From: Micractinium sp. NFX-FRZ | Taxonomy: Eukaryota > Chlorophyta > Trebouxiophyceae > Chlorellales > Chlorellaceae | Assembly (NCBI GenBank): GCA_029339195.1 | Contig: JAPTJF010000112.1 | Location: forward strand, 62,001-126,000 | Direction: 5' to 3' | Length of the DNA: 64,000 nucleotides | Shown here: one piece after another, positions 1 through 64,000 of the stretch | Position numbering within the stretch: position 1 is the first letter of the stretch | Layout: the number at the start of each line of letters is the position of its first letter | The notes under the pieces: model-generated | Seen by the model: only the letters and a program-made list of their open reading frames with translations | Databases searched by the model: none | Told to the model about the DNA's origin: nothing | Position numbers and translations under genes: made by a program

Positions 1-1206
1 CATGAAATGGCAGGACCCCTCACCAGCTCATCACCCCCCTCAATCTTTCGGCCAGTTTGCTTCGACAAACAGGCAGCCCCCACCATTAAATTTGTTGGCA
101 TCATCACATCAAACCTCGTCAGCCCACCTCCGTTTGCCTTCGCTTCCCAGACCCAAAAAATCCACACCCGGTTGGTCACGCCTGGTTGCAGCACGGGCTG
201 CACCGCCATGCGCCTCCCTCCTCCTGCCCCATTCCCTCTCATCGCGCCAGCCCAGCCAGCAACAGCCTCACTTTGTTTGTCACCACGTCTGGCTGCAGCA
301 CCGACTGCGCCAGCAGCGTGGTACGGAAGAGCAGCTTGCCGATACCGCCACGGAAGCGGCCGCCGGCGGGCTGCCCGCTCTGCCCCCTGCCGGCGGACAC
401 GTAGGCAACATTGTAGTTGCCAAAGATGAGGGGGTCCTGCAGCGGGCGCTGCGCCTGCGGGGAGTACAGGGCAGGCGGCGGGCGGGCGGGGGCGTTGGGG
501 CGGGGTATGGACGGGCAGTTGGGTCTCAACATACTGTACTAGCCGTACAGCAAGCCCAACAACCCGGCTGGGTGGTCGCACCCGTGTCTCTCCAATCTCG
601 CCCAGCTCCTGCAGCCAGCCGTCCACTTGCTGGCGTGCTTCTGCCGTCACCTTGTCGCCGCCGTCTGCACATGCAGGCGGCGGGAGGGTGGCCAGGATGT
701 GGGGCGGCGCCTGGGGAGGCCTTTGCAAAGCTGCCTGGCACAGCAGCTTGTGCACGCTCTGAGCAATCGCTTAACCAGCAACAACTCCCCCCCTGCTGAG
801 AAGCTTCTCCACCGGCCTGCACTACAAAAGCTCAAGCCCGCACTTACCGCTGTCCTTGATGGCTGCCAGCACCTTGTCCACGAGCTCATCCGCCCGTGCG
901 CTGCCTACATCACCTGCACGAGCACAAGCAGCAGGCGTGGGTCAAAAGCTGCGCCAGCGAGGGAGGTCAGCCATGGCAAGGCGGGCGGCCGGCAACGCTA
1001 CCTGTCGCAGGCGCCGCGTCGGCGGCGGCGGTGTTGGGGCGCCGAAGGAGCTGCCTGGCGGGGAGCAGCCTGGCGCGTCCTGCGAGCGTGGCATTGCCGG
1101 GGGCCGCCTTGGCGAGCCGGCAGGACCGCCCGTGGGCAGCTGGAAGCGTCTGCCGCTCTTGTGGGAGCGGCTGGCAACGGGGGGTGGTTGCGGCTAGGAG
1201 GCCCAT
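1..1206 (-). CDS. Plastid-lipid-associated protein (PAP/fibrillin family), 3' end cut by window edge
   Basis: Fibrillins are plastid lipocalin-like proteins that bind lipids or prenylquinones in plastoglobules and thylakoids. Four exons were read on the minus strand: 1206-1002, 913-848, 664-582 and 454-272, with GTAGCG, GTAAGT, GTGCGA and GTGAGG donors and consistent phases. Exon 1 encodes about 68 residues rich in Arg, Ala and Pro without acids at the start, typical of a plastid transit peptide. Exon 2 gives a helical segment around ADELVDKVLAAIKDS. Exon 4 holds the family signature: DPLIFGNYNVAYVS, then GQPAGGRFRG and SVLQPDVVTNK. About 179 residues are present; the rest of the barrel lies beyond base 1. 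The ATG at 1206 is the first in frame before the transit peptide. The family is clear; which fibrillin subgroup it belongs to is not. Confidence 0.8.
160..207 (-). repeat. Degenerate copy of fibrillin exon 4 3' end plus splice donor
   Basis: On the minus strand this intronic stretch reads VLQPGVTNRV and then GTGTGG. It matches the end of exon 4 (266-311), which reads VLQPDVVTNK followed by GTGAGG. The match covers about 45 bases with a 3-base gap and keeps a GT at the donor position. It lies about 100 bases downstream of the real exon end, inside the next intron. Confidence 0.6.
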
Positions 1207-1341
1207 TCTGTCAGGCCCAGACCTTTACTGGGCAATCGCACAACAGCGCATTGCGCTTGCTGTGAGCCCTGGCCATCTGATGGCCCGCTCAGCACGCAGC
1301 ACGTTCTTCCCGATTGTTACCGACCCTCAGGCGTTCCAATA

Positions 1342-3680
1342 TTGCATCCGATCAAACATGCAACTGGCTGCGCGCGCCCCTGGGCATGTACCCGCCAAGC
1401 GGCCGGGAGCCGCAGTCGAGCCGCTCCCCAAGCAGCTGCACGCCACTGCAGCTCCCTCCCAACCTCGAAGAGGGCGTGTGCTGCACATGCAAACGCATGC
1501 AGGTGCGTTGGGCGGCTACTGAGCAGCCTGGCTACTTCTGCCGCTGCCGCCGCTCCTGCTGCCGCCGCCGGTCGGGGGCCCAACCCATCCCCAGTACAGG
1601 AGTTTATGCTGCACTTGTCATGGTTACCCTGTGAGAGCACGGGGCATAAAACTGCAACTGACACGACCATGCTTCAATACCTCGCTCCATGGTGGTCGTG
1701 CACGGCTGTCGCGCTTGCAGGTCCAGGCATGCCCAAATCGCAGGCGCCGCAGCGCAAGGAGAAGAAGAGCATGGGGGCCAAAATCCTGTCTGGAGTGCTG
1801 AGCCTGTCTTCAGCCCCCTACAGGCAAGGCATTCGCACCGCAGGCAGCAGGCCAGCTTTGCCACCGGCAGAGCAGCCAGCACTGCAATTGCGTCTGCCAT
1901 CGCTTTGCCCCGGCCACCGACCCTCTCATCCACTTCAGGAAGGCCTGCGGTAGCCGCACTCTACACTTTCTCTCCCCTCACCGCGGCCCTTCCACCGCCC
2001 TCCGCCCCCCTGCAGCTCTTATGTGCCAGAGCCAAAGACCTTCCTGCACCACGCCAGCGCTGACGTGAAGCAGCTGTGGACCATAGCCGTGCTGCTCATC
2101 ATGGCACGCGCATCGCCAACAGTGCGGCTGGGCATCGTGGCAGTGCTGGTGGGCGTGAGCATGGCGGCGCTGCCCCAGCGGATGTGGCGCCCTCAGCTGG
2201 CGCGGCTGGGCGGCCTGTGTGCTTTCCTCTTCTTCCTTACACTCATTGGTAAGAGTGGAGGGGGTGAGGGAAGCGGGGCGCAAAGCTGAGCTAGTCGATG
2301 TGTGTATGTATGTATGTGTAAGGGTTGCGATTGCTGCATGTGGATGACAGATGGGTGGTGACAGCCGGGGCATTGAGCCGCGTTTGAGTCCAGAAGGCAG
2401 GCAGAAAGGCAGCTGCTGATGCGCCGGCATGCTCACAGAAAGTGTGGCACGAGAAAAGCTCTGCTCCTGCAGTCGGTGTTTTCTGTGGGTATGAAGCCTT
2501 CCCGAGCCAGCTGCCTCCCGCCCAGCCATACACCTCTTCCTACCAACAAAGCCACTCTCGCCCACTGCCTCTCACCCCCTTCCTCTCGCCCCCAGGCGCC
2601 GAAGGTGTGCCGCCCGTTCTCAGCGACCGCACGCTGCCCGCCGCCGCTGCTGCCGCCGCGTCGCAAGCTGCTCCAGCAGCCGCAGGCGGGGCAGCCGCAA
2701 CAGCAGCAGGGACGGCAGCAGCAGGGGCGGCAGCAGCGGCGGCAGCAGCATCAGAGCTGCCCGCCAGCATGGCAACGCTAGGGGCCCCGCCGTACCGCTA
2801 CGTCCTCTTCCACTTCTGGTTCATCACCATCACAAAGCGCAGCCTGAACCTGGCCATAGCACTCACCGGGCTGACGTTTGCGGCGCTCCAATCCGCCAGC
2901 CTGTGCCTGGTGACGACCCCGCCCGAGGCCATGGCGACGGCAGTGGGGCGTGCGCTGCGCCCGCTGGGCCTGCTGGGCCTGCCCGTCAAGGAGCTGGTGC
3001 TCACAATGCTGCTGGCGCTGCGCTTCATGGCGACGGTGGGTTGGGCATTTGGAGGGTGGCTGTCAGGAGGGCAGTTGGCAGGAAGGGTTATGGTCTGGTG
3101 CTGCCTGGCGGCTGTGTGCACTAGGCACAAGCTGGGAGGTGGTTGGGCAGGGCAAACGGTCATCAGAACTGCCAGCGTGTGCCAGGGTATGATGGGGGCC
3201 CCAGCAACACATCACAGCCGTGTGGTCCCCTCCTCACCCGCCTGCACGCCGTTCCGTGCGCCGTGCTGTTTGGCTCTTCCCAGCGCAACCTCCGCGCCCC
3301 TCGACCCGCCGCCGTGTGCTGTGCTGTGCTGTGCTGTGCCACGCGCTGTGTGCCCCCCATGCCTTCAGGTGTTTGAGGAGGCCCGCAACTTGTGCCTGGG
3401 CCTGGCATCTCGAGGCATCGATTGGCAGCAGCAGGGGCTGCGCGGCACGCTTGCCATTACCGTGGGGCTCGGATCCCGCCTCTTCTCTAACCTCATGGCT
3501 CGGTGCGACAGCATAGCAGTGGCAATGACCGCCCGAGGGTTCCAGGGCCCGCAGCAGCACGACCTGCGGGATGCAACGGCGCCGCTGCCCCCGCGCAAGC
3601 GGGCGCTGCGGCTGGCGGCCGATGCTGGCGTGCTGCTGCTGCTGGCGGCGCTGGCGGGGGCGGCCTACACATTTGTCTGA
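1342..3680 (+). CDS. ABCI12: Plastid EcfT-like transmembrane protein ABCI12
   Basis: This is the plant/algal homologue of the transmembrane coupling subunit of energy-coupling-factor (CbiQ/EcfT) transporters, expected in the plastid envelope. The confident exons are about 1722-1823, 2016-2248, 2596-3035 and 3369-3680. They encode the conserved YVPEPKTFLHHASADVKQLW segment, several hydrophobic helices, and the two EcfT coupling motifs LGLASRGIDW and VAMTARGFQG in the last exon, followed by a terminal helix. The first intron has a GC donor (CAG/GCAAGG at 1824); only that junction joins PYSS to YVPEP in frame. Exon 3 carries an Ala-rich insert of about 40 residues before the next helix. The transit-peptide exon and start are uncertain: 1342 is the first ATG of an open frame that runs into the 1722 region. 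The downstream structure is secure. Confidence 0.82.
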
Positions 3681-4123
3681 CAGTGCATTCGGTGAACCCC
3701 ACTGCATTTTCGACTTTGAAATTGCTGTGTAGCTCCATTACGTCACGCACGCCGGAAGGAGTCTCCAGGAGCGTGGAACTGTGAGGAGAGAGAGAGGGCA
3801 ACATAGCCAGGTGGCGGGGGTGGTCGGCGGAGGCGTCTGGGACACTCCCCTCCAGAATCCGGCCCAGAACCACTTAAGCGCATTGGATTGCTACACCGAT
3901 TGCAGAACAGCCCAGAGGGCCCGCAATTGAAAGCAGAAACGGGGGCTAGCTCACCTCGGTCAATCCAGCCTGTCACAGGACCGAAACGAGATGAGTCGAG
4001 TCTGACACCTTCGCCAGTGTTTCCTGGCCCGATCGCACCGCTTTCGTTCACTTCCTCTCGCCGACTGAGCCTGCACTGCGCCCAGGCGCTGAGCAAAGCC
4101 AGGCGCCGGCCTGGCCTGCTCAG
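3681..4123. other. Intergenic: 3' flank of ABCI12 and promoter of SnRK2-A
   Basis: About 440 bases between two co-oriented genes. I see no coding exon, RNA gene or clear promoter motif. An AG run (GGAGAGAGAGAGGG) lies near 3783. Confidence 0.5.
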
Positions 4124-7100
4124 TATGCAGCAGCAGAAGCCAGAGCCTCTCACAGGGCATGCAAAATACCAGAAGGTGAGCCCACATCGCCCTGGCGCGC
4201 CTGAATGCCCCATTCGGGCGCTGCACAGAGCCCTCGTTGTGTGGGGTGCCGGGACGCTGCCTTGGGCTGCATCTCTATGCTCGGGTAGCGCCCCGCCCCG
4301 GCGTAGGGGCTCCGGGCGCTCCAGACCGCTCAGCGATCCTCTATGCTGGGCGTGTCCTCTGTGGCCCCCACCCCTGTGCAGATCAAGGACCTCAATTCTG
4401 GGACCTTTGGGTTTGTGCAGCTAGCGCTGGACCGCACGACGGGCCGCAATGTAGCCATCAAGTTCATAGAGCGGGGAGACAAGGTGCTGCGCTGGGGCTC
4501 ACTTGGGCCTCGCCGCTGGACCACCGGCTTTGCAATGTTGGGCACTTTGGGACGATCGGTGCAGCCGCAGGAGCAGGCTGGCAGCTCGCGGCAGCGGCGC
4601 CTTGCCCGCCACCCACCCAACCCGCCTGCGCTCTCTGAACCTAGGTTTCTTGCGCCCGGCTTCTTGCCTCGCTGCTGTCGTAGGTCACCAAGTATGTGGA
4701 GCGTGAGATTGTCAACCACCGGCAGCTGGTGCACCCGCACATTGTCCAGTTCAAGGAGGTCCGGCGCTGCTGCCGCCGCTGCCGCTGCTGGGCGGAAAGG
4801 GGGCGCCTACGGGTGCCGACGATTACATGAGACGCAGCGGCACGGCTGCCCGCCAAGATACGCGGCCTGTCGGCCTGGCCTAACCGTGCCGTGCTTGATG
4901 CTTCTATGGCTGCTGCATGCCGCTGCGCCCGCCCTGCCCTGCCTCGCCAGTACTCTCGCTTCGGCTACTCTTTAACACCCCATCTGCCGATGTTCACCCA
5001 CCCTATTGCTGCCGCTGCAGGTCTTCCTCACGACGCAGCATTTGGCGATTGTGATGGAGTATGCCGCGGGTGGGGACATGTTTGAGTATGTCGTGCGCAA
5101 GGGGGGGCTGCGCGAGAGCGAGGCGCGCTGGTTCTTCCAGCAGCTCATCGTGGCCGTTGACTACATCCACAGAATGGTGGGCCCCCATTGCTTGCTTGCT
5201 GGCTCAATTGCATGTCTAGCGCTTGTCCAGCAGGCCTTGCTTGCTTGAGTGGGCATGCCAGGGTAGTAGAGGGAGGTGGGCTGCATCCAGCGCACGTTGG
5301 GTGGGCGTGGCTTGACGTGGGAGGCAACTTAGGAAGGCTTGGGAGCACGTGGAGTGCGTGGATAGGAGGTGGCCGCTGGGGTTTATGTTGGGGGCTTGGC
5401 GATTGTAGGAGCTGCTGGGGGACAGGCAGGGGGAGCGGGGTCTGCTGTCGCGATTACGGTGCCGGTTGTAGCGTAGCTGCCCCTCCTCCCCGTGCGACCA
5501 CCAGCTACTGCCTGTCTGGGGCGAGTGTGCTCCTGCGGTGTGCAGATCTTACATGCCTAATGCTACAGCAGCCTGGCCCCGCATCCCTGCCGCCCCATGC
5601 CGCCGTGCGGCTGGGGTGCCCACCCACCTTCCGCCTGCCACCCGAGGCATCCCTCCAAAGCGCACTCTGGCCTCACCAAGCTGCATGCATTCCCCACCCC
5701 TGTCTTTCCGGTGCCCGCAGGGTGTGGCCAATCGCGACATCAAGCTGGAGAACACGCTGCTGGATGGCAGCCCGCGGCCGCTGATCAAGGTGGGCCAGGG
5801 AGGGCAGGGCTGGGCTGTTGGGCCAGGGCCAGGGGCCCCTGGCGGGACGTGGCAGGAGGCAGCAGGGCTGCCAGGCAGAAGGGTCCGTGGCCTGCGGCCG
5901 CAGCGGCTGCCGCTGTGAGGCCCGCTGCCTGCTGCCTGAACACACGGGTTCCGCGCCTAGCACCCTCATTTGCCACCACCTGCTCTTCCCCTCATCCGCC
6001 GCCCGTCCATGGCTCACCTGCAGATCTGCGACTTTGGGTACAGCAAGCACGAGAAGTACCAGAGCGCGCCGGGGAGCCGGGTGGGCACCCCTGCCTACCT
6101 GGCGCCAGAGGTGATCATGACGACCAAGGGCAAGACGTACGACGGCAAGGTACGCTTGCCCCACAAATGTATTTTTTATGCCAAGGCATGGGAAAGTTGG
6201 GTGCTGTGTTGCTGGTGGTGGGCATGTGGAAGATGAGAGGGGCAGAGCCCACAGAAGCTGCCTCTCAGCCCGACCGCTTGCTTCTCGCGCACACCAGGCG
6301 CCCTGCGCTTCGCACCCTGCTATTGCCCTCTCTGCACGCTCCCGCAGCCCCAGCCTGCAGCTGTCCAGGCGGCAGCCATCTGGTTGTGCCGGCTTGTGCT
6401 GTGCCTGCTTTGCCTCCATCAACATGTGCCACACCCCCCTACCCGCACCCACTCATCCCGCACCGCAGGTGGCGGACATATGGTCGTGCGGGGTGATGCT
6501 GTACGTCATGCTGGTGGGTGCCTACCCCTTTGAGCGGCCGGAGGACAAGCACGACAACCAGAAGCTGCAGAAGATGATCCAGGTGGGGTGTGTGGGGTGG
6601 GGGTGGGGGTGGGTGGGTGGGGGCGGAGGGTTTGTGGTCACATGGCGAGTTTGGGGGTGTACAGGTGGGGCCATCAGATGAGGTGTGCGTGCGGGGTGGG
6701 TGTGGGCGGTGAGCAGGTACGCAGGCAGGCTGCCAGGCCGCCCGTGCTGCAGCCGGCTGGGCACGTGGAGTGGGCTGCCCCACCCTGGTGCAACGCCCAC
6801 TCCCTCCTTTCTTCCCAGCCGGGCCCCAACCTCACCCCCGCCTGTCCCACCCACCGCCCTCACGCAGCGGATATTGCGAGTCGAGTACGACTGGCCGGCG
6901 CATATAAAGCTGAGCCCGGAGTGCCGGGACCTGATGGCACGCATCCTGGTGGCAGGTGTGTGTGTCTGTGTGCTTTTCTCCAAACAAGAGCTGCGTACAA
7001 CATGTGGCACCTGTGCATGTGACCGGGGTGGCCGTGCGGAGGGGCTCGAGGGCGCGCAAACATCACACCTGGCGGCATGCGGGCTGGGCACCGACTGGCA

Positions 7101-8424
7101 TCGCTGGCTGCATCAGCAGCACCGCAGGTTACGGTTTACCCCCCCACTCGTACTCCTCGCCGCCTTCTCTACCGTCTCCCCCCTCCGACCCACCCTCTCA
7201 CCCTCCCCGCCGCCAGACCCCGCCAAGCGCATCACGATTCATGAGATCCAGGACCACCCGTGGTACATGAAGGACCTGCCGCCCGGGGTGAAGGAGATGA
7301 ACGACAACATGCGCATGCCGCCCGCGGGCAGCCAGGTGCGGTGGTGCTGACGGGTGTTGAGGGCAGGGGCAGCGGGGTGGAGGGATGGGGGATGAAGGAT
7401 GCCGTGCATGTGCCGCGTGCGGGCAGGCAGGGCGCGTGCAAACAAGCAAGCCTGGGCCGCCGCTGCAAGGGCTGGCTCCGGGTCAGAAAGCCAACAAGAC
7501 TGACCCCTGCAGTGGCGGCGGGGTGAGCGGCTGTAGGCCACCGAGCGGCAAGGTCTCCTGGCCGCCGCTCGCCTCCCCCTCGTTTCTTCCCTTGCCGTGC
7601 TTCCATCCTGGGCTGCTTCATGGTGTTGCTGTGGAGGTTTGTCCGTGATGGTGTGCTGCCCACACCTCCGTGCCCTTCCCTTGCCTCCCCTCGCTTGGCC
7701 CCACCTCCTCAACCCCTCCCCTGCACCACCTCCTCGACTTGCCCTTCCCCTCACCGCCCCTCCCTCCCCTGCTCCACGCCCCCTCTTCTTCATTTGCTGC
7801 CTGCAGACGGAGGCCGACATTCGGGCGGTGGTGCAGGAGGCGCAGAAGAGCAGCGCCAGCAACCCGCCGGGGTGGGAGGTGCGTGCCCCCGGGCAGAGCA
7901 TGCGTGCGCCTGCCGGCGGCACCGTGCAACTGCTCGGCCTGCCAGCTGGGCAGTCTATGCATGCCCTCGCGTGCTCACCACAGGATGGTCTGCCTTCCAT
8001 CCGATGTCTTGTGGCTACAACAACACTGTGGGTGCCGAGGCTGCGGGGAACTGCAGAAACTGGTTGAAAGCAACGCACACACACTCGACACCTGACGGGC
8101 ACCGGCGCCGCTTGACATAGCTGACTGCAGGGCGGCTACATCGACGGCACCACCACAACAACCAGGAAGCAGACGGTGCTGCATTGCCTGCCACTGACCG
8201 CGCATCAATGAGCCCCACCAACTACCATGCATGCAGGGTGATAACACTGACAACACGTTGGATGCGTAGAAACCGCGCGAGCGGTCCCTGTCCCTGCAAG
8301 TACCCGAAACTGACGTTGCATCCCAAGCGCCACTTCCACAATTCAATTGCAGGACGACTACATTGACGACACAATGGATGCGGAGAACTATGAGAGCTCC
8401 TTTGACGAGTGGGGAGCCAGCTAG
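4124..8424 (+). CDS. SnRK2-type serine/threonine kinase A
   Basis: Green-lineage SnRK2 kinases act in osmotic, ABA-like and nutrient stress signalling. Eleven exons: 4124-4175, 4382-4483, 4684-4758, 5021-5176, 5721-5789, 6024-6149, 6469-6582, 6868-6955, 7217-7335, 7807-7878 and 8353-8424. They total 1044 bases and encode 347 residues, the usual SnRK2 length. Visible motifs are a loose P-loop (LNSGTFGFV), catalytic Lys in VAIKFIERG, alpha-C Glu in YVEREI, catalytic loop [13 protein letters not shown] (Asn replaces the HRD His), CDFGYSK, and [11 protein letters not shown] with APE intact. The tail is acidic, ending [20 protein letters not shown], as in the SnRK2 C-terminal box. Its neighbour at 9479 is a tandem paralogue with exons of identical length (69 and 126 bases). 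Two decayed copies of the last exon lie in the final intron. Confidence 0.92.
8123..8153 (+). repeat. Degenerate copy 1 of SnRK2-A last-exon acceptor
   Basis: TGCAG followed by a GGYIDGT-coding stretch mirrors the true acceptor and DDYIDDT start of the last exon at 8348-8378, with about 80% identity over 28 bases. It lies in the last intron, about 220 bases upstream of the real exon. Confidence 0.55.
8233..8272 (+). repeat. Degenerate copy 2 of SnRK2-A last-exon acceptor
   Basis: GCAGG, then a stretch matching 8349-8388 with about 80% identity, including the shared TGGATGCG core. In the reading frame of the real exon the GAG codon after GCG is a TAG stop, so inclusion would truncate the acidic tail. 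Confidence 0.65.
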
Positions 8425-9478
8425 CCGGGCACATCCTTATGGCCCATGTGCACGCTGATGGCCTGAGCCACATGCGCGCGCTGTTGCCGCCCCCAGCGGT
8501 TTCGGCATGCTGTTTCGGCCCCTGCCGGCGCGCGCCTCCGGCTCGCACTGCTCCCCAGCGCCTCTCTCGCTTGATTGATTGACTGACCGTGTGAAGTTGC
8601 ACCTCGCTCTGACTCGCTCCCCTCTCGCTGTCGTCGCCGCCCCGCGCAGCCGCCTCAGCCTCCTCTGTGCGCCTGCCCTTGCTCGTCCTCCCGCTCCCGC
8701 TTGCTTTGCCGCCCTTTTGTTCGCTGCCCGCTTCCCACCCCCTGCTCACTCTTTTGTTCACCCTCTGCCCAACCCTCCCTCCTTCCTGGCCGGCGGCCTC
8801 AGCTGGTTCAGCGCTGGCCCATCTTCTTGGCGCTATGCCGCCGCTGCCTCCCCCTCCTGCCCCTTCCCTGTTCGCCCTGCCTCCCGCTGCCTAGCCAGCC
8901 CCCTGTACCTGTCCTCCCCTCTCCTTTCCTCATCAGCGGTGCCCCCTGCCTCTGCCCCCCATCCGATCCCATTTCCTTCTCGGTGTGGGCACCATTCAAT
9001 CAAATCCCTGTACCTTCCACAGAACGCTGTCCCATGACCGTTTGCCGTGCTCAGATGTAACCCCGGCACCTTTCTGACGTCAAGGCAGCACAGCACCCAG
9101 CGGGGGTGGCGCTGTCGTGTGCACACGTGCAAGGTGCCTGGTGTGCTGCCGGCTGCTGTTTGGTCTCATTGATGGCATGCAGAGGGCCTCCAAGTGAGAT
9201 GGGCGCCTTAAGAGGTCATCAGGTGCAGTAGACTGGAGCCTACATTGTCGGGCCCACGCAGGCCGCAGGACCGGTCGTCGAGGGGGGCGCCACGTCACCC
9301 GGCCCACCTGGTGCTCAGGTGCTCAGGTTGTGGAAATGAGCTGGCAGGCTGACAGTTGCATGGTTGTACATCTTGCCCAGCCCGGCATTTAAGAGGCGCT
9401 CATTCTCACCACGTGCTCCAAGCCCTGCGGCCCTCGCTTGAGCGCGCCGGCAGCGCGGGAGGCGTGCCAACCCGCAAT
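8425..9478. other. Intergenic spacer between tandem kinase genes
   Basis: About 1.05 kb of C/T-rich sequence (roughly 8530-8990) followed by mixed sequence. Open frames in it are Pro/Ser/Leu-rich and show no domain or splice logic. It probably contains the 3' UTR of kinase A and the promoter and 5' UTR of kinase B. Confidence 0.5.
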
Positions 9479-12400
9479 ATGAAGAACGCGCAGCCGCCAG
9501 GAGGGGCCCAGCAACAACAGCAGCAGGCGGACACAGCGCGCAGGTCAGTGTGGCCGTGCCCCACCCTATGCAGCTTTACGAGGCGCTGCAAACCCGTGGT
9601 AGCAGCAGAGAAAGTGCCAAGGCCTTGCGCCAGCTTGAGCACTGCTGGAGGGCCCAGAAGCGGTAGCAACAGCGGTGGGTGGCGGGCACTGCTGTGGGGA
9701 GGCCGGTGCGCCCCCTCCAGTGCCCAGGCCATCTCAAGGCTGCTCTTGGCACCGTGCCCCTCACATACTCTGTACTACCAGCACCAGCCTCCCGCCGCCT
9801 CTTCTTGCTGCCAGGGCGCCCCACGCACCTCCCGCCGGCCTGCCTCCCCGCCCTGGCCCCTGCGCGCTGGTCCCGCCCTCCACCCCTCGCTGCCCCGGCC
9901 CTTGAAGGGACCCTTTTCCACCGCGTCACCACCCCCGGCCGGCGCACCCTCCCCTGTCCCGCAGCTCCATCAACTCGGCCGGGGAGCTCGAAGGCGACTT
10001 TTTGGAAGGGCACCCACGGTACACGCAGGTGCGGCCCTCGTGCACCCACAAACCCCGAACTCCCGTAGCGCTCGGCGGCGGCCTCCCACGCGGCGGCAGC
10101 AGGGGGGCGGCGGGAGGCCCCGTGCCAGCGTGCCAGTCCTCCCTCCTGGGGGCGCTGCCAGGGTCCGCGGGCAGGGCTGGCCTCCACGGGTGGCGTCTGC
10201 GCCTCGTGCAACCAGGGGCAAGCCAGTTGCGGCGCTCCGCCCTCTGCCCCGTTAGCAGCGACTTCCTGCTCTCACCGCTGGTGCTCCCTCGCCGCCGCAG
10301 ATCCGCTACCTGAACCGCGGCGCCTATGGCTTTGTGATCCTGGCGGCCGATGCTGCCACGGGGGAGGAGGTGGCGCTCAAGTTCATCCGGCGGGGGCCGG
10401 CGCACATCACCAAATATGTGGACCGGGAGGTGAGGCTGGCCGGCCGTGGGTTGGGCACGCGTTTGTGCTTCGGTGGGTCGAGAGTCGTTGCGGGGACGGC
10501 ATGCTGCAACCAACACAGTTGTGTGCCTGAAGCTTGGTATGTGTGGGGACCGGGAGGCGAGGCGGGCCGGGGCGCTGGGCAGGGCAGGGGTGCCAGCAGG
10601 GCCGCCAGCGGCACAGGCCGCTCCTGTTTGCCCGCACCAAGCAAGCGCGGCTGCGCCACCCCACATTATCGCCTTGCACGAGGTATCCCTCCTCACCCAG
10701 AGCACTCCAGACTATTGAAACCGGTTCTGCCTTCCGTGCCCTCCCCTCCCCCCCACCCCCCGTGGCGCAGATTGCCAACCACATGCGGCTGCGCCACCCC
10801 CACATCATCGCCCTGCACGAGGTGTTCCTCACCAAGAGCCACCTGGTGCTGGCCATGGAGTATGCAGCCGGGGGGGACTTGTTCCGCTACGTCTCCACCC
10901 GCCGGGGGCTGCCCGAGGACGAGGCCCGCTGGTTCTTCCAGCAGCTCATGGTGGCCGTGGACTACTGCCACAGAATGGTGGGCACTGGTGGAATGGGTGT
11001 GCGTATGTGTGTGTGTGTGTGTGTTTGTGTGCGCGTGTGAGTAGAGGAACAGGGGAGGGTGCGCGCTGGTTGTTCCAACAGCTGATGGGAATGGTGGGCG
11101 CTCATGCAATGGGTGTGGCTGTGCGTCTAGTCTAGTTGAGTCTGTACAGCTTACCACCGTTGGGCAGTTGTGGCTGTGCGTGTGGGGGGCTGTGCAGGAG
11201 CAGGGCAAGGATGCATGCTGGGACGTACTGCACAGAGGCACGAAGCGGCTACTTTGCAGCGGAGCGCAGCGCGCGGCACAGCATCCTCGCTGCAGCATTC
11301 GCGCTGGTGCGAGCCAGCAGGCAGGGGCATGCGTCAGCATGTCTGGCCCAGTCTAAATGCGGGGCAGCAGTACGAGCACACCGGGATAAAACGCTGCTGT
11401 GGGCCCGCTGCTGCAGGGCGTGACGAGTCGCGACATCAAGCTGGAGAACACGCTGCTGGATGGCGGGCAGTGGCCGCTGATCAAGGTGGGCCAGGGGGGG
11501 CAGGGCCTGCTGCCGGCATCAGCAAGAGGTGTTGGTGCGGGGGCGCCCGAATGCCGCCACCCCGGCATGTGCTTTCCCATCCTGGGCGTGTTCTCCGCAT
11601 GCCGCCTGTGCGGTCTTGTTACAGACAGGAACCCTTGCAATGTGCCCTCTCTGGTCCCACCCCTACCCTCTGTGGCGGCCAGCTTTGGGTGCATTGCAAG
11701 CTACAAAGCTGAACAAGACAGCTTGCCTGCCCACCCCCTGCACGCACTCTGCAGCTGGCTGACTTTGGGTTCAGCAAAGATCCCAAGCAGCAGAGCGAGG
11801 CCAAGACGCGGGTGGGCACCCCCGCCTACCTGGCGCCAGAGGTGATTGCCGCGCAGCCCGGCAAGAGCTATAACGCAGAGGTGAGGCGGGGGGAGGGGGA
11901 GGGCGGGGGGTGCGGCCGATGCACGCTTGGGCCTGCGCTTCTGGAGGCGTGGGGGTGGACTCGGGCGGGGCGGTTGGTGTGCAGCCCGACATGAGGGAAA
12001 GGCAAGAGGCGCGGCAGCAGCATCGTCGTTGCATGGCACCTCTGTGCCTGCCTGCCTGCCTGTTTGCCGGTCCGGCCGGGGTCCCACACTTCAGCTTGCC
12101 TCCAACCCCCTTCTCCCGCCTGCCGCCCCGCATGCAGAAAGTGGACATCTGGTCGTGCGGCGTGCTGCTGTATGTCATGGTGGTGGGGCGGTACCCCTTT
12201 GGGTGAGCGGGGCTGCCGACAGCAGGCGCTGCTGTCGCTGCTGCTCACATCCCCGGTGGGGCAGCCGGTCCACCTGCTGCGCCTGCGCAGGCGTGCATGC
12301 CATGCCGCTCGAGTGCGCGCCAGCAGCCTGTGTGTTTGTGAACCAAGCGCTCTGTCTTGCTGCAGATCAGTGCATGCTGCCACCGGGGGCTCGTCCCGTC

Positions 12401-13984
12401 ACGCTGCATGAGAGCAGCACAGCCCGCCCCTGGCCACCAGCCCCGCCGTGCCTCAGCCCACCCATCCCCGCAGGCTGCCCACCAACGCGGCCCTGGGCCC
12501 CATGCTCTATATCATGCTAATTTAATCGTCCATTTCATCATTACCTTGAAGTGATTGCCTGTTGAAACACACTCCGTGCCGCAGGCTGCCCAGCGACGCG
12601 GCCCTGGACCCCATGCGCCGCCTGTCGCGCATGATGGAGCGCACCATGCGGGCAGAGTTCACGTTCCCGCCTGAGAAGCCAGTCAGGTGGGCGCCCTCTG
12701 ATGGCACAGGCACGGCACAGGCACAGTGGTTGAGGGGCGGATGAAGGGTTTGTGCACGGTCAGGACGCCTGCGCGGTGCCTGGCATGGTATGCGCTGGTG
12801 CGCATCATGTTCCGTACCAGTCTACCCTGGGTGCGCTGATGCTCCGCCCCTCCTCACCTGCCGCCTATGTGGGCCGCACCTGTGCTGCGCTCCTGGGTGC
12901 TGCAGTGAGGGGCTGAAGGACTTGATCCGGCGGATCCTGGTGCAAGACCCCAACAAGCGGCCCTCGCTGCTGGTGAGCCAGCACAGCACAGCACAGCTCG
13001 CCCCAGCCCTCCCGGCCTGGCCGATGACCAATAGGGCCTCCCCCTGCGCTGCCCGTCCCCCCCGCCCGCCTGCGCTGGTTGTGTGTGGTGCGCCGGCCCA
13101 CTGCCTATCTGCCGCAAACATTGCCGGCACAGCACACCCCTTGCCGCGTCCCCCTCCCCACCACCGTCCACCCTGCCGTGCCCCGCCTGCCCCGTGTGCC
13201 CGCCCGCCTCCCCTGCAGGACATCCAGGCCCACCCCTGGTTCATGCAGGGCCTGGAGCCGGGGGCACTCAATTTCAACGATGCCATCGTGCAGGTGTGGG
13301 GGAAGCCGGGCGGGCGGCGGGGAGCCCCGCGGGAACGCGTGCAGGACGGGCGGCGCGGCGGCTGCAGGGCGGGCGAGCCTGGTCGATTGTAGCCCGCAGG
13401 CTGGCCCCCCTTGTTGCCCCCCGCTGAACCGTGTACATGCACCCCATCCTCTTGCTTGCGCTCGGGTGCAGGAGAGCCTGGCCAACCAGCCGACGCCAGA
13501 GATGCTGGCGGAGGTGCACTCGATTGTGCAGGAGGCGCTGAACGAGGGGCCGCTGGGCACTGCCCAGCAGGAGGAGCAGGCGCAACAGCAGCAGCAGGCG
13601 GCAGGTGAGCACAGCGTGGCTCAGCGCGCTGAGGTGCCTGCGTGAGGCTGCACCCGTGCCGCCACCGCAGCAGCCGTTGCAGCAGGAGCAGCATCGCAAG
13701 TAGCGGTGCTCGACGCATTGGGAAGTGTGTGGCCACAAGCGTGTGCCGCCCCGTACGCCCCCGGCCGTGCAGGCCACGTGCCCACTTTGTCAGCATGGTT
13801 GCTCGCTGTGCTGCGCTGTCATGCCGTGCTTGCTTGACAACGCACTGTGCTGCGCTGTGCTGATGCCACACCATGCTGTGCGGCGCTGTGCTGTGCAGCT
13901 GACGACGGCGGCGCCAACGACATGATTGTCAGCGGGGATTTGTCCAGCTACCTCACCTCCGGCACGCTCCCCCCACGCAGCTAG
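9479..13984 (+). CDS. SnRK2-type serine/threonine kinase B (tandem paralogue)
   Basis: Twelve exons: 9479-9543, 9965-10028, 10301-10429, 10771-10977, 11417-11485, 11755-11880, 12138-12202, 12585-12686, 12906-12972, 13219-13293, 13472-13604 and 13899-13984. They total 1188 bases and encode 395 residues. Kinase motifs: [37 protein letters not shown] (Ser in place of the HRD His), ADFGFSK and [11 protein letters not shown]. The N terminus has a Gln run. The C terminus after the HPWFMQGL segment carries a helical ESLANQPTPEMLAEVH region and a Gln run and ends without the acidic SnRK2 box, so regulation probably differs from kinase A. Shared exon lengths with A (69 and 126) show descent by tandem duplication. 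Three introns contain decayed copies of adjoining exon edges. Confidence 0.9.
10647..10703 (+). repeat. Degenerate copy of kinase B exon 4 5' part
   Basis: This intronic stretch aligns with 10785-10841 of the real exon (the LRHPHIIALHEVFLTKS coding region) at roughly 88% identity with two 1-base indels, so the frame is broken. It lies about 140 bases upstream of the genuine copy. Confidence 0.75.
11061..11125 (+). repeat. Degenerate copy of kinase B exon 4 3' end and donor
   Basis: It matches the RWFFQQLM coding segment, then lacks about 20 bases, then continues through AATG/GTGGGC and into the intron (AATGGGTGTG), mirroring 10926-11005. The copy spans the exon, the splice donor and the intron start, so it duplicated as genomic DNA rather than through a spliced message. 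Confidence 0.7.
12469..12503 (+). repeat. Degenerate copy of kinase B exon 8 acceptor
   Basis: GCAGGCTGCCCA and the following bases match the real acceptor and exon start at 12579-12614 in about 31 of 34 positions. The copy keeps an intact CAG acceptor about 110 bases upstream of the true one. Confidence 0.75.
12979..12998 (+). repeat. Short CACAG pentamer tract
   Basis: About four CACAG units immediately after the exon ending at 12972. This is the only such tract seen in the opposite sense to the GCTGT tracts of other introns. Confidence 0.5.
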
Positions 13985-15374
13985 CGGCACCGGTGCATGA
14001 CATGCACAGCTCTGCTGTGCATGCTGTGCATGCTGCGCACGGCTGGCTTGGCCTGGTGCACCCAGGGCCGGGCCCGTTTGACCGTGACCCCATCTTTTGC
14101 CCATGCTCCCACCAGGCTCCCCCCGCACGGGCAGCTTGTTTTCCTGCTAGTTCAGCTGCTGCTCTTTTCTGTACTGTACCATGATGCTTTGTTCCCCCCT
14201 CCTTTCCCCCCTCCCCCCCCCCTGCTCTTCACTCTCCCGCCCGCCAGCCTCGCCCCTCTTTTGAGAGCAAGCCCCGTGCTCCCCCGCTGCCCTGAGCATA
14301 CGGCAGCGGTGCTGGTGCTGGCTGGCGGCACATCCTCACATCCATGCTGTCCTGCCAACGACTCCATGCATCCTCGCATCGCATCCCCTCCCCTCCTTTG
14401 CCGCGTCTTGTTGCCCTCCTTTTCCACACACACACTCTCTTTTCCCGTGACGTGGAGCCATGCAGGATCGACTGTCTCACACACACGCATCCCCAAGGCT
14501 CATGCCAGCGCATGTCGTGCATCCTCAGCATAGCACCCAGTGCTTCGCTGCTCCTCTTTACACCCTCCCCCTTGGTGACACCGCCCTGTTTGGATGTGTG
14601 TATATCTGTTTCCTCTGTGTATCTCTCCTCCCCGGCTTGCCCCGCTGCGCGCCGGCTTGACGAGCACACCTGACTCCCGCTCCGTGGCACTCTTCCCATG
14701 TTATTTAACCACCAAATGAGAGCCCGAATTCCCACGTCCTTGTGCCGGTGTCGGGCCTGGCGTGACGGCCGGCCTGGCCTCACATGCACCTGCATCCTGC
14801 ACGCTGGCTGGCTGGCTTCTCAGCTGAGACGCTCCTGCTGAGCAACCTCGTGCCAGCCGTGGAATGAGCTGGCGCCACTACGGCAGGTGTCCCTCACAAT
14901 AGGCAGAGCAGGCTCTTCACACCGCTCCAACGCGTGCTGCTTCGTGGTTGCTGGGGTACCCACCTGAAGCAGGGGGTCAGACGGACTGCAACCTGGTCCA
15001 CCTGCTTGCCAGTTCTGGCACCGGTGTGGTGAGAGTGTGCACAAAAGGGAGCCGGTAAAGAGCACCAAGCCCTGCATTTGTTGCTGATAGATTCCGAGTT
15101 GCCCGTGCCTGAACCCCATCTAGAGTGCACCGTTAAATTAGCCTCTGGCGATGGAGGGGGTGCCGCGCGCCGCAACCCAGCGGCGCCCGCTGCCAACCTG
15201 TCATTAGAAACCCATGTCATTTCGATTCTCCTACCGCCACACAGGCCTGCCAAATACTTGAACAGCCTGTGCATCCTCCCAGCAAGAAGACACTGCAGCG
15301 CCCTCGCCCGAGCGCCCTCGCCCGAGCGCCCTTCCTTGGCCAGGCCAGGTCATCGCGTGCTAGCGGCAGCAGCC
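13985..15374. other. Intergenic spacer, 1.4 kb
   Basis: The 3' flank of kinase B (C/T-rich, about 14150-14460) and upstream region of the bL9 gene. No open frame here shows a recognisable motif or plausible splice series. I saw no tRNA or other RNA gene. Confidence 0.5.
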
Positions 15375-16644
15375 ATGTCACAGTCGCAGCGGGCCGCCGC
15401 CCAACTATGCAGAGCCGCCAGCACACTGCTGCAGTCGCGGGGCATGGCCAAAGCCGTGACAACGAAGCTCAACGTTGAGCTCCTAAAGGTGCGCATGCAC
15501 AGCGCATCTAGCGGCGACTTGCCACGCCGCCTGCCGCCGCCGCTGCCGCCTACCGCTGCTGCCTGCTCTTTTCGGTGCCACCCTCTGCAGACGGTGGAGG
15601 GCGTGGGAACTGCGGGCAAGGTGGTGCGAGTGAACCACGGCTATGCACGCAACTTTCTTGTTCCAAACAAGCTGGGGACGGTGATCCCGAGGCCGCGGCG
15701 AGGGCCCGCCGTCACCGGCAGCGACGCGGCGACGGCAGTGGTGGCGGCGGCGCAGCAGGAGGCGGCGGCGGCGGCCAGCCCGGCGCAGCAGACGCTGGAG
15801 AAGCAGCAGCGGCAGTTTGACAAGCTGATGAAGACTTTGACGGGCAGCCCGCTGGTGAGCCAGGGGAGGAGCTCTCAGGGGGGAATCTCTCAGGGGCTGG
15901 GCTGGTTAGGGTTGTTTGCTTGTGCTGGCAGCAGCCCTCGGGGGCCTGGGTGCTGCCTGTGCATGCGGGTGCTGCCACTGGGTCAGGCGGGTCCAGCATC
16001 CCGGGCACCAGCCATATCTGCAGCTGCACGACCTCACTGGGTGCTCAGCGGCGTGCCAGGTGATGCCTGACAGCTGCACTTGGTCAGAGCACGCATGCTT
16101 GTAGAGCATGTCAGCTCTGGTCGTGCTCACTGCCACCCTCCCTACTGTTCTGCCTTCCACGGCGCACGCAGGCGCTGAAGCGGCGGACGGTGGATGGGCA
16201 GACGCTAGAGCAGGGTGTGGCGGCGCAGGACGTGGCAGGTGCGCTGCGCCCGCTTCAAGCTCTCTGGCACTGGAAAGCTGGTGCTTTACGGCGTTTCGGG
16301 GCTGCCAGTTGACAACACAGCAAGGATGTGCAGTATGCTGGATGGGGCCCGGCCCGCTGGCTGTCCCCACTGCCCCTTGCCCCTCCTTGTCTGAAGAGCC
16401 AAGCAGCTGCGAGCACGGCTGGTGCCAGCAATGCCTGGCTGCCCCTGCTGACGTTTGATTCCATGACCCCTCCCTTGTGACCGCAGATGCGGTGGCCAAG
16501 CAGCTGCGGATACGGGTGGTGCCCGAAATGCTAGACTTGGGGGGCGAGACGCTGAGGGTGGTGGGGGAGTACCGCCTGCCCCTCAAAATGACCCTGCCCA
16601 GCGGCGAGCGCGCGCACATGGATGTCACCATTGCCTCCACCTGA
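15375..16644 (+). CDS. Ribosomal protein bL9, organellar (probably mitochondrial)
   Basis: bL9 is a large-subunit ribosomal protein that binds 23S-type rRNA near the L1 stalk. Four exons: 15375-15488, 15591-15854, 16172-16238 and 16487-16644 total 603 bases, 200 residues. The first about 25 residues (MSQSQRAAAQLCRAASTLLQ) are basic, Ala/Ser-rich and acid-free, suggesting an organelle presequence. The bL9 N-domain signature follows: EGVGTAGKVVRVNHGYARNF then LVPNKLG. An Ala/Gln-rich helical linker leads to a C-terminal domain with VPEMLDLGGETLRVVGEY. The start was chosen because the presequence follows it directly. Mitochondrial rather than plastid targeting is an inference from composition. 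Confidence 0.82.
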
Positions 16645-17077
16645 TTGATTGAGTGATTGACTGGTCGCAGCGAGAGGCGCTGGGGGGGCCGCAAGGCGGC
16701 TGCGTGGCGCGGCCAGGCCTCACCAGCAGCCACGATGGTGTGCTGTACTGCGCAGGCGGGGGGCGCATGCTCTTGCTGCCACCCAGCCAGCCTGGACCAG
16801 GCCCCTGTAAAGCACCACCAATGCAGTATAGTGGGTGAAGACAGCGGTGCGCAAGGGAGCAGTGCGCGGCCAGGGTCCGGCGCAGCGGGGCACAGCGGCG
16901 GCGGCCGCCCACAATGCAGGGCATGGGGAGATGCAGGGCAACCTTTGACCAGCGCTTGATCGCGGAAGGCGTCTCGAGACCTCGGCGGCGTGTTTGTGTG
17001 CCGCGGTTTGTCGCTGGGCCTGCCCGCCGAGCCATTCAAGTCAGGTGCTGGGTTTCGAGGCAGCCGAGTTCGCCAAC
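16645..17077. other. Intergenic, 430 bases
   Basis: 3' flank of bL9 and promoter of the JAMM gene. Nothing recognisable apart from the GATTGATTGAGTGATTGACT run directly after the bL9 stop codon. Confidence 0.45.
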
Positions 17078-20000
17078 ATGGCGGCAGATCAAGATGCAAC
17101 CGATGCGGAAATCGCTCGGCTGTTGGTGAGCTTGAACAGGAGCAGGGGCCTGATCACCGCCACGCCACATCATGTTGCCTCTGGCGGGCCTGCACACGTC
17201 ACTGGCGGGACCAACTGCTGGTGATGGGGCCCGCAGAGGGCGCGGAACGGTGGCGACAGTTTGCCGGCCTGGCGGGGCGGGGTGCCGCCTGACCGCCCGC
17301 CGCTGCTGCAGCACTGGTGACGCTGCTGTTCGTGTGAGCCCTGCCTGTCCTGCTTTAAATTTGTCATACAGGCCGCTGACAACCCGGAGCAGTTCTACGA
17401 ATATGACTTTGGGGAGCAGCAGCAGCAGGAGGACGATGACTCAGATGCTGACCCCGACTATGGCGGCGACGGCGGCAAGAGGACCAAGAAGGGTGGGTTG
17501 GCGGGTGCGTTGGGTTCCTGGGAGGATGCTGTTGCAGGAGCTGCTGGGAGGTGGTGTGAGAAGCACCCAGTCACAGAGTGGGCGGCCGGCTTGGTCGTAA
17601 CGCTGTCGAAACCAGGTTGCAATGCAGATGGGTCCTTGCATGCCGTCGCTGCCGCTGCTCCCGCCTGCTGGGTCCGCTGCACTCGCTGCTGGGAATGCTG
17701 CAGTTGCCAGCGGTGCTCCTGCTGCCTGCCTGACACGAGCCCTGCTGGCATCATGCCTTGTGCACTACAGGCAAGAAGAAGCGGAGGCCTGGGGAGGGCG
17801 AGGGCGATGCAGCTGCTGCTGGCGTGCCTGTGATGCCTGCCGTCGCTGGCTTTGACTCCGCTGCTGCGGCAGCATACGGGGTTGCGCCCGCCGCCGCCGC
17901 GCCGCAAGCAGCCGATCCCGCAGCAGCAGCAGCAGCAGCAATGCCGGGCATGGCAGTAAATGGCAGCGGCCTGCAGGCGGCTGGCCTGCCCGGCGGGTCG
18001 CTGCCTGGCCTGGCCATCACGGCTGACCAGCAGATGCTGCAGCACCAAATCATGATGCAGCAGCAGGCGCTGGCGGCAGCGCTGGCGGGCAGCGGCGGCC
18101 CCGGCATGACGGGGCTGCAGATAGCGCTGCCGCCAGGTGTCAGCTTGGAGCAGGCCTCCCTGATGGGGCTCCCCATCATGGCGCTACCGGTGCAGCTGCC
18201 ACCTGGCGCGCCCGGCGGCGCCCCGGGGATGCACGGCATGCTGCCCAAGATGGCCCCCGGTGCGGGCATGAGCATGCACGGGCTGCCTGCGCTGGCGCCG
18301 GGGCTCCCGGGCATGGCAGCACCGGCGCGGCCGGCCTCGGCGGCGGCGGCACGGTCCTTGGCAGCAGCAGTAGATGACGAGTTCACCGCCACTGGGCGGC
18401 GCAAGCGCAAGGACACAGGTGCGCCAGTATCCTTGTAAGGGGCTAGTTGGGGGGCAGTGTGTGTGCCAGCACCTTCACTGGGGGAGAGGGGAGGCGCCGC
18501 CTGCTGGGAGGGCGGCAGCAGCGTGCCCGCATCAGGCAGCGTGGCTTCTAGCGGGCGCCAGGACTAGGGTTCCGGCAGGTGCCAGGGATTTGGGTCGCAG
18601 CAGGCGCCCGGACTAGGGTTCTGGCAGGTTGCGCCACTCCAGGGCTGCCACTCCCACCCGCATTCGCAGCAGGCCACGCCTCTGCCTGGCCTGCCGCCCC
18701 CTTGCCGGGGTGTGCCTCACTGCTGGCCCTCACTTCTAGGCCGTGCATGTGCTTTTGCCCCTCGTTGCTTGACCGCGCCTTTGTCTTGTGGGCCCCAATC
18801 TCTGCAGGCAAGCAGCGGCAGCAGTCACGCAGCTGGACCGACGACGAGGAGCGGCTGTTCCTGGAGGCATTGCAGCTGTATGGCAGGTGAGCAATCGGTT
18901 CGTAAAAGAGAGGTACTGCGGCTGTCAGTTGGTATCGGAAGGTGTGAGGCAGCTGCACAGAACACGGTGGGGAGCGGCAGCTGTATGGCAGGTGAGCTGT
19001 CTGCACAGAGATGTACTGCGCGTATAGGCAGCTGCAAGGCCGCTGTACGGTGGGGTGAGTAGCGGCTCTTTTTGGGGGCATTGCAGCTGCACGGCAGGGG
19101 AGCAGCAGGCAGGGGAGCAGGGGGAAGCCATGCTAGGCAAGCCTCCCAGGCATCGGCAGGTCCGGGGGGGAAGCATTGATGAAGGCAAGCAGTGCAGTGA
19201 GGCACGCAAAGGTGGCTGGTGCAGAAGGCAGGGTGGCGGGAGTGCTTGCTAGAGCTCTGTGAGAGTGGTTTGTTTGAGAGCCTGCCGTGCCCCCACTGCC
19301 GCGCTGTGGTGTTGTTGTGCAGGGACTGGAAGCGATGTGCGGAGCATGTGGGGTCGCGTGACCACCGGGCGTTCACGAGCCATGCACAGGCACGTCCGCC
19401 CCACTGTCCTCTGGGCTGCCAATTGGGCCGCGCTGCCTTGCGCGGCCACATTGCCCCTGCTTTGCAGCTGCCCACCTGGTGTGCCTGCCTGCCCACCATG
19501 CCTGCCTGCCTCCCCGCCGTGCTGTGCCGTGCTGCCCCCCTGCCTGCCACCCTCTGGCAGACGCACTTCAGGAGTCGCTGCGCTGCCCGCCACGCTGTGC
19601 TGCCCACCATGCTGTGCCTTGCCGTGCTGCCCTCCCGCCCTGCCTGCCTGCCTGCCCTGCAGAAGCACTTCATCAAGCTGCTGCTGCGGGGGGAGGAGGT
19701 GCCTCCCAAGGTTGCGGAGACGGGGCGCGGCTACACACTCTCGGGTGGGCATGCGGGCGCCGTGGGGTGGGGTTTCTGCGCCCTTGGCATGTGTGCGGCT
19801 CGTTGGTACGGCAAGTCTGCTGTGCCCGCCCGCCTGTGCGGCACAAGGGTGGCAAAGTGCCACGGCATGGCACGGCTGTTGCGCCAGGGAGCTGCTCAAG
19901 CGCCAGGGCATGCCGCTATGCCGCCAAGCAGAGCACCACTGCTTCACCTGCCAGTTGTGCCCTCCTCCGGCACACGTCTGCTCTCTTGCCTGTCCTTTGC

Positions 20001-20925
20001 CTGCCTGCCCCGTGCTCCTGACCCTTCAAGAGCCTGACTTGTCCCGCCCATGCAGGCAAGGCCCTGGATCCCAACTCTGCAGCCGCTCGCGCCTACGGCC
20101 TCAAGCCAGACCTCTTCTTGCGTGAGCAGCACAGGGTCTGGCTGGGTAATGTTGTGACAACCATGGCAAAGCGCACTTGTCGGGGCTTGTGGTGGGGGAT
20201 GTGGCATGCAGGGGTGCGCCGGGTGATCAGACGCCCGGCATGCCAGCTTGCCTGCGGGCAGAGCAGGCGGCGGGCAGAGCGGGAAGCGTGTGGCAACACA
20301 CTGTGGTGGCTGCGACGCTGCCCAAGCAAGTCTGTTTGCTTGCACGCGGGCCTGCCGCCCCTTTATGACTTCTCGCTCGCTTCAGAGGCTGCGCCGGTCA
20401 CACCGGCAGGGTGCTGCGCCGCAGGCTGTGAGCCCATGGCGCACTGCCACAGGCATCGCCTCCACTCGTGCTGCTTCTGCCGCCGCCCCATGTGCTGCTG
20501 CTGCAGGCATCGCGCACACTGGCAAGCTGATAGTTGGGGTGCATGTGTCGACGCTCGACATGAGCGACGGGCCGCCGCCGCAGATACAGGTGCGTCCCAA
20601 CCCGCTGTTGGGCTGGGCTCGGGTGGGCCGCTGCTGCAGATCAAGGAATGGGGTCAGGGTGGTCTGCCGAGGGATGGGGCACCCGAAGCCAGTGCTGCCC
20701 AGCTGGCATGCAGTTGCAGGTGACCGTGGGCAGCCAGGCAGGTTGGCAGATGGCCAGGGGTGTGAAGTGAAGCATGCGCCGGAAGTGCGTGTGCACTGTG
20801 CTTGGGTCCTTGCAAAGTGCGTGCACCTGAGCGCCACTTCCTTCGCGTGTATTCTACAACAATATCAAGCCGCGCATACCCGCTCCCCTGCAGCGCCAGC
20901 GCGGCGGCAAGAGCCCCGCGGGCGG

Positions 20926-20956
<31 letters not shown>

Positions 20957-23900
20957 GGCGGCGGCGCCAAGCGGCAGCGGCGCACCAAAGGCGCAGGCAG
21001 CAGCTACAACTCGGATGCAGAGACAGAGGAGGAGGATGAGGATGCGTTTCTGGCGTCAGTGATGCATGGCGAGGTGCGTGCTGTGTGCGCTATGCATGCT
21101 ACGGTGCCGATGTGCCGTGCATCCAACCAGCTGGTGCATCGTGCCGTGCCGTGCTGCGCTGCGCTGTGCTGCTGCTCAGAGGGGTTCACCTTCATGACGA
21201 AGCCCCCGGCGCCTGGTGCTCCCGCCCCTCAGCCGAGATGCCTGCCGTGTGCTGAATGCGGGACACATGTGTCTGCCTGGGCTCACTCTCTCTCTCTCTC
21301 TCTCTCTCTCTGAGCCCCCTGCAGCCGGAGCCAGCAGAACCCACAGAGTACGTGCGCAACCGGCCGCGGCGGCAGGCAAGTGTGGGGCCTTTTTGGGGCC
21401 GCGTGCCGCAGGCAATTGAGCGCGCGCAGCTGGGGAGACACATGGCGCCAGCAAGGGGAACTCGCACACCGTGCCGAACCGACGCATGTGTTGACCCGCT
21501 TGCCAAGAGACCTCACACGCAAGTCGAGGCATCAACCCAATTGTTGACCTGTGTATGCCGGCCTGCCGAGTGCAGGTGGGGCGGCGCATGCAGCTGGGGG
21601 AGACGACCGAGTCGACGGACCTCACACACCTGGAGCAGTTTGTGGGGCCTCCGGGCACGGGGGCGCCGCTATCGCAGGTGAGCATGTGTACAGCTCATCA
21701 TCAACCTGGGTCAGCCAGCTGGGGAAGGGTGGGGGGTGGCGGCAGGGCAGCGCCCGGCTGCTCCCTGCGCAGCGGCCAAAGCGTGGGGCCGGTGCAGGGT
21801 TGGGTGTTTACAAGGGGCACGGGCGTGCTGCTGCCAGCCCCACCCCAGCTGTCTGTTACGCCGCCTTTGGATTACAGCGCCCCAAAACGTCGCCGCCCCG
21901 CCGCCCTGCTGCCCGCTGACACTCTGCCTCTACTGTGCCCCCTCCACTCCTGCCTGTCAGCCTTTCCAAGTCACGATTGACAGCCAGGCGCTCGTGGTCA
22001 TGGACTTCCACTCACACCTCAGGTGTGGAGGGTGGCCCAGGCTGGGCTGGGAGATATCGGCAGGGCAGGCAGGGGCTTGGACGGGCAGGCAGCGGGTTGG
22101 GAAGCTCCTCCTGGCCCGCCTGCTGCCGCAACACAAGCACATGCCTCGCACCTGCAAGCCGCTGGGGGATTCCTGTGAAGCGTCCTGCCTGCTGCCACAC
22201 CCATTTCTGAACGTTCCACCCTCTGCCCTGTGCCCCTGGCTCCCTCCCTGCCCCCGCCCTGCAGCCGCTGCGAGATCATTGGGCTGCTGGGGGGCTCGTT
22301 TGACGGCGAACGGCGGGTGCTGGAGATCCGGGAGGCGTACCCCTGCCGCCGCGCGGAGGGTCTTGCGTCAGGTGGGCTGGCAAGGCGGGAGCGGTGGGGT
22401 GCACAGCTGGCAGCGCCTAGGCACGCGCTGGACGAGGCGGGGGGAGGCGGGAGTGCGGTTGTCAGACCTTGGCTACGCCCCGTCTAGGCCTGCACAAAGC
22501 ACAATGCACAACTACAGGCACCTCGGTGCCCGGGTTGCTGAAGGCCAGGCGGAACCCGACCCTGCTGTGTGCCCCTGTATATGCTTGATTCAGTTCATCA
22601 AGGGGTTCGGGTCGTGTGTGCTTCTGCTGCTGCAGGCACCTCTGAGCTAGATGCCTAGAGCCAGGTGGAGATCAGCTGCTTCGCCGCATACACATCTGCA
22701 ACCTTGATTTGCTCTTGTCTTGGCATGCACCCTGCACCGCTAAATGCAGGCACCTCTGTGGAGCTGGATGCCGAGAGCCAGGTGGAGGTCAGCTGCCTGA
22801 TGGAGGAGCGGGGGCAGGTGCCCGTGGGCTGGTACCACTCCCACCCCGTCTTTGAGCCGCGCCCGTCCCAGAAGGGTGAGGCCGGGCGGGCGCACGTGGC
22901 CTGGCCTGAGTATGTGCGCAGGGCGAGCTCCTGGAGAGGGGGCGCGTGCAGCGTTTGACGGGCAGGCCAGGGGCACAGTTCCCCACCCGCTGTCCCATGC
23001 TCACACACTACTGGACTCACGCTATGCTCGCCCTTTGCCGCCTGCCTGTCTGCCTGCCTGCCTCCCGCCCCATATGCATGCACTGTATTTGAAACCAGTG
23101 CAAGTACGGGGTGTGGCGCCAAGCCACCCTCCCCTGCCTCGGCCCTCGTCACCCAACCCAACCCCGCCCCACTCACCCCGCCGCTCCCTCCCCTTTGTGT
23201 GCTCCCATCCAGACAACGAGAACCAGCGCAACTACCAGGCGCTGTGCCGGGACGCGGCCACGGGGATGGAGCCGTGGGTGGGGGCTATCGTGGGGCCCTA
23301 CGACCAGGGGCTGGAGTCGGCGGTGAGCCCTGCACTTGGCTGGGTGTGCTGCGGGGTTGGGCAAGGCAGAGGGCGGGCGGGAGGCGGGGCAGGGCAGGAC
23401 AAGGCAGGGCGGGGGCAGGACAAGGCAGGGTGGGACGGGAGGCGGGGCAGGGGGTGTGAGCGGTGCCATCGTGGGGGCGAGTGGGAACCCTCGGTGGTGG
23501 TGCTGAACGAAATGTGCTTCCCGCCCCTGCCCCCGCCCCCCTGCAGAGTTCCCAGGTGCAGATGTGGGTGGTGCGCATGCACAACGGGGTGCTCAAGCCG
23601 TACAACGTGCGGGCGGTGCCCACGGGGGCGGGGGCGCTGCCCACCGACCACACGGAGCGGGCGCTGGAGATGTGAGGGGGTGGCGTGGATTGAGCAGGAG
23701 TGGCGGAGGTGGAGGGAAGCTGTTGTGTTGGTAGCTTGCCTGAGTGGGTGCAATGCGGAGAGCAGGTGGTGTGGGCAGGGGACAATACAGGAAGTACAAA
23801 GCAGCACATGCAGTACCAGCTTCTTGGTTCCCTGCGGCACAGCGCTCGCCTTCACATATTGTGCTTTCCCCCAAATTAATCCTTCGACTGCAATACTGCA

Positions 23901-24622
23901 GGGCTCTGGACCAGCTGGAGGATGATGTGGGGCGGGTGGACCTGTCGGAGCTGTGGCGCCCCTACTCCCGCCTGCGCATGCAGCAGCCAGAGGGGCCGCC
24001 GCTCACCAAGATGCAGAAGCTGCGGGTGAGGGGAGGAATGTGGAAGCTGGGGTGGAGTGGGCAGTGGGGGTGGAGGGGGACTGGGCCCGCCAGGGTGGAC
24101 GCCAGAGCAGCTGCTCGGTGCATGGAGGGTGACCCGCCCCACCCCACCCCTGCCTACACAGCACACTCCCTAGCGCCCCTCCTGCTCGTGGCTCCCGCCC
24201 GCACACCCTGGCTTCTTGCTGCCTGCCCCCTCACCCCGCCCCACCCCACCCGCCCCGCCCCTCTACCTGCCGCTGTGCCTGCAGGACTCCCTGGCCTCCC
24301 ACCTGCCCGTGGCAGAGAAGCCTCTGGAGGTGGCCGGCTTCCTGGACAGAGTGCAGCGGCAGATCGAGGCGCGGTGGCGCGTGCAGCTACCCCCCGCGGC
24401 GCCCCTGCAAGTGCCCGCTCCGCCGGTGGTGGTCACCATGCCGCCCCCAGGCGCGCTGGCGATGCCGCTGCCGCTGGCGCCGCAGCAGCCGCTGCCGCAG
24501 CTGGCGCCGCAGCAGGGGATGGCGGCGGTGGGCATGCAGCAGGGCGGGATGCCGGCGGGGCTCATGCTTCCAAAGCAGGAGGACGTGCAGCAGCAGCAGC
24601 AGCAGGAGCAGCAGCAGCACCT

Positions 24623-24662
<40 letters not shown>

Positions 24663-24779
24663 GAGCACACGCAAGCGTTGCAGCTTCTGGGCGGGATGCC
24701 GGCATCAGGGGGGGCAGAGCTGGCAGGTGGCGACTATGCGGCGCAGCAGCAAGCCTTCTCAGACATGCTGCACTCGTGA
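17078..24779 (+). CDS. MYSM1-like MYB/SANT plus JAMM deubiquitinase
   Basis: A candidate histone H2A-type deubiquitinase. Eighteen exons: 17078-17125, 17372-17492, 17771-18418, 18808-18886, 19323-19389, 19663-19744, 20056-20121, 20507-20589, 20894-21073, 21325-21375, 21576-21677, 21961-22022, 22265-22371, 22750-22875, 23213-23322, 23547-23671, 23902-24025 and 24285-24779. They total 2676 bases, 891 residues. After an acidic N terminus and a Met/Ala/Gly-rich linker comes a MYB/SANT repeat (about residues 273-330: SRSWTDDEERLFLEALQLYG, then GSRDHRAFTSHAQKHF), an SHAQKYF-type third helix. The MPN domain (about 510-690) has Glu in CEIIGLLGG and the JAMM motif GWYHSHPVFEPRPSQ-K-D with both His, Ser and Asp intact. 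No SWIRM domain is apparent between them, unlike animal MYSM1; instead there is a poly-Gly basic stretch and an acidic EEEDEDAF patch. The C terminus is Gln-rich. Introns at 19390 and 21376 have GC donors. Confidence 0.85.
18972..19103 (+). repeat. Two further copies of the SANT exon 3' end and donor
   Basis: The real exon ends at 18886 with GCTGTATGGCAG/GTGAGC. The same bases, GCAGCTGTATGGCAGGTGAGC, recur at 18977-18997. A third copy at 19061-19103 repeats AGCGGCT, GGCATTGCAGCTG and GGCAG but the donor has become GGGAGC. Intervening intron bases also repeat in part (GAGAGGTACTGCG versus CAGAGATGTACTGCG), giving a tandem array with units of about 90-100 bases. Confidence 0.72.
21284..21312 (+). 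repeat. CT dinucleotide microsatellite in intron
   Basis: An uninterrupted (TC)n run of about 28 bases just upstream of the acceptor at 21324. It can serve as the polypyrimidine tract of that intron. Confidence 0.8.
22632..22680 (+). repeat. Degenerate copy of the JAMM-domain exon start, with in-frame stop
   Basis: TGCAGGCACCTCTG and the following bases match the true acceptor and start of exon 22750 at about 90% identity over 45 bases. A 3-base deletion keeps the frame, and GAG has become TAG (GCC-TAG-AGC), so use of this acceptor would truncate the protein before the HxH metal ligands. Confidence 0.8.
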
Positions 24780-25613
24780 TCAAGTCTTTCTTTGGGGGGC
24801 TCCTTTCCTGGGCCGCCCCGCTCCAACTGAGCACCCTGCCTTGCCTGTGTGTGTGAAGTCAACAGCACATGCGGCGAGAGGGCGGCCAGGGTGCGGCGAG
24901 AGGGCGGCCAGGGTGCGGCGAGAGGGCGGCCAGGGGGCAGGTCTTGGGAGCATTGCAGGGTGTACCGCTGAGGGCTGGCAATGCATTGGCACCCACAGCC
25001 AGGTATTGGATGAATGGCAGGGTCGGTTGGATGCAGGTAGAAATGTGAGAGTGTTGCATCGGGGGCAGGGCAGATTGCTTGAGGAGGTGATGTAGAGGCT
25101 GTGAGGTGCCTTGCTCCCCTAGGGGCGGGTGGAGATGTGCAGGCAGATGGGTGGCTACGGCTCAGCACGAAACAGGCTCCGTGCATGCCACACTGAAATG
25201 GCGGTAATCATGCATGCCATGCACATCTCTCCATGGCGCATTTGTGAAGTTCTGCTCGACATGTTCGAACCAACAGATGGACCTTATACCACTGCGATCC
25301 TGCTGGGCCGGCCAGCCAGCTGCAGATGGGTGAACCACTCCACGCCAAGCAGCGCATTTACATGGCAATGCACATTTGGACAAACAAAAAGTGCCAAACG
25401 CCTGCACACATCAACAGGGCAAACAGGGCAGCGTGGCGCACATATGCAGAATACAGGATCTGATACATTCGCAAAAGCAGAGCAAACAATCAAGGTTCAA
25501 CCATGCGCAAAGCGCAACGTACAGGCGTGCACGTGCCAAGGCACCCCGCCATGGCCCGCTTCTGCGCAGAGCGACACTCCACAGGCCGGCAATGTAACAC
25601 GTGTCAACTGACT
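24780..25613. other. Convergent 3' flanks of the JAMM gene and the large helical gene
   Basis: About 830 bases between two stop codons that face each other. It contains the minisatellite at 24870-24935 and otherwise ordinary mixed sequence; no coding exon is evident. Confidence 0.5.
24870..24935 (+). repeat. 22-bp minisatellite, three units
   Basis: Three nearly perfect head-to-tail copies of TGCGGCGAGAGGGCGGCCAG plus GG, beginning about 90 bases after the JAMM gene stop, probably in its 3' UTR. Confidence 0.85.
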
Positions 25614-28600
25614 TCACACCACTGCATCGCCAGCTGGCGCTGCCACGTCACACCAGGGCCGCCAGCTGGCGCTCCCCGGGGAACAGCAGCTGCTGCAGGC
25701 GGCGCTGGAAGGCGTCAACCCCCGTGGCCGCTGCCAGCAGCTGAGGCGCCTCCCCCAGGAAGGGGGAGTAGCGCCCCGGGTGTGCCGCCAGCAGGGGGCA
25801 GGCCGCCAGGCTGTCCAGGTTGTCCAGCTCGCTGCGCGCCTCCAGCACCTGGGATGCAAGGGCAATGACAATGGAGGGGCAGTGGCAAAGGTGGGTGAGT
25901 GGGTGGGAGGTGCAAAGTGTGCAGCAACCCGGGAGTCAGTAGGGGGCACAGGCTGCAGGGGGGGGTGGCGGGAGCCTGATGGCAGCCACCCCTGATGACA
26001 GCAGGAGAGCAGCCTGCCTGCCGAGATCCCCCACTTGCTTGCTTGGCCTCCTGGCCCAGGCTGCGGAAGAGGAGCAGTTGCGTGTGTGACCCCGGGACCC
26101 CACCACACGACATGAGCACGCAACCAACCCACCAATTCACTCACCCTAGATTCGGCACCCACACCCTGCAACCGCTCTTTTCTAAAGCAGCAACCAAAGA
26201 AGTGTCTGACTAAGCCTGCACATAGCTATCGCACGCAATAAAGGGACCCTGCCACTCACCCTGTCCAGCTCTTGCAAACATTCAGCGGACAGCCCCTGCA
26301 ACCACTTGTGAACATGCCCTCACAATACATAACACAGCATCAAGACAACCTGCCACACTCACCCTGTCCAGCTCCCGCAAATACTCAGCGTCCAGCCCCA
26401 GGCTGCCAAACGAGGAGCGGGTGCGGTGGTAGTGGCGCTGCGTTGCCGAGAGCGGGCCTGCAAGCGGGAACTCCGGCGCTCCGCGCGCCGTGGTCGGTGT
26501 GGCGGGGCCCGCGCTGTCGGCGCCGCCGGGGCGAGTGAGGGAAGGGCAGAGGACGCTTTTGATGTAGGCTGCAGGCAGGGAAGCAAAGGGCGTGTGGCGG
26601 GAGGCAAGTTGGGCAGGCAGGCGGGCGGTGGTGAGAGGAGGCGAGATGAGCACAGCTACAGCAGCGCTCACAAGCGCAAGACTGGATGGCGGGAAACCAG
26701 GGCAGCGCAGGCGGCACTCTTCCCCAGCCCCAGCCCAGCAACATGTCCCGCCCCTCATCCCACCTGCCCCCAGCCACACATATTTCACCTTGCCCCTCCT
26801 TCGCACCCAACTCGCCAAAACAGTGCGTCCGCCATGGCAGGCCCTCCCCCCAGCAGCCCACATCTGGAAGGAACAGCTCCCCCCCACCACAGCGGGCTCA
26901 GCACAGCCGCCCGCACCTGACACCGCAAAGGCGGCCAGGCCCACGCGGCACGCCACGTCTCGGTCATGCTCTGCCAGCTCATCGGGGGTTGGCCCATGGG
27001 AGGAGTGCTCCGCCAGCTTCCCCTTCACCTTGCTCAGCCCCCCGCTCAGCCCCCGCCCCACGGCTTGCAGCCCAGAGCTGAGCTTCTGACGAACGGCGCC
27101 CGCGCCGCCGCCGCCGCCACTGGGGCCGGCAGTGCTTCCGAGCTCGCCGGGAGAGGCGCCCAGGTGGCCGGCGTCGACGGGCGGGGAGAGCGGCACGTAG
27201 AGAGGCCCGGCGCCTTCGGCGGTGAAAGATCCCGCCTCTTCGGCCACTGGCACCAGGCCTGGGCCGGCATAGGGGTAGCCTGGCTGCGGTAGCGCGGTTC
27301 CCTGCGCATCCTGCCCTGCGCCCCACGCCTGCTGCTCCTCCTGCTGCTGCTCCCCTTTGCCCTTGAGGCCCATCTTGGCCAGGCGGTGCCGCACCTTGTC
27401 CCCCCACTTGCGCCGCTCTGGCGAGGCCTCCGCCTCCGCCTCCCCTGCACACACACACGCAATGCCAGCATAGGGCAACGCGGGTCATTCCATGGTGCCG
27501 GTGCGCTGGCATGTTGAATGCACCGCAACAATTTGCAAGTTCAGGCGCTACTTTGGATGAATCACCAAGCAGGTGGTCACCTACCACAGCACAGCACAGC
27601 ACAGCACAGCACAGCACAGCACAGCGTGGCAAGGCAGCCTTGCGCACAGCGGCCTCCGCTCACCTGGGCCAGAAGCGCCGCCGCCGCCGCTGCCCGCTCC
27701 GCCCGGCGCCTTGCCCCCCGCCTTGCTCAGCAGGCTGCGGAAGCCGGTGCTCAGTCGCTGCCCCAGCTCCTTCCCTCCAGCTCCGGCACCGCCCGAGGCG
27801 GAGGCGGGCACACGGGCATCGTCCGCTGGCGGCGCTGCCGCCCAGGGCTGCTGCTCTTCGTCGGCCCAAGGCTCGCCAGTGCCCGGGTGTGTGTGGGAAG
27901 GGTTGGGCCCCAGCCCAGGGATGTGCTGCTTGAACGACTTGAAGCGGTCGGCGGCGCCGCTGAGCAGGCGCCGCGCGGTGCTCTCTGCGGGTGCAGGTGG
28001 TGCGGCGCCACGGGCGGGAGAGGAGGCGGGAGGTGGCCGGCTTGGAGGAGTTCTTGTGCAACCCTGACGTGCCGGTGTGGCTGGAGTGCTTTGCAGCTCT
28101 GGCATACGACCTGCCCACTGGGCGGTAACCCACCCAGATATGTGCTACCCTTCACGCCATAACCGGCCTTCCTGCCATAACCCCCCGACACCCCAGCCCA
28201 CCTGACTGCGCCACCGTAAAGCACACACACTCCTCAGCCCCGCACCCCGCTGCTTCCCCACCAAACAACACAGAGCCGGCACGCACCTGAACCATCCACC
28301 GAAAAGTCTTCCGGCTGCGCCAGCTGCAGCGCCACCACCCGCAGCTCCAGCGCCTCCAGCCACGCCAGCAGGGCGGTCTGGTGGGGGCCGGTGGACAGGC
28401 GGCGCCAGCGCGCGTCTGCCACCCAGGCCAGAGCCGCCAGCCAGACGGCGACCAGGTCAAAGGGGTGGGCGGGGGTGGCCTCGGCGTGCAGCGCCACTTG
28501 CAGCACCTGCAGCCCAGCCAGGCAGCCAGGCAGGCAGCCGGGGAGGGGGTGTTGGGGAGCGCAGGGGGAGGGGACGAGCAGGTGCTGGCTGGCAGGTGAT

Positions 28601-31600
28601 GCAAGCGTGCCTGTGGATCCTTCGTGAGCCCGGCACGCCTGTGATGCAGACGGGCAGGCAGCAAGGCAGCGCGCCCAGCAGCGCGACACTCGCAGCGCGG
28701 GGGAGCAGATGCCCAACCAAAAGGGGGACAGCCTAGCCAGCCAGCAGTGCCACAGCTGCATCTGGCGGGGTGCGCAGGCAGAGGGCAGGAGTGGTGGGAG
28801 AGGAGGGGGCACCCCTGCCGCCTGGTGTCCCGCACACCTGCGTGGTCTGCGCCTGCCACTCGTCCTTGGGCAGCACAGTGGACCCCTGCCTCAGGCGCTC
28901 CAGCACCAGGGCCGCCGTCAGCGGGGCGTGCAGCAGGGCCGCGCTGTGGGCGAGCTCCAGGAGCGTCGAGGGGGGCAGGCCCTGGGTGGCGGTGAGGGCC
29001 GGCAGGATGCCGACGCCGCCTGCGGGCAGGGGGCGCACGGGGCAGGAGGCCGCGGTGGGGTAGGGAGGGTGGCTTGGTTTGGTTTGTTTGTCGGGCCAGG
29101 CGGGCGAGCTTAGTGGGGACACAAGCGGCTGCTCTGGTTCAGCTTGAGCAAAACCCTGCACAAACGAGTTGTGTCGTACCTGGCGTGGGGCTGCTGGCGG
29201 CAGCGGCAGTGCCCTCGGCCCCCGGCGATGCTGCCGCTGCAGCGCCCTGGCCCAGCGGCCCGCCGTCCTGCTCTGGTGCGGCCAGGAAGCGCAGCACGCC
29301 CTCTGACAGCTGCATGGGGGTGTCGCAGCCGTGCAGCGCCGGGCAGGCGTACAGCAGGCGCAGCAGGCAGGCCGTCAGCGCCTCGCTGCCCGCCTGCTTG
29401 CATGCGCCCTGCAGCCCATGGGGCAGGGCAGTGCAACACGTGAGAAACAGCGTTCGGTGCCGGCATGGGAACAAGGTTTGGACTGCAACTCTTGGTAAGC
29501 AGCGTGGCATGCCCAGCATTCAGGCAGCATGGCGGCGCGAGCGGCTTCAGAACAAACCCCCATTTTTGCAGCAACCAAGCACCCCATGGCACACACCTGG
29601 ACAGCGAGCAGCAGCTGTGTCTTGACGACGCGAGCGTCGGCGGCGCTGGCGCCGGCGCCTCCTCCCGCCGCCGAGGGCGCAACTGACACATACACCGCCC
29701 CCTCTGAATCCAGCGGGAGCTCGCAATTGGCATACGGCAGGCCGTCCTGCTGCAGCACCGTGACCGGAGCGCGCACCAGCGGCAGCAGCAGCGCCGCCAC
29801 GCAGGCGGCGGCCGCGGCCGCGGAGGGCGAGCCGCCGCCTGCTGCTGAGCCTGATGTGGTTGCTGCTGACTCAGCTGCCATGCTGGCCGCCTGAAGCAGT
29901 TCAGGCAGGTGGGGCGCCCGCCACTCGCGCAGCGCGCCGGCGCTGCCACCGGCACCCGCAGCCGCCAGCTCAGCAGGGCACTGCTCCAGCTGCCAGCTGG
30001 CGGCGGACTCGCTGCTTGCCGCAGCCGCTGCCAGGGGAAGCAGCGCCTGGCTCACCAGCGCCACATGTTGGTCACACGTCAGGCTCCAGCAGGCCTGCAC
30101 CTCCACAACCTCCTGGGCAGCCTGCTGCTGCCCACCTTCGCCGCCAGCTGCTGGCCCCAGAGCTGCTGCTGAGGTCGCTCCTGCCGCCGCCGCCGCAGCG
30201 GCAGCCTCTGCCCGACGCAACTCCTGCTCCTGCTGCGCAAGAAGCAGCTGCTGCCCCTCCACTGTCCCTTCCAGAAGCTCGGCAGGGAAGCCTTCGGGGA
30301 TGACCACCTGCTCTGCCTGCTGTGCTGCCTCCACAGCAGCCACCGCAGCTGCCGCCTCTGCCGCCGCCTCTGCCTCGCCGGGTGCAAGCCGCTGCTGCTG
30401 CCGCTGCTGCTGCTGCTGGTGTTTGCTCCCCTGGCACAGCGTGCACAGCAGCAGCGCGCTGCCCGTGTTAGCCGCGGTCTCACTGGCCTGGGCTGACCCT
30501 GCCAGCACTGCTGCACGGCTCAGCAGGCTGGCCGCATGCACCACCCTGCCGCCCAGGTCGCCGGTCACGCTGGCAGCTGCCAGCAGGGCGGGCAGCAGCA
30601 GCCAGGGGGCCACGCCCCCTGCAGTGGCCTCCTCTGCATGCATGACCGCTGCCACCCGGCGCCAGTCGGCAGCCGCCATCAGCGGAGGCAGAAGGGGCTG
30701 CTGCTCGCCCGCCGCCGCCGCCAGCGACGCCAGTGTGCCCGACAGCGGCGACCGCATTAGGGCCGCCACACTCTCCTCCTCCCCCTCCCCACCGCCGCCC
30801 TGCGACTCAGGCGACGCGGCACGCGCCATGCCGTGCAGCAGCTGCTGCAGCCAGCCGGGCTGCTCGTGCGGCGGCAGCAGCACGCAGGCATGCAGGGCGA
30901 GCAGGCCGAGCTCTGCAGCCCAGGCCCCGGCACTGACGCTGCCCAGCCCACCACCCAACTCCTCCTCCTCTTCATCGTCGTCGTCACCCAGGCTGTACAC
31001 AGCATCTTCACGCGGGCGTGCAGGGCGGGCGGGTGGGGCGGCCTGCACCGCATGCAACAGGGGGAGCAACGGGGGCAGCCTGGGTGGGTGCCAGACCGGC
31101 TGTTGAGGCGGCCGCCGAGGGCAGCAGCGGAGGCAGCAGGTGCATCAGGCATAGCACCCGACGACTGCTGTGCGGAGGTGATGGCACATGGGTGGCACGT
31201 GACAGGTGGCACATGCCTGCCTGCCACAACGCCTCCCCACCTTTGCAAGCACCGGCGTGAAGTCGAGCCGGCCGAGCAGCGCAGCCGCGGCGCCGTCGTT
31301 GGCTGACGCGACTAGGTGCAGGCGCAGGGCAGCCAGCGCGGCAGGGGAGCCAGCATGGAAGTTGGCCTGAAAGAGGGGGTGAGAGTGCAGGGTGGCCAGG
31401 CGGCTCAGTCGGTTGGCTGAGGGAGCGGGCAGAGAGCTCCTGAAGGCAGCTCGCTGGAGTAATCAATCAATTAATCAATTACCTTTCCAAGTCCACGATT
31501 CGCTGGAGTAAAGAACCGCACAACGGCACATGTGTGCAGCTGAGGCAGGGCGCCTGGGCAGGCGGTGGGCTGGGCTGGGCTAGGGTCAGTCAAGGGCCAG

Positions 31601-34600
31601 GGGACTGCTGGTATCTTGCCTCCAGGGGTGCTCACCAGTTGCCAGGGCAGGGAGGACCAGTAGGTTGTGAAGGCGGCGGTTGCCAGCTGGGCGCTGGCTG
31701 GGTCGACGGCGGCCAGGTCACACAGGAAGTCGCGCAGGCACTCCTGGGAGGGCAGCAGGCAGGGTTGGGTTCGGGGAGGCAGGCGGGTGAAGTGGGTGAG
31801 CGAGTAAGTGGGTGGGCGGGTGGGCCGGCAGGCCAGCAGGCATGGCTACATCTGCTCTTGGTGCATGCCAACACCTTTTTGAGAGGGCAGACAAGGGGCA
31901 CCCAGGCAGGCGGGCAGGAATTTCCAGGCACCTCACGGCAGGCACCTGCTGCGTTGCCCTGGCCCGGCCGCCCAGCCACCTGGTATAGGCCCTGCCACAG
32001 CCACTGCAGCATCCAGGCCCCCTGCTCCGATGCCGGCAGCATCAACACCTCCAGCAGGGCCGACAGCTCCTGGCTGCAACAACATGGCAGTTGAGAGGAA
32101 GGTCAGGGCATGCCAGAAGCTGGGCTACGCGTGCGCAGCAGCACAAAGGCACACCAGTCTTCGAATAGATGCAGCAGCACCAGGGTGCTCATGAGACCCA
32201 AGGGCAGCGGTGCGCACGTCTGCCCAGCCAAGCGCTGCCCCAGCTGCCAGGCACGCAGTGCAGTGCAGGCGTGGCTTGCAAGCGCTCAGACGCACCTGAG
32301 AGTGGCGGCATCGATGGCCCCGCCGGCACGCCGCAGCAGGCAGCTGAGCACGGAGCCAACCAGGCGGTGCAGCAGCGCCGCCAGCGGCTCGGGGCTGGCC
32401 TGCAGCGGCAGCACCAGCAGGCCCTGCCCGCTGGCCTTCTGTGCCTCCTGCCCCTGCGCCGCCGCCGCGCCAGCATCCCGCTCCCTCTGCTCTGCAGCTG
32501 CAGGCTGCACAGCGCTGCTGCCGCTCGCAATGTATTCCTCGCCGGCGTCCTGGCCTCCTGGTGGTTTGTGGTGGCTGGCACCAATGCGCACCGTCCACAG
32601 CTGCTGGCCGGTGCCTGAGGGCGCCCCAGCTGCTGCGTCTGCCTCGGCGGCGGCAGCGGCAGCCCCGGCGCCCTGCTCCGTCGCCAGCTGCATGCTGCGC
32701 AGCACGCAGGGCGTGCGGTAGAGCCGCCCCAGAAAGTCAAAGGGAAGAAAGGGCGGCGCCAGGGTGCCGTTGTCCAGCGCCTCTGCCAGCTGGGCAAGCG
32801 CGTCTGCCAGCACAGCTGGCGGAAGGAGCTCAGTGGGCACCCGGCACAGCATGGCGATCGCGCGCTGCTGCGCCGGCCCCGTGCCGCTCGCCAGCGCCAG
32901 CTGCAGAGCAGCGCAGCTGTAGCTGGCGGGCTGGAGCAGCAGCAGGCCCTCCAGTATCGCCATGCCTGTGGCATCCGCCCCAGGCTGCCCCAGTGCCGTG
33001 TGTGCCAGCGACAGCAAGCGCTGCACGCTGGCCTCCTCGCCAGCGACTTCGCTGCCCCCCGGCTGAGTTGCGCGCTCGCAGGCCAGCACCGCCAGCCGAG
33101 AGGCGTCAAACACGGAGAGAAGCGCCCCGGTGGCCTGAGCTGGCACGGCAGCCGCAGCGCACGTGTCGACGACCGTCTGCGGGCCAGGCAGGCAGGCAGG
33201 CAGGCAGGTGACGGTGGCAAAGGTGACGCACTTACGACATTGTAAAATGAGATATAAAGACATGCAGCACGCACGTACGTGCTGCTCTCTGCATATTGTT
33301 GAAAGCGGCGCCAAAGGCACCAGACCATCCCCCGGCTCATCCTGCCCTGCCGCCCCACCCTGCCCCCGGCACACACACGCACCTGGAGGGTGTGGCAGAA
33401 CTGCCCCAGCTGCCCCTCATCCAACAGAGCCTCCGGCCTCAGCAGGCTGCGCAGCAGAGCCACCCCCTCTGCCTCCCGCAGCACGGCGCGCCCGCCACGA
33501 GGGGGCACCAGCCCGCGGCACACCATCGGCACCAGGCGCGCCTGCGGCAGGGGCCGCAAGGAGACGCCAGGGATTGGGCAGGGGGAACCAGGGGATGGGC
33601 GAGGCGGCCAGGTCGGGAGGAGAAGGCAAAGGTTGAGGAGCAGGCCACGTCGTTAAAAGCAAGTGCCAAGGGGCGTGCACTACCACTACCCCGTGCTTCA
33701 CAGCCGCCGTGCGCACGCCCATCAACAATGCAGGCACCCCGGCTCAGTGCAGCAGCAGCAGCAGCAGGAGGAGCGTTGTTGCAACCAGCAAGCCAGCGCC
33801 TCACCCGCTCCTGGTCGCTCAGCTGGGCGGCCGGCTCCTGGCCCTGCTCCCTGACCGCCTCTGCACGCCGCAGCCCCTCTTGCAGCATCCCCACTAGAAG
33901 AGGCGCCGCTGCGGGCGGGGTGCTGCCGTCCAACAGGGCCTCTGCCACACGGACGAGCAGCTGCTGCCGGGCAGCTGCCAGCTCAGCCGCCAGCTCAGCG
34001 GGCGCCAGCTCAGCGTCGAGCAGCACGTAGCGCAGCTGGTGCAGCTGGGCGGCCGCCTGCGACACCGCCTTCTCTGCAACCGGACGGCTGGGCGGGCGGG
34101 CAAGTGGGTTGGCAGGGCGGGCAAGAAACAGGCCAGCCTGCCGCCAGAGAAGCTGGCATGACTCGGGCCGAAACACGACGGTCACGGAGGCAGCACCGCG
34201 CCTGCACAAGCCCCCGGTGCAACATCCCACAGAGGCCGCATCCCTGCAACAATTACGTACCCACCCACTCACCCGCCCGCCCGCCCGCCCGCCCCACGCT
34301 GCCCGCTGCGCTTTTCACCTTGCGCAAAGCGCGCCGCAGCGGTGCGCGCCTGCCCCCTGAGCTCCACAAATTCGGGCTCATACATCAAATTCTGCTGGGC
34401 GGCCACCCGCTCCCCTCCAGCAAAGTCGTCTGCCCGCTGCTGCAGGGCTGCAACGTCCACGGGCTTGTAGCGCTGGCAGACCAGCTGCCGTGTCTTCAGG
34501 TCGTCCCCCGCCTGCGCCTCGTCGTACGCCTGGCAGGCGCCCCACAGCAGCTGCTGTGCCTGCGAGGGAGGAGGAAGCGGGTAGGGCAATCGGGTGAGCG

Positions 34601-36638
34601 ATGAGAGCGGGCATGAAGAAGTGGTGCTTTGGGGGGCAGCCAGGCCTGGAGGGCCGAAATGCGCATGTGCACACCGCATGCGGGCAACCCAAGCAAGCAG
34701 GCACCCCTGCGACAGCCCCCGCACAACCCACCTTGTGCTCGTCTGTACTCAAGGAGGCAACAGCGCGGCCCCCCTCTTCTGCCTTGCAGACCAGATCACC
34801 ACACCCTGTGCGCCAGGTGTTCTCATGCACCTGCGCCATCACAAAGGCACGGCCACTGCCCTCCTCTGCCTTGCAGACCCCCTCTCCTGCCTTGCAAACC
34901 CACCACCCTGAGCTCCCACACCACACTCTCAAGCACCTGCGCCATCATGGGAGGCACGTCGCCCTCACGGCCCGCCGCCGGCACCCCCGCTGCCGCCTTC
35001 TCGCTGCGCCGCCCCCAGAAGCGCAGCACATCTGCCGCATCCGCCAGCTCTTCCAAGGCCGCCCGCTGCTTGGCCCGCAGTGCTGCCAGGCTGGCGGCCT
35101 GCTCTGGCGACACACCAGCGGGTGAGGATGCAGGTGGAGCACCGGAAGCGGTTGGTGCTGCCCCGCTGCCCGCCTCCTCCCTTCCCTGTGCTGAAGCTAC
35201 GGCTGCTGCTGGGGTTGGGGGTGCTGTGAGCGCTGCGATCACTTCGGGGGGCGCCGCTGCGTGCGCTGCCAGCAGGTCGGTTGCGTCCCCTCCGCCAGCA
35301 GCCCGCCAGGCTGTCGCCAGCTGCAGCGCCAGCAGGGACAGCAGGCCCAGCGTGCCGCGCAGGTCGCGCTGACTCAGCGCCACCACCGCGTCGTGCACGC
35401 TGAGCAGCGAGCTCAGCAGGCTCAGCAGGCGTTCCGCAGACGGAGCGGGCTGCCGCTCCAGCTCCCTGCGGGGGCAGGCGGGCGGGTTCACGGCTCAGCA
35501 GGCGCAGCAGGCTCAGTAGGAGCATCCATTCATTTTACAGCGCTGAGCAACACAAAAGTGTGCCGCAGATGCATCTGAGGCCCGGTAGGGACAAGTAGGT
35601 ACCACTTGAGTAGGGAGGGAGGGAGGGTCCTAGGGGAGTACGAGGGGGCGTGGTCTGCCGGCCATCCCGTGCTGACGGCAGGCACGCACCAGCAGCGGGG
35701 ACCGCGCCAGCAGCACAGCACATGCCACGCCCACCCCAGGCTGCCCCAGCCGCCAGCCAGCCACGGTTGCTGCTGGCACCAGTGCCGCTGCCCTCCTCCA
35801 CCTCACCTGCCCACTGCTGCCGCCAGCCGCTCCTCGGCAACTTTCACTTGCAGTGCCGCCGCCGCCACCACGCTCTTCACTGCCTCCCTCCACTGCTCCA
35901 GCGCCCCGCCGAGCTCCTGCTGCTCCACCTCGGGCAGAAACGAGGCCTCCTGCAGGGGCGGGGCAGGGGGGTGACGTGAACAGGGACGGGTGAGGGGACT
36001 GCACGGCAGGCTGCCTCGCCAGGCATGCCGCTGCAGCACCCACCCTCCTGTACCATGGAAGCCTTGCACTGGACATAGGAAACAATGTGAATGAGCACGC
36101 CCCAACTGTGCTGCCTTTGATGGCAGGCCAAGTCGACGGCTTGCCTGCACCACGACTGCCTTTGACCGGATGAGCCCGCCCCGCAGCTGCACCGAGCGCT
36201 GCTGCAGCTGCCAGCAGCGCTCAGCTGCCTGGTACACATCACGCTCCAAAGTGTTGAGCAGGCTCCCCGCTGCAGCAGGCAGCGGGAGCGGGAGCGGAAG
36301 CGGGGACAGAGGGGCGGCGAGGTGTGGCGGACGGGCGGACGGCAAGGGGGGCAGCTTGAGCACAGGTCCTGGCCCTGCGAAACCCGCGTTGTGTGATACT
36401 GCTGCATGTTTCCCCGACACGCAAGCTCACCGCCGCTTTTATACTCCCGACAGGCCGAAATAAGCTCCTCCGCCGCGGTAGATATTGCCGTGCCCTCCTG
36501 CAGGACCAGCAGGGAGCACGTGCGCCTCCTTAAAGCGATCGAAGCGCTGCGCCAAGGCGCCCGGCGATCGCCGACACGGAGCAAAAGACAGGGTTTTTTG
36601 TTTATCAGCCCCCTCACCTCCATCCTTGCGCTCGTCAC
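25614..36638 (-). CDS. Very large predicted alpha-helical protein, function unknown
   Basis: A long minus-strand series of in-phase exons. The probable start is ATG at 36638 (seven codons, then GTGAGG), followed by EGTAISTAAEELISACREYK, a Leu-rich helix series around 36270-34935 (LLSLLSSLLSVHDAVVALSQ), exons near 34560-34320, 34080-33780, 33540-33380 and 33180-32290, a long Ala/Leu-rich exon block around 31010-29610, then exons to 28290. A Ser/Gly/Lys-rich region follows (28000-26900) with repeated amphipathic RxxLSxGF-like segments. The last exons contain LDAEYLRELDR and VLEARSELDNLDSL, with the stop at 25614. Composition suggests an alpha-solenoid scaffold well over 1500 residues. I considered Nup188/Nup205-type nucleoporins but saw no diagnostic motif. 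It could be two adjacent genes. One intron (donor at 36144) is GC-AG. Confidence 0.55.
26252..26300 (-). repeat. Degenerate copy of penultimate-exon 3' end and donor
   Basis: Read on the minus strand, this repeats the end of the LDAEYLRELDR exon and its GTGAGT donor (26352-26400) at about 80% identity. A weaker third copy begins near 26139 (CACTCACCCT, then CCCTGCAACCGCT). Together they form a tandem array of about 100-base units running into the intron. Confidence 0.7.
27586..27625 (-). repeat. (ACAGC)8 pentamer microsatellite
   Basis: Eight perfect ACAGC units on the plus strand, reading GCTGT in the sense of the minus-strand gene, inside an intron. Confidence 0.9.
34774..34987 (-). repeat. 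Tandem duplication of about 107 bases across an exon boundary
   Basis: CTCTTCTGCCTTGCAGACC at 34774 matches CTCTCCTGCCTTGCAAACC at 34882. The exon end 34927-34957 (TCTCAAGCACCTGCGCCATC and following) matches 34821-34850. The offsets (106-108) agree, so one local duplication explains both. On the minus strand both copies read ATGGCGCAG/GTGC, each able to act as a donor. Confidence 0.7.
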
Positions 36639-37260
36639 CGACCAGCAGCCTGATCGGATTCATCGAAGCGAGGCGCAGTGCCGCACTTCAACAATCCCAC
36701 CGCCGCCGCTCCGCCACCTGGCGGGGTCGGTGCAGCCTCCACGTGTTGTATAGCAGGGGGGGCTGCAGCAACAGCATTTGTGCAGCCCGGGAACACGAGG
36801 CTCTTCTGAGAAGGGGGGTGCTGCCGATAGGCCACACATTTGCTCCCATGGCTCAAAATAAAAGTCATTAGCCAACTTTAGGTCTGCCAGGCTGGACGCA
36901 AGTCGACGTAAGCGGAGCCCCTGGGGCTGCTCTGGTACCAGCACTCGTGTCCGTGTGCCTCGTGATGAAACACGAGTTACATGGGCATGGGAAATTTTAG
37001 ATGATGGAAAGCGATGAGTTGAAAAAGATGTCAAGCATCTAATAAATTTAGGGATGGAGGGTGGCGGTGCTGTTGGGTCACTGTCGGCTCCTCAATGTCA
37101 GCTAGATGTCAACACATGTGCACACACTGCCGTCAACAGGCCAGGCCCGGCACGTCAGGTATTGAGCCTGCAAGATGCTCGGCTTCCGGCTGCAGCTCAA
37201 GAGCTATGGGTTGCGTGTTGGCAACACCAACTTGCCATTTATTGTTTATTGATAAGAACC
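36639..37260. other. Intergenic, about 620 bases, lower GC
   Basis: Lies between the start of the helical gene and the stop of the matrix-protein gene. It includes a noticeably AT-richer patch (about 36840-37040), probably promoter of the helical gene and 3' UTR of the other. No coding exon seen. Confidence 0.45.
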
Positions 37261-40200
37261 TCAAGCCCCGCCCAGCACGGCGGCCGTGAAGGTCGGCGAA
37301 GCGCTGCCAGCGGCGGCTGCCACGCCAACACCTCCACTTGCCGCAGCAGCGCCGCTGGCACGCTCAGCTTCCATGACAGCGCTGTAGTAGGAGCGTGCCA
37401 GCACGCCGGCAACTGGCAGCTGCAGCTTGCTGCGCAGCGTGATGCCGACGTTGAGGTACTGGGCGTGCGCTCCCCGGTCGGCGCGCCACAGCTGGACAAC
37501 CACAAGCCGGGTGTGCCCTGCAGGCGAGGGGGCCCAGGGGGGGAGAGCCGTGAGGGCTTTGTTGTTTGTTTGTAGGGGGGCGGTTCAACCGGGACACTGT
37601 CCCTTTGGCGGGAGGCAGCCTGCCCAGGCGGGACGTTCATGCTGGGCATGTTGGTGCGGGCATCAGAAGTTCGGGTGTGGGGCCTCCCTGTCGCCATGCG
37701 CAGCTGCGCATCGCCTGTCGGACCGCCCCCCAAATCGCCCACCACACCCGCCCTGTACCCATCTCCCGACCCACCACACCAGCGCCAGCCAGCAGCCATC
37801 CTCCAGATGCACATTGCCCCGCCCGCCTCACGCCGAGCGCCACCCACCCCTCTCTGGCCCTGCCCCTGTCAGCCAACAGCTGCCCACTCCCCCCAGCAGT
37901 GTTAGCGACCGGTCCACCTCCTCTGGCCCTGCCCGTGCCAACCAACAGCTGTTCAGCGACCGGGCCACTTCCCTTCTCCGGCCCCACCTCCCCTTGCAGT
38001 GTTGGCGACCGGGCCACACCCCTCTGGGGCCCCACCTGTGTCAACGACCAGCCGCCCGCCAGTGCGGCTCCACTTGTTGGGCGCCGTCCACTCCACCTGC
38101 GCGCCGTTCTTCAGGCGGTACGACTGCGTGACCGGGCGGAAGTTGATGGCGGCGTTCATGAAGTAGGTGGGGGTCTTCCAGAAGCGCTTGGTGGGCACCA
38201 TTTCGACCAGGACGCGCGTGCCGTTGGTGATGTACTCAATGCTGTGCATGTACGTCTTGCCGCCGGTGGGGGAGGACACCATCTGGCGGTAGGGGGAGCA
38301 AAGGGGGGAGGCGGGAGAGCGAGAGAGTGTGGGGGTGGGGTGGGGTGGCAGGGCGTGGCTTGTGCTGGTGGCAGGCGGGCGTCCCAGACGCGTTGCGGGC
38401 CGCAGGGATTGCTGCCCGCGTGAAAGCGTTGGGGAAAGCTAGCTGCCAGCTAGCTGCCAGCAGTCCCAGGAGGTGCCAGTGTGGCAAGCAGCTGGGCTAA
38501 ACCCGTTGACAGCGATGAACCAAGCCTCAAGCTGCCCGCCTGTCCGCCCCTGCCCCGCCCTGCCCTGTTTCTTTCCAACTCGGGTTTTTTTAAGTATCCA
38601 CATTGCTCACTCACCAGCGCCCGCAGGCGGAGGCCCTGCCGCTCGCTGGCCAGCAGCAGCGACCAGCGGCCGGGGGTGCCGTGGTAGTGGAACCGCCCCT
38701 TGTCAAAGCCCTGCAGCCAAACGGGGTTGGGGGGAAGTGGGCGGCACGGGCAAGAATCGACGGGCAGGAGTGGCTGGGGAAGGGCGGAGTACTACGAGGA
38801 TGCAGTCATGCTGCTCCCGCATGCACGGCGGCTGCTCGAGTGCCTTCTCGTGGGCGACACCTGTCGTAAGAGTGCAGGCAGCGCTGGGCTGGCCGTCTTG
38901 GCCGGCGCTTTCAAGACAGGCCCCCGCCGCCACAACAGAGCTGCCAGCACTGCTGTCTCACCTCAAAATGCGGGTCACCCCACCCACCCGCCTTCATGTC
39001 GGGAGGCGGCATGGGGCGGGGCGGGGGCGGGCGCGGCGAGGGTGTCACAGCCGGTGCGAGCGGCGGCGGTGGGGGGCGTGGGCGTGGGGGCGGCGGCGAG
39101 GGGCGCGGGCTTGGCGGCGGGGGGCGGGGTGGGGGGGCGGGGGGCGGGGGGGAGCAGCGCCGGGCCAGGCCGCACCCCATTTCCAAGTAGCGAGCAGACA
39201 GCGGGGCAACGCTGTCGGCGCCGTTCCTGCCCAAACGCACCCCCAGCATCTTCAGGCCGTACTGGCACTCGCCCCTCGAGTTGGCGGGCTGCTCACCTGC
39301 ACCGCTCAAGGGGAGGGCACCGGGTGGGTGGGCGGGCGGGGCTGGTGGGTGGGCCCCGTGGCACCCGGTGGCAATTGGCCCCCTGATGCCTGCTGCGTGC
39401 CTGCATCCACCTCACGCACCCACCCGCCCATCAGGCCTCCAGCCTTGTGCACTCACCGACGCTCAAGAGGCCGGTGATGGCGGTGGGCGTAGCGGCCGCA
39501 GCGGCACGCACAAACGTCAGGTTGGCTCCTGTTTCAAACCGCCCAGTGAGGAAGGTCTGGCCGCTGGCCACAACCTGCGTGATGCAGGCGGGGGGAGAGG
39601 CATGCTTCAGGGGTGAGGGGTGAGCAGGCGGGCAGGGGTGGGGCCAGAGGCGCACGGCGGCCGATGGGCCCAGCCGCACTGGGGGTGCCGGCCTCTAAGC
39701 CGGGCCAGGGTCAGCTGGCTGCAGCTGGGCTGGGCTGGGCCCTGTCCGGCTCCACCCCGCCATCCCGTCTGGGCCGGGCCGCGCCGCCTTCTCCCTGCCT
39801 GCTGCAGCTGAAGGGCCAGCTGCCCACAGAACTGAGGATGGGCCGCCACAGCTGCGTCACGAGGTTACCCAATTCAACCTTGGACCAAGTCTTTGCCATG
39901 TTTAGACAGCTGGCGGCCCCCCAAGCACACGCCTCCTGGCTCACCTCTGTGACGCTGAGCTGCACCTGCGTCTGCTTAGCCACCTGGCCATACCTAGGGT
40001 CCTGCACCACCTCTCCGGTGCTGCAGGGAGCAGGAGAAGGAGCGAGGGGGGCAGTTGGGAGTGCAGGGGGCTTGGGGAGTGCAGCTGGGCATGGAGCCAC
40101 ACAGAGTGCGAAGCATACTTTGGTCAGGGCAGCGCAGGCGTTGCAGGCTTGTCAGGCAGGGAGGGGCGGGGCCTGTTGGGGTCGACAGCTTTGCTGAGGG

Positions 40201-43200
40201 TTGGACGCCGCTCGCCCTGCACTTCTTTCCCGCCGTCATCCCACCCAGCTCCCCAGCCACCCAGACCGCACCCAGGCCCCCCCCCAGCCCTCACTTGCAG
40301 ACCACGCCGACGGTTGAGATGAAGGTGTGCCTGCCCGACTGGATGGTGCCGCACAGCAGGCCGGTCACGTAGCCACAAGGGCAGACGGCAAAGCCCTGGC
40401 TGGCGGCACCGTTTCCGTCGGGCATCGGAACGACTTGCAGCACGCCGCCTGGCGGGGGCGGGGGCCGAGGTGGGCGGGGGCGCGGGGGCGGAGGGTTGGG
40501 CGGAGGGGGGGAGGGGCTTGGGGGCGGCGGGCTGGGTGGGGGAGGCGAGGGGCTGCACACGAGAAACACAGGGGTGCAGGGGCGGGCGGCGGGTGTCAGC
40601 ATAAGTAGGCAGTGGCGGTGCAGGTCTGGTGCATGGGGTGCACAACAGCACGCTGCTGCCACCACAGTGTGCGTGGCGCTGCTGCGCCATCATCAAGGTG
40701 CCATCGCCTGTCCCGCTGCAGGATCTGCCAGCTGGCCCTCAACGCGGTTGCCGTGCTCTGAGCGTGTCTCAGGCTGGTCAAGGCTGCAGCAGCTACCCAG
40801 CACTAAGTCATCACTACCATGCCAGCACCCCGTGATTTCCACACAGCTTGACCCTTTTCTGCACCACCCCTGTCCTCCCCACTTGCCTGGGAGGCGGCGG
40901 GCTGGGCGAAGGCGGCGGCGGCGAAGGCGAGGGAGGCGGGGGGCTGGGGCTGGGTGGGGGCGGTGAGGGACTGCACAAAGGCAGAGGAGGGGCGGTGCGG
41001 GCGCAGGCTGGAGGTGTTAGGTGTACAGGATCTCTTGTTCAGTGGGCCACAGAGGGCGCCCACAGCCTGCCACAAACCTTGGACACAGTGGGGGCAGCAA
41101 AACCTTGTGCGCAGTGTGTACACTGCACCCTTTCGTTCTACTACTAAAATATCACTATGATTCGAGCCACGCCCACTTGCATGCACCGCACCCCTTCTCT
41201 TGCCTGGGCGGTGGCGGGCTCGGCGATGGGGGTGGCGGGGATGGGGAGGGAGGTGGGGGTGGGGACGGCGAGGGCGGCGGCGGCGAGGGGCTGCACATGA
41301 CACGACAGGATGCAAGGTGTTGAGCTGGTTGGGCAGAACCGTGTGCCATGCATGCTCGCCCCTTCCGGCAAAGACACACATCACATGCGCGTGCCCTCTT
41401 CTCATGCCACCTCCTCCGCCACTACAGGTGTGATGGACCGCCCCACCGGCAGCATAGGCCACGCACCTAGGCGGCTTGGGCGGCGGCGGCGGCGGGGAGC
41501 AGTTCATTGGGAAGCCGCAGCCGACGCGGATGTGCCTGGCTGCATCGGGCAGCGCGCTGGCTGCGTCATACCGTGCCATGTCCAGCCCCAGCACCACTCC
41601 GCTGGAACAGGTGACGGAGGATGGGGTGATGCCGGCACCGCTGGTGGTGCCCGTGCTGCCCAGCCCCACAATGCCGTTCAGCCCGGAGACGGGCGGGTTG
41701 AAGTAGCCAATGATGGCGGTGCAGCCGCCGCCAGGGCAGCTGTCGGTTTGGGAGGTGGCGCCGTCGATGGGGAACGGGTCTGTGATGGTCACTCCGTCAG
41801 AGCACTTGAAGGAGAGGGAGACCAGGTAGGTGGCGGAGCCGATGGTCTTGTAGGCTGTGGGAGTGAGGCAGGGTTGCAGGCACGTGGGAGTGTCAGCGCG
41901 TGTGCCTGTGCAACTGGGTGCCCGCCGGCCTCAGCAGGCACGCCGGTGAACTGTTGTGCCCACATAGCCCATCACCCGCTGAGCTTTGTGCTTTGTACCT
42001 GTGAGCTGTGTGCCCTCCTGCCTACTCTCACCAGCCATGCCTGCCCGCAAAAGTGAGAACTGCCTCGGAAGGAAGGCCACACGTGCTGCCTCACAGCTGC
42101 CCAGTGCACCTGGGTGGGTGCCTGTCAAGTGGCCCTGCCTCTGCGACTTCCTGCCTCGCGCGACATCATGCCTGCCTCACAGCTGATGTGTGCTTCTGCT
42201 CTGAATGTCCTCCCCGCCCCCCGCCCTGCCCCACCCTCCAACCCTTCACCCTCGCACCCGGGTAGAGGTCCGTGATGTAGCCACAGTTGCAGCCCAGGTT
42301 GGTGGAGGCGCTGCCGTCGCCAATCGGGAGCACCTCGAAAATGTTGAAGGGGGGAGGTGGCGGCGGGCGGGGTGGAGGGGGGGAAGGGGAGGGAGGCGTG
42401 GGCGGCGGCGGCGGTGGTGGGGGCGGGGGCGGGGAGGGAGATGGAGGGAGGGGTGGGGGTGGCGGAGAAGGCTTGGGCGGTGGGGGCCGCGGAGATGGGG
42501 GCGGGGAGGGCCTGGGCGGAGGAGGTGGGGGTGGCCGTGGGGGTGGGGAGGGAGGTCTGGGAGGCTTGGGGGACGGTGGCGGTGGGGGTGGGGAGGGAGC
42601 GGGCGGGCGCGGGGGAGGGCTGGGAGGCAGCGGCGGAGGGGGAGGTGGGGGAGCGTACTGCAAGGGGGGGTGGGGCAAAGGCGCCAAGAGGAAGGTGAGT
42701 TCAGATGCGTGCTCGCATTGCACGATGCCCCTGGCTGCCACAATGCGTGCCTGAAGCCTGCCTCTAAATTTGCATTACCAGCCGTGTGTTCGTCAGTCAC
42801 AATGTTGGATCAAACCAGAGCTGTCAGTCACAACCCCCATCTGGCAGTCTTCAGTTTCAGTGGCAGGGCGGCAGCGGCAGCGGCAGCAGGAGGTGCAGCG
42901 GAACCGTCGCCTGGCAGCAGCACCCACCACATCGATTGATGCGCCGCTCTTTTGAATGATGTCGCCATCCACGTCCTTGTGCATGCACAGGAAGTAGCTG
43001 CAGCGGGGGGGAAGGGTGCATGGGCGGGGGGAGGGTGCATGGGGAAGGGAGGCGGGCAGGCAGGCCGACACGTCAGCGGGGTGCGCTTGACAATTGACAC
43101 GTACACTTGGGAGGTGGCTGACTCTGGGGGCTGCCTGCTGGGGCTGCCTGCTGGGGTCATGAAGGGCCACAACCACAGCGTGCATGCCACACATGCTCAT

Positions 43201-45776
43201 TCGCTACCCCCAGGCCAGCACGCCACCACACGACGCAACCGCTGCTGCACGCAGCCTACCGATGCGTGATGGGCTGGCCTGAAACCAAGGGGCAGGATGG
43301 GAGGGGGTGGAGTGGGGTGAGCATCGCACGGTGCCAGGCAGCCCTCGTTTGCAGCCCTCGTACACAGCCTGCGCGCCACATTTGCTCTCAGGATAGCATC
43401 GCCCTCTGCCACGCTCAGGCCTTACAAGCTCCCACAAAGAGGTGCGGCCCACCTTTCCAGGAATCGGGGATGGTGAAGGTGTACTCTGCAATGTACTGCT
43501 TTGTGGCCGAGTCATACTTCACGGTTGCTGCACACAAGGGCAAGCTTTTAATTGAGAAAATTCGGAGCAACGCGCCGGTGTGCACGCTTTGGTGCCCCCC
43601 GCCGCGCGTCACAGGCTGTCTGAGGCAGGCGCAGGTTGAGCACGTGAGAATCAAGCAGGCCAGAGGGCAGCACCCCTGCGGTGCAGGCCGGCAGCCAGGC
43701 GCTGATGCCAGCAGGACGACGTTGCGGATGGCCCGCCGGCATGCACCCAAGGCGCTGCGTGCGGTGCATGCACAATGACTCCTCCAGGCAAGAGCCCCTT
43801 GTTGGTCTGAACTCACAGGGGATCAGCACGGGCTGGGCGGAGTCGTAAGAGATGCCCGAGCACTCTGCGCCCCCCGAGGGCCCGCACAGCTGCATTTGTG
43901 CAGGCCAGGACGCGCGCTCCGTGGTTGCGTACTGCCCCTCAATCTTGCAGAACGCCTTGACCTGCGGTACAGCAGCGGTGGGGCAGGGGGCCCCTGGCAG
44001 GCACAGGTGGGCGGAGGATGTGGGCGGTACACTGCAGGGCTGGCGGTACAAGCATGGCCCACCTGGGGACTGTACATCCCTGGCAGCTGCAGGGGTACTG
44101 GTGCACGCGCGCCCACGAATGTGACACGTGCCCTCAAGCAGCCTTGCGGCTGCCCCCGACGCCCATCACCCCCCACACGCCTGCACGGTGTTGCTGGGGC
44201 CGGGGTAGATGACGCCCGTGGCTGCGCTGGTCTGCGGGCTCTCAATGATGGTCTGTGCCGTGCCCAGGATGTAGGGGGGCGGAGGGGGGCGGGGAGGGCG
44301 CGGCGGGGGCTTTGGTTTCGGAGGGGGCGGCGGGGGAGGAGGAGGGTTGGGGCGGCAGGGTGGGTTGGTGCATACGGCGGGCGGGGGGCGGCGGGGCGGG
44401 GGCGGGCGGGGCGGCCGCGGAGGCCTGGGCGGCGGCGGCCGCTCTCCGGGGGCCCTGACCAAAAAGCTGTTGCCAGCACGCAGCTCAGGCTGGCTGCTGC
44501 AGGTGTAGTAGCAGCGCAGGTCTGCAGAGTGTTGGAAGGCGAGCCAATGGGGGGCCAGCCAGCCTGGGGTGAGCTTGCAGCACTGGGCGAGCTTGCGGGG
44601 CAGCGACCCATCCTCTGCCCTCTGCCTGCGCTCAGCCCCCCGCCCCCTGCCCTCGGCCTGCGCTCTGCCCCCCGCCCTCTGCCCTCTGCCTGCTCTGCCC
44701 TCTTTCCCCCGCCCCCTGCACGCACTGCCTCCGCACTGAAGCCGCTGCTCAGCAGTGGCACGAGACCGCGCTGACTGGGCGCTCACAATAGTTGGTGTCC
44801 GCCCCCTGCCACGCCTCCAAAACAGTGTGCTCAAACTTGGACGAGTATGTGGGCGGGGAGCCGCCATAGGTGGTGGACACTGCAGGGGGGCAGGTGGGTG
44901 GCGCCGTTGGGGCAGGGCAGGGGCAGGGTGGCGAGCAGATGGCCGTCAAGGCAATGCAGGAGCAGCAAGTGAGCGGTTAGGCCATTGGTTAATTGTGCTG
45001 GCCAAGTGAATAGGTGGCTGTGTCAAGGCACAGGCTGGGGCTCGGCTGAGGGGCCGGCAGCGCATGTGCGGCACTGGCTTCCACCCCCCGTGGCTGCTGC
45101 TGCTGCGGCGGCGGCGGCGGCTGCACCCGCTGCCTGCTGCGCCTGCTGGGCCCACTGGGGTGGGGCTCACGTGGGTCGAGGATGGTGCTGCCCGGGGATC
45201 CATAGGGGGGCAGCTTGGAGGTGTCGCATGGGGCTGGGCCGCACAGCGTCAGCTCCGCCGCCCAGCAGCCGGGAGAGGAGGATGCGCCTGACCCGGTGAC
45301 GTCGCACTGCGCCTTGATGTTCAGGTTGTTGTTCAGCGTGGGGTTCCAGGTGCCCTCTCCTGCGCTGATGGTCATGGTGCCGACGCTGCAGGGTGGCAGG
45401 GGGTGGTTGGCTTGCAGGTTGCCGTTGTTGGGGCAGATTAAGAGGCAGATTAAGACGGCAAGGGCACGGGAGTAAAGACCGCAGAAGACAAGTGCCCCAG
45501 TTTGCGGACCTGCTGGATGCGGCTTCATCTTGAAAGATGGCCCGTGCCTGACATGCCTGGCTGTTCCGCCCTGCCCAGAAGCAGGCTGTGCCTACTCCCC
45601 CCAGCTGGCTGGCAGCCATCGGTAGCGGCAGCCATAGGACAGACCACTTGCCCGAAGATTTGTTGAAGCTCTCGGCCGCGCCGTACCAACTCCTGCACAT
45701 CGAAATCATCGTGAGTGGCAGCCACGCAGCCGAGCGCGGCTACGAGCAGAGCGAGGCTGGCGCCGGTCCGCCGCAT
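37261..45776 (-). CDS. Giant modular hydroxyproline-rich matrix glycoprotein with vWD-like domain
   Basis: A predicted secreted cell-wall/matrix protein. The first exon (ATG at 45776) encodes a signal peptide (MRRTGASLALLVAALGCVAA). Two related Cys-containing modules follow. One is around 45370-44470 (LTLCGPAPC, LRCYYTCSS). The other is around 43970-42920 (MQLCGPSGGAEC, YFLCMHKDVDG). Each is followed by a Pro-rich rod of PPPPSP/PPRPP type (about 44450-44280 and 42660-42350). Then come two modules of a second kind (42340-41470 with NLGCNCGYITDL and VGCGF; 40450-39170 with VCPCGYVTGL and EMGCGL), joined by small tandem Pro exons. After a last Pro rod (about 39170-39010) the C terminus has GWGDPHFE and GFDKGRFHYHGTPGRWSLLL, a GDPH/von Willebrand D-like start, ending at 37261. 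The rod-and-globule layout resembles volvocine pherophorins; sequence homology to them is not established. It could be two genes. Confidence 0.72.
40887..40970 (-). repeat. Tandem Pro-rich exon Y (84 bases, phase 2-2, GC donor)
   Basis: This exon of the matrix-protein gene starts after TGTGCAG-type CAG and ends CAG/GCAAGT. It encodes repeats of SPSPPPP. Its length is a multiple of three and both ends are in phase 2, so gain or loss keeps the frame. It matches exon X (41204-41290) and the start of the exon at 40552. Confidence 0.7.
41204..41290 (-). repeat. Tandem Pro-rich exon X (87 bases, phase 2-2, GC donor)
   Basis: It begins after TGTGCAG and ends CAG/GCAAGA. It encodes CSPSPPPPSPSPPPP-type sequence in the same frame and phase as exon Y. 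The surrounding introns are both short, and the intron that follows has a GC donor. Confidence 0.7.
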
Positions 45777-46689
45777 CCTGCCGCCAATTCGGAGTGCAAG
45801 GCGTGTCTATTTCAGCCGGTTTGGCATCTAAAGGCAGGCAACGCAGAGCGCAGAGGGCCCGTAGCCCAGAAGCGGTGCCCTTGGCGTGCAACTTGAGATG
45901 GCAGGTGGCAGCTGAGCTCCGCAAGTTTATGCGGTCCCTTGAGGCACCGGACAGCTTGATGAAGGATCCCCTCAAAGTACTTGATGGAATGGCGCGCCGC
46001 CTGCAGAGCTAGATCTGCACAGCAGGCATGTCGTGGTTCACGCCAGTACAACACTCATCAGGTTCTTCCCCCCTCAAGTGCACTGGCCATGCCGTCCTTC
46101 CTCACCCCTGACTCCCCCTGCCTAGTTCATCGCACATGCAGCGGAACCCTCACGGGGATGGACCCCGCTTGTAATCTCATTAGCCACGCCTGCGGATGGA
46201 GGTGCAAGCGCCAATGGGAAGCTCCTCAAAGGCGGCTGATGGGGTGGCTCCAGGGGCCATTGGAACCAATATTCGACCTCAATCAGTGCTACAGCTCATG
46301 ATTCATAGACGGCCAACAACCAGGAGGCTGCCAGGGACGGCCTTCATGCACACGTGTCACAGCCGTGAGAGCTGCAAGCGCAGGGTGCACGACGCATGGC
46401 TGTGGACGTGGGGCTGCCAGGGGGTCCAATCATCATGGTATTGCCAGTTCTTTGTAATTCTCACCATCGAAGTAGTCAGGCTTGGGACCCACACAGTGCC
46501 ACCCTACCAGCCCACCTGTTGCAGCATCGCCACAGTGGCAGTGGCAGCATGTGCCGCCAGGTGCCGCCGACCGACTGGCGCCCCGCCTATGAATTGGCGC
46601 CCGGGCCGCTGCCGGCGATTACGCAGCTCCTCTTATTACAACGTTCAGCTCTGTCTGTCGCAGGCCCACTGAACACTGATAAGGCAGCC
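45777..46689. other. Divergent intergenic region, about 910 bases
   Basis: A shared upstream region for the matrix-protein gene (minus) and the SWIM gene (plus). It has lower GC than the coding flanks. No coding exon, RNA gene or strong motif was recognised. Confidence 0.5.
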
Positions 46690-49428
46690 ATGGGCCGGAA
46701 ACGCAGAGCGGCGGCCATCTCGGAGGCGGCGGCTGATGCTAAAGCACCTGCAGCCCCAGTAGAAGACGAGCTCACCGAGATGGAGATGGAGCGTGCCAAG
46801 ATGTACTGTTTGAACACTTTGCCAGCGCCGCCGCCTGCCAGGCGTGGGCAGCCTGGGGCCGCCGGTGGTGTTCAGCGCCCAATTTCTCGCAATAGACAGC
46901 ACTCTTATCAGGCCTCACCTATCACAATGTTTCCTGCACCACCCGCTGATAACCCAATCTGCAGCATTGAACGCAATCGTGCACGCCTGGCCGCGCTGGG
47001 GATCCCCGGCCTGGTGGCGGCGCTAGATGCCGGCGGCGGCAGCAGGGGCAAGGGCAAGGCGGCGGGTGGCATGAAGCAGGAGCGGCCGCCACGGGTGAAG
47101 AAGGAGAAGGGGGGAGCGGCGGGGGAGGAGCGCCCCACGCGGCGCTCGCGGCGGCTGCAGGAGGCTGAGGAGCACCCGCAGGTCAAGCACGAGACAGGTG
47201 GTCAAGCCCAGCTGTCCACCTGTCGTCACCTCTGCCCGTGCAGTGCTGTGATCTGCTGGCTGTGCTCTAACGCCCCGTGTGGTGGGGCGGGCGGGCAACG
47301 GCAGTGTGCAGAGCATTCAGGTGCCAGCTGTTGCTGTGTAGGTGTGGGGTGACAGACCCCCCTGCCTGTCATCACCCCCCTCCCGTCGCTGTCCTCCCCG
47401 CCGGAGTGCCCTGTCCATCCTTGCCCCCCGCAGCTGAGGAGGCATTTGAGCGGGAGCTTGGACAGTTTGTGGTGGAGGGGGAGTGCCCCCGCTGCGGGCG
47501 CACGCTGGAGCGCGGTCACAAGGCGCACCTCACAAGCTGCAGCGGCAGGGCCAGCACAGCGCGGCGGGCGGCCGGGGGGCAGGCGGGGGCGCCCCGGGAC
47601 GATGCGCTGCAGGTAGGGGAGGGAGCTTGGGAGGCAAGCAGGTGGTGTGGGCGGTGGACGGAGTGGTGTGAGCGAGCGGGCGAGGTAGCTGGGCGCGCCT
47701 GAGTGGTAGCATCAAAGCGCTGCAGGCAGGGGAGTGTAGGCAGGTTGCTGTGCGACAGCAGTGAGGGGATGGATCTTGATGAAACAGGGTGCGGGGCGGG
47801 GGCAGGTGAGGTTGGCGCTCGTGCCCAGCCCTGCTGCCCTCTGCTCACACCCTCGCTCAACCCTGCTTCGTGCGGCTGCATGGGGCGGCGTCTGCTGGCC
47901 TCCCTGACTGCCTCACCGCCAGCCGCCCCACGCCCACCCCGCTGTACCCCTCTTCCCTGCGCACGCTGCCGCACACCTTGGCGACCCCGCCCCGCTCCCT
48001 GCTGTGCCCCCTGCTGTGCGCACTGCTTTGCAGGGTCTGTCGGAGTCTGAGCGGCGGGACCGGCACAAGGTTCTGGAGGCCCGCATGAAGCAGCTGCACC
48101 TGGATGGCCTGGTGGAGCTGGGCAGCGAGGCAGCCAAGTGAGCGGGACGGCGCATGGCGCCCCCGGGAGTGTGCACTTGCTTGCTTGGGCTTCTCACAGC
48201 CTGTGACGCCGCAAGCGAACTTGCGGCACAGCCTGGCGGCAGCACGTCAACCGCACCACATGCATCGCAGCTGAGCACCGCCCCTACTCCGGTAGTGTTT
48301 CTGCAGCGCCCGGCCAGCTCCCGCAGCACACCCCGAATCCCCTCTGCCCTTCTTTCTTCTCACCCACCCCCCTGCTGCTGCCGGTGTTGCTGCTGCCTGG
48401 TCCCCTTGCTCCCACCAGGTTTGTGGTGCTGGGCAGCAAGGGCAACCATTACACTGTGGCGCTGACGGACGCCAAGCACACCTGCCAGTGCATGGACTAC
48501 CGTGAGTGGGCTGGCAGGCAGCAGGGGCAGCAGGGCGGGGGGCGAGGATGGGTGGGAGGGGCAGCAGCCGGGGGAGCCTGCCGGGCTGGGCTGGCCTGGC
48601 AGGTAAGTTTGTGTGGGGGGGGAGGTAGAAAGCGGGGCAGGTAGAAAGCGACTTCCTGGGGCTGCTGCAAATCGACTCCCCGGGCTGCTTGTGTGTGTGG
48701 CTCCAGCTGCCAGCGTGACCCCAGCTGCTGCTGCGCCCCTGCAAGCTCACCAGCGCGCCTCTTTGCTGTGCTGTGCTGCGCTCTGTTGCGCTGTGCAGGC
48801 TTCCGGCGGCACCACTGCAAGCACATCATGCTGGTGCTGTCGCAGCTGGGCTGCGAGGAGACGCCCAAGCAGGTGGGGCCTGGCTGCGCTGGGGCGGGGC
48901 CAGCTGTGCTGTGCACAGGCTGCTGGGCTGGTGCGGCTCTGCCCTACCCATGCCTCTAGTGCACCATCTCTCAGTATGGCCCCATGCCACGTCACCTCAC
49001 CCTCGCCCCCCACGTAACAGTCACAACTGTAAGGGCGTCATGCGGAAGAGGGACGGTTGGTTGACGCGCTGGTCTCACTGCCCCACCATACTCTCGTTCA
49101 ACGCCCTCCCCCACACGCCCTGTCTTCATATGCGGCAGCGGTGGCCAGCGGTGGACACGAGGCCGGACGAGCCGCCGCAGCAGAAGCAGCCCATGCCTCC
49201 GCCCATCACCCTCCCATCTCATGCCTCTACCTTGCAGCTGCACTCTGTCCCTCACCCTATGCAATGCCTGCCCCCACCTCCCTTCCCTTCATACTGCAGT
49301 GGCGCCAGGCGGTGGAGGCGCGGATGGACGAGCTGCTGGAGCAGAAGCGGGAGCGGGATGCGATGGAGGCGCGCACCCAGGCGGTGCCCATCAGCAAGGG
49401 TGACCAGGTGGCGCTCAAGATGCTGTGA
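46690..49428 (+). CDS. SWIM zinc-finger protein with WDR76/CMR1-like N-terminal motif
   Basis: Six exons: 46690-47197, 47434-47612, 48034-48137, 48419-48501, 48799-48872 and 49300-49428 total 1077 bases, 358 residues. The N-terminal half has NPICSIERNRARLAALGI and later TRRSRRLQ, the pattern seen upstream of the beta-propeller in WDR76/CMR1 proteins, but no WD repeats follow. A CPRCGRTLERGHKAHLTSC segment (about residues 178-196) looks like a small Cys/His zinc knuckle. The SWIM finger spans two exons: FVVLGSKGNHYTVAL, CQCMDY, then RRHHCKH (CxC...CxH complete). A helical tail (RQAVEARMDELLEQKRERDA) ends the protein. SWIM domains bind DNA or protein; this one's partner is unknown. The start ATG directly follows the 5' flank and begins with MGRKRRAA, a basic nuclear-type N terminus. 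Confidence 0.82.
48765..48798 (+). repeat. GCTGT-type pentamer tract at a 3' splice site
   Basis: An imperfect TGCTGTGCTGTGCTGCGCTC run leading directly into the acceptor CTGTGCAG at 48798. Confidence 0.6.
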
Positions 49429-49948
49429 GGGGGCGGTACCAGCAGTGCCACTGCTGAGTCCTCACAGCATCTCGAGTCGCTGCTTGGCCGCCGTGCTCAG
49501 TCCTCGTGCTGTGATGGGGAGGCGGAGGATGCCCAAGCGCCGCCCGTAACGCTGAGCAGCAGCGGCCAAGCAGCGATGCAAGGCGCTGTGAGGGTGGCTT
49601 TGGTGGGCAGGTGATGCAGCGTCGCAGCAGGCTGGGCTACCTGCCTGAGACACTTGCAGCGTGGCACATACCAGCAGGAGTGCTGACTCCCGAAGGTGCT
49701 GGCCGCGATGGCATTGGCTGCCCCTTCCACAGTAACCTGGCTCCCGACCGTTCGTGCTGCTCTGCTGTGACCTCTCTGACCCTGATTGGTGTCCCGCTTT
49801 GCCCACACTCTCTCGTGTTGTGACCTCTTTATCTGCTGGGACTTGACATCTACAAACTTGTTGAACCAAGGTCTCATCAAGCGCATAGCTAGCCTACTGT
49901 GGACGTCATCAAATCGTGGCAGCTCGAGGCACAGGCGCACCAACAGAC
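49429..49948. other. Convergent 3' flanks, about 520 bases
   Basis: Lies between the SWIM gene stop and the ESF1 stop. Mixed sequence, no coding exon; it should hold both 3' UTRs. Confidence 0.5.
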
Positions 49949-52900
49949 TCACGTCCGCTGCTTCTTCTTCTTCTGCTTGCCTGTCCCGCCTGCCGCAAGC
50001 TTGCCGCCTGCCGCAGCCTTGCTGCTGCCACCCTCACCGCTGCCGCCTTGCGCTGCCGCCGACTTCCGCTTCAGAGAAGCCACAAGCAACTTCAAATCTG
50101 CCTTGCCGCTGGCCACGCTGCCGCTGCCGCCGGCAGCGCCTCCATTCTGCTGCCCAGCCGCATCGGCGGCCGGCTGCTGCGCCTTGCCACCCTGACTGCC
50201 ACCCGCCTGCTGCTGCGCCTTGCCCTTGCCTGCCTTCTTGCTGCGCTGCTTGGCCACCTCCGCCGCCACCTTGACAGACGTGTCCCTGCGGGCGGGAGGG
50301 TGGACGCACGGCGGGCTTGCAACAGGTGAGGCACAAGTGCTTTCCACCCTTGGTGGAGCCACGTCGAAAACTGCAGCACGGGCAGGCAGGCAGGCAGCCC
50401 CCCAGGGCACTGCAGGTCCCGCCCCGCCTGGCCTTGCTCCCCCTCCCTACCGAGCTTGGCTTGCTGACTTGACCCGTGGCTCGGCCCGGCACCAAGAGGG
50501 CTGAGCATCCAGCCAGGCCACCAACAGCCCCCTCATCCCTCCACCCTCCTGTGTGCTCCTCTCACTCACTTGAAGCGCGGGTCGGTGGGGTCGAGGGCAA
50601 AGTGGTGGGAGGTGAGCAGGTCGGCGAAGCGGGGGTCCGACAGATCCACGCCGCCAAAGCCGCCGCCAACGCCGGCTGCAGGGGTGGAACAGGGAGGGCG
50701 AGAGCAGAGGAAGGGGGTGAGGGAGGGGGCAAGGGTGGAAAGCAGGCGGCAGAGGAGTAGTCGGGTGGGCGGGTGCAGGCGCGTGAGCATGAGCAGGAGC
50801 GGGCCCACCGGCACACAAGCAACCCAAAGAGTGTGTGCTGGCAATTGATGCGACAGCTTGCCGCATGCAAGTGCACTCACGCCGCGCGCACACTGAAAAG
50901 CCATGGATGCACAGCACAGTGCAGCGCAGCCCAGTACATGCTGCCGTCACACGCGAAGCACAGCGTGCACAGCGCACCTGCCGCATCTTCGTCGTCCGAC
51001 CCCTCCTGCCGCTCCCTCCGCTTGGCCTCCTTCTTCAGCCTCATCCGCTCCTTCCTCGTGAGCTTCTCCTTCTCCCCCTGCTCCCCCGCCTGCTGCTTGC
51101 CGCCGCCCGCACTCGCCAGGCTGGCGCCAGCGCGCCGACGTGCCGCCGCCGTCAGGGCGGCATCGTCCATCAGCAGCATCTCTAGCTCTGCTTGCTTGGC
51201 GGGATCCACTGCCGCCTCATCCCCCTTGCCCTTCTTGCCCTTCTTCCCAGCCTTGGCACCGGCCGCCGCCTCCGCCTGGCCCTTCTTCCCCTTCTTGGCG
51301 CCCTTGCCGGCGGCTGCCTCGGCTGCCTCTGCGCTGTCGGCATCTGGGTTGTCCTGAACAGGAGGCGAGGAGGCATGGAGGCGGGAGGGCAGGTGAGCCA
51401 CCAGCAGCAGGAGCCGCAGGGGTACAGCCCGGACCCCTGCCAGTGCTCGCATGTGCTGCCACTGATGCTTCCCCTCCCCTCCTCCTCCCCCCGCCTCAGA
51501 CTCTCGTTCCACTTGTGCATGCCTTGGAACGCAAACAGAGCAAGTTGAGGGCCCACCCCCACACCTGGAAGAATGGGTCATCAAAGGGGTTGTCCTCCTG
51601 CTGGAAGAAGGGGTCATCGGCCACACCTGCGGGCGCCCCCTCGCCGTCGGACCCTGCACCGCAGGTGGCAGCGGCAGCACACAGGGCGCAAGGCGTGCTG
51701 AGGGGTGAAGCCTGGTTGCGCTCCCTGGGCACGGCACAGCCTGCATGGCTTGCCGGGCATGTGCAAGCTCCCGGGGAGAGGCCTCCTCCACCAGGTAACG
51801 AGCTAGCCTGCACAATTGCCTGCCCCGTACTGTGCACAGTGTGAACACACAGACACAGCCAACCAGGCAGCCAGCTCAGGCAGGCAGCTCAGTAAACCCA
51901 CCCGAGCCGTCGCTGCCGGCATCGTCGTAGTCGCTGTCCGACTCGTCAGACCCCACACGCCGCCCCTGCCGCTTCGCCTGGGCCTTCTTTTCCCTGCGGG
52001 TGGTGGAGGTAGTGGGGAGAGGGCAGGTTTCGGGGATGCACACATGAGGAGGACCGGGGTGGCAGCAGCAGGGAGGGGCCACTGACCTGTTGAGGGGAGA
52101 GGCAGCCGCTGCTGGGCGCAGGGGTGCACGCGCGGTAGTGGCAGCAGTGACGCACACACCGCAGAGGGAGGCGGCTGCAGCGGCTGCAGCAATCTGGCGT
52201 GCCCCACCCTCCCACCGCCTGCCTCAATCAGCGCCCGCCTCCCGCCCGCTCCCCTGCTCCCGATTTCACCCCAAGCCCACCTCTTGCGCCGCATGTACGC
52301 CTCCCACACCGTCTCCCCCTTCTTGGCCTCCTCGTCCCGCTTCTTGGCCAGCAAGCGGTCCCCAAGGTTCTCCAACCCCGGCATGAACGTCACCTCCATC
52401 TCCATTCCTGTGACGAGGCAGGGGGCAGGCAGGAACAAGCGGGCAGGGAGAAGGGGAGGGGGAGGGCAGCCATTGAGCAGGCACAGGGAACAAGGCGGCG
52501 TGATGCACGCCGAGCAAAGGGGGCAGGCAGGGCAGAGTGTGCATGGATGAGAGGGGATGTGCAGGGGGCACAGCGTCTGCCGGCAGCTGGGGCGCTGGGC
52601 GGCAGGGGCGCGGCGCCCCCTCCGGGGTGCTGCTGCTCTGGCAGCCTTGCTACTTGCGGCAGGCCAGGGGTGAACTGTGGCCGCCGTCGGACTATTGGCT
52701 GCGGAGTGCGCGCATGCGCTTGTGTGCATGGGTGTGCATGGGTGGTGCACGCGGGGCACACACAATGTGCAGCAGCAGCAGCAGCAACTGCAGCAGCGGG
52801 AAAGCGGCAGCAGCAGCAGCAGCAGCAGCAGCGGCCCACCCTTGTCATCTGCGACGCGCGAACCGCTCAGCTTCTTCTTCCTCCCCTGCTGCTGCTGCTG

Positions 52901-55900
52901 CCGCTCCTCCTCCTCCTCCCCGCTGCCCTCCTGCTCCCCATCCTCACTGCCGCTGTCGCCCGCGCCCCAGTCCTTCTTGCCCGCCCGCTCCTCTGCCTCG
53001 CCGCCGCCCAGCAGCAGGCGGCGGTACCGCTCCCGTATCGCCTCCTCATCCTCCTCATCACCACCACCACCCTCCTCCTCTTCGGACTCCGCCTCGCTCT
53101 CAGACGCCAGATAAGCCTGCAGGCAGCGCCAGGTAAGGGGGCGTGTAAATGAGGATGGCCACAAGGTGAGCCACACAAGCTGAATGGGGCATCTTCCAAC
53201 TACTTGACCTCGCTCTCTTGAGAGAGAGCATCATGTTTACTCTTCATCCTCCTCCTCAGCTGCCACGATGCGCTTGAAATACCCTCCTATCAAACCATCC
53301 AAACCCAGCCCAGCCCAGCCCAGCCCAGCCCAGCCAAGCCGCCCCCCTCGGCCAAGCACCCACCTTGAAGCCGCTCCTCCTTCAGCCCAACAGCCATGCC
53401 ACATTTGCTGGCCCGCCACCCCCACCCACCCCTGCCTTCCACCCGTGCCCCTGCCCCTCCCCCCCACCTTGAAGTCGTCCTCCTTGAGCTCCTCCGCCGT
53501 CACCTTGCGCGTCAGGGCCCGCTTGCGCCCGTCGTCGTCGTTGTCCCACGTCAGCTGCACGCTCGTGTGCTGCAGCGCGCGCGCCTGGAACGTGGGCGGC
53601 GCGTAGTCTGCGTGACAGCGGGGGGAGGGCAAGGGGAGCGGGGCCGGTGGGGTGGGGATGTGTGCATGGAACAAATGCCTGTGGCGGGTGAGGGGTGACA
53701 TGCCGCATCGAGGCAGCTGTGGAACTGGCGCTTGCATGTCCCAGCGGCCAGCCAGCACCAAGGGCAGCTGTCAGTCGCAGCTCCCCCTGCCTTCCCCCCG
53801 TCTCCTTCTCTCCACTGCTGCCCCTGCTGCCTCTGCTGCCCGGGCGGCCCACGGCTCCAGTTTTGCAGGCAGGCCAGCCCGCCGCACCTGAGGGCACCTC
53901 GCCGGCATCATCCCGGACCTGCCGCCCCTCAAAGGACTGCTCATCAGGGACGAAGCGCAGGTCAAACTTGCAGGCGGCTGCAGGGGGGGCAGGGCAGGGA
54001 AGGGGCGGGGGAAGGAGGGGGCAAAGGGGGCGTGGGGTGAGCAGAGCGAGCGGAGCAAAGAGGTGGGGCCTGCAAGGTGGGAGGACGGGCCCGGCGCAGC
54101 GTGTGCTGCTGCCAGCTGTGAGGACAGCTGCCGTGGCGCAGCACAGCGCGGCCGCAGCAACGCACAGCACAGCACAGCACTCTGCTGCTCACTCTTCATC
54201 AGCTCCATGCCATCGCACTCCTCATAAATCTTGTTGGCGGTGGCTGCATGCATAGAGGGTAGAAGCAGGCAAGTTGAAAGGGGCTTCCAGATGGGCAGGC
54301 AGACCAGCCGCAAACGAGGCATGGCCTAGCGCACTCATCGCCACCCATCCTCCCTCCCCTGCACGCCTCACCCACCGCCGGAATCCGAGAGGTGATGGCA
54401 TAGCAGCAGCAGCACAGAGCTTGGCACTCCCCTGCCCAGTCGTCCGCCGGGCCCCCAGCCCCTCGGTCCCTAGAGCTTGCAACCACCCACCTACCCAACC
54501 ACCCACCGGCGGAGTCACAAGAGATGATTGCGTAGTAGTATCGCAGCTTGGAGCGCTCATACAGGCGCAGGCGGCGCCTGTCCACCTCCTCGCCCTCATC
54601 TGCTGGGGAGCAATGCGTCGTCAGGGAGGGAGGGGTGCATGAATACATGAAACAAAGTGCAGGTGGAGGAGGATAGGGGTGGTGGAAAACGAAGAAGGGA
54701 GGGTGTCGGCCCACAACACAGGACCGGCAGCCCGGCAAAGGGGCGTCGCTGCCAGCCAGACAAGGGGCCGCGCCTTTTGAAAACGCGCTGGGTTTGCTGT
54801 GCGCAGCAGATAGTCACGCCCCGGCCATAGGTGGGGCCCGCCTGGGCGGGCCCCGGCCGGCGCGCCGGCTTATTTACTGCGGGAAGATAATGTGCTGGGC
54901 GTGGCGTGCGGGCGCAGGGGCGGCAGGGAGCAACGGGTAGGCAAGCAGGCGTGCGATTTGGCCAGGCAGGTGGACGTCAGGCACGTTGGCCATGCTGACG
55001 ATGGCAAGCAAAAGCACGCAGGGGGTGGCAGGGCGCAGGTGGAAAGCGCTGTAGCAGCTGAACGCCCAACACGCCCTGCGTGCACCCCCCTAGCCATGGA
55101 GCTCTCAACGTTGGCCCTGCCCCATCCCACCCTGCTCGCACCCGAGTCGGATCCCGAGCCGCCCTCCTCCTCCTCCTCCTCCTCCTCCTGCTCAGCATCA
55201 TCATCAGCAACCTCCTCCTCCTCCTCCTCCTCCTCCTCTCCCTCCTCATCGCTGTCCGCTGCTGCTGCCGCTGGCGCGCGCTGCTGCGGCGGCGGCTTGC
55301 TGCCGGCGGGCCTGAAGATGCCCTGGGGCCCCATCACCGCCTCCTGAGCCATGCGCTGCAGCCCATAGTCTGCATGCCATGAGTGGGCAGGGGCAGGGCA
55401 GGTGCGGGGGCAGGCAGAAGTCAGGGCAGGGGCAGGCAAGGTGGGCCGGCGGTTGTTGGGCAGGCAGGCAGATGGGCGGTGCAAGGTCATGAATGGGGAG
55501 GCTGCCCACCCAACGCATGCCATGCCGCAACTCAACTGCAGCTGCAGACACCGCAGCCCCAGCCTGCACAGGAGTTGGATCACCCCTACAGCACGGGATA
55601 CCCACCCACCCACCCACCCACAGCATGCTCAGCATGCGCAGCACGCACCCGAGGGGTAGACGGTCACGTTCTCAATGGCGCCGCCCTTGGGCACAAACGA
55701 GCGCAGCACAGCAAAGATGTCCACCGCCCGCACATGCTCCCAATCTAGGTCCACGGCTGCCAGGCGGTGCGTGGCGTCCGGCAGCAGCGGGATCTGCAGG
55801 GGAGCGGGGTCCAAGGAGGGCGCAGGGGGTGGGCGAGCGGATGGTGCAGGCAGCCGGGCGACGGAAGCGTGACAGCCAGCGGTGGGAGAGGGGAGGGTGC

Positions 55901-57771
55901 AGCTCTGGCGTACACCACCACACCGCCCAGCTGGCGCCATGCAGGGTGTAAGAGGGGTACAGCCGCCCTTCCCTTCCGCCGGGTGCCCAGGCCCGGCATG
56001 CAGGGGCTGCCCCGTGCTGCTGCTGCTGGCCAGCCCTGCTGACGAATAAAACCAGGCAACACTTTGCTCACCGGCTCCTCCGGGTTGGCAGCCATGGCGC
56101 CCACGCCCCACTCCTCCAGGTCCTCCTCATTCAGGGGCTCCTCCTCCCCCTCCAGACCTCCCGGGCCCAGCACAAGTGGCGCGCCCTGCCGCCCGCCAAA
56201 CTCCTCGTCGTCGTCCTCCTCGTCGCTGCCCTCCTCCTCCTCTTCGCTGCCCTCCTCATCGCTGCTGCTGCCAGCGGCACGGGCGCCAGCACCACCCGCC
56301 TCCTCCTCTGCTGCCTCCTCCTCCTCGTCTTCGCTGCTGCTGCTGTCAGGACCCGCCAGCCCCCTGCAGCAGCCAAGCAGAGGCAGCGGCAGCAGAAGTC
56401 AAGAACATGGGTTGTGGTAGATGCACACTGTGTGCTCAGCACTGGGGCAGCCCTGGAACCAGGGCAGGCAGCATACATTGGTGCAGCACACATTCACATC
56501 CTATTGAGAGGGGAGCGATGAAGTGCAGCAACAGCACAAAGTGCGCGAAGGGAATGAAGGATGGGGAGGGTGTCGGCCCACAACACAGGACCGGCAGCCC
56601 GGCAAAGGGGCGTCGCTGCCAGCCAGACAAGGGGCCGCGCCTTTGTAAAAAGACACTGGGTTTGCTGTGCGCAGCAGATAGTCACGCCCCGGCCATAGGT
56701 GGGGCCCGCCTGGGCGGGCCCCGGCCGGCGCGCCGGCTTATTTACTGCGGGGAAAGGTTGGGCTGGGCACACCATCCCACACCACACCCAAACCAGCACA
56801 GAACAGCACAGCATGAAAGCCCTGCCTCTCCACACCCTGTTGCTCACCCGTCAGCTGTCCTTGTGCACACTCATCCCTACACACACGCACGCACACACAC
56901 AGACGCGAAAACCAAAACTGCTGCCCTCCACGCTCCTCACCTCATGCGGGCCCACCGCTCCTGCGCAGCTCGCTCCTCTGCGTCTAGATCACTCTCAGGC
57001 TCTGACTCCGAATCGCTCTGTGCCTGCGCCTGCTGCCGCTGCCGCTGCTGCTTGCCCTTGGCGCCAGCAACGGCCGCCGCGCCGCCGCGCTTCCCGCCGC
57101 CCGCCGCCTGCCGCTGCTGCTGCTGCTCCAGCTCTGCGGCCGCAGCGGCGGGCTGTGCGTCGCCACCCTCGCCGCCGGCCTGCTGCTGCCCTCCCTGGCT
57201 CTCCTGCGCCGCCTCTTCTCTCTTCTCGCCCTCCCCTGGCAGGCGGTAATATTTGCGCATGTCCTCGTTCTTCTTGCCGCCGCTCTTCACCTTTCGGCCG
57301 CGCTTATCCACCGTGGCGCGCACCTGGAAGGCCTCATCCTTGAACATGCCTGCATGGTGGGAGAGCAGGGGATAGAGTCGGGGGCAGAGGGAATTGGTGG
57401 TGGTGTTGGAGACCGCAGCAGGTGCGTGTGGGCGGAAGGCGGAGGAGCGGTGGGGAATGAGGCGTGCTGCGGCCCAGGGTGGGGTTGCTCAGTCAACTCG
57501 CTGCTCTGCTAGGTGTCAGCTATAAGTTAAGAATCTGTCAGGCAGCGCCGAGGCCGCAAACTTGCTCAGAGGCGCCCACTGTGTCGGTGTTGCTGCCGCC
57601 TGCCGCCGCCACTGCCGGCAGCTCACCCGCGAAGCGCTCGTCAATCTCCACCTTGGCCTTTGCCTTGGGGAACCGCTGGAAGCGCGGGTCGGAGTGCACA
57701 GCCGCGAAGCGGCTGTCTGTGACCACCTTGCCGCCGGGCTTGCGCCCGGCGGGCTTGCCCTCTTTGGACAT
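49949..57771 (-). CDS. ESF1: Pre-rRNA processing protein ESF1
   Basis: ESF1 is a nucleolar factor needed for 18S rRNA maturation in the small-subunit processome. The first exon (ATG 57771) reads VVTDSRFAAVHSDPRFQRFP and KVEIDERF. The next has MFKDEAFQVRATVDKRGR. Long acidic Asp/Glu/Ser tracts follow (around 56340-56120 and 55250-55150), as in the family. The RRM-like core is split over several short exons: HRLAAVDLDWEHVRAVDIF with SFVPKGG and VTVYPS (55780-55650), then SKLRYYYAIISCDSAG (about 54600-54505), NKIYEECDGMEL (54240-54190) and CKFDLRFVPDEQSFEG (53975-53890). Later segments include AYLASESEAESEEE, MEMEVTFMPGLENL and the C-terminal NUC153-type DLSDPRFADLLTSHHFALDP (50680-50580), then a Lys-rich tail ending at 49949. 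Two introns carry a 190-bp repeat and one carries a decayed exon copy. Confidence 0.93.
54155..54182 (-). repeat. ACAGC pentamer tract (GCTGT in gene sense)
   Basis: CAACGCACAGCACAGCACAG and following bases, within an ESF1 intron and downstream of the NKIYEECDG exon in gene sense. Confidence 0.6.
54368..54424 (-). repeat. Degenerate copy of ESF1 YYYAIISCDSAG exon end and donor
   Basis: On the minus strand it reads CCAAGCTCTG..., encoding CCCYAITSRIPAVG in the matching frame. It parallels the genuine RYYYAIISCDSAGG boundary at 54500-54556, including the GGCG/GTGGGTG donor. About 70% identity over 55 bases, in the downstream intron. Confidence 0.62.
54697..54885. repeat. Interspersed 190-bp repeat, copy 1
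   Basis: Almost identical to 56564-56753; only a patch of about 12 bases differs (TTTTGAAAACGCGCTGG versus TTTGTAAAAAGACACTGG). It contains the perfect inverted repeat GGGCCCGCC-TG-GGCGGGCCC and the palindrome GCCGGCGCGCCGGC and ends TTATTTACTGCGGG. It lies in an ESF1 intron. GAAGA occurs at both edges and may be a short target duplication. No open frame of note; it may be a non-autonomous transposon or SINE-like element. Confidence 0.85.
56564..56753. repeat. Interspersed 190-bp repeat, copy 2
   Basis: Second copy of the 54697-54885 element in the same orientation, in a different ESF1 intron about 1.9 kb away. Both GC palindromes are conserved exactly. The upstream flanks share CAAAGTGC 30-47 bases before the core, so the homologous segment may extend further, which would also fit a local duplication rather than two insertions. 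Confidence 0.85.
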
Positions 57772-58101
57772 GATGCCCCGCTCTCAGCAGATCCAAGGGT
57801 GAGCGAGCAAAGTATGAAAGGCTAACGGTGCTGCTTGGACCTGCCGCCACTCAAGCTGTGCGCATGCCCGACGGCATGCAGCGTTGCGGGCGTCTGAAAG
57901 CAGACAATACACCTGCAGTGCGTGACTACAATTCATGCAGTGCCCCAGGGCGATGAAAACAAGCGCAGCGAGCTGTACAGGCGGTACACAGAGCCCAACT
58001 TTGGAGAGCTCTCACCTTTCGCCATCCGATTACACAATTGAACTGTCAGTCTTCGCAAACTCAAAATTCGAGAGCAGGCGCCACGCCTGGACACCATCGC
58101 C
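57772..58101. other. Divergent promoter region, about 330 bases
   Basis: A compact shared upstream region for ESF1 (minus) and the acetyltransferase (plus). On the plus strand 57946-58041 is an open stretch in frame with the acetyltransferase, protein-like (GDENKRSELYRRYTEPNFGE) but closed by TGA before the chosen ATG. Confidence 0.5.
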
Positions 58102-59423
58102 ATGTTTGAGGCCGCTCCGGACGTCTTCTTCAAGCCTGCCACGCTGCCAGACCTCGAACGGATCGCAGAGCTAGAGGTGGGGGATGAGCCTTGCTGAAAG
58201 ACGATCATGCTCCTTGTTCCCATCGCGGCCGCCGCCGCTCCCGCCGCCGCGCCTCCTGCTGCGCGCCCGCTTCGCGAGGCCACCTCTTGTCCCTGCTTCT
58301 GCTCCCCAACAGGCCGCAGGGTACCCACCAGACGAGGCCGCCAGCCGGGAGCGGCTGGAGTATCGGCTGCAGCACGGTGAGGTCATCTGCCGGCGCCGGG
58401 GCCGCTTGCTGGCACCAGGCTGGTTGCCGAGTCTCCATCATGCAAGATTGCATGCAGGGCAGCCTCACCCGTACACAACAGCTCATCCACCCGCTAGTCA
58501 TCTCACCCCCATCACCTTTTGTTGCTCTTGTTGCAGCTGGAGATCAGTTCCTGGCAGCGGTGCAGCCGGCAGCAGATGCGGAGGGCGGTTTGCGCCTGAT
58601 CGGCTTTGTGTGCGGCACGCTGAGCCACGCTGAGCGGCTGACGCACGAGTCGATGGGGGTGCACGAGCCGGAGGGAGGTGGGTGCTGCAGGCGAGGGTCT
58701 GCCTGCAGGGGTGGAGAGCTGCTGGCCATCCACAGCACGTGCGGCCGCCGGGCACCGCCATACGGGGGTGGCCACCCTCCTGCCTGCCCTGACCCTCTCT
58801 CCCCACGAGCGCCCCGCACCCCCTGCAGAGCTGCTGGCCATCCACAGCGTGTGCGTGGACGCGGCGCACCACCGCAAGGGGGTGGCCACCCGCCTGCTGC
58901 GAGCCTACCTGGGATTCGTGCAAAGCACCACCCCGCAGCTGCGGGAGGTACGCCTTGCCAAGGGCACAGCAGCAGGGCTGGGGGCACGAGTGGCGCCTCC
59001 GTCACTGCCTCTGCGTCTCTCTCACCCTGCTCACACTGGCGAGCGGGGAACATCAGACAACTGCCCCCTGCTGCAGCTGCGCCTGGCCTGCAAGGAGCTG
59101 TTCATCGTACAGCACGTTGCTCTTCTTATTGCAATCCTTGGGAGTGCCAAGGGTTGGTCAGGCTATGCTTTGCCCAACTGCCCCAACACGTGCAGGTGCG
59201 GCTGATATGCAAGGAGCTGCTCATCCCCCTCTACTCTGGGGCCGGCTTTCAAATGGTGGGCCCCTCGGATGTGGTGCACGGCCAGGACCCCTGGCACGAA
59301 CTGAGGTGGGCTCCGGAAGGCAGCGAGGGGGATGACGACGATGGCGATGGCGGGGAGGAGGCGCGGCGGGATGGGCAGGCGGAGCAGCAGCAGCGAGAGC
59401 AGCAGCAGGGGGTGGCGCAGTGA
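58102..59423 (+). CDS. AANAT-like GNAT N-acetyltransferase
   Basis: Predicted arylalkylamine (serotonin-type) N-acetyltransferase using acetyl-CoA; substrate unproven. Five exons: 58102-58176, 58313-58376, 58537-58677, 58829-58947 and 59196-59423 total 627 bases, 208 residues. It starts MFEAAPDVFFKPATLPDLER and continues with AAGYPPDEAA, LIGFVCGTL, LTHESMGVHEPEG and LLAIHSVCVDAAHHRKGVAT. The last is the GNAT motif A with R-K-G-V-A for acetyl-CoA pyrophosphate binding. LYSGAGFQMVG near the C terminus is motif B with the usual Tyr/Gly-Phe. The THESMxxH segment is typical of non-vertebrate AANATs. The tail after DPWHELRW is acidic then Gln-rich and probably disordered. Two introns carry decayed copies of the following exon start. 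Confidence 0.85.
58702..58789 (+). repeat. Degenerate copy of motif-A exon
   Basis: GAGCTGCTGGCCATCCACAG, a nearby GGGGGTGGCCACC and an upstream CTGCAG repeat the real exon at 58823-58905. Identity is about 75%, with small deletions that break the frame. It lies about 110 bases upstream of the functional acceptor. Confidence 0.78.
59067..59112 (+). repeat. Degenerate copy of last-exon acceptor
   Basis: AACTGCCCCCTGCTGCAG and LRLACKELFIV-coding bases repeat the true acceptor and VRLICKELLIP start at 59178-59228. The copy keeps an intact CAG and an open frame for 12 codons, so it could be used as an alternative acceptor or exon. Confidence 0.75.
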
Positions 59424-59728
59424 CGGTGCAAGGTGCAGCTTTATGTGTGTGGCGGTCATCTTTTAGCGTCTTTTCAAGTTTTGCAACGATTTGAACTGAT
59501 AAAGAGAGGGGTAGTGCAGCCAGATGGGGTGGTGGGCGCGCTGCGCTCGCATGCCGCTTGGCCTGGCGGGGCGCCCGCACCCGCCAGGCATGCATGCTGC
59601 CCCGCCGTGACGCAAGGACATTCTCGCATGCATTTCTTGCCAAATACAAGCTTCCGATCCTGATTTACTGCCGCGAGACAGGCAGGATGCAAGCGTGCAG
59701 CTCGTTGCGTGGGGTTTGGGCTCAGCCC
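59424..59728. other. Intergenic, about 305 bases
   Basis: 3' flank of the acetyltransferase and upstream region of the next coding stretch. Nothing specific recognised. Confidence 0.45.
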
Positions 59729-61313
59729 ATGCCCGCTTCGCGTCGCCAGAGGGCGAGGCGCATCTTTACAAGACGATCATCAGCTGTTTCAGCCGGCAAG
59801 CCGTCGGGTGCGCGGGCTAGGTGGCAACAGCAGTGGTCAGCCGTGGTCCACCGCAGGCGTGCCACAGCACTCTGAATTGTTGCCAAGAATTTTGTGTACC
59901 TGCCTGCAGAGGAGTTGTTGGCTGCTGAGCAAGAGGCACCAAATGAAACTGCAGCTGCACGGCGGGATGCAGGAGCAGGAGGAGCAGCAGCAGCAGCAGC
60001 GACGGCGACGGCAGCAGCGGCAGAGGCAGCAGGAGCAGCAGCAGACGCGGCAGGCGCGGCGGCAGGCGGCGGCGATGGCAGCGGCAGCGGGAGTGACGAG
60101 GAAGAGCTCCTCGATCTGCCGCTGTCGGAGCACATCATTCTGCAGCCGGACTTCCTGGGCATTGCGCCCCAGCTGAGGGAGCACTTTGACCAGCGGTGAG
60201 GCCTGCCCCGGGGCACGCCTCTTTTGAGGTGGAATCACGTTGCCCTCACTGCCAACCCAACGCTCCTCCTTAGCCCACCCCCATACCCTTAGCCACCCCA
60301 CTGCCCCTCCGTAGCCCATCCCCATACCCCCCACCCCCACTGCTCCACCGCAGCCCACTCCTATACCCCCACCCCCACGGCCCCTCCTACCGCGCTGAGC
60401 CCTGCTAAGCAAGCACTCCCCCAGGGCACAAAGTCGCCCGCAGGCAGGCATTCGCCCGCAGGCAGGCATGGCGGCGCGTGGCGGAGCAGGACTGTCGGAT
60501 CAGGCCGGCGTGGGGCGGGCCGCTGTTTTGACGCCTGAGGTCGCCGGCGGGGTGGCGGGGGCAGCCGGCGACGGCGGGCAGCAGCAGGCGGCTGCCCCCG
60601 CCCAGCACGACCCGAAGCACCTGCCTCCCGGAGCCTGCTATGCCCCGCCACAGTTGAGGGGGCTGCTGGGAGTTTATCCAACGCAGCGTGAGGCTTTTGC
60701 GGCCGCGCCTGGCGGCCCCCGGACTCGTGGTGTCGAGAGTCGCTGCAGCGGCGGAGCGTGCCTTTTGCAGGTGGTGCGCCCACTGCCGCCCCCGCACAGC
60801 TGCCCCCGTGGCTGCTCCCGCTGCCTCCCCTCCCGCTGCCTCCCCTGCTGCTGCTGGCCACGCTGCCTCCCCTGCCACATGCTTGCCTGGACGCCTCAAT
60901 AGGCACCCTGACCGTGCTGCTTTCGCATGTCTCCACTACAGCCTCTGCAGTCGAAAGTGCACCCATCCTTTTGGCCAGCTGACTCCTCCGTGCCTGCCAC
61001 CAACCCCGCCCCCTCACCCCCGCCCCCCGCCGCACACTTCCTGCTCATCAACTGGTGCACCGTGCAGCGCATTATGCGGCGGTGCAAGGTGCTGGCGCCG
61101 GAGCGGGTGGCGCTGCTGGATGAGCTTGAATTTGGCTGTAGCGGCGCAGACCTGCTGACCAAGGCAATGCGACGCTGCCCCCTTCAAATGATCCGCCGCC
61201 TGTGCGCCAGATTGGGCCCGCTTGTGTGCCCTTGCAGAGCCGCTCCCTGCAGTGAGCACCGCCACCCTCATGCACTTGTTGCTTTTATTCGTGAGCTGAA
61301 CTTTGTCCTGTGA
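59729..61313 (+). CDS. Unresolved coding region with Ala-rich acidic segment
   Basis: A possible first exon (ATG 59729 to 59807) encodes a basic MPASRRQRARRIFTRRSSAV segment. It joins in phase to 59925-60198 (EELLAAEQEAPNE, an Ala tract, SDEEELLDLPLSEHIILQPDF, LREHFDQR), ending at a GTGAGG donor. After that I cannot follow one gene. An open segment 60468-60690 (GACYAPPQLRGLLGVYPTQ) and another 60955-61195 (HFLLINWCTVQRIMRRCKVL) are protein-like, but no consistent splice phase links them. No family is recognised. It may be one gene with unusual introns, two genes, or a decaying locus. Between them at 60445-60470 CGCCCGCAGGCAGGCAT is tandemly repeated, giving two adjacent CAG acceptors. Confidence 0.35.
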
Positions 61314-61901
61314 CCGTGGCCTTACCCTCTTCCGCCCACCCTCTCGGTTGCGATGTTCCGACTGTCTGCCCATCTGCACCCCTCCCTGTGTTGTTCTATC
61401 AGTGTGTGGCCTCTCGGATTCTTGCACCTCATCTGCGCTCCTGGTTTCATGCCAGCATACCTCGCCCCCTGTAACCAACCCCGCCTGCGTCATCAAGCTC
61501 AACAGCTCGTGCATTGCACCGCCGCTGCACCCTGGGCCGCCGCCCCCAGCGCGGCGGCCGCCGCAGCTGGGACGGGGGTGGCGGCGGCGGCAGGAGAGAA
61601 GATTCCCAGCGCCCCTGCTGCGTGCCTTTGCCTGCCACGTTCCCAAAGCACCAACTGCAGACGCCCTGCCCTACTCCTTTCACCTCGCTGCCCTGCAGCA
61701 AGAAGAAGAAAATGAAGAGGAGCGGCGGCGGCGGCATGTGCGTCGGGCATGCTGTGGCGGAGCCATCCGGCAGCTGGCAAGGCCTCTCACAAACACCAAC
61801 CCCCTTATGATTTTGTCAAAGGCCTGGCCTCGTCAGCGAATCACCCAGCGTCCCGTCTTTTCCTCCTAGTTTCCAATCCGTGTTTCCTGCGATCTTCAGG
61901 C

Positions 61902-63189
61902 ATGCAGGCTACGAGCAGGTGCCTGCAGGCGCCTGCAGCCTGCTTCTCGCGCCGGCCGCTCCAGGCAGACCCGCAGACAGTGTCGCGCCGCGGGCAGGCA
62001 GCATATGCAGGCAGACGGGCGGCTGGCGGCGGTGGGCGTGGCGAGCCGAGGCCGTGGCTCGAGGAGGTCACGCTGAGGCGGGAAGGCGTGCCCCAGCGTT
62101 ACAAGTTGGTCACCCAGGCAGACCTGACTGACATTCTGCGCGCGCACGGGGCGGTTGGGTTCAAGACGGCTACTGGCGGCGTCAGCCGGTGGCTGGGGGC
62201 CCTGGCAGAGGGCGCTGACGTTGAGCTGGTGATGCCACACGAGTTCCCGATGGCAACGCAGGTGCGCCCTTGGTTGCTTGTCGGCCTGCAGGTGGAAGAA
62301 GAGCCCTCCTCGCCAGTCAGCAGGCATGCTGCCCTGCATCTCAAACAGCGTGCATCAGCAGCCCTGCCGTCCTGACCCCGACTCGTGCGGTGTCTAACTT
62401 GCAACAGGCTGATGACAACATCACGCGCGGCAAGCAGGAGCAGCTGGGCGCGTGCCTGCAGCACCTTGCCAGCTTGGAGAACCCTGGCTGCGCCATCACC
62501 GCTCTGCCAACAACGCCCTTCAAGACCGCCAAGGGGGAGGTGAGCAGGGCTGGCTGCCCATGCACACCATGCGGCATTGCAGCAGCCGAACCCCAACATC
62601 TGGCTGCTGCTGCCTCCTGCCCCAGCACCGCTGCTGCCCAGCACCCTGTGCATGAGCAGCAGGGCTGACAGTTGCCCCTTCCGACCACCCTCTGCAGGAC
62701 TACCTGCAGATGCATGCGGCGGTGGTGGCCGAGAACACCCTGTTTCTGGGCGAGCACATGCGCGTCCTGGGCGAGGACGGTGTGGGCGCCCTGGCGGTCA
62801 AGCTCTGCAAGATCAGGTGGGCAGGCTGCCCCGGGCAGCAGGCCAGCAGGGCACGCGTGCAAGCGCACGAGCGCGGCAAGGCATTTGCGTGCGTGGTAAT
62901 TGCATGCAAGAGCCAAGTCGTTGCCACAGCCTGACCCCAGCACTGCTGCTGCTGCCCCACGGGCATGACCCCTATGTGCAGGCTAGCGCTCAAGCAGGAC
63001 TCGTCGCCCGACCTGGTGGCGGCGCTGCAAGGCGTGAGGCACGTCAAACTGTTCCTGGGCGGGGAGGTGCAGCAGGGCCTGGCTGTGCAGAAGCTTGTTA
63101 AGCTGGCGGCGGCGGCAAACATGGCCGTAGTGCTGCCCTCCGGACAGGGGCTGGAGGTAGTGGGTGCTACCGCCGCCGTGGGGCTGTAG
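61902..63189 (+). CDS. Unrecognised 272-residue protein, possibly organelle-targeted
   Basis: Four exons: 61902-62261, 62408-62539, 62698-62816 and 62982-63189 total 819 bases and stay in phase to a TAG. The N terminus (MQATSRCLQAPAACFSRRPL, then Arg/Gly/Ala-rich) lacks acids and resembles a transit peptide. The body includes EGVPQRYKLVTQADLTDIL, KTATGGVSRWLGALAEGADV, YLQMHAAVVAENTLFLGEHM and VAALQGVRHVKLFLGGEVQQ, mixed alpha/beta with no motif I know. The open frame extends upstream to ATG 61749, so the start is uncertain; an AG...GT-bounded 19-base segment (HAGYEQ) at 61900-61918 leaves another splice option. Function: not assigned. Confidence 0.6.
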
Positions 63190-64000
63190 CGCCTGTGGCT
63201 TTTGTTTGCTGTCATGATGCAGCGAGCAGCCCTGCTGCGCTCACGCCGCCCTGTTTTCTTGCTGAGCCACAGCGCGGGAGCGCGCTGCCGCCCTCCGCGT
63301 GCGACGCTCCGCTCGTTGCCCTGCTTCCCAGTTGCAAGCATGTGCTGTACCATGTGCTGTACCATGTGCTGTACCATGTGCTGTACCATGTGCTGTACCA
63401 TGTGCTGTACCATGGCCCCCTGCCCTCTTGTCACCATCCTACTCACTGTACATGATCTGACCCCTCCCTACGCCCTTGCTGTGCCAACCTTGAGCGCACC
63501 CAGCTTTGCAACCTCCCGCACATTCTGCCCAGCACCTGCATAGTCGCCAACACATGTGACGCAGTCTTACCACCAGCCTGACTCAACAAGGGTACACGCC
63601 AAGCAGGCAGTATGTTGCAAGTTGCGGCGCCGCGCACGTGCGGCCCGGTGCCGCCCGGGCCGCCGCCCCCAGCCACCGCGGCTGGCGCCCAAGACCAGGG
63701 CCGGCCAAGGGGCCAGTGTGGCTGTCTCACATGAAATGGTGCGCGGGCCGCGGCAAGATGACAATAATGAGGGTGTTGAGCGGGCATGCCTTCACCATCA
63801 AAACAATGGCGAGGGCAGTGGGGAGGGGAGGCCCACCAGAGGGCAGGGCATCCCCAACATAAAAGGACAGAATGGGGGCAAGGGGGAGCACGTCTTCTGA
63901 GGACCAAGATCCTTTGAACTTCAAGCACTGAGGCCCCACTTTTCAAGCACTGAGGCACGACGGGCACAGCATGAGTACTGCGTCACTGCTGTTGTCCTGC
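63190..64000. other. 3' flank and intergenic region to window end
   Basis: About 810 bases without a supported gene. It contains the 12-bp minisatellite at 63341-63412 and a short direct repeat TTCAAGCACTGAGGC (63918 and 63941). Open frames on both strands here lack domain or splice support. Confidence 0.5.
63341..63412 (+). repeat. 12-bp minisatellite TGTGCTGTACCA, six perfect units
   Basis: Six uninterrupted copies, about 150 bases after the stop of the preceding gene and probably in its 3' UTR. Each plus-strand unit contains one ATG at the unit junction. Confidence 0.95.

What the first reader, a model, noticed from the sequence alone, without database searches (positions are those of the whole stretch)
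1..64000. Introns carry decayed copies of neighbouring exon edges, splice sites included, in at least seven genes
I see at least 13 places where an intron holds a 30-110 base imperfect copy of the adjoining exon edge together with its acceptor or donor. They occur in the fibrillin, SnRK2-A, SnRK2-B, JAMM, large helical, ESF1 and acetyltransferase genes, on both strands. Copies lie about 80-220 bases from the real edge, include intron bases (so they arose as DNA, not cDNA), and range from about 90% to 70% identity. Known models (tandem duplication creating introns) predict duplicated splice sites, but a window-wide population of fossil splice-site duplicates would mean that local 50-120 bp tandem duplication is a major force shaping this genome's introns. 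Copies spanning an edge are the ones I can recognise; purely intronic ones would be invisible and purely exonic ones purged, so the true rate may be higher.
Basis: partly seen in the sequence, partly recalled or inferred. Interest (0 to 1): 0.87.

Follow-up and report, generated by a model that had tools for sequence, protein, structure and literature searches.

The report
Intron decoys copied from exon edges
In this green alga many introns carry a decaying, non-coding copy of the neighbouring exon edge about 100 bases from the real one, apparently a fossil record of short in-place duplications that lengthen introns without changing the protein.

Summary
Of 852 exon edges tested (426 introns, window plus 20 other contigs), 67 have a copy in their own intron at score >=30. 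Controls: 9 of 3,408 against other genes' introns, 3 of 2,556 against shuffled introns. A scan without gene models found 85 local direct pairs and 0 inverted ones at score >=38 (103 and 1 at >=34), with offsets piled up at 95-125 bp (41 of 85; 14.6 expected).

The copies look non-coding: differences are nearly flat over codon positions and 16 of 19 gaps are out of frame. Introns with a copy are longer by about the offset (median 361 against 248). Each event looks like a ~100-bp duplication in place across a splice site.

Two corrections. Plain tandem duplication is not the whole story: in 25 of 40 strong pairs the stretch between the copies shows no homology to the DNA beside the decoy. And purely intronic pairs are visible, but fewer than expected.

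Best reading: end-joining repair of staggered breaks ~100 bp apart, often with filler (inferred). One boundary-crossing potato duplication is published. No RNA data or related genome was available.

The parts
8232..8271 (+). decoy copy (acceptor type) in intron 8176-8352; real edge 8348-8387
   Evidence: score 35, 78% identity, shift 116
10544..10570 (+). decoy copy (donor type) in SnRK2-B intron 10430-10770; real edge 10417-10443
   Evidence: score 39, 89%, shift 127
10647..10703 (+). decoy copy (acceptor type) in the same SnRK2-B intron; real exon 10785-10839
   Evidence: score 70, 86%, shift 138; kinase domain confirmed
12468..12505 (+). decoy copy (acceptor type) in SnRK2-B intron 12203-12584; real edge 12579-12616
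   Evidence: score 61, 92%, shift 111; no match to SnRK2-A at E 0.01
12506..12578 (+). 73-bp spacer between decoy and real edge, without homology to the decoy flank
   Evidence: only itself found in own genome
16398..16434 (+). decoy copy (acceptor type) in intron 16239-16486; real 16495-16531
   Evidence: score 44, 84%, shift 97; spacer homology p 0.03
22631..22679 (+). decoy copy (acceptor type) in JAMM-gene intron 22372-22749; real 22745-22796
   Evidence: score 72, 88%, shift 114; 3-bp deletion and, by eye, an in-frame TAG
22680..22744 (+). 65-bp spacer without homology to the decoy flank
   Evidence: only itself found in own genome
26248..26296 (-). decoy copy (donor type) in intron 25849-26362 of the large helical gene; real 26349-26399
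   Evidence: score 59, 84%, shift 103; spacer homology p 0.007 anchored, 0.35 local
49124..49187 (+). decoy copy (acceptor type) in intron 48873-49299; real 49287-49348
   Evidence: score 45, 75%, shift 163
53359..53386 (-). decoy copy (donor type) in ESF1 intron 53117-53467; real 53463-53489
   Evidence: score 37, 89%, shift 103
54369..54406 (-). decoy copy (donor type) in ESF1 intron 54244-54506; real 54500-54538
   Evidence: score 34, 79%, shift 132
58712..58783 (+). decoy copy (acceptor type) in acetyltransferase intron 58678-58828; real 58824-58897
   Evidence: score 80, 82%, shift 112
59058..59106 (+). probable decoy of acetyltransferase exon edge 59175-59225 (my gene finder called part of it a 39-bp exon)
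   Evidence: self comparison without gene models, 78%, shift 117; exon call
18977..19104 (+). two successive copies (18977-19020, 19057-19104) of the exon end region 18846-18920
   Evidence: self comparison without gene models, shifts 105 and 211

Best explanation
Each decoy is the inner copy left by a duplication in place of a segment straddling a splice site, with about 100 bp added per event. At an acceptor the downstream copy stays joined to its exon and is used; at a donor the upstream copy stays in use. The other copy falls inside the intron, the protein does not change, and the copy decays neutrally.

Shown: both copies, direct orientation, preferred offset 95-125 bp, non-coding behaviour of the decoy, and longer introns by about the offset.

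Inferred: which copy is spliced (from gene models, no RNA); that the events arise from repair of staggered breaks (two opposite-strand nicks some 50-100 bp apart) by fill-in and end joining, often with extra non-homologous filler between the copies. That would give two forms: plain tandem duplications (about 15 of 40) and copy-filler-copy (about 25 of 40). Selection then removes events inside exons, so survivors near exons include the splice site.
For: Own-intron hits 67 of 852 edges at >=30 against 9 of 3,408 non-cognate and 3 of 2,556 shuffled. 85 direct and 0 inverted pairs within 240 bp at score >=38, about 0.24 direct expected from the 1-4 kb density; 41 of 85 at 95-125 bp. Divergence by codon position 0.12/0.13/0.17 with GC3 0.91 in the real copies, so frames are right (0.13/0.13/0.16 with gene-model frames); 16 of 19 gaps out of frame. 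Intron length minus offset fits ordinary introns (MWU p 0.79), minus copy length alone does not (p 1e-5; p 0.0016 against introns >=180). No exon-exon pair among 59, 3.9 expected. 36 of 40 blocks include the splice junction (21 of 24 acceptor, 15 of 16 donor). 15 of 40 spacers homologous to the decoy flank against 3.6 by chance. Tandem duplication by end joining of breaks with protruding ends is shown in mammalian cells (PMC8355091 and PMC5730883, passages seen).
Against: Spacers resemble native intron ends, not random filler: beside real acceptors CT is 0.716 against 0.715 for other introns, and branch-point-like motifs occur in 12 of 24 against 150 of 388 (all 24 acceptor pairs). Random filler should favour donors, yet acceptor events outnumber donor events 24 to 16. 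Edge-intron pairs exceed intron-intron pairs more than slower exon decay explains simply. Seven of 59 pairs are exon-intron (9.1 expected by chance placement) and 4 of 40 strong blocks miss the junction; the simple model does not predict these. Near-identical pairs are scarce: 1 of 85 at >=98%, so a constant-rate ongoing process fits poorly. Longer introns in the hit set could also reflect insertion-prone introns. Splice models come from my own gene finder, without RNA.
Confidence: 0.58

Rival explanations
1. Plain whole-unit tandem duplication of 80-140 bp, with the intronic part simply decayed beyond recognition.
For: Direct only, one preferred size; 15 of 40 pairs show homology through the spacer; 8 of 85 local pairs are contiguous, 68-79% identical; pooled 5-mer matches on the intron side exceed expectation (132 against 80.6 acceptor, 117 against 63.0 donor) and hardly or not on the exon side (64 against 52.1; 12 against 26.9).
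Against: Among pairs >=87% identical only 6 of 20 show it where 20.0 were expected. The 25 negatives pooled show none at acceptors (z -0.4 to -1.2) and only z 1.2-1.7 at donors. Homology on the common diagonal is at background beyond -30 at acceptors, although offsets are mostly about 100-120.
Confidence: 0.2
2. Templated insertion: a ~50-bp patch of the exon edge is copied into the neighbouring intron (polymerase-theta-like or template switching), so that the spacer is original intron.
For: Spacer and decoy-flank composition match native intron at those distances (decoy flank CT 0.635 against 0.628-0.647 at -35 to -75); branch-point-like motifs beside decoys 5 of 24, near the mid-intron level of 70 of 388; spacers without homology to decoy flanks in 25 of 40.
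Against: No inverted copies at score >=38 (0 against 85); 36 of 40 blocks include the junction although exon-only copies in introns should be just as harmless; introns are longer by the whole offset, not the copy length.
Confidence: 0.15
3. Insertion of an introner or other mobile element with a long target-site duplication.
For: Copy-spacer-copy anatomy resembles a target-site duplication.
Against: Both spacers searched (2 of 40) match only themselves in the 66-Mb assembly. Among 55 spacers the best pairwise scores are 32 and 28, against a maximum of 27 in half as many shuffled comparisons. Some published introner families have 3-9 bp target-site duplications (PMC9860276, passage seen).
Confidence: 0.02
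4. Decoys are functional alternative exons or splice sites kept by selection.
For: The acceptor A and G positions agree in 0.79 and 0.88 of decoys; one decoy was read as a 39-bp exon by the gene finder.
Against: Differences nearly flat over codon positions, frameshifts common; the T of the donor GT agrees in only 0.56 of 16.
Confidence: 0.04
5. Unequal exchange between alleles or hybrid genomes with diverged introns.
For: Would explain exon-limited homology and native-looking spacers.
Against: Third-position excess only about 4.5%; alleles with unalignable introns should differ far more at synonymous sites.
Confidence: 0.03

Closest known systems
Tandem duplication crossing an intron-exon boundary in the potato RdRp gene (PMC4974935; abstract and Results section read)
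   Same: A tandem duplication spans the intron end and exon start and carries putative branch site, polypyrimidine tract and acceptor with it; the same gene had another 83-bp tandem duplication within an intron.
   Different: One gene, recent; it created a new spliced intron with exon sequence added. Here there are dozens of events in 264 kb, no new exon sequence is inferred, and most strong pairs have a spacer without visible homology.
Small tandem duplications from breaks with protruding ends (PMC8355091, PMC5730883, passages seen; rice study of Vaughn and Bennetzen and Arabidopsis study of Schiml et al. seen only as citations)
   Same: Direct, local, end-joining-compatible short insertions.
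   Different: There the repeat is immediately adjacent by definition; here about 60 bp without visible homology lies between most copies, and the offset is centred near 100 bp.
Intron creation by tandem duplication of an AGGT-containing exon segment (reviewed in PMC3443670, passages seen)
   Same: Tandem duplication as a source of intron sequence and duplicated splice sites.
   Different: That makes a new intron inside an exon; here an existing intron seems to grow and its edge is duplicated.
Introns gained with short direct repeats in Daphnia, attributed to break repair (as described in PMC3443670)
   Same: Direct repeats around inserted sequence; staggered-break repair proposed.
   Different: Short repeats flanking a whole new intron, against 24-86 bp copies that mostly include an existing splice site.

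Membership tests
Local tandem duplication (mutational class) | Direct, same-strand, local copies | tested here: met
   85 direct, 0 inverted within 240 bp at score >=38; 103 and 1 at >=34
Local tandem duplication (mutational class) | Copies contiguous: homology through the whole period | tested here: inconclusive
   seen in 15 of 40 edge pairs, not in 25 of 40
Local tandem duplication (mutational class) | Sequence gained equals the offset | tested here: met
   indirect: intron length minus offset matches other introns, p 0.79
Intron gain by tandem duplication | A new intron position is created | not testable with these tools
   needs orthologues and RNA; real edges are inferred to stay in use
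Introner / transposon insertion | Inserted sequence belongs to a repeated family | tested here: not met
   2 of 2 spacers searched (of 40) match only themselves; no clear family among 55 spacers
Staggered-break (paired-nick) repair products | Dependence on end-joining / Pol alpha-primase | not testable with these tools
   needs genetics
Staggered-break (paired-nick) repair products | Microhomology or filler at junctions | tested here: inconclusive
   spacers without homology in 25 of 40, but native-like composition; junction microhomology unreadable after decay

The most novel reading that the evidence does not exclude
Exon edges in this lineage are hot spots for a stepwise intron-lengthening process with a ~100-bp quantum that duplicates the splice site and supplies, in the same event, ~60 bp of new sequence able to serve as an intron end. 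Repeated rounds would leave a graded series of fossil splice sites (one exon in L020 seems to carry two successive decoys on one side and a third on the other).
Probability: 0.2. Interest if true: 0.78.

Novelty: new variant of a known kind. Interest (0 to 1): 0.57.

Why it matters
How introns grow, and where new intron sequence comes from, is often argued from single events or from mobile elements. If about 8% of tested exon edges carry a datable fossil duplication, one compact algal genome offers a large natural sample of neutral intron growth at splice sites: rates, sizes, decay, and how the spliceosome keeps choosing the right copy. The ~100-bp preferred offset, the near absence of inverted copies and the non-matching spacer are testable constraints on the repair mechanism. 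Decoys are also a hazard for gene prediction: my own gene finder took one for an exon.

Tried and rejected
One search was faulty (masked N matched N and inflated controls); corrected. The first gene-finder training collapsed into too many introns and was redone with stricter priors. The 55-pair set, used, had left out 8 contiguous pairs (spacer <=15 bp); one search repeats the placement count with them (59 pairs) and the picture is the same. The edge test used 426 of 561 predicted introns (those >=110 bp with flanking exons >=20 bp).

Ideas dropped: spacers as a repeat family; spacers templated from elsewhere within 2.5 kb (38 of 40 spacers: direct hits at >=34 in 3 of 76 comparisons, inverted 0 of 76, controls 0 of 456; the three lie at the tandem position); inter-allelic exchange; coding decoys; strong clustering of events by contig (p 0.13); repeated decoys on one edge (6 of 40 at >=30 where about 3 are expected, 4 of 40 at >=38). 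The acceptor/donor difference in spacer homology (6 of 24 against 9 of 16) is not significant (Fisher p 0.09). A tandem paralogue of the acetyltransferase 3' part starts too close to the edge to test its decoy. Eight paper searches showed me only the potato case as a boundary-crossing duplication; I saw listings, and the library is open-access only.
Full report
What was examined. The window is part of contig C112 of a 66.07-Mb, 838-contig assembly, GC 66%. Among the 120 best listed matches to the first SnRK2 kinase the top two are Auxenochlorella (92% identity) and Chlorella variabilis (95%), so I take it for a Chlorella-clade green alga. To see whether the finding is local I fetched 20 stretches of 10 kb, one from each of contigs C1-C20: 264 kb in all with the window.

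Test without gene models. Each stretch was masked for short-period tandem repeats and compared with itself. At score >=38 there are 85 direct pairs 60-240 bp apart (overlapping members of small families counted separately) and no inverted pair within 240 bp; at >=34 the counts are 103 and 1. The density of direct pairs at 1-4 kb predicts about 0.24 (4 pairs). Offsets are not uniform: 41 of 85 lie at 95-125 bp where 14.6 would be expected (binomial p 4e-11). The window has 12 of the 88 pairs listed at 40-300 bp; 3 of the 20 other loci have none. So the pattern is not confined to the window.

Gene models. I wrote and self-trained a two-strand gene finder. It learned donor CAG|GTGAG and acceptor TGCAG|G, and an intron median of 234. 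Window models include a CbiQ-type protein, two kinases, a JAB/MPN protein, ESF1 and a GNAT acetyltransferase by Pfam (7 sequences from 6 of 9 models). The 189-aa fibrillin-like protein had no hit. Splice sites are predictions, not RNA-proven, and neighbouring genes are sometimes merged.

Edge test. For 426 of 561 predicted introns (>=110 bp, flanking exons >=20 bp) each exon edge (up to 80 exon bases plus 25 intron bases) was aligned with its own intron. At >=30: acceptors 41 of 426, donors 26 of 426; non-cognate length-matched introns 4 of 1,704 and 5 of 1,704; reverse complement of the own intron 1 of 426 each; introns shuffled in two-base blocks 3 of 2,556. At >=38: 24 and 16, non-cognate 0 and 0. 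Together 67 edges in 64 of 426 introns.

Anatomy. The 40 strong pairs (>=38) split into 24 acceptor and 16 donor types. Of the acceptor blocks 21 of 24 start 3 to 25 bases before the exon (25 is the limit of the query) and 3 start inside it; of the donor blocks 15 of 16 end 2 to 23 bases inside the intron and 1 stops short of it. Offsets are 77-218 (acceptor) and 94-151 (donor). On the common diagonal identity peaks near the junction (0.77 at acceptors, 0.75 at donors) and is at background beyond -30 and +60 at acceptors.

Decoys look non-coding. Differences between decoy and real exon are 0.12, 0.13 and 0.17 at codon positions 1, 2 and 3 with frames chosen exon by exon, and 0.13, 0.13, 0.16 with gene-model frames; GC3 of 0.91 in the real copies shows that frames are right. 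Sixteen of 19 gaps are not multiples of three. The small third-position excess is what slow synonymous change in the real exon would add. This speaks against alternative exons and against exchange between strongly diverged alleles.

Length gained. Hit introns (38) have median length 361 against 248 for the other 388. Subtracting the offset gives a distribution like the others (p 0.79); subtracting only the copy length does not (p 1e-5; p 0.0016 against introns >=180). So the event probably added copy plus spacer. That insertion-prone introns are simply longer is not excluded.

The spacer. In a plain tandem duplication the stretch between the copies must match the stretch beyond the decoy. Against composition-matched controls 15 of 40 do; 37.5 would be expected from neutral decay at each pair's own divergence, and about 3.6 by chance. 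The 25 negatives pooled show no signal at acceptors and a weak, non-significant one at donors (z 1.2-1.7); the 15 positives a strong one. Both groups have similar offsets, 12 of 15 and 19 of 25 within 94-140. Both spacers searched genome-wide (2 of 40) match only themselves, 55 spacers form no clear family, and no other local template was found for 38 spacers. A caveat: short local alignments overstate identity and can stop at an indel, as at 10647-10703, where the decoy seems by eye to reach further left, so some negatives may be hidden tandem copies.

Duplication in place or templated insertion. For duplication: direct orientation; 36 of 40 blocks include the junction; exon-exon pairs absent (0 of 59, 3.9 expected); whole offset gained. 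For templated insertion: spacer and decoy flank have the composition of native intron at those distances, and branch-point-like motifs are at native level in spacers (12 of 24) but near background beside decoys (5 of 24). I put duplication in place first (0.58 with filler, 0.20 plain) and templated insertion at 0.15.

Edge preference. Of 59 non-overlapping pairs at score >=44, contiguous ones included, 33 are edge-intron (12.8 expected by random placement), 7 intron-intron (15.7), 7 exon-intron (9.1) and 0 exon-exon (3.9) (one search gives 30, 7, 8 and 0 of 55 without the contiguous pairs). Slower decay of the exon copy gives edge pairs a detection advantage of roughly two (my estimate), so part of this may be visibility; I do not claim an insertion preference.

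Age. Identities of the 85 local pairs run mostly from 70 to 96%, with 1 at >=98%. Either the process has slowed or young events are lost. Of five SnRK2-gene stretches compared with the window, three match their own exon and not the other kinase, one (8232-8271) matches nothing else at E 0.01, and one (11061-11088) matches the SnRK2-A exon at 5123-5145 rather than its own. So the idea that the decoys are younger than the split of the two kinases has mixed support.

Place among known things. Small tandem duplications from breaks with protruding ends are shown in mammalian cells (PMC8355091, PMC5730883: passages seen), and tandem duplication as a source of introns is reviewed in PMC3443670 (passages seen). 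The closest single case is the potato duplication across an intron-exon boundary (PMC4974935: abstract and Results read). I saw no report of a genome-wide population of such fossils in the listings of eight searches of an open-access library, which is not proof of absence.

Verdict. Real and well above chance: a large population of short duplications at exon edges, of a known mutational kind but with unusual features (100-bp offset, almost no inverted copies, a non-matching spacer in the majority).

Noticed in passing
introns of window and L002-L021: Introns have a long strand-specific composition gradient: G-rich over the first ~100 bp and C-rich over the last ~100 bp.
   Followed up: partly
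L020:5859-6420: One 77-bp exon has a decoy on each side (both 92%) and what looks like an older second decoy further upstream, as if the edge had been duplicated repeatedly.
   Followed up: partly
window 59164-60231 and L023:1501-2567: The 3' part of the acetyltransferase gene and its downstream DNA has a tandem paralogue (84% identity) just beyond the window's end.
   Followed up: partly
window 11061-11088: A stretch paired with 10924-10951 in SnRK2-B matches a SnRK2-A exon (5123-5145, 91%) better than its own exon.
   Followed up: no
window 24870-24935 and 63339-63414: Perfect tandem arrays: 22 bp x 3 and 12 bp x 6.3.
   Followed up: no
L013:1801-2793: A diverged direct repeat with a shift of 283 bp.
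   Followed up: no
local pairs in window and L002-L021: Scarcity of near-identical pairs (1 of 85 at >=98%) suggests the process slowed or that young events are lost.
   Followed up: no
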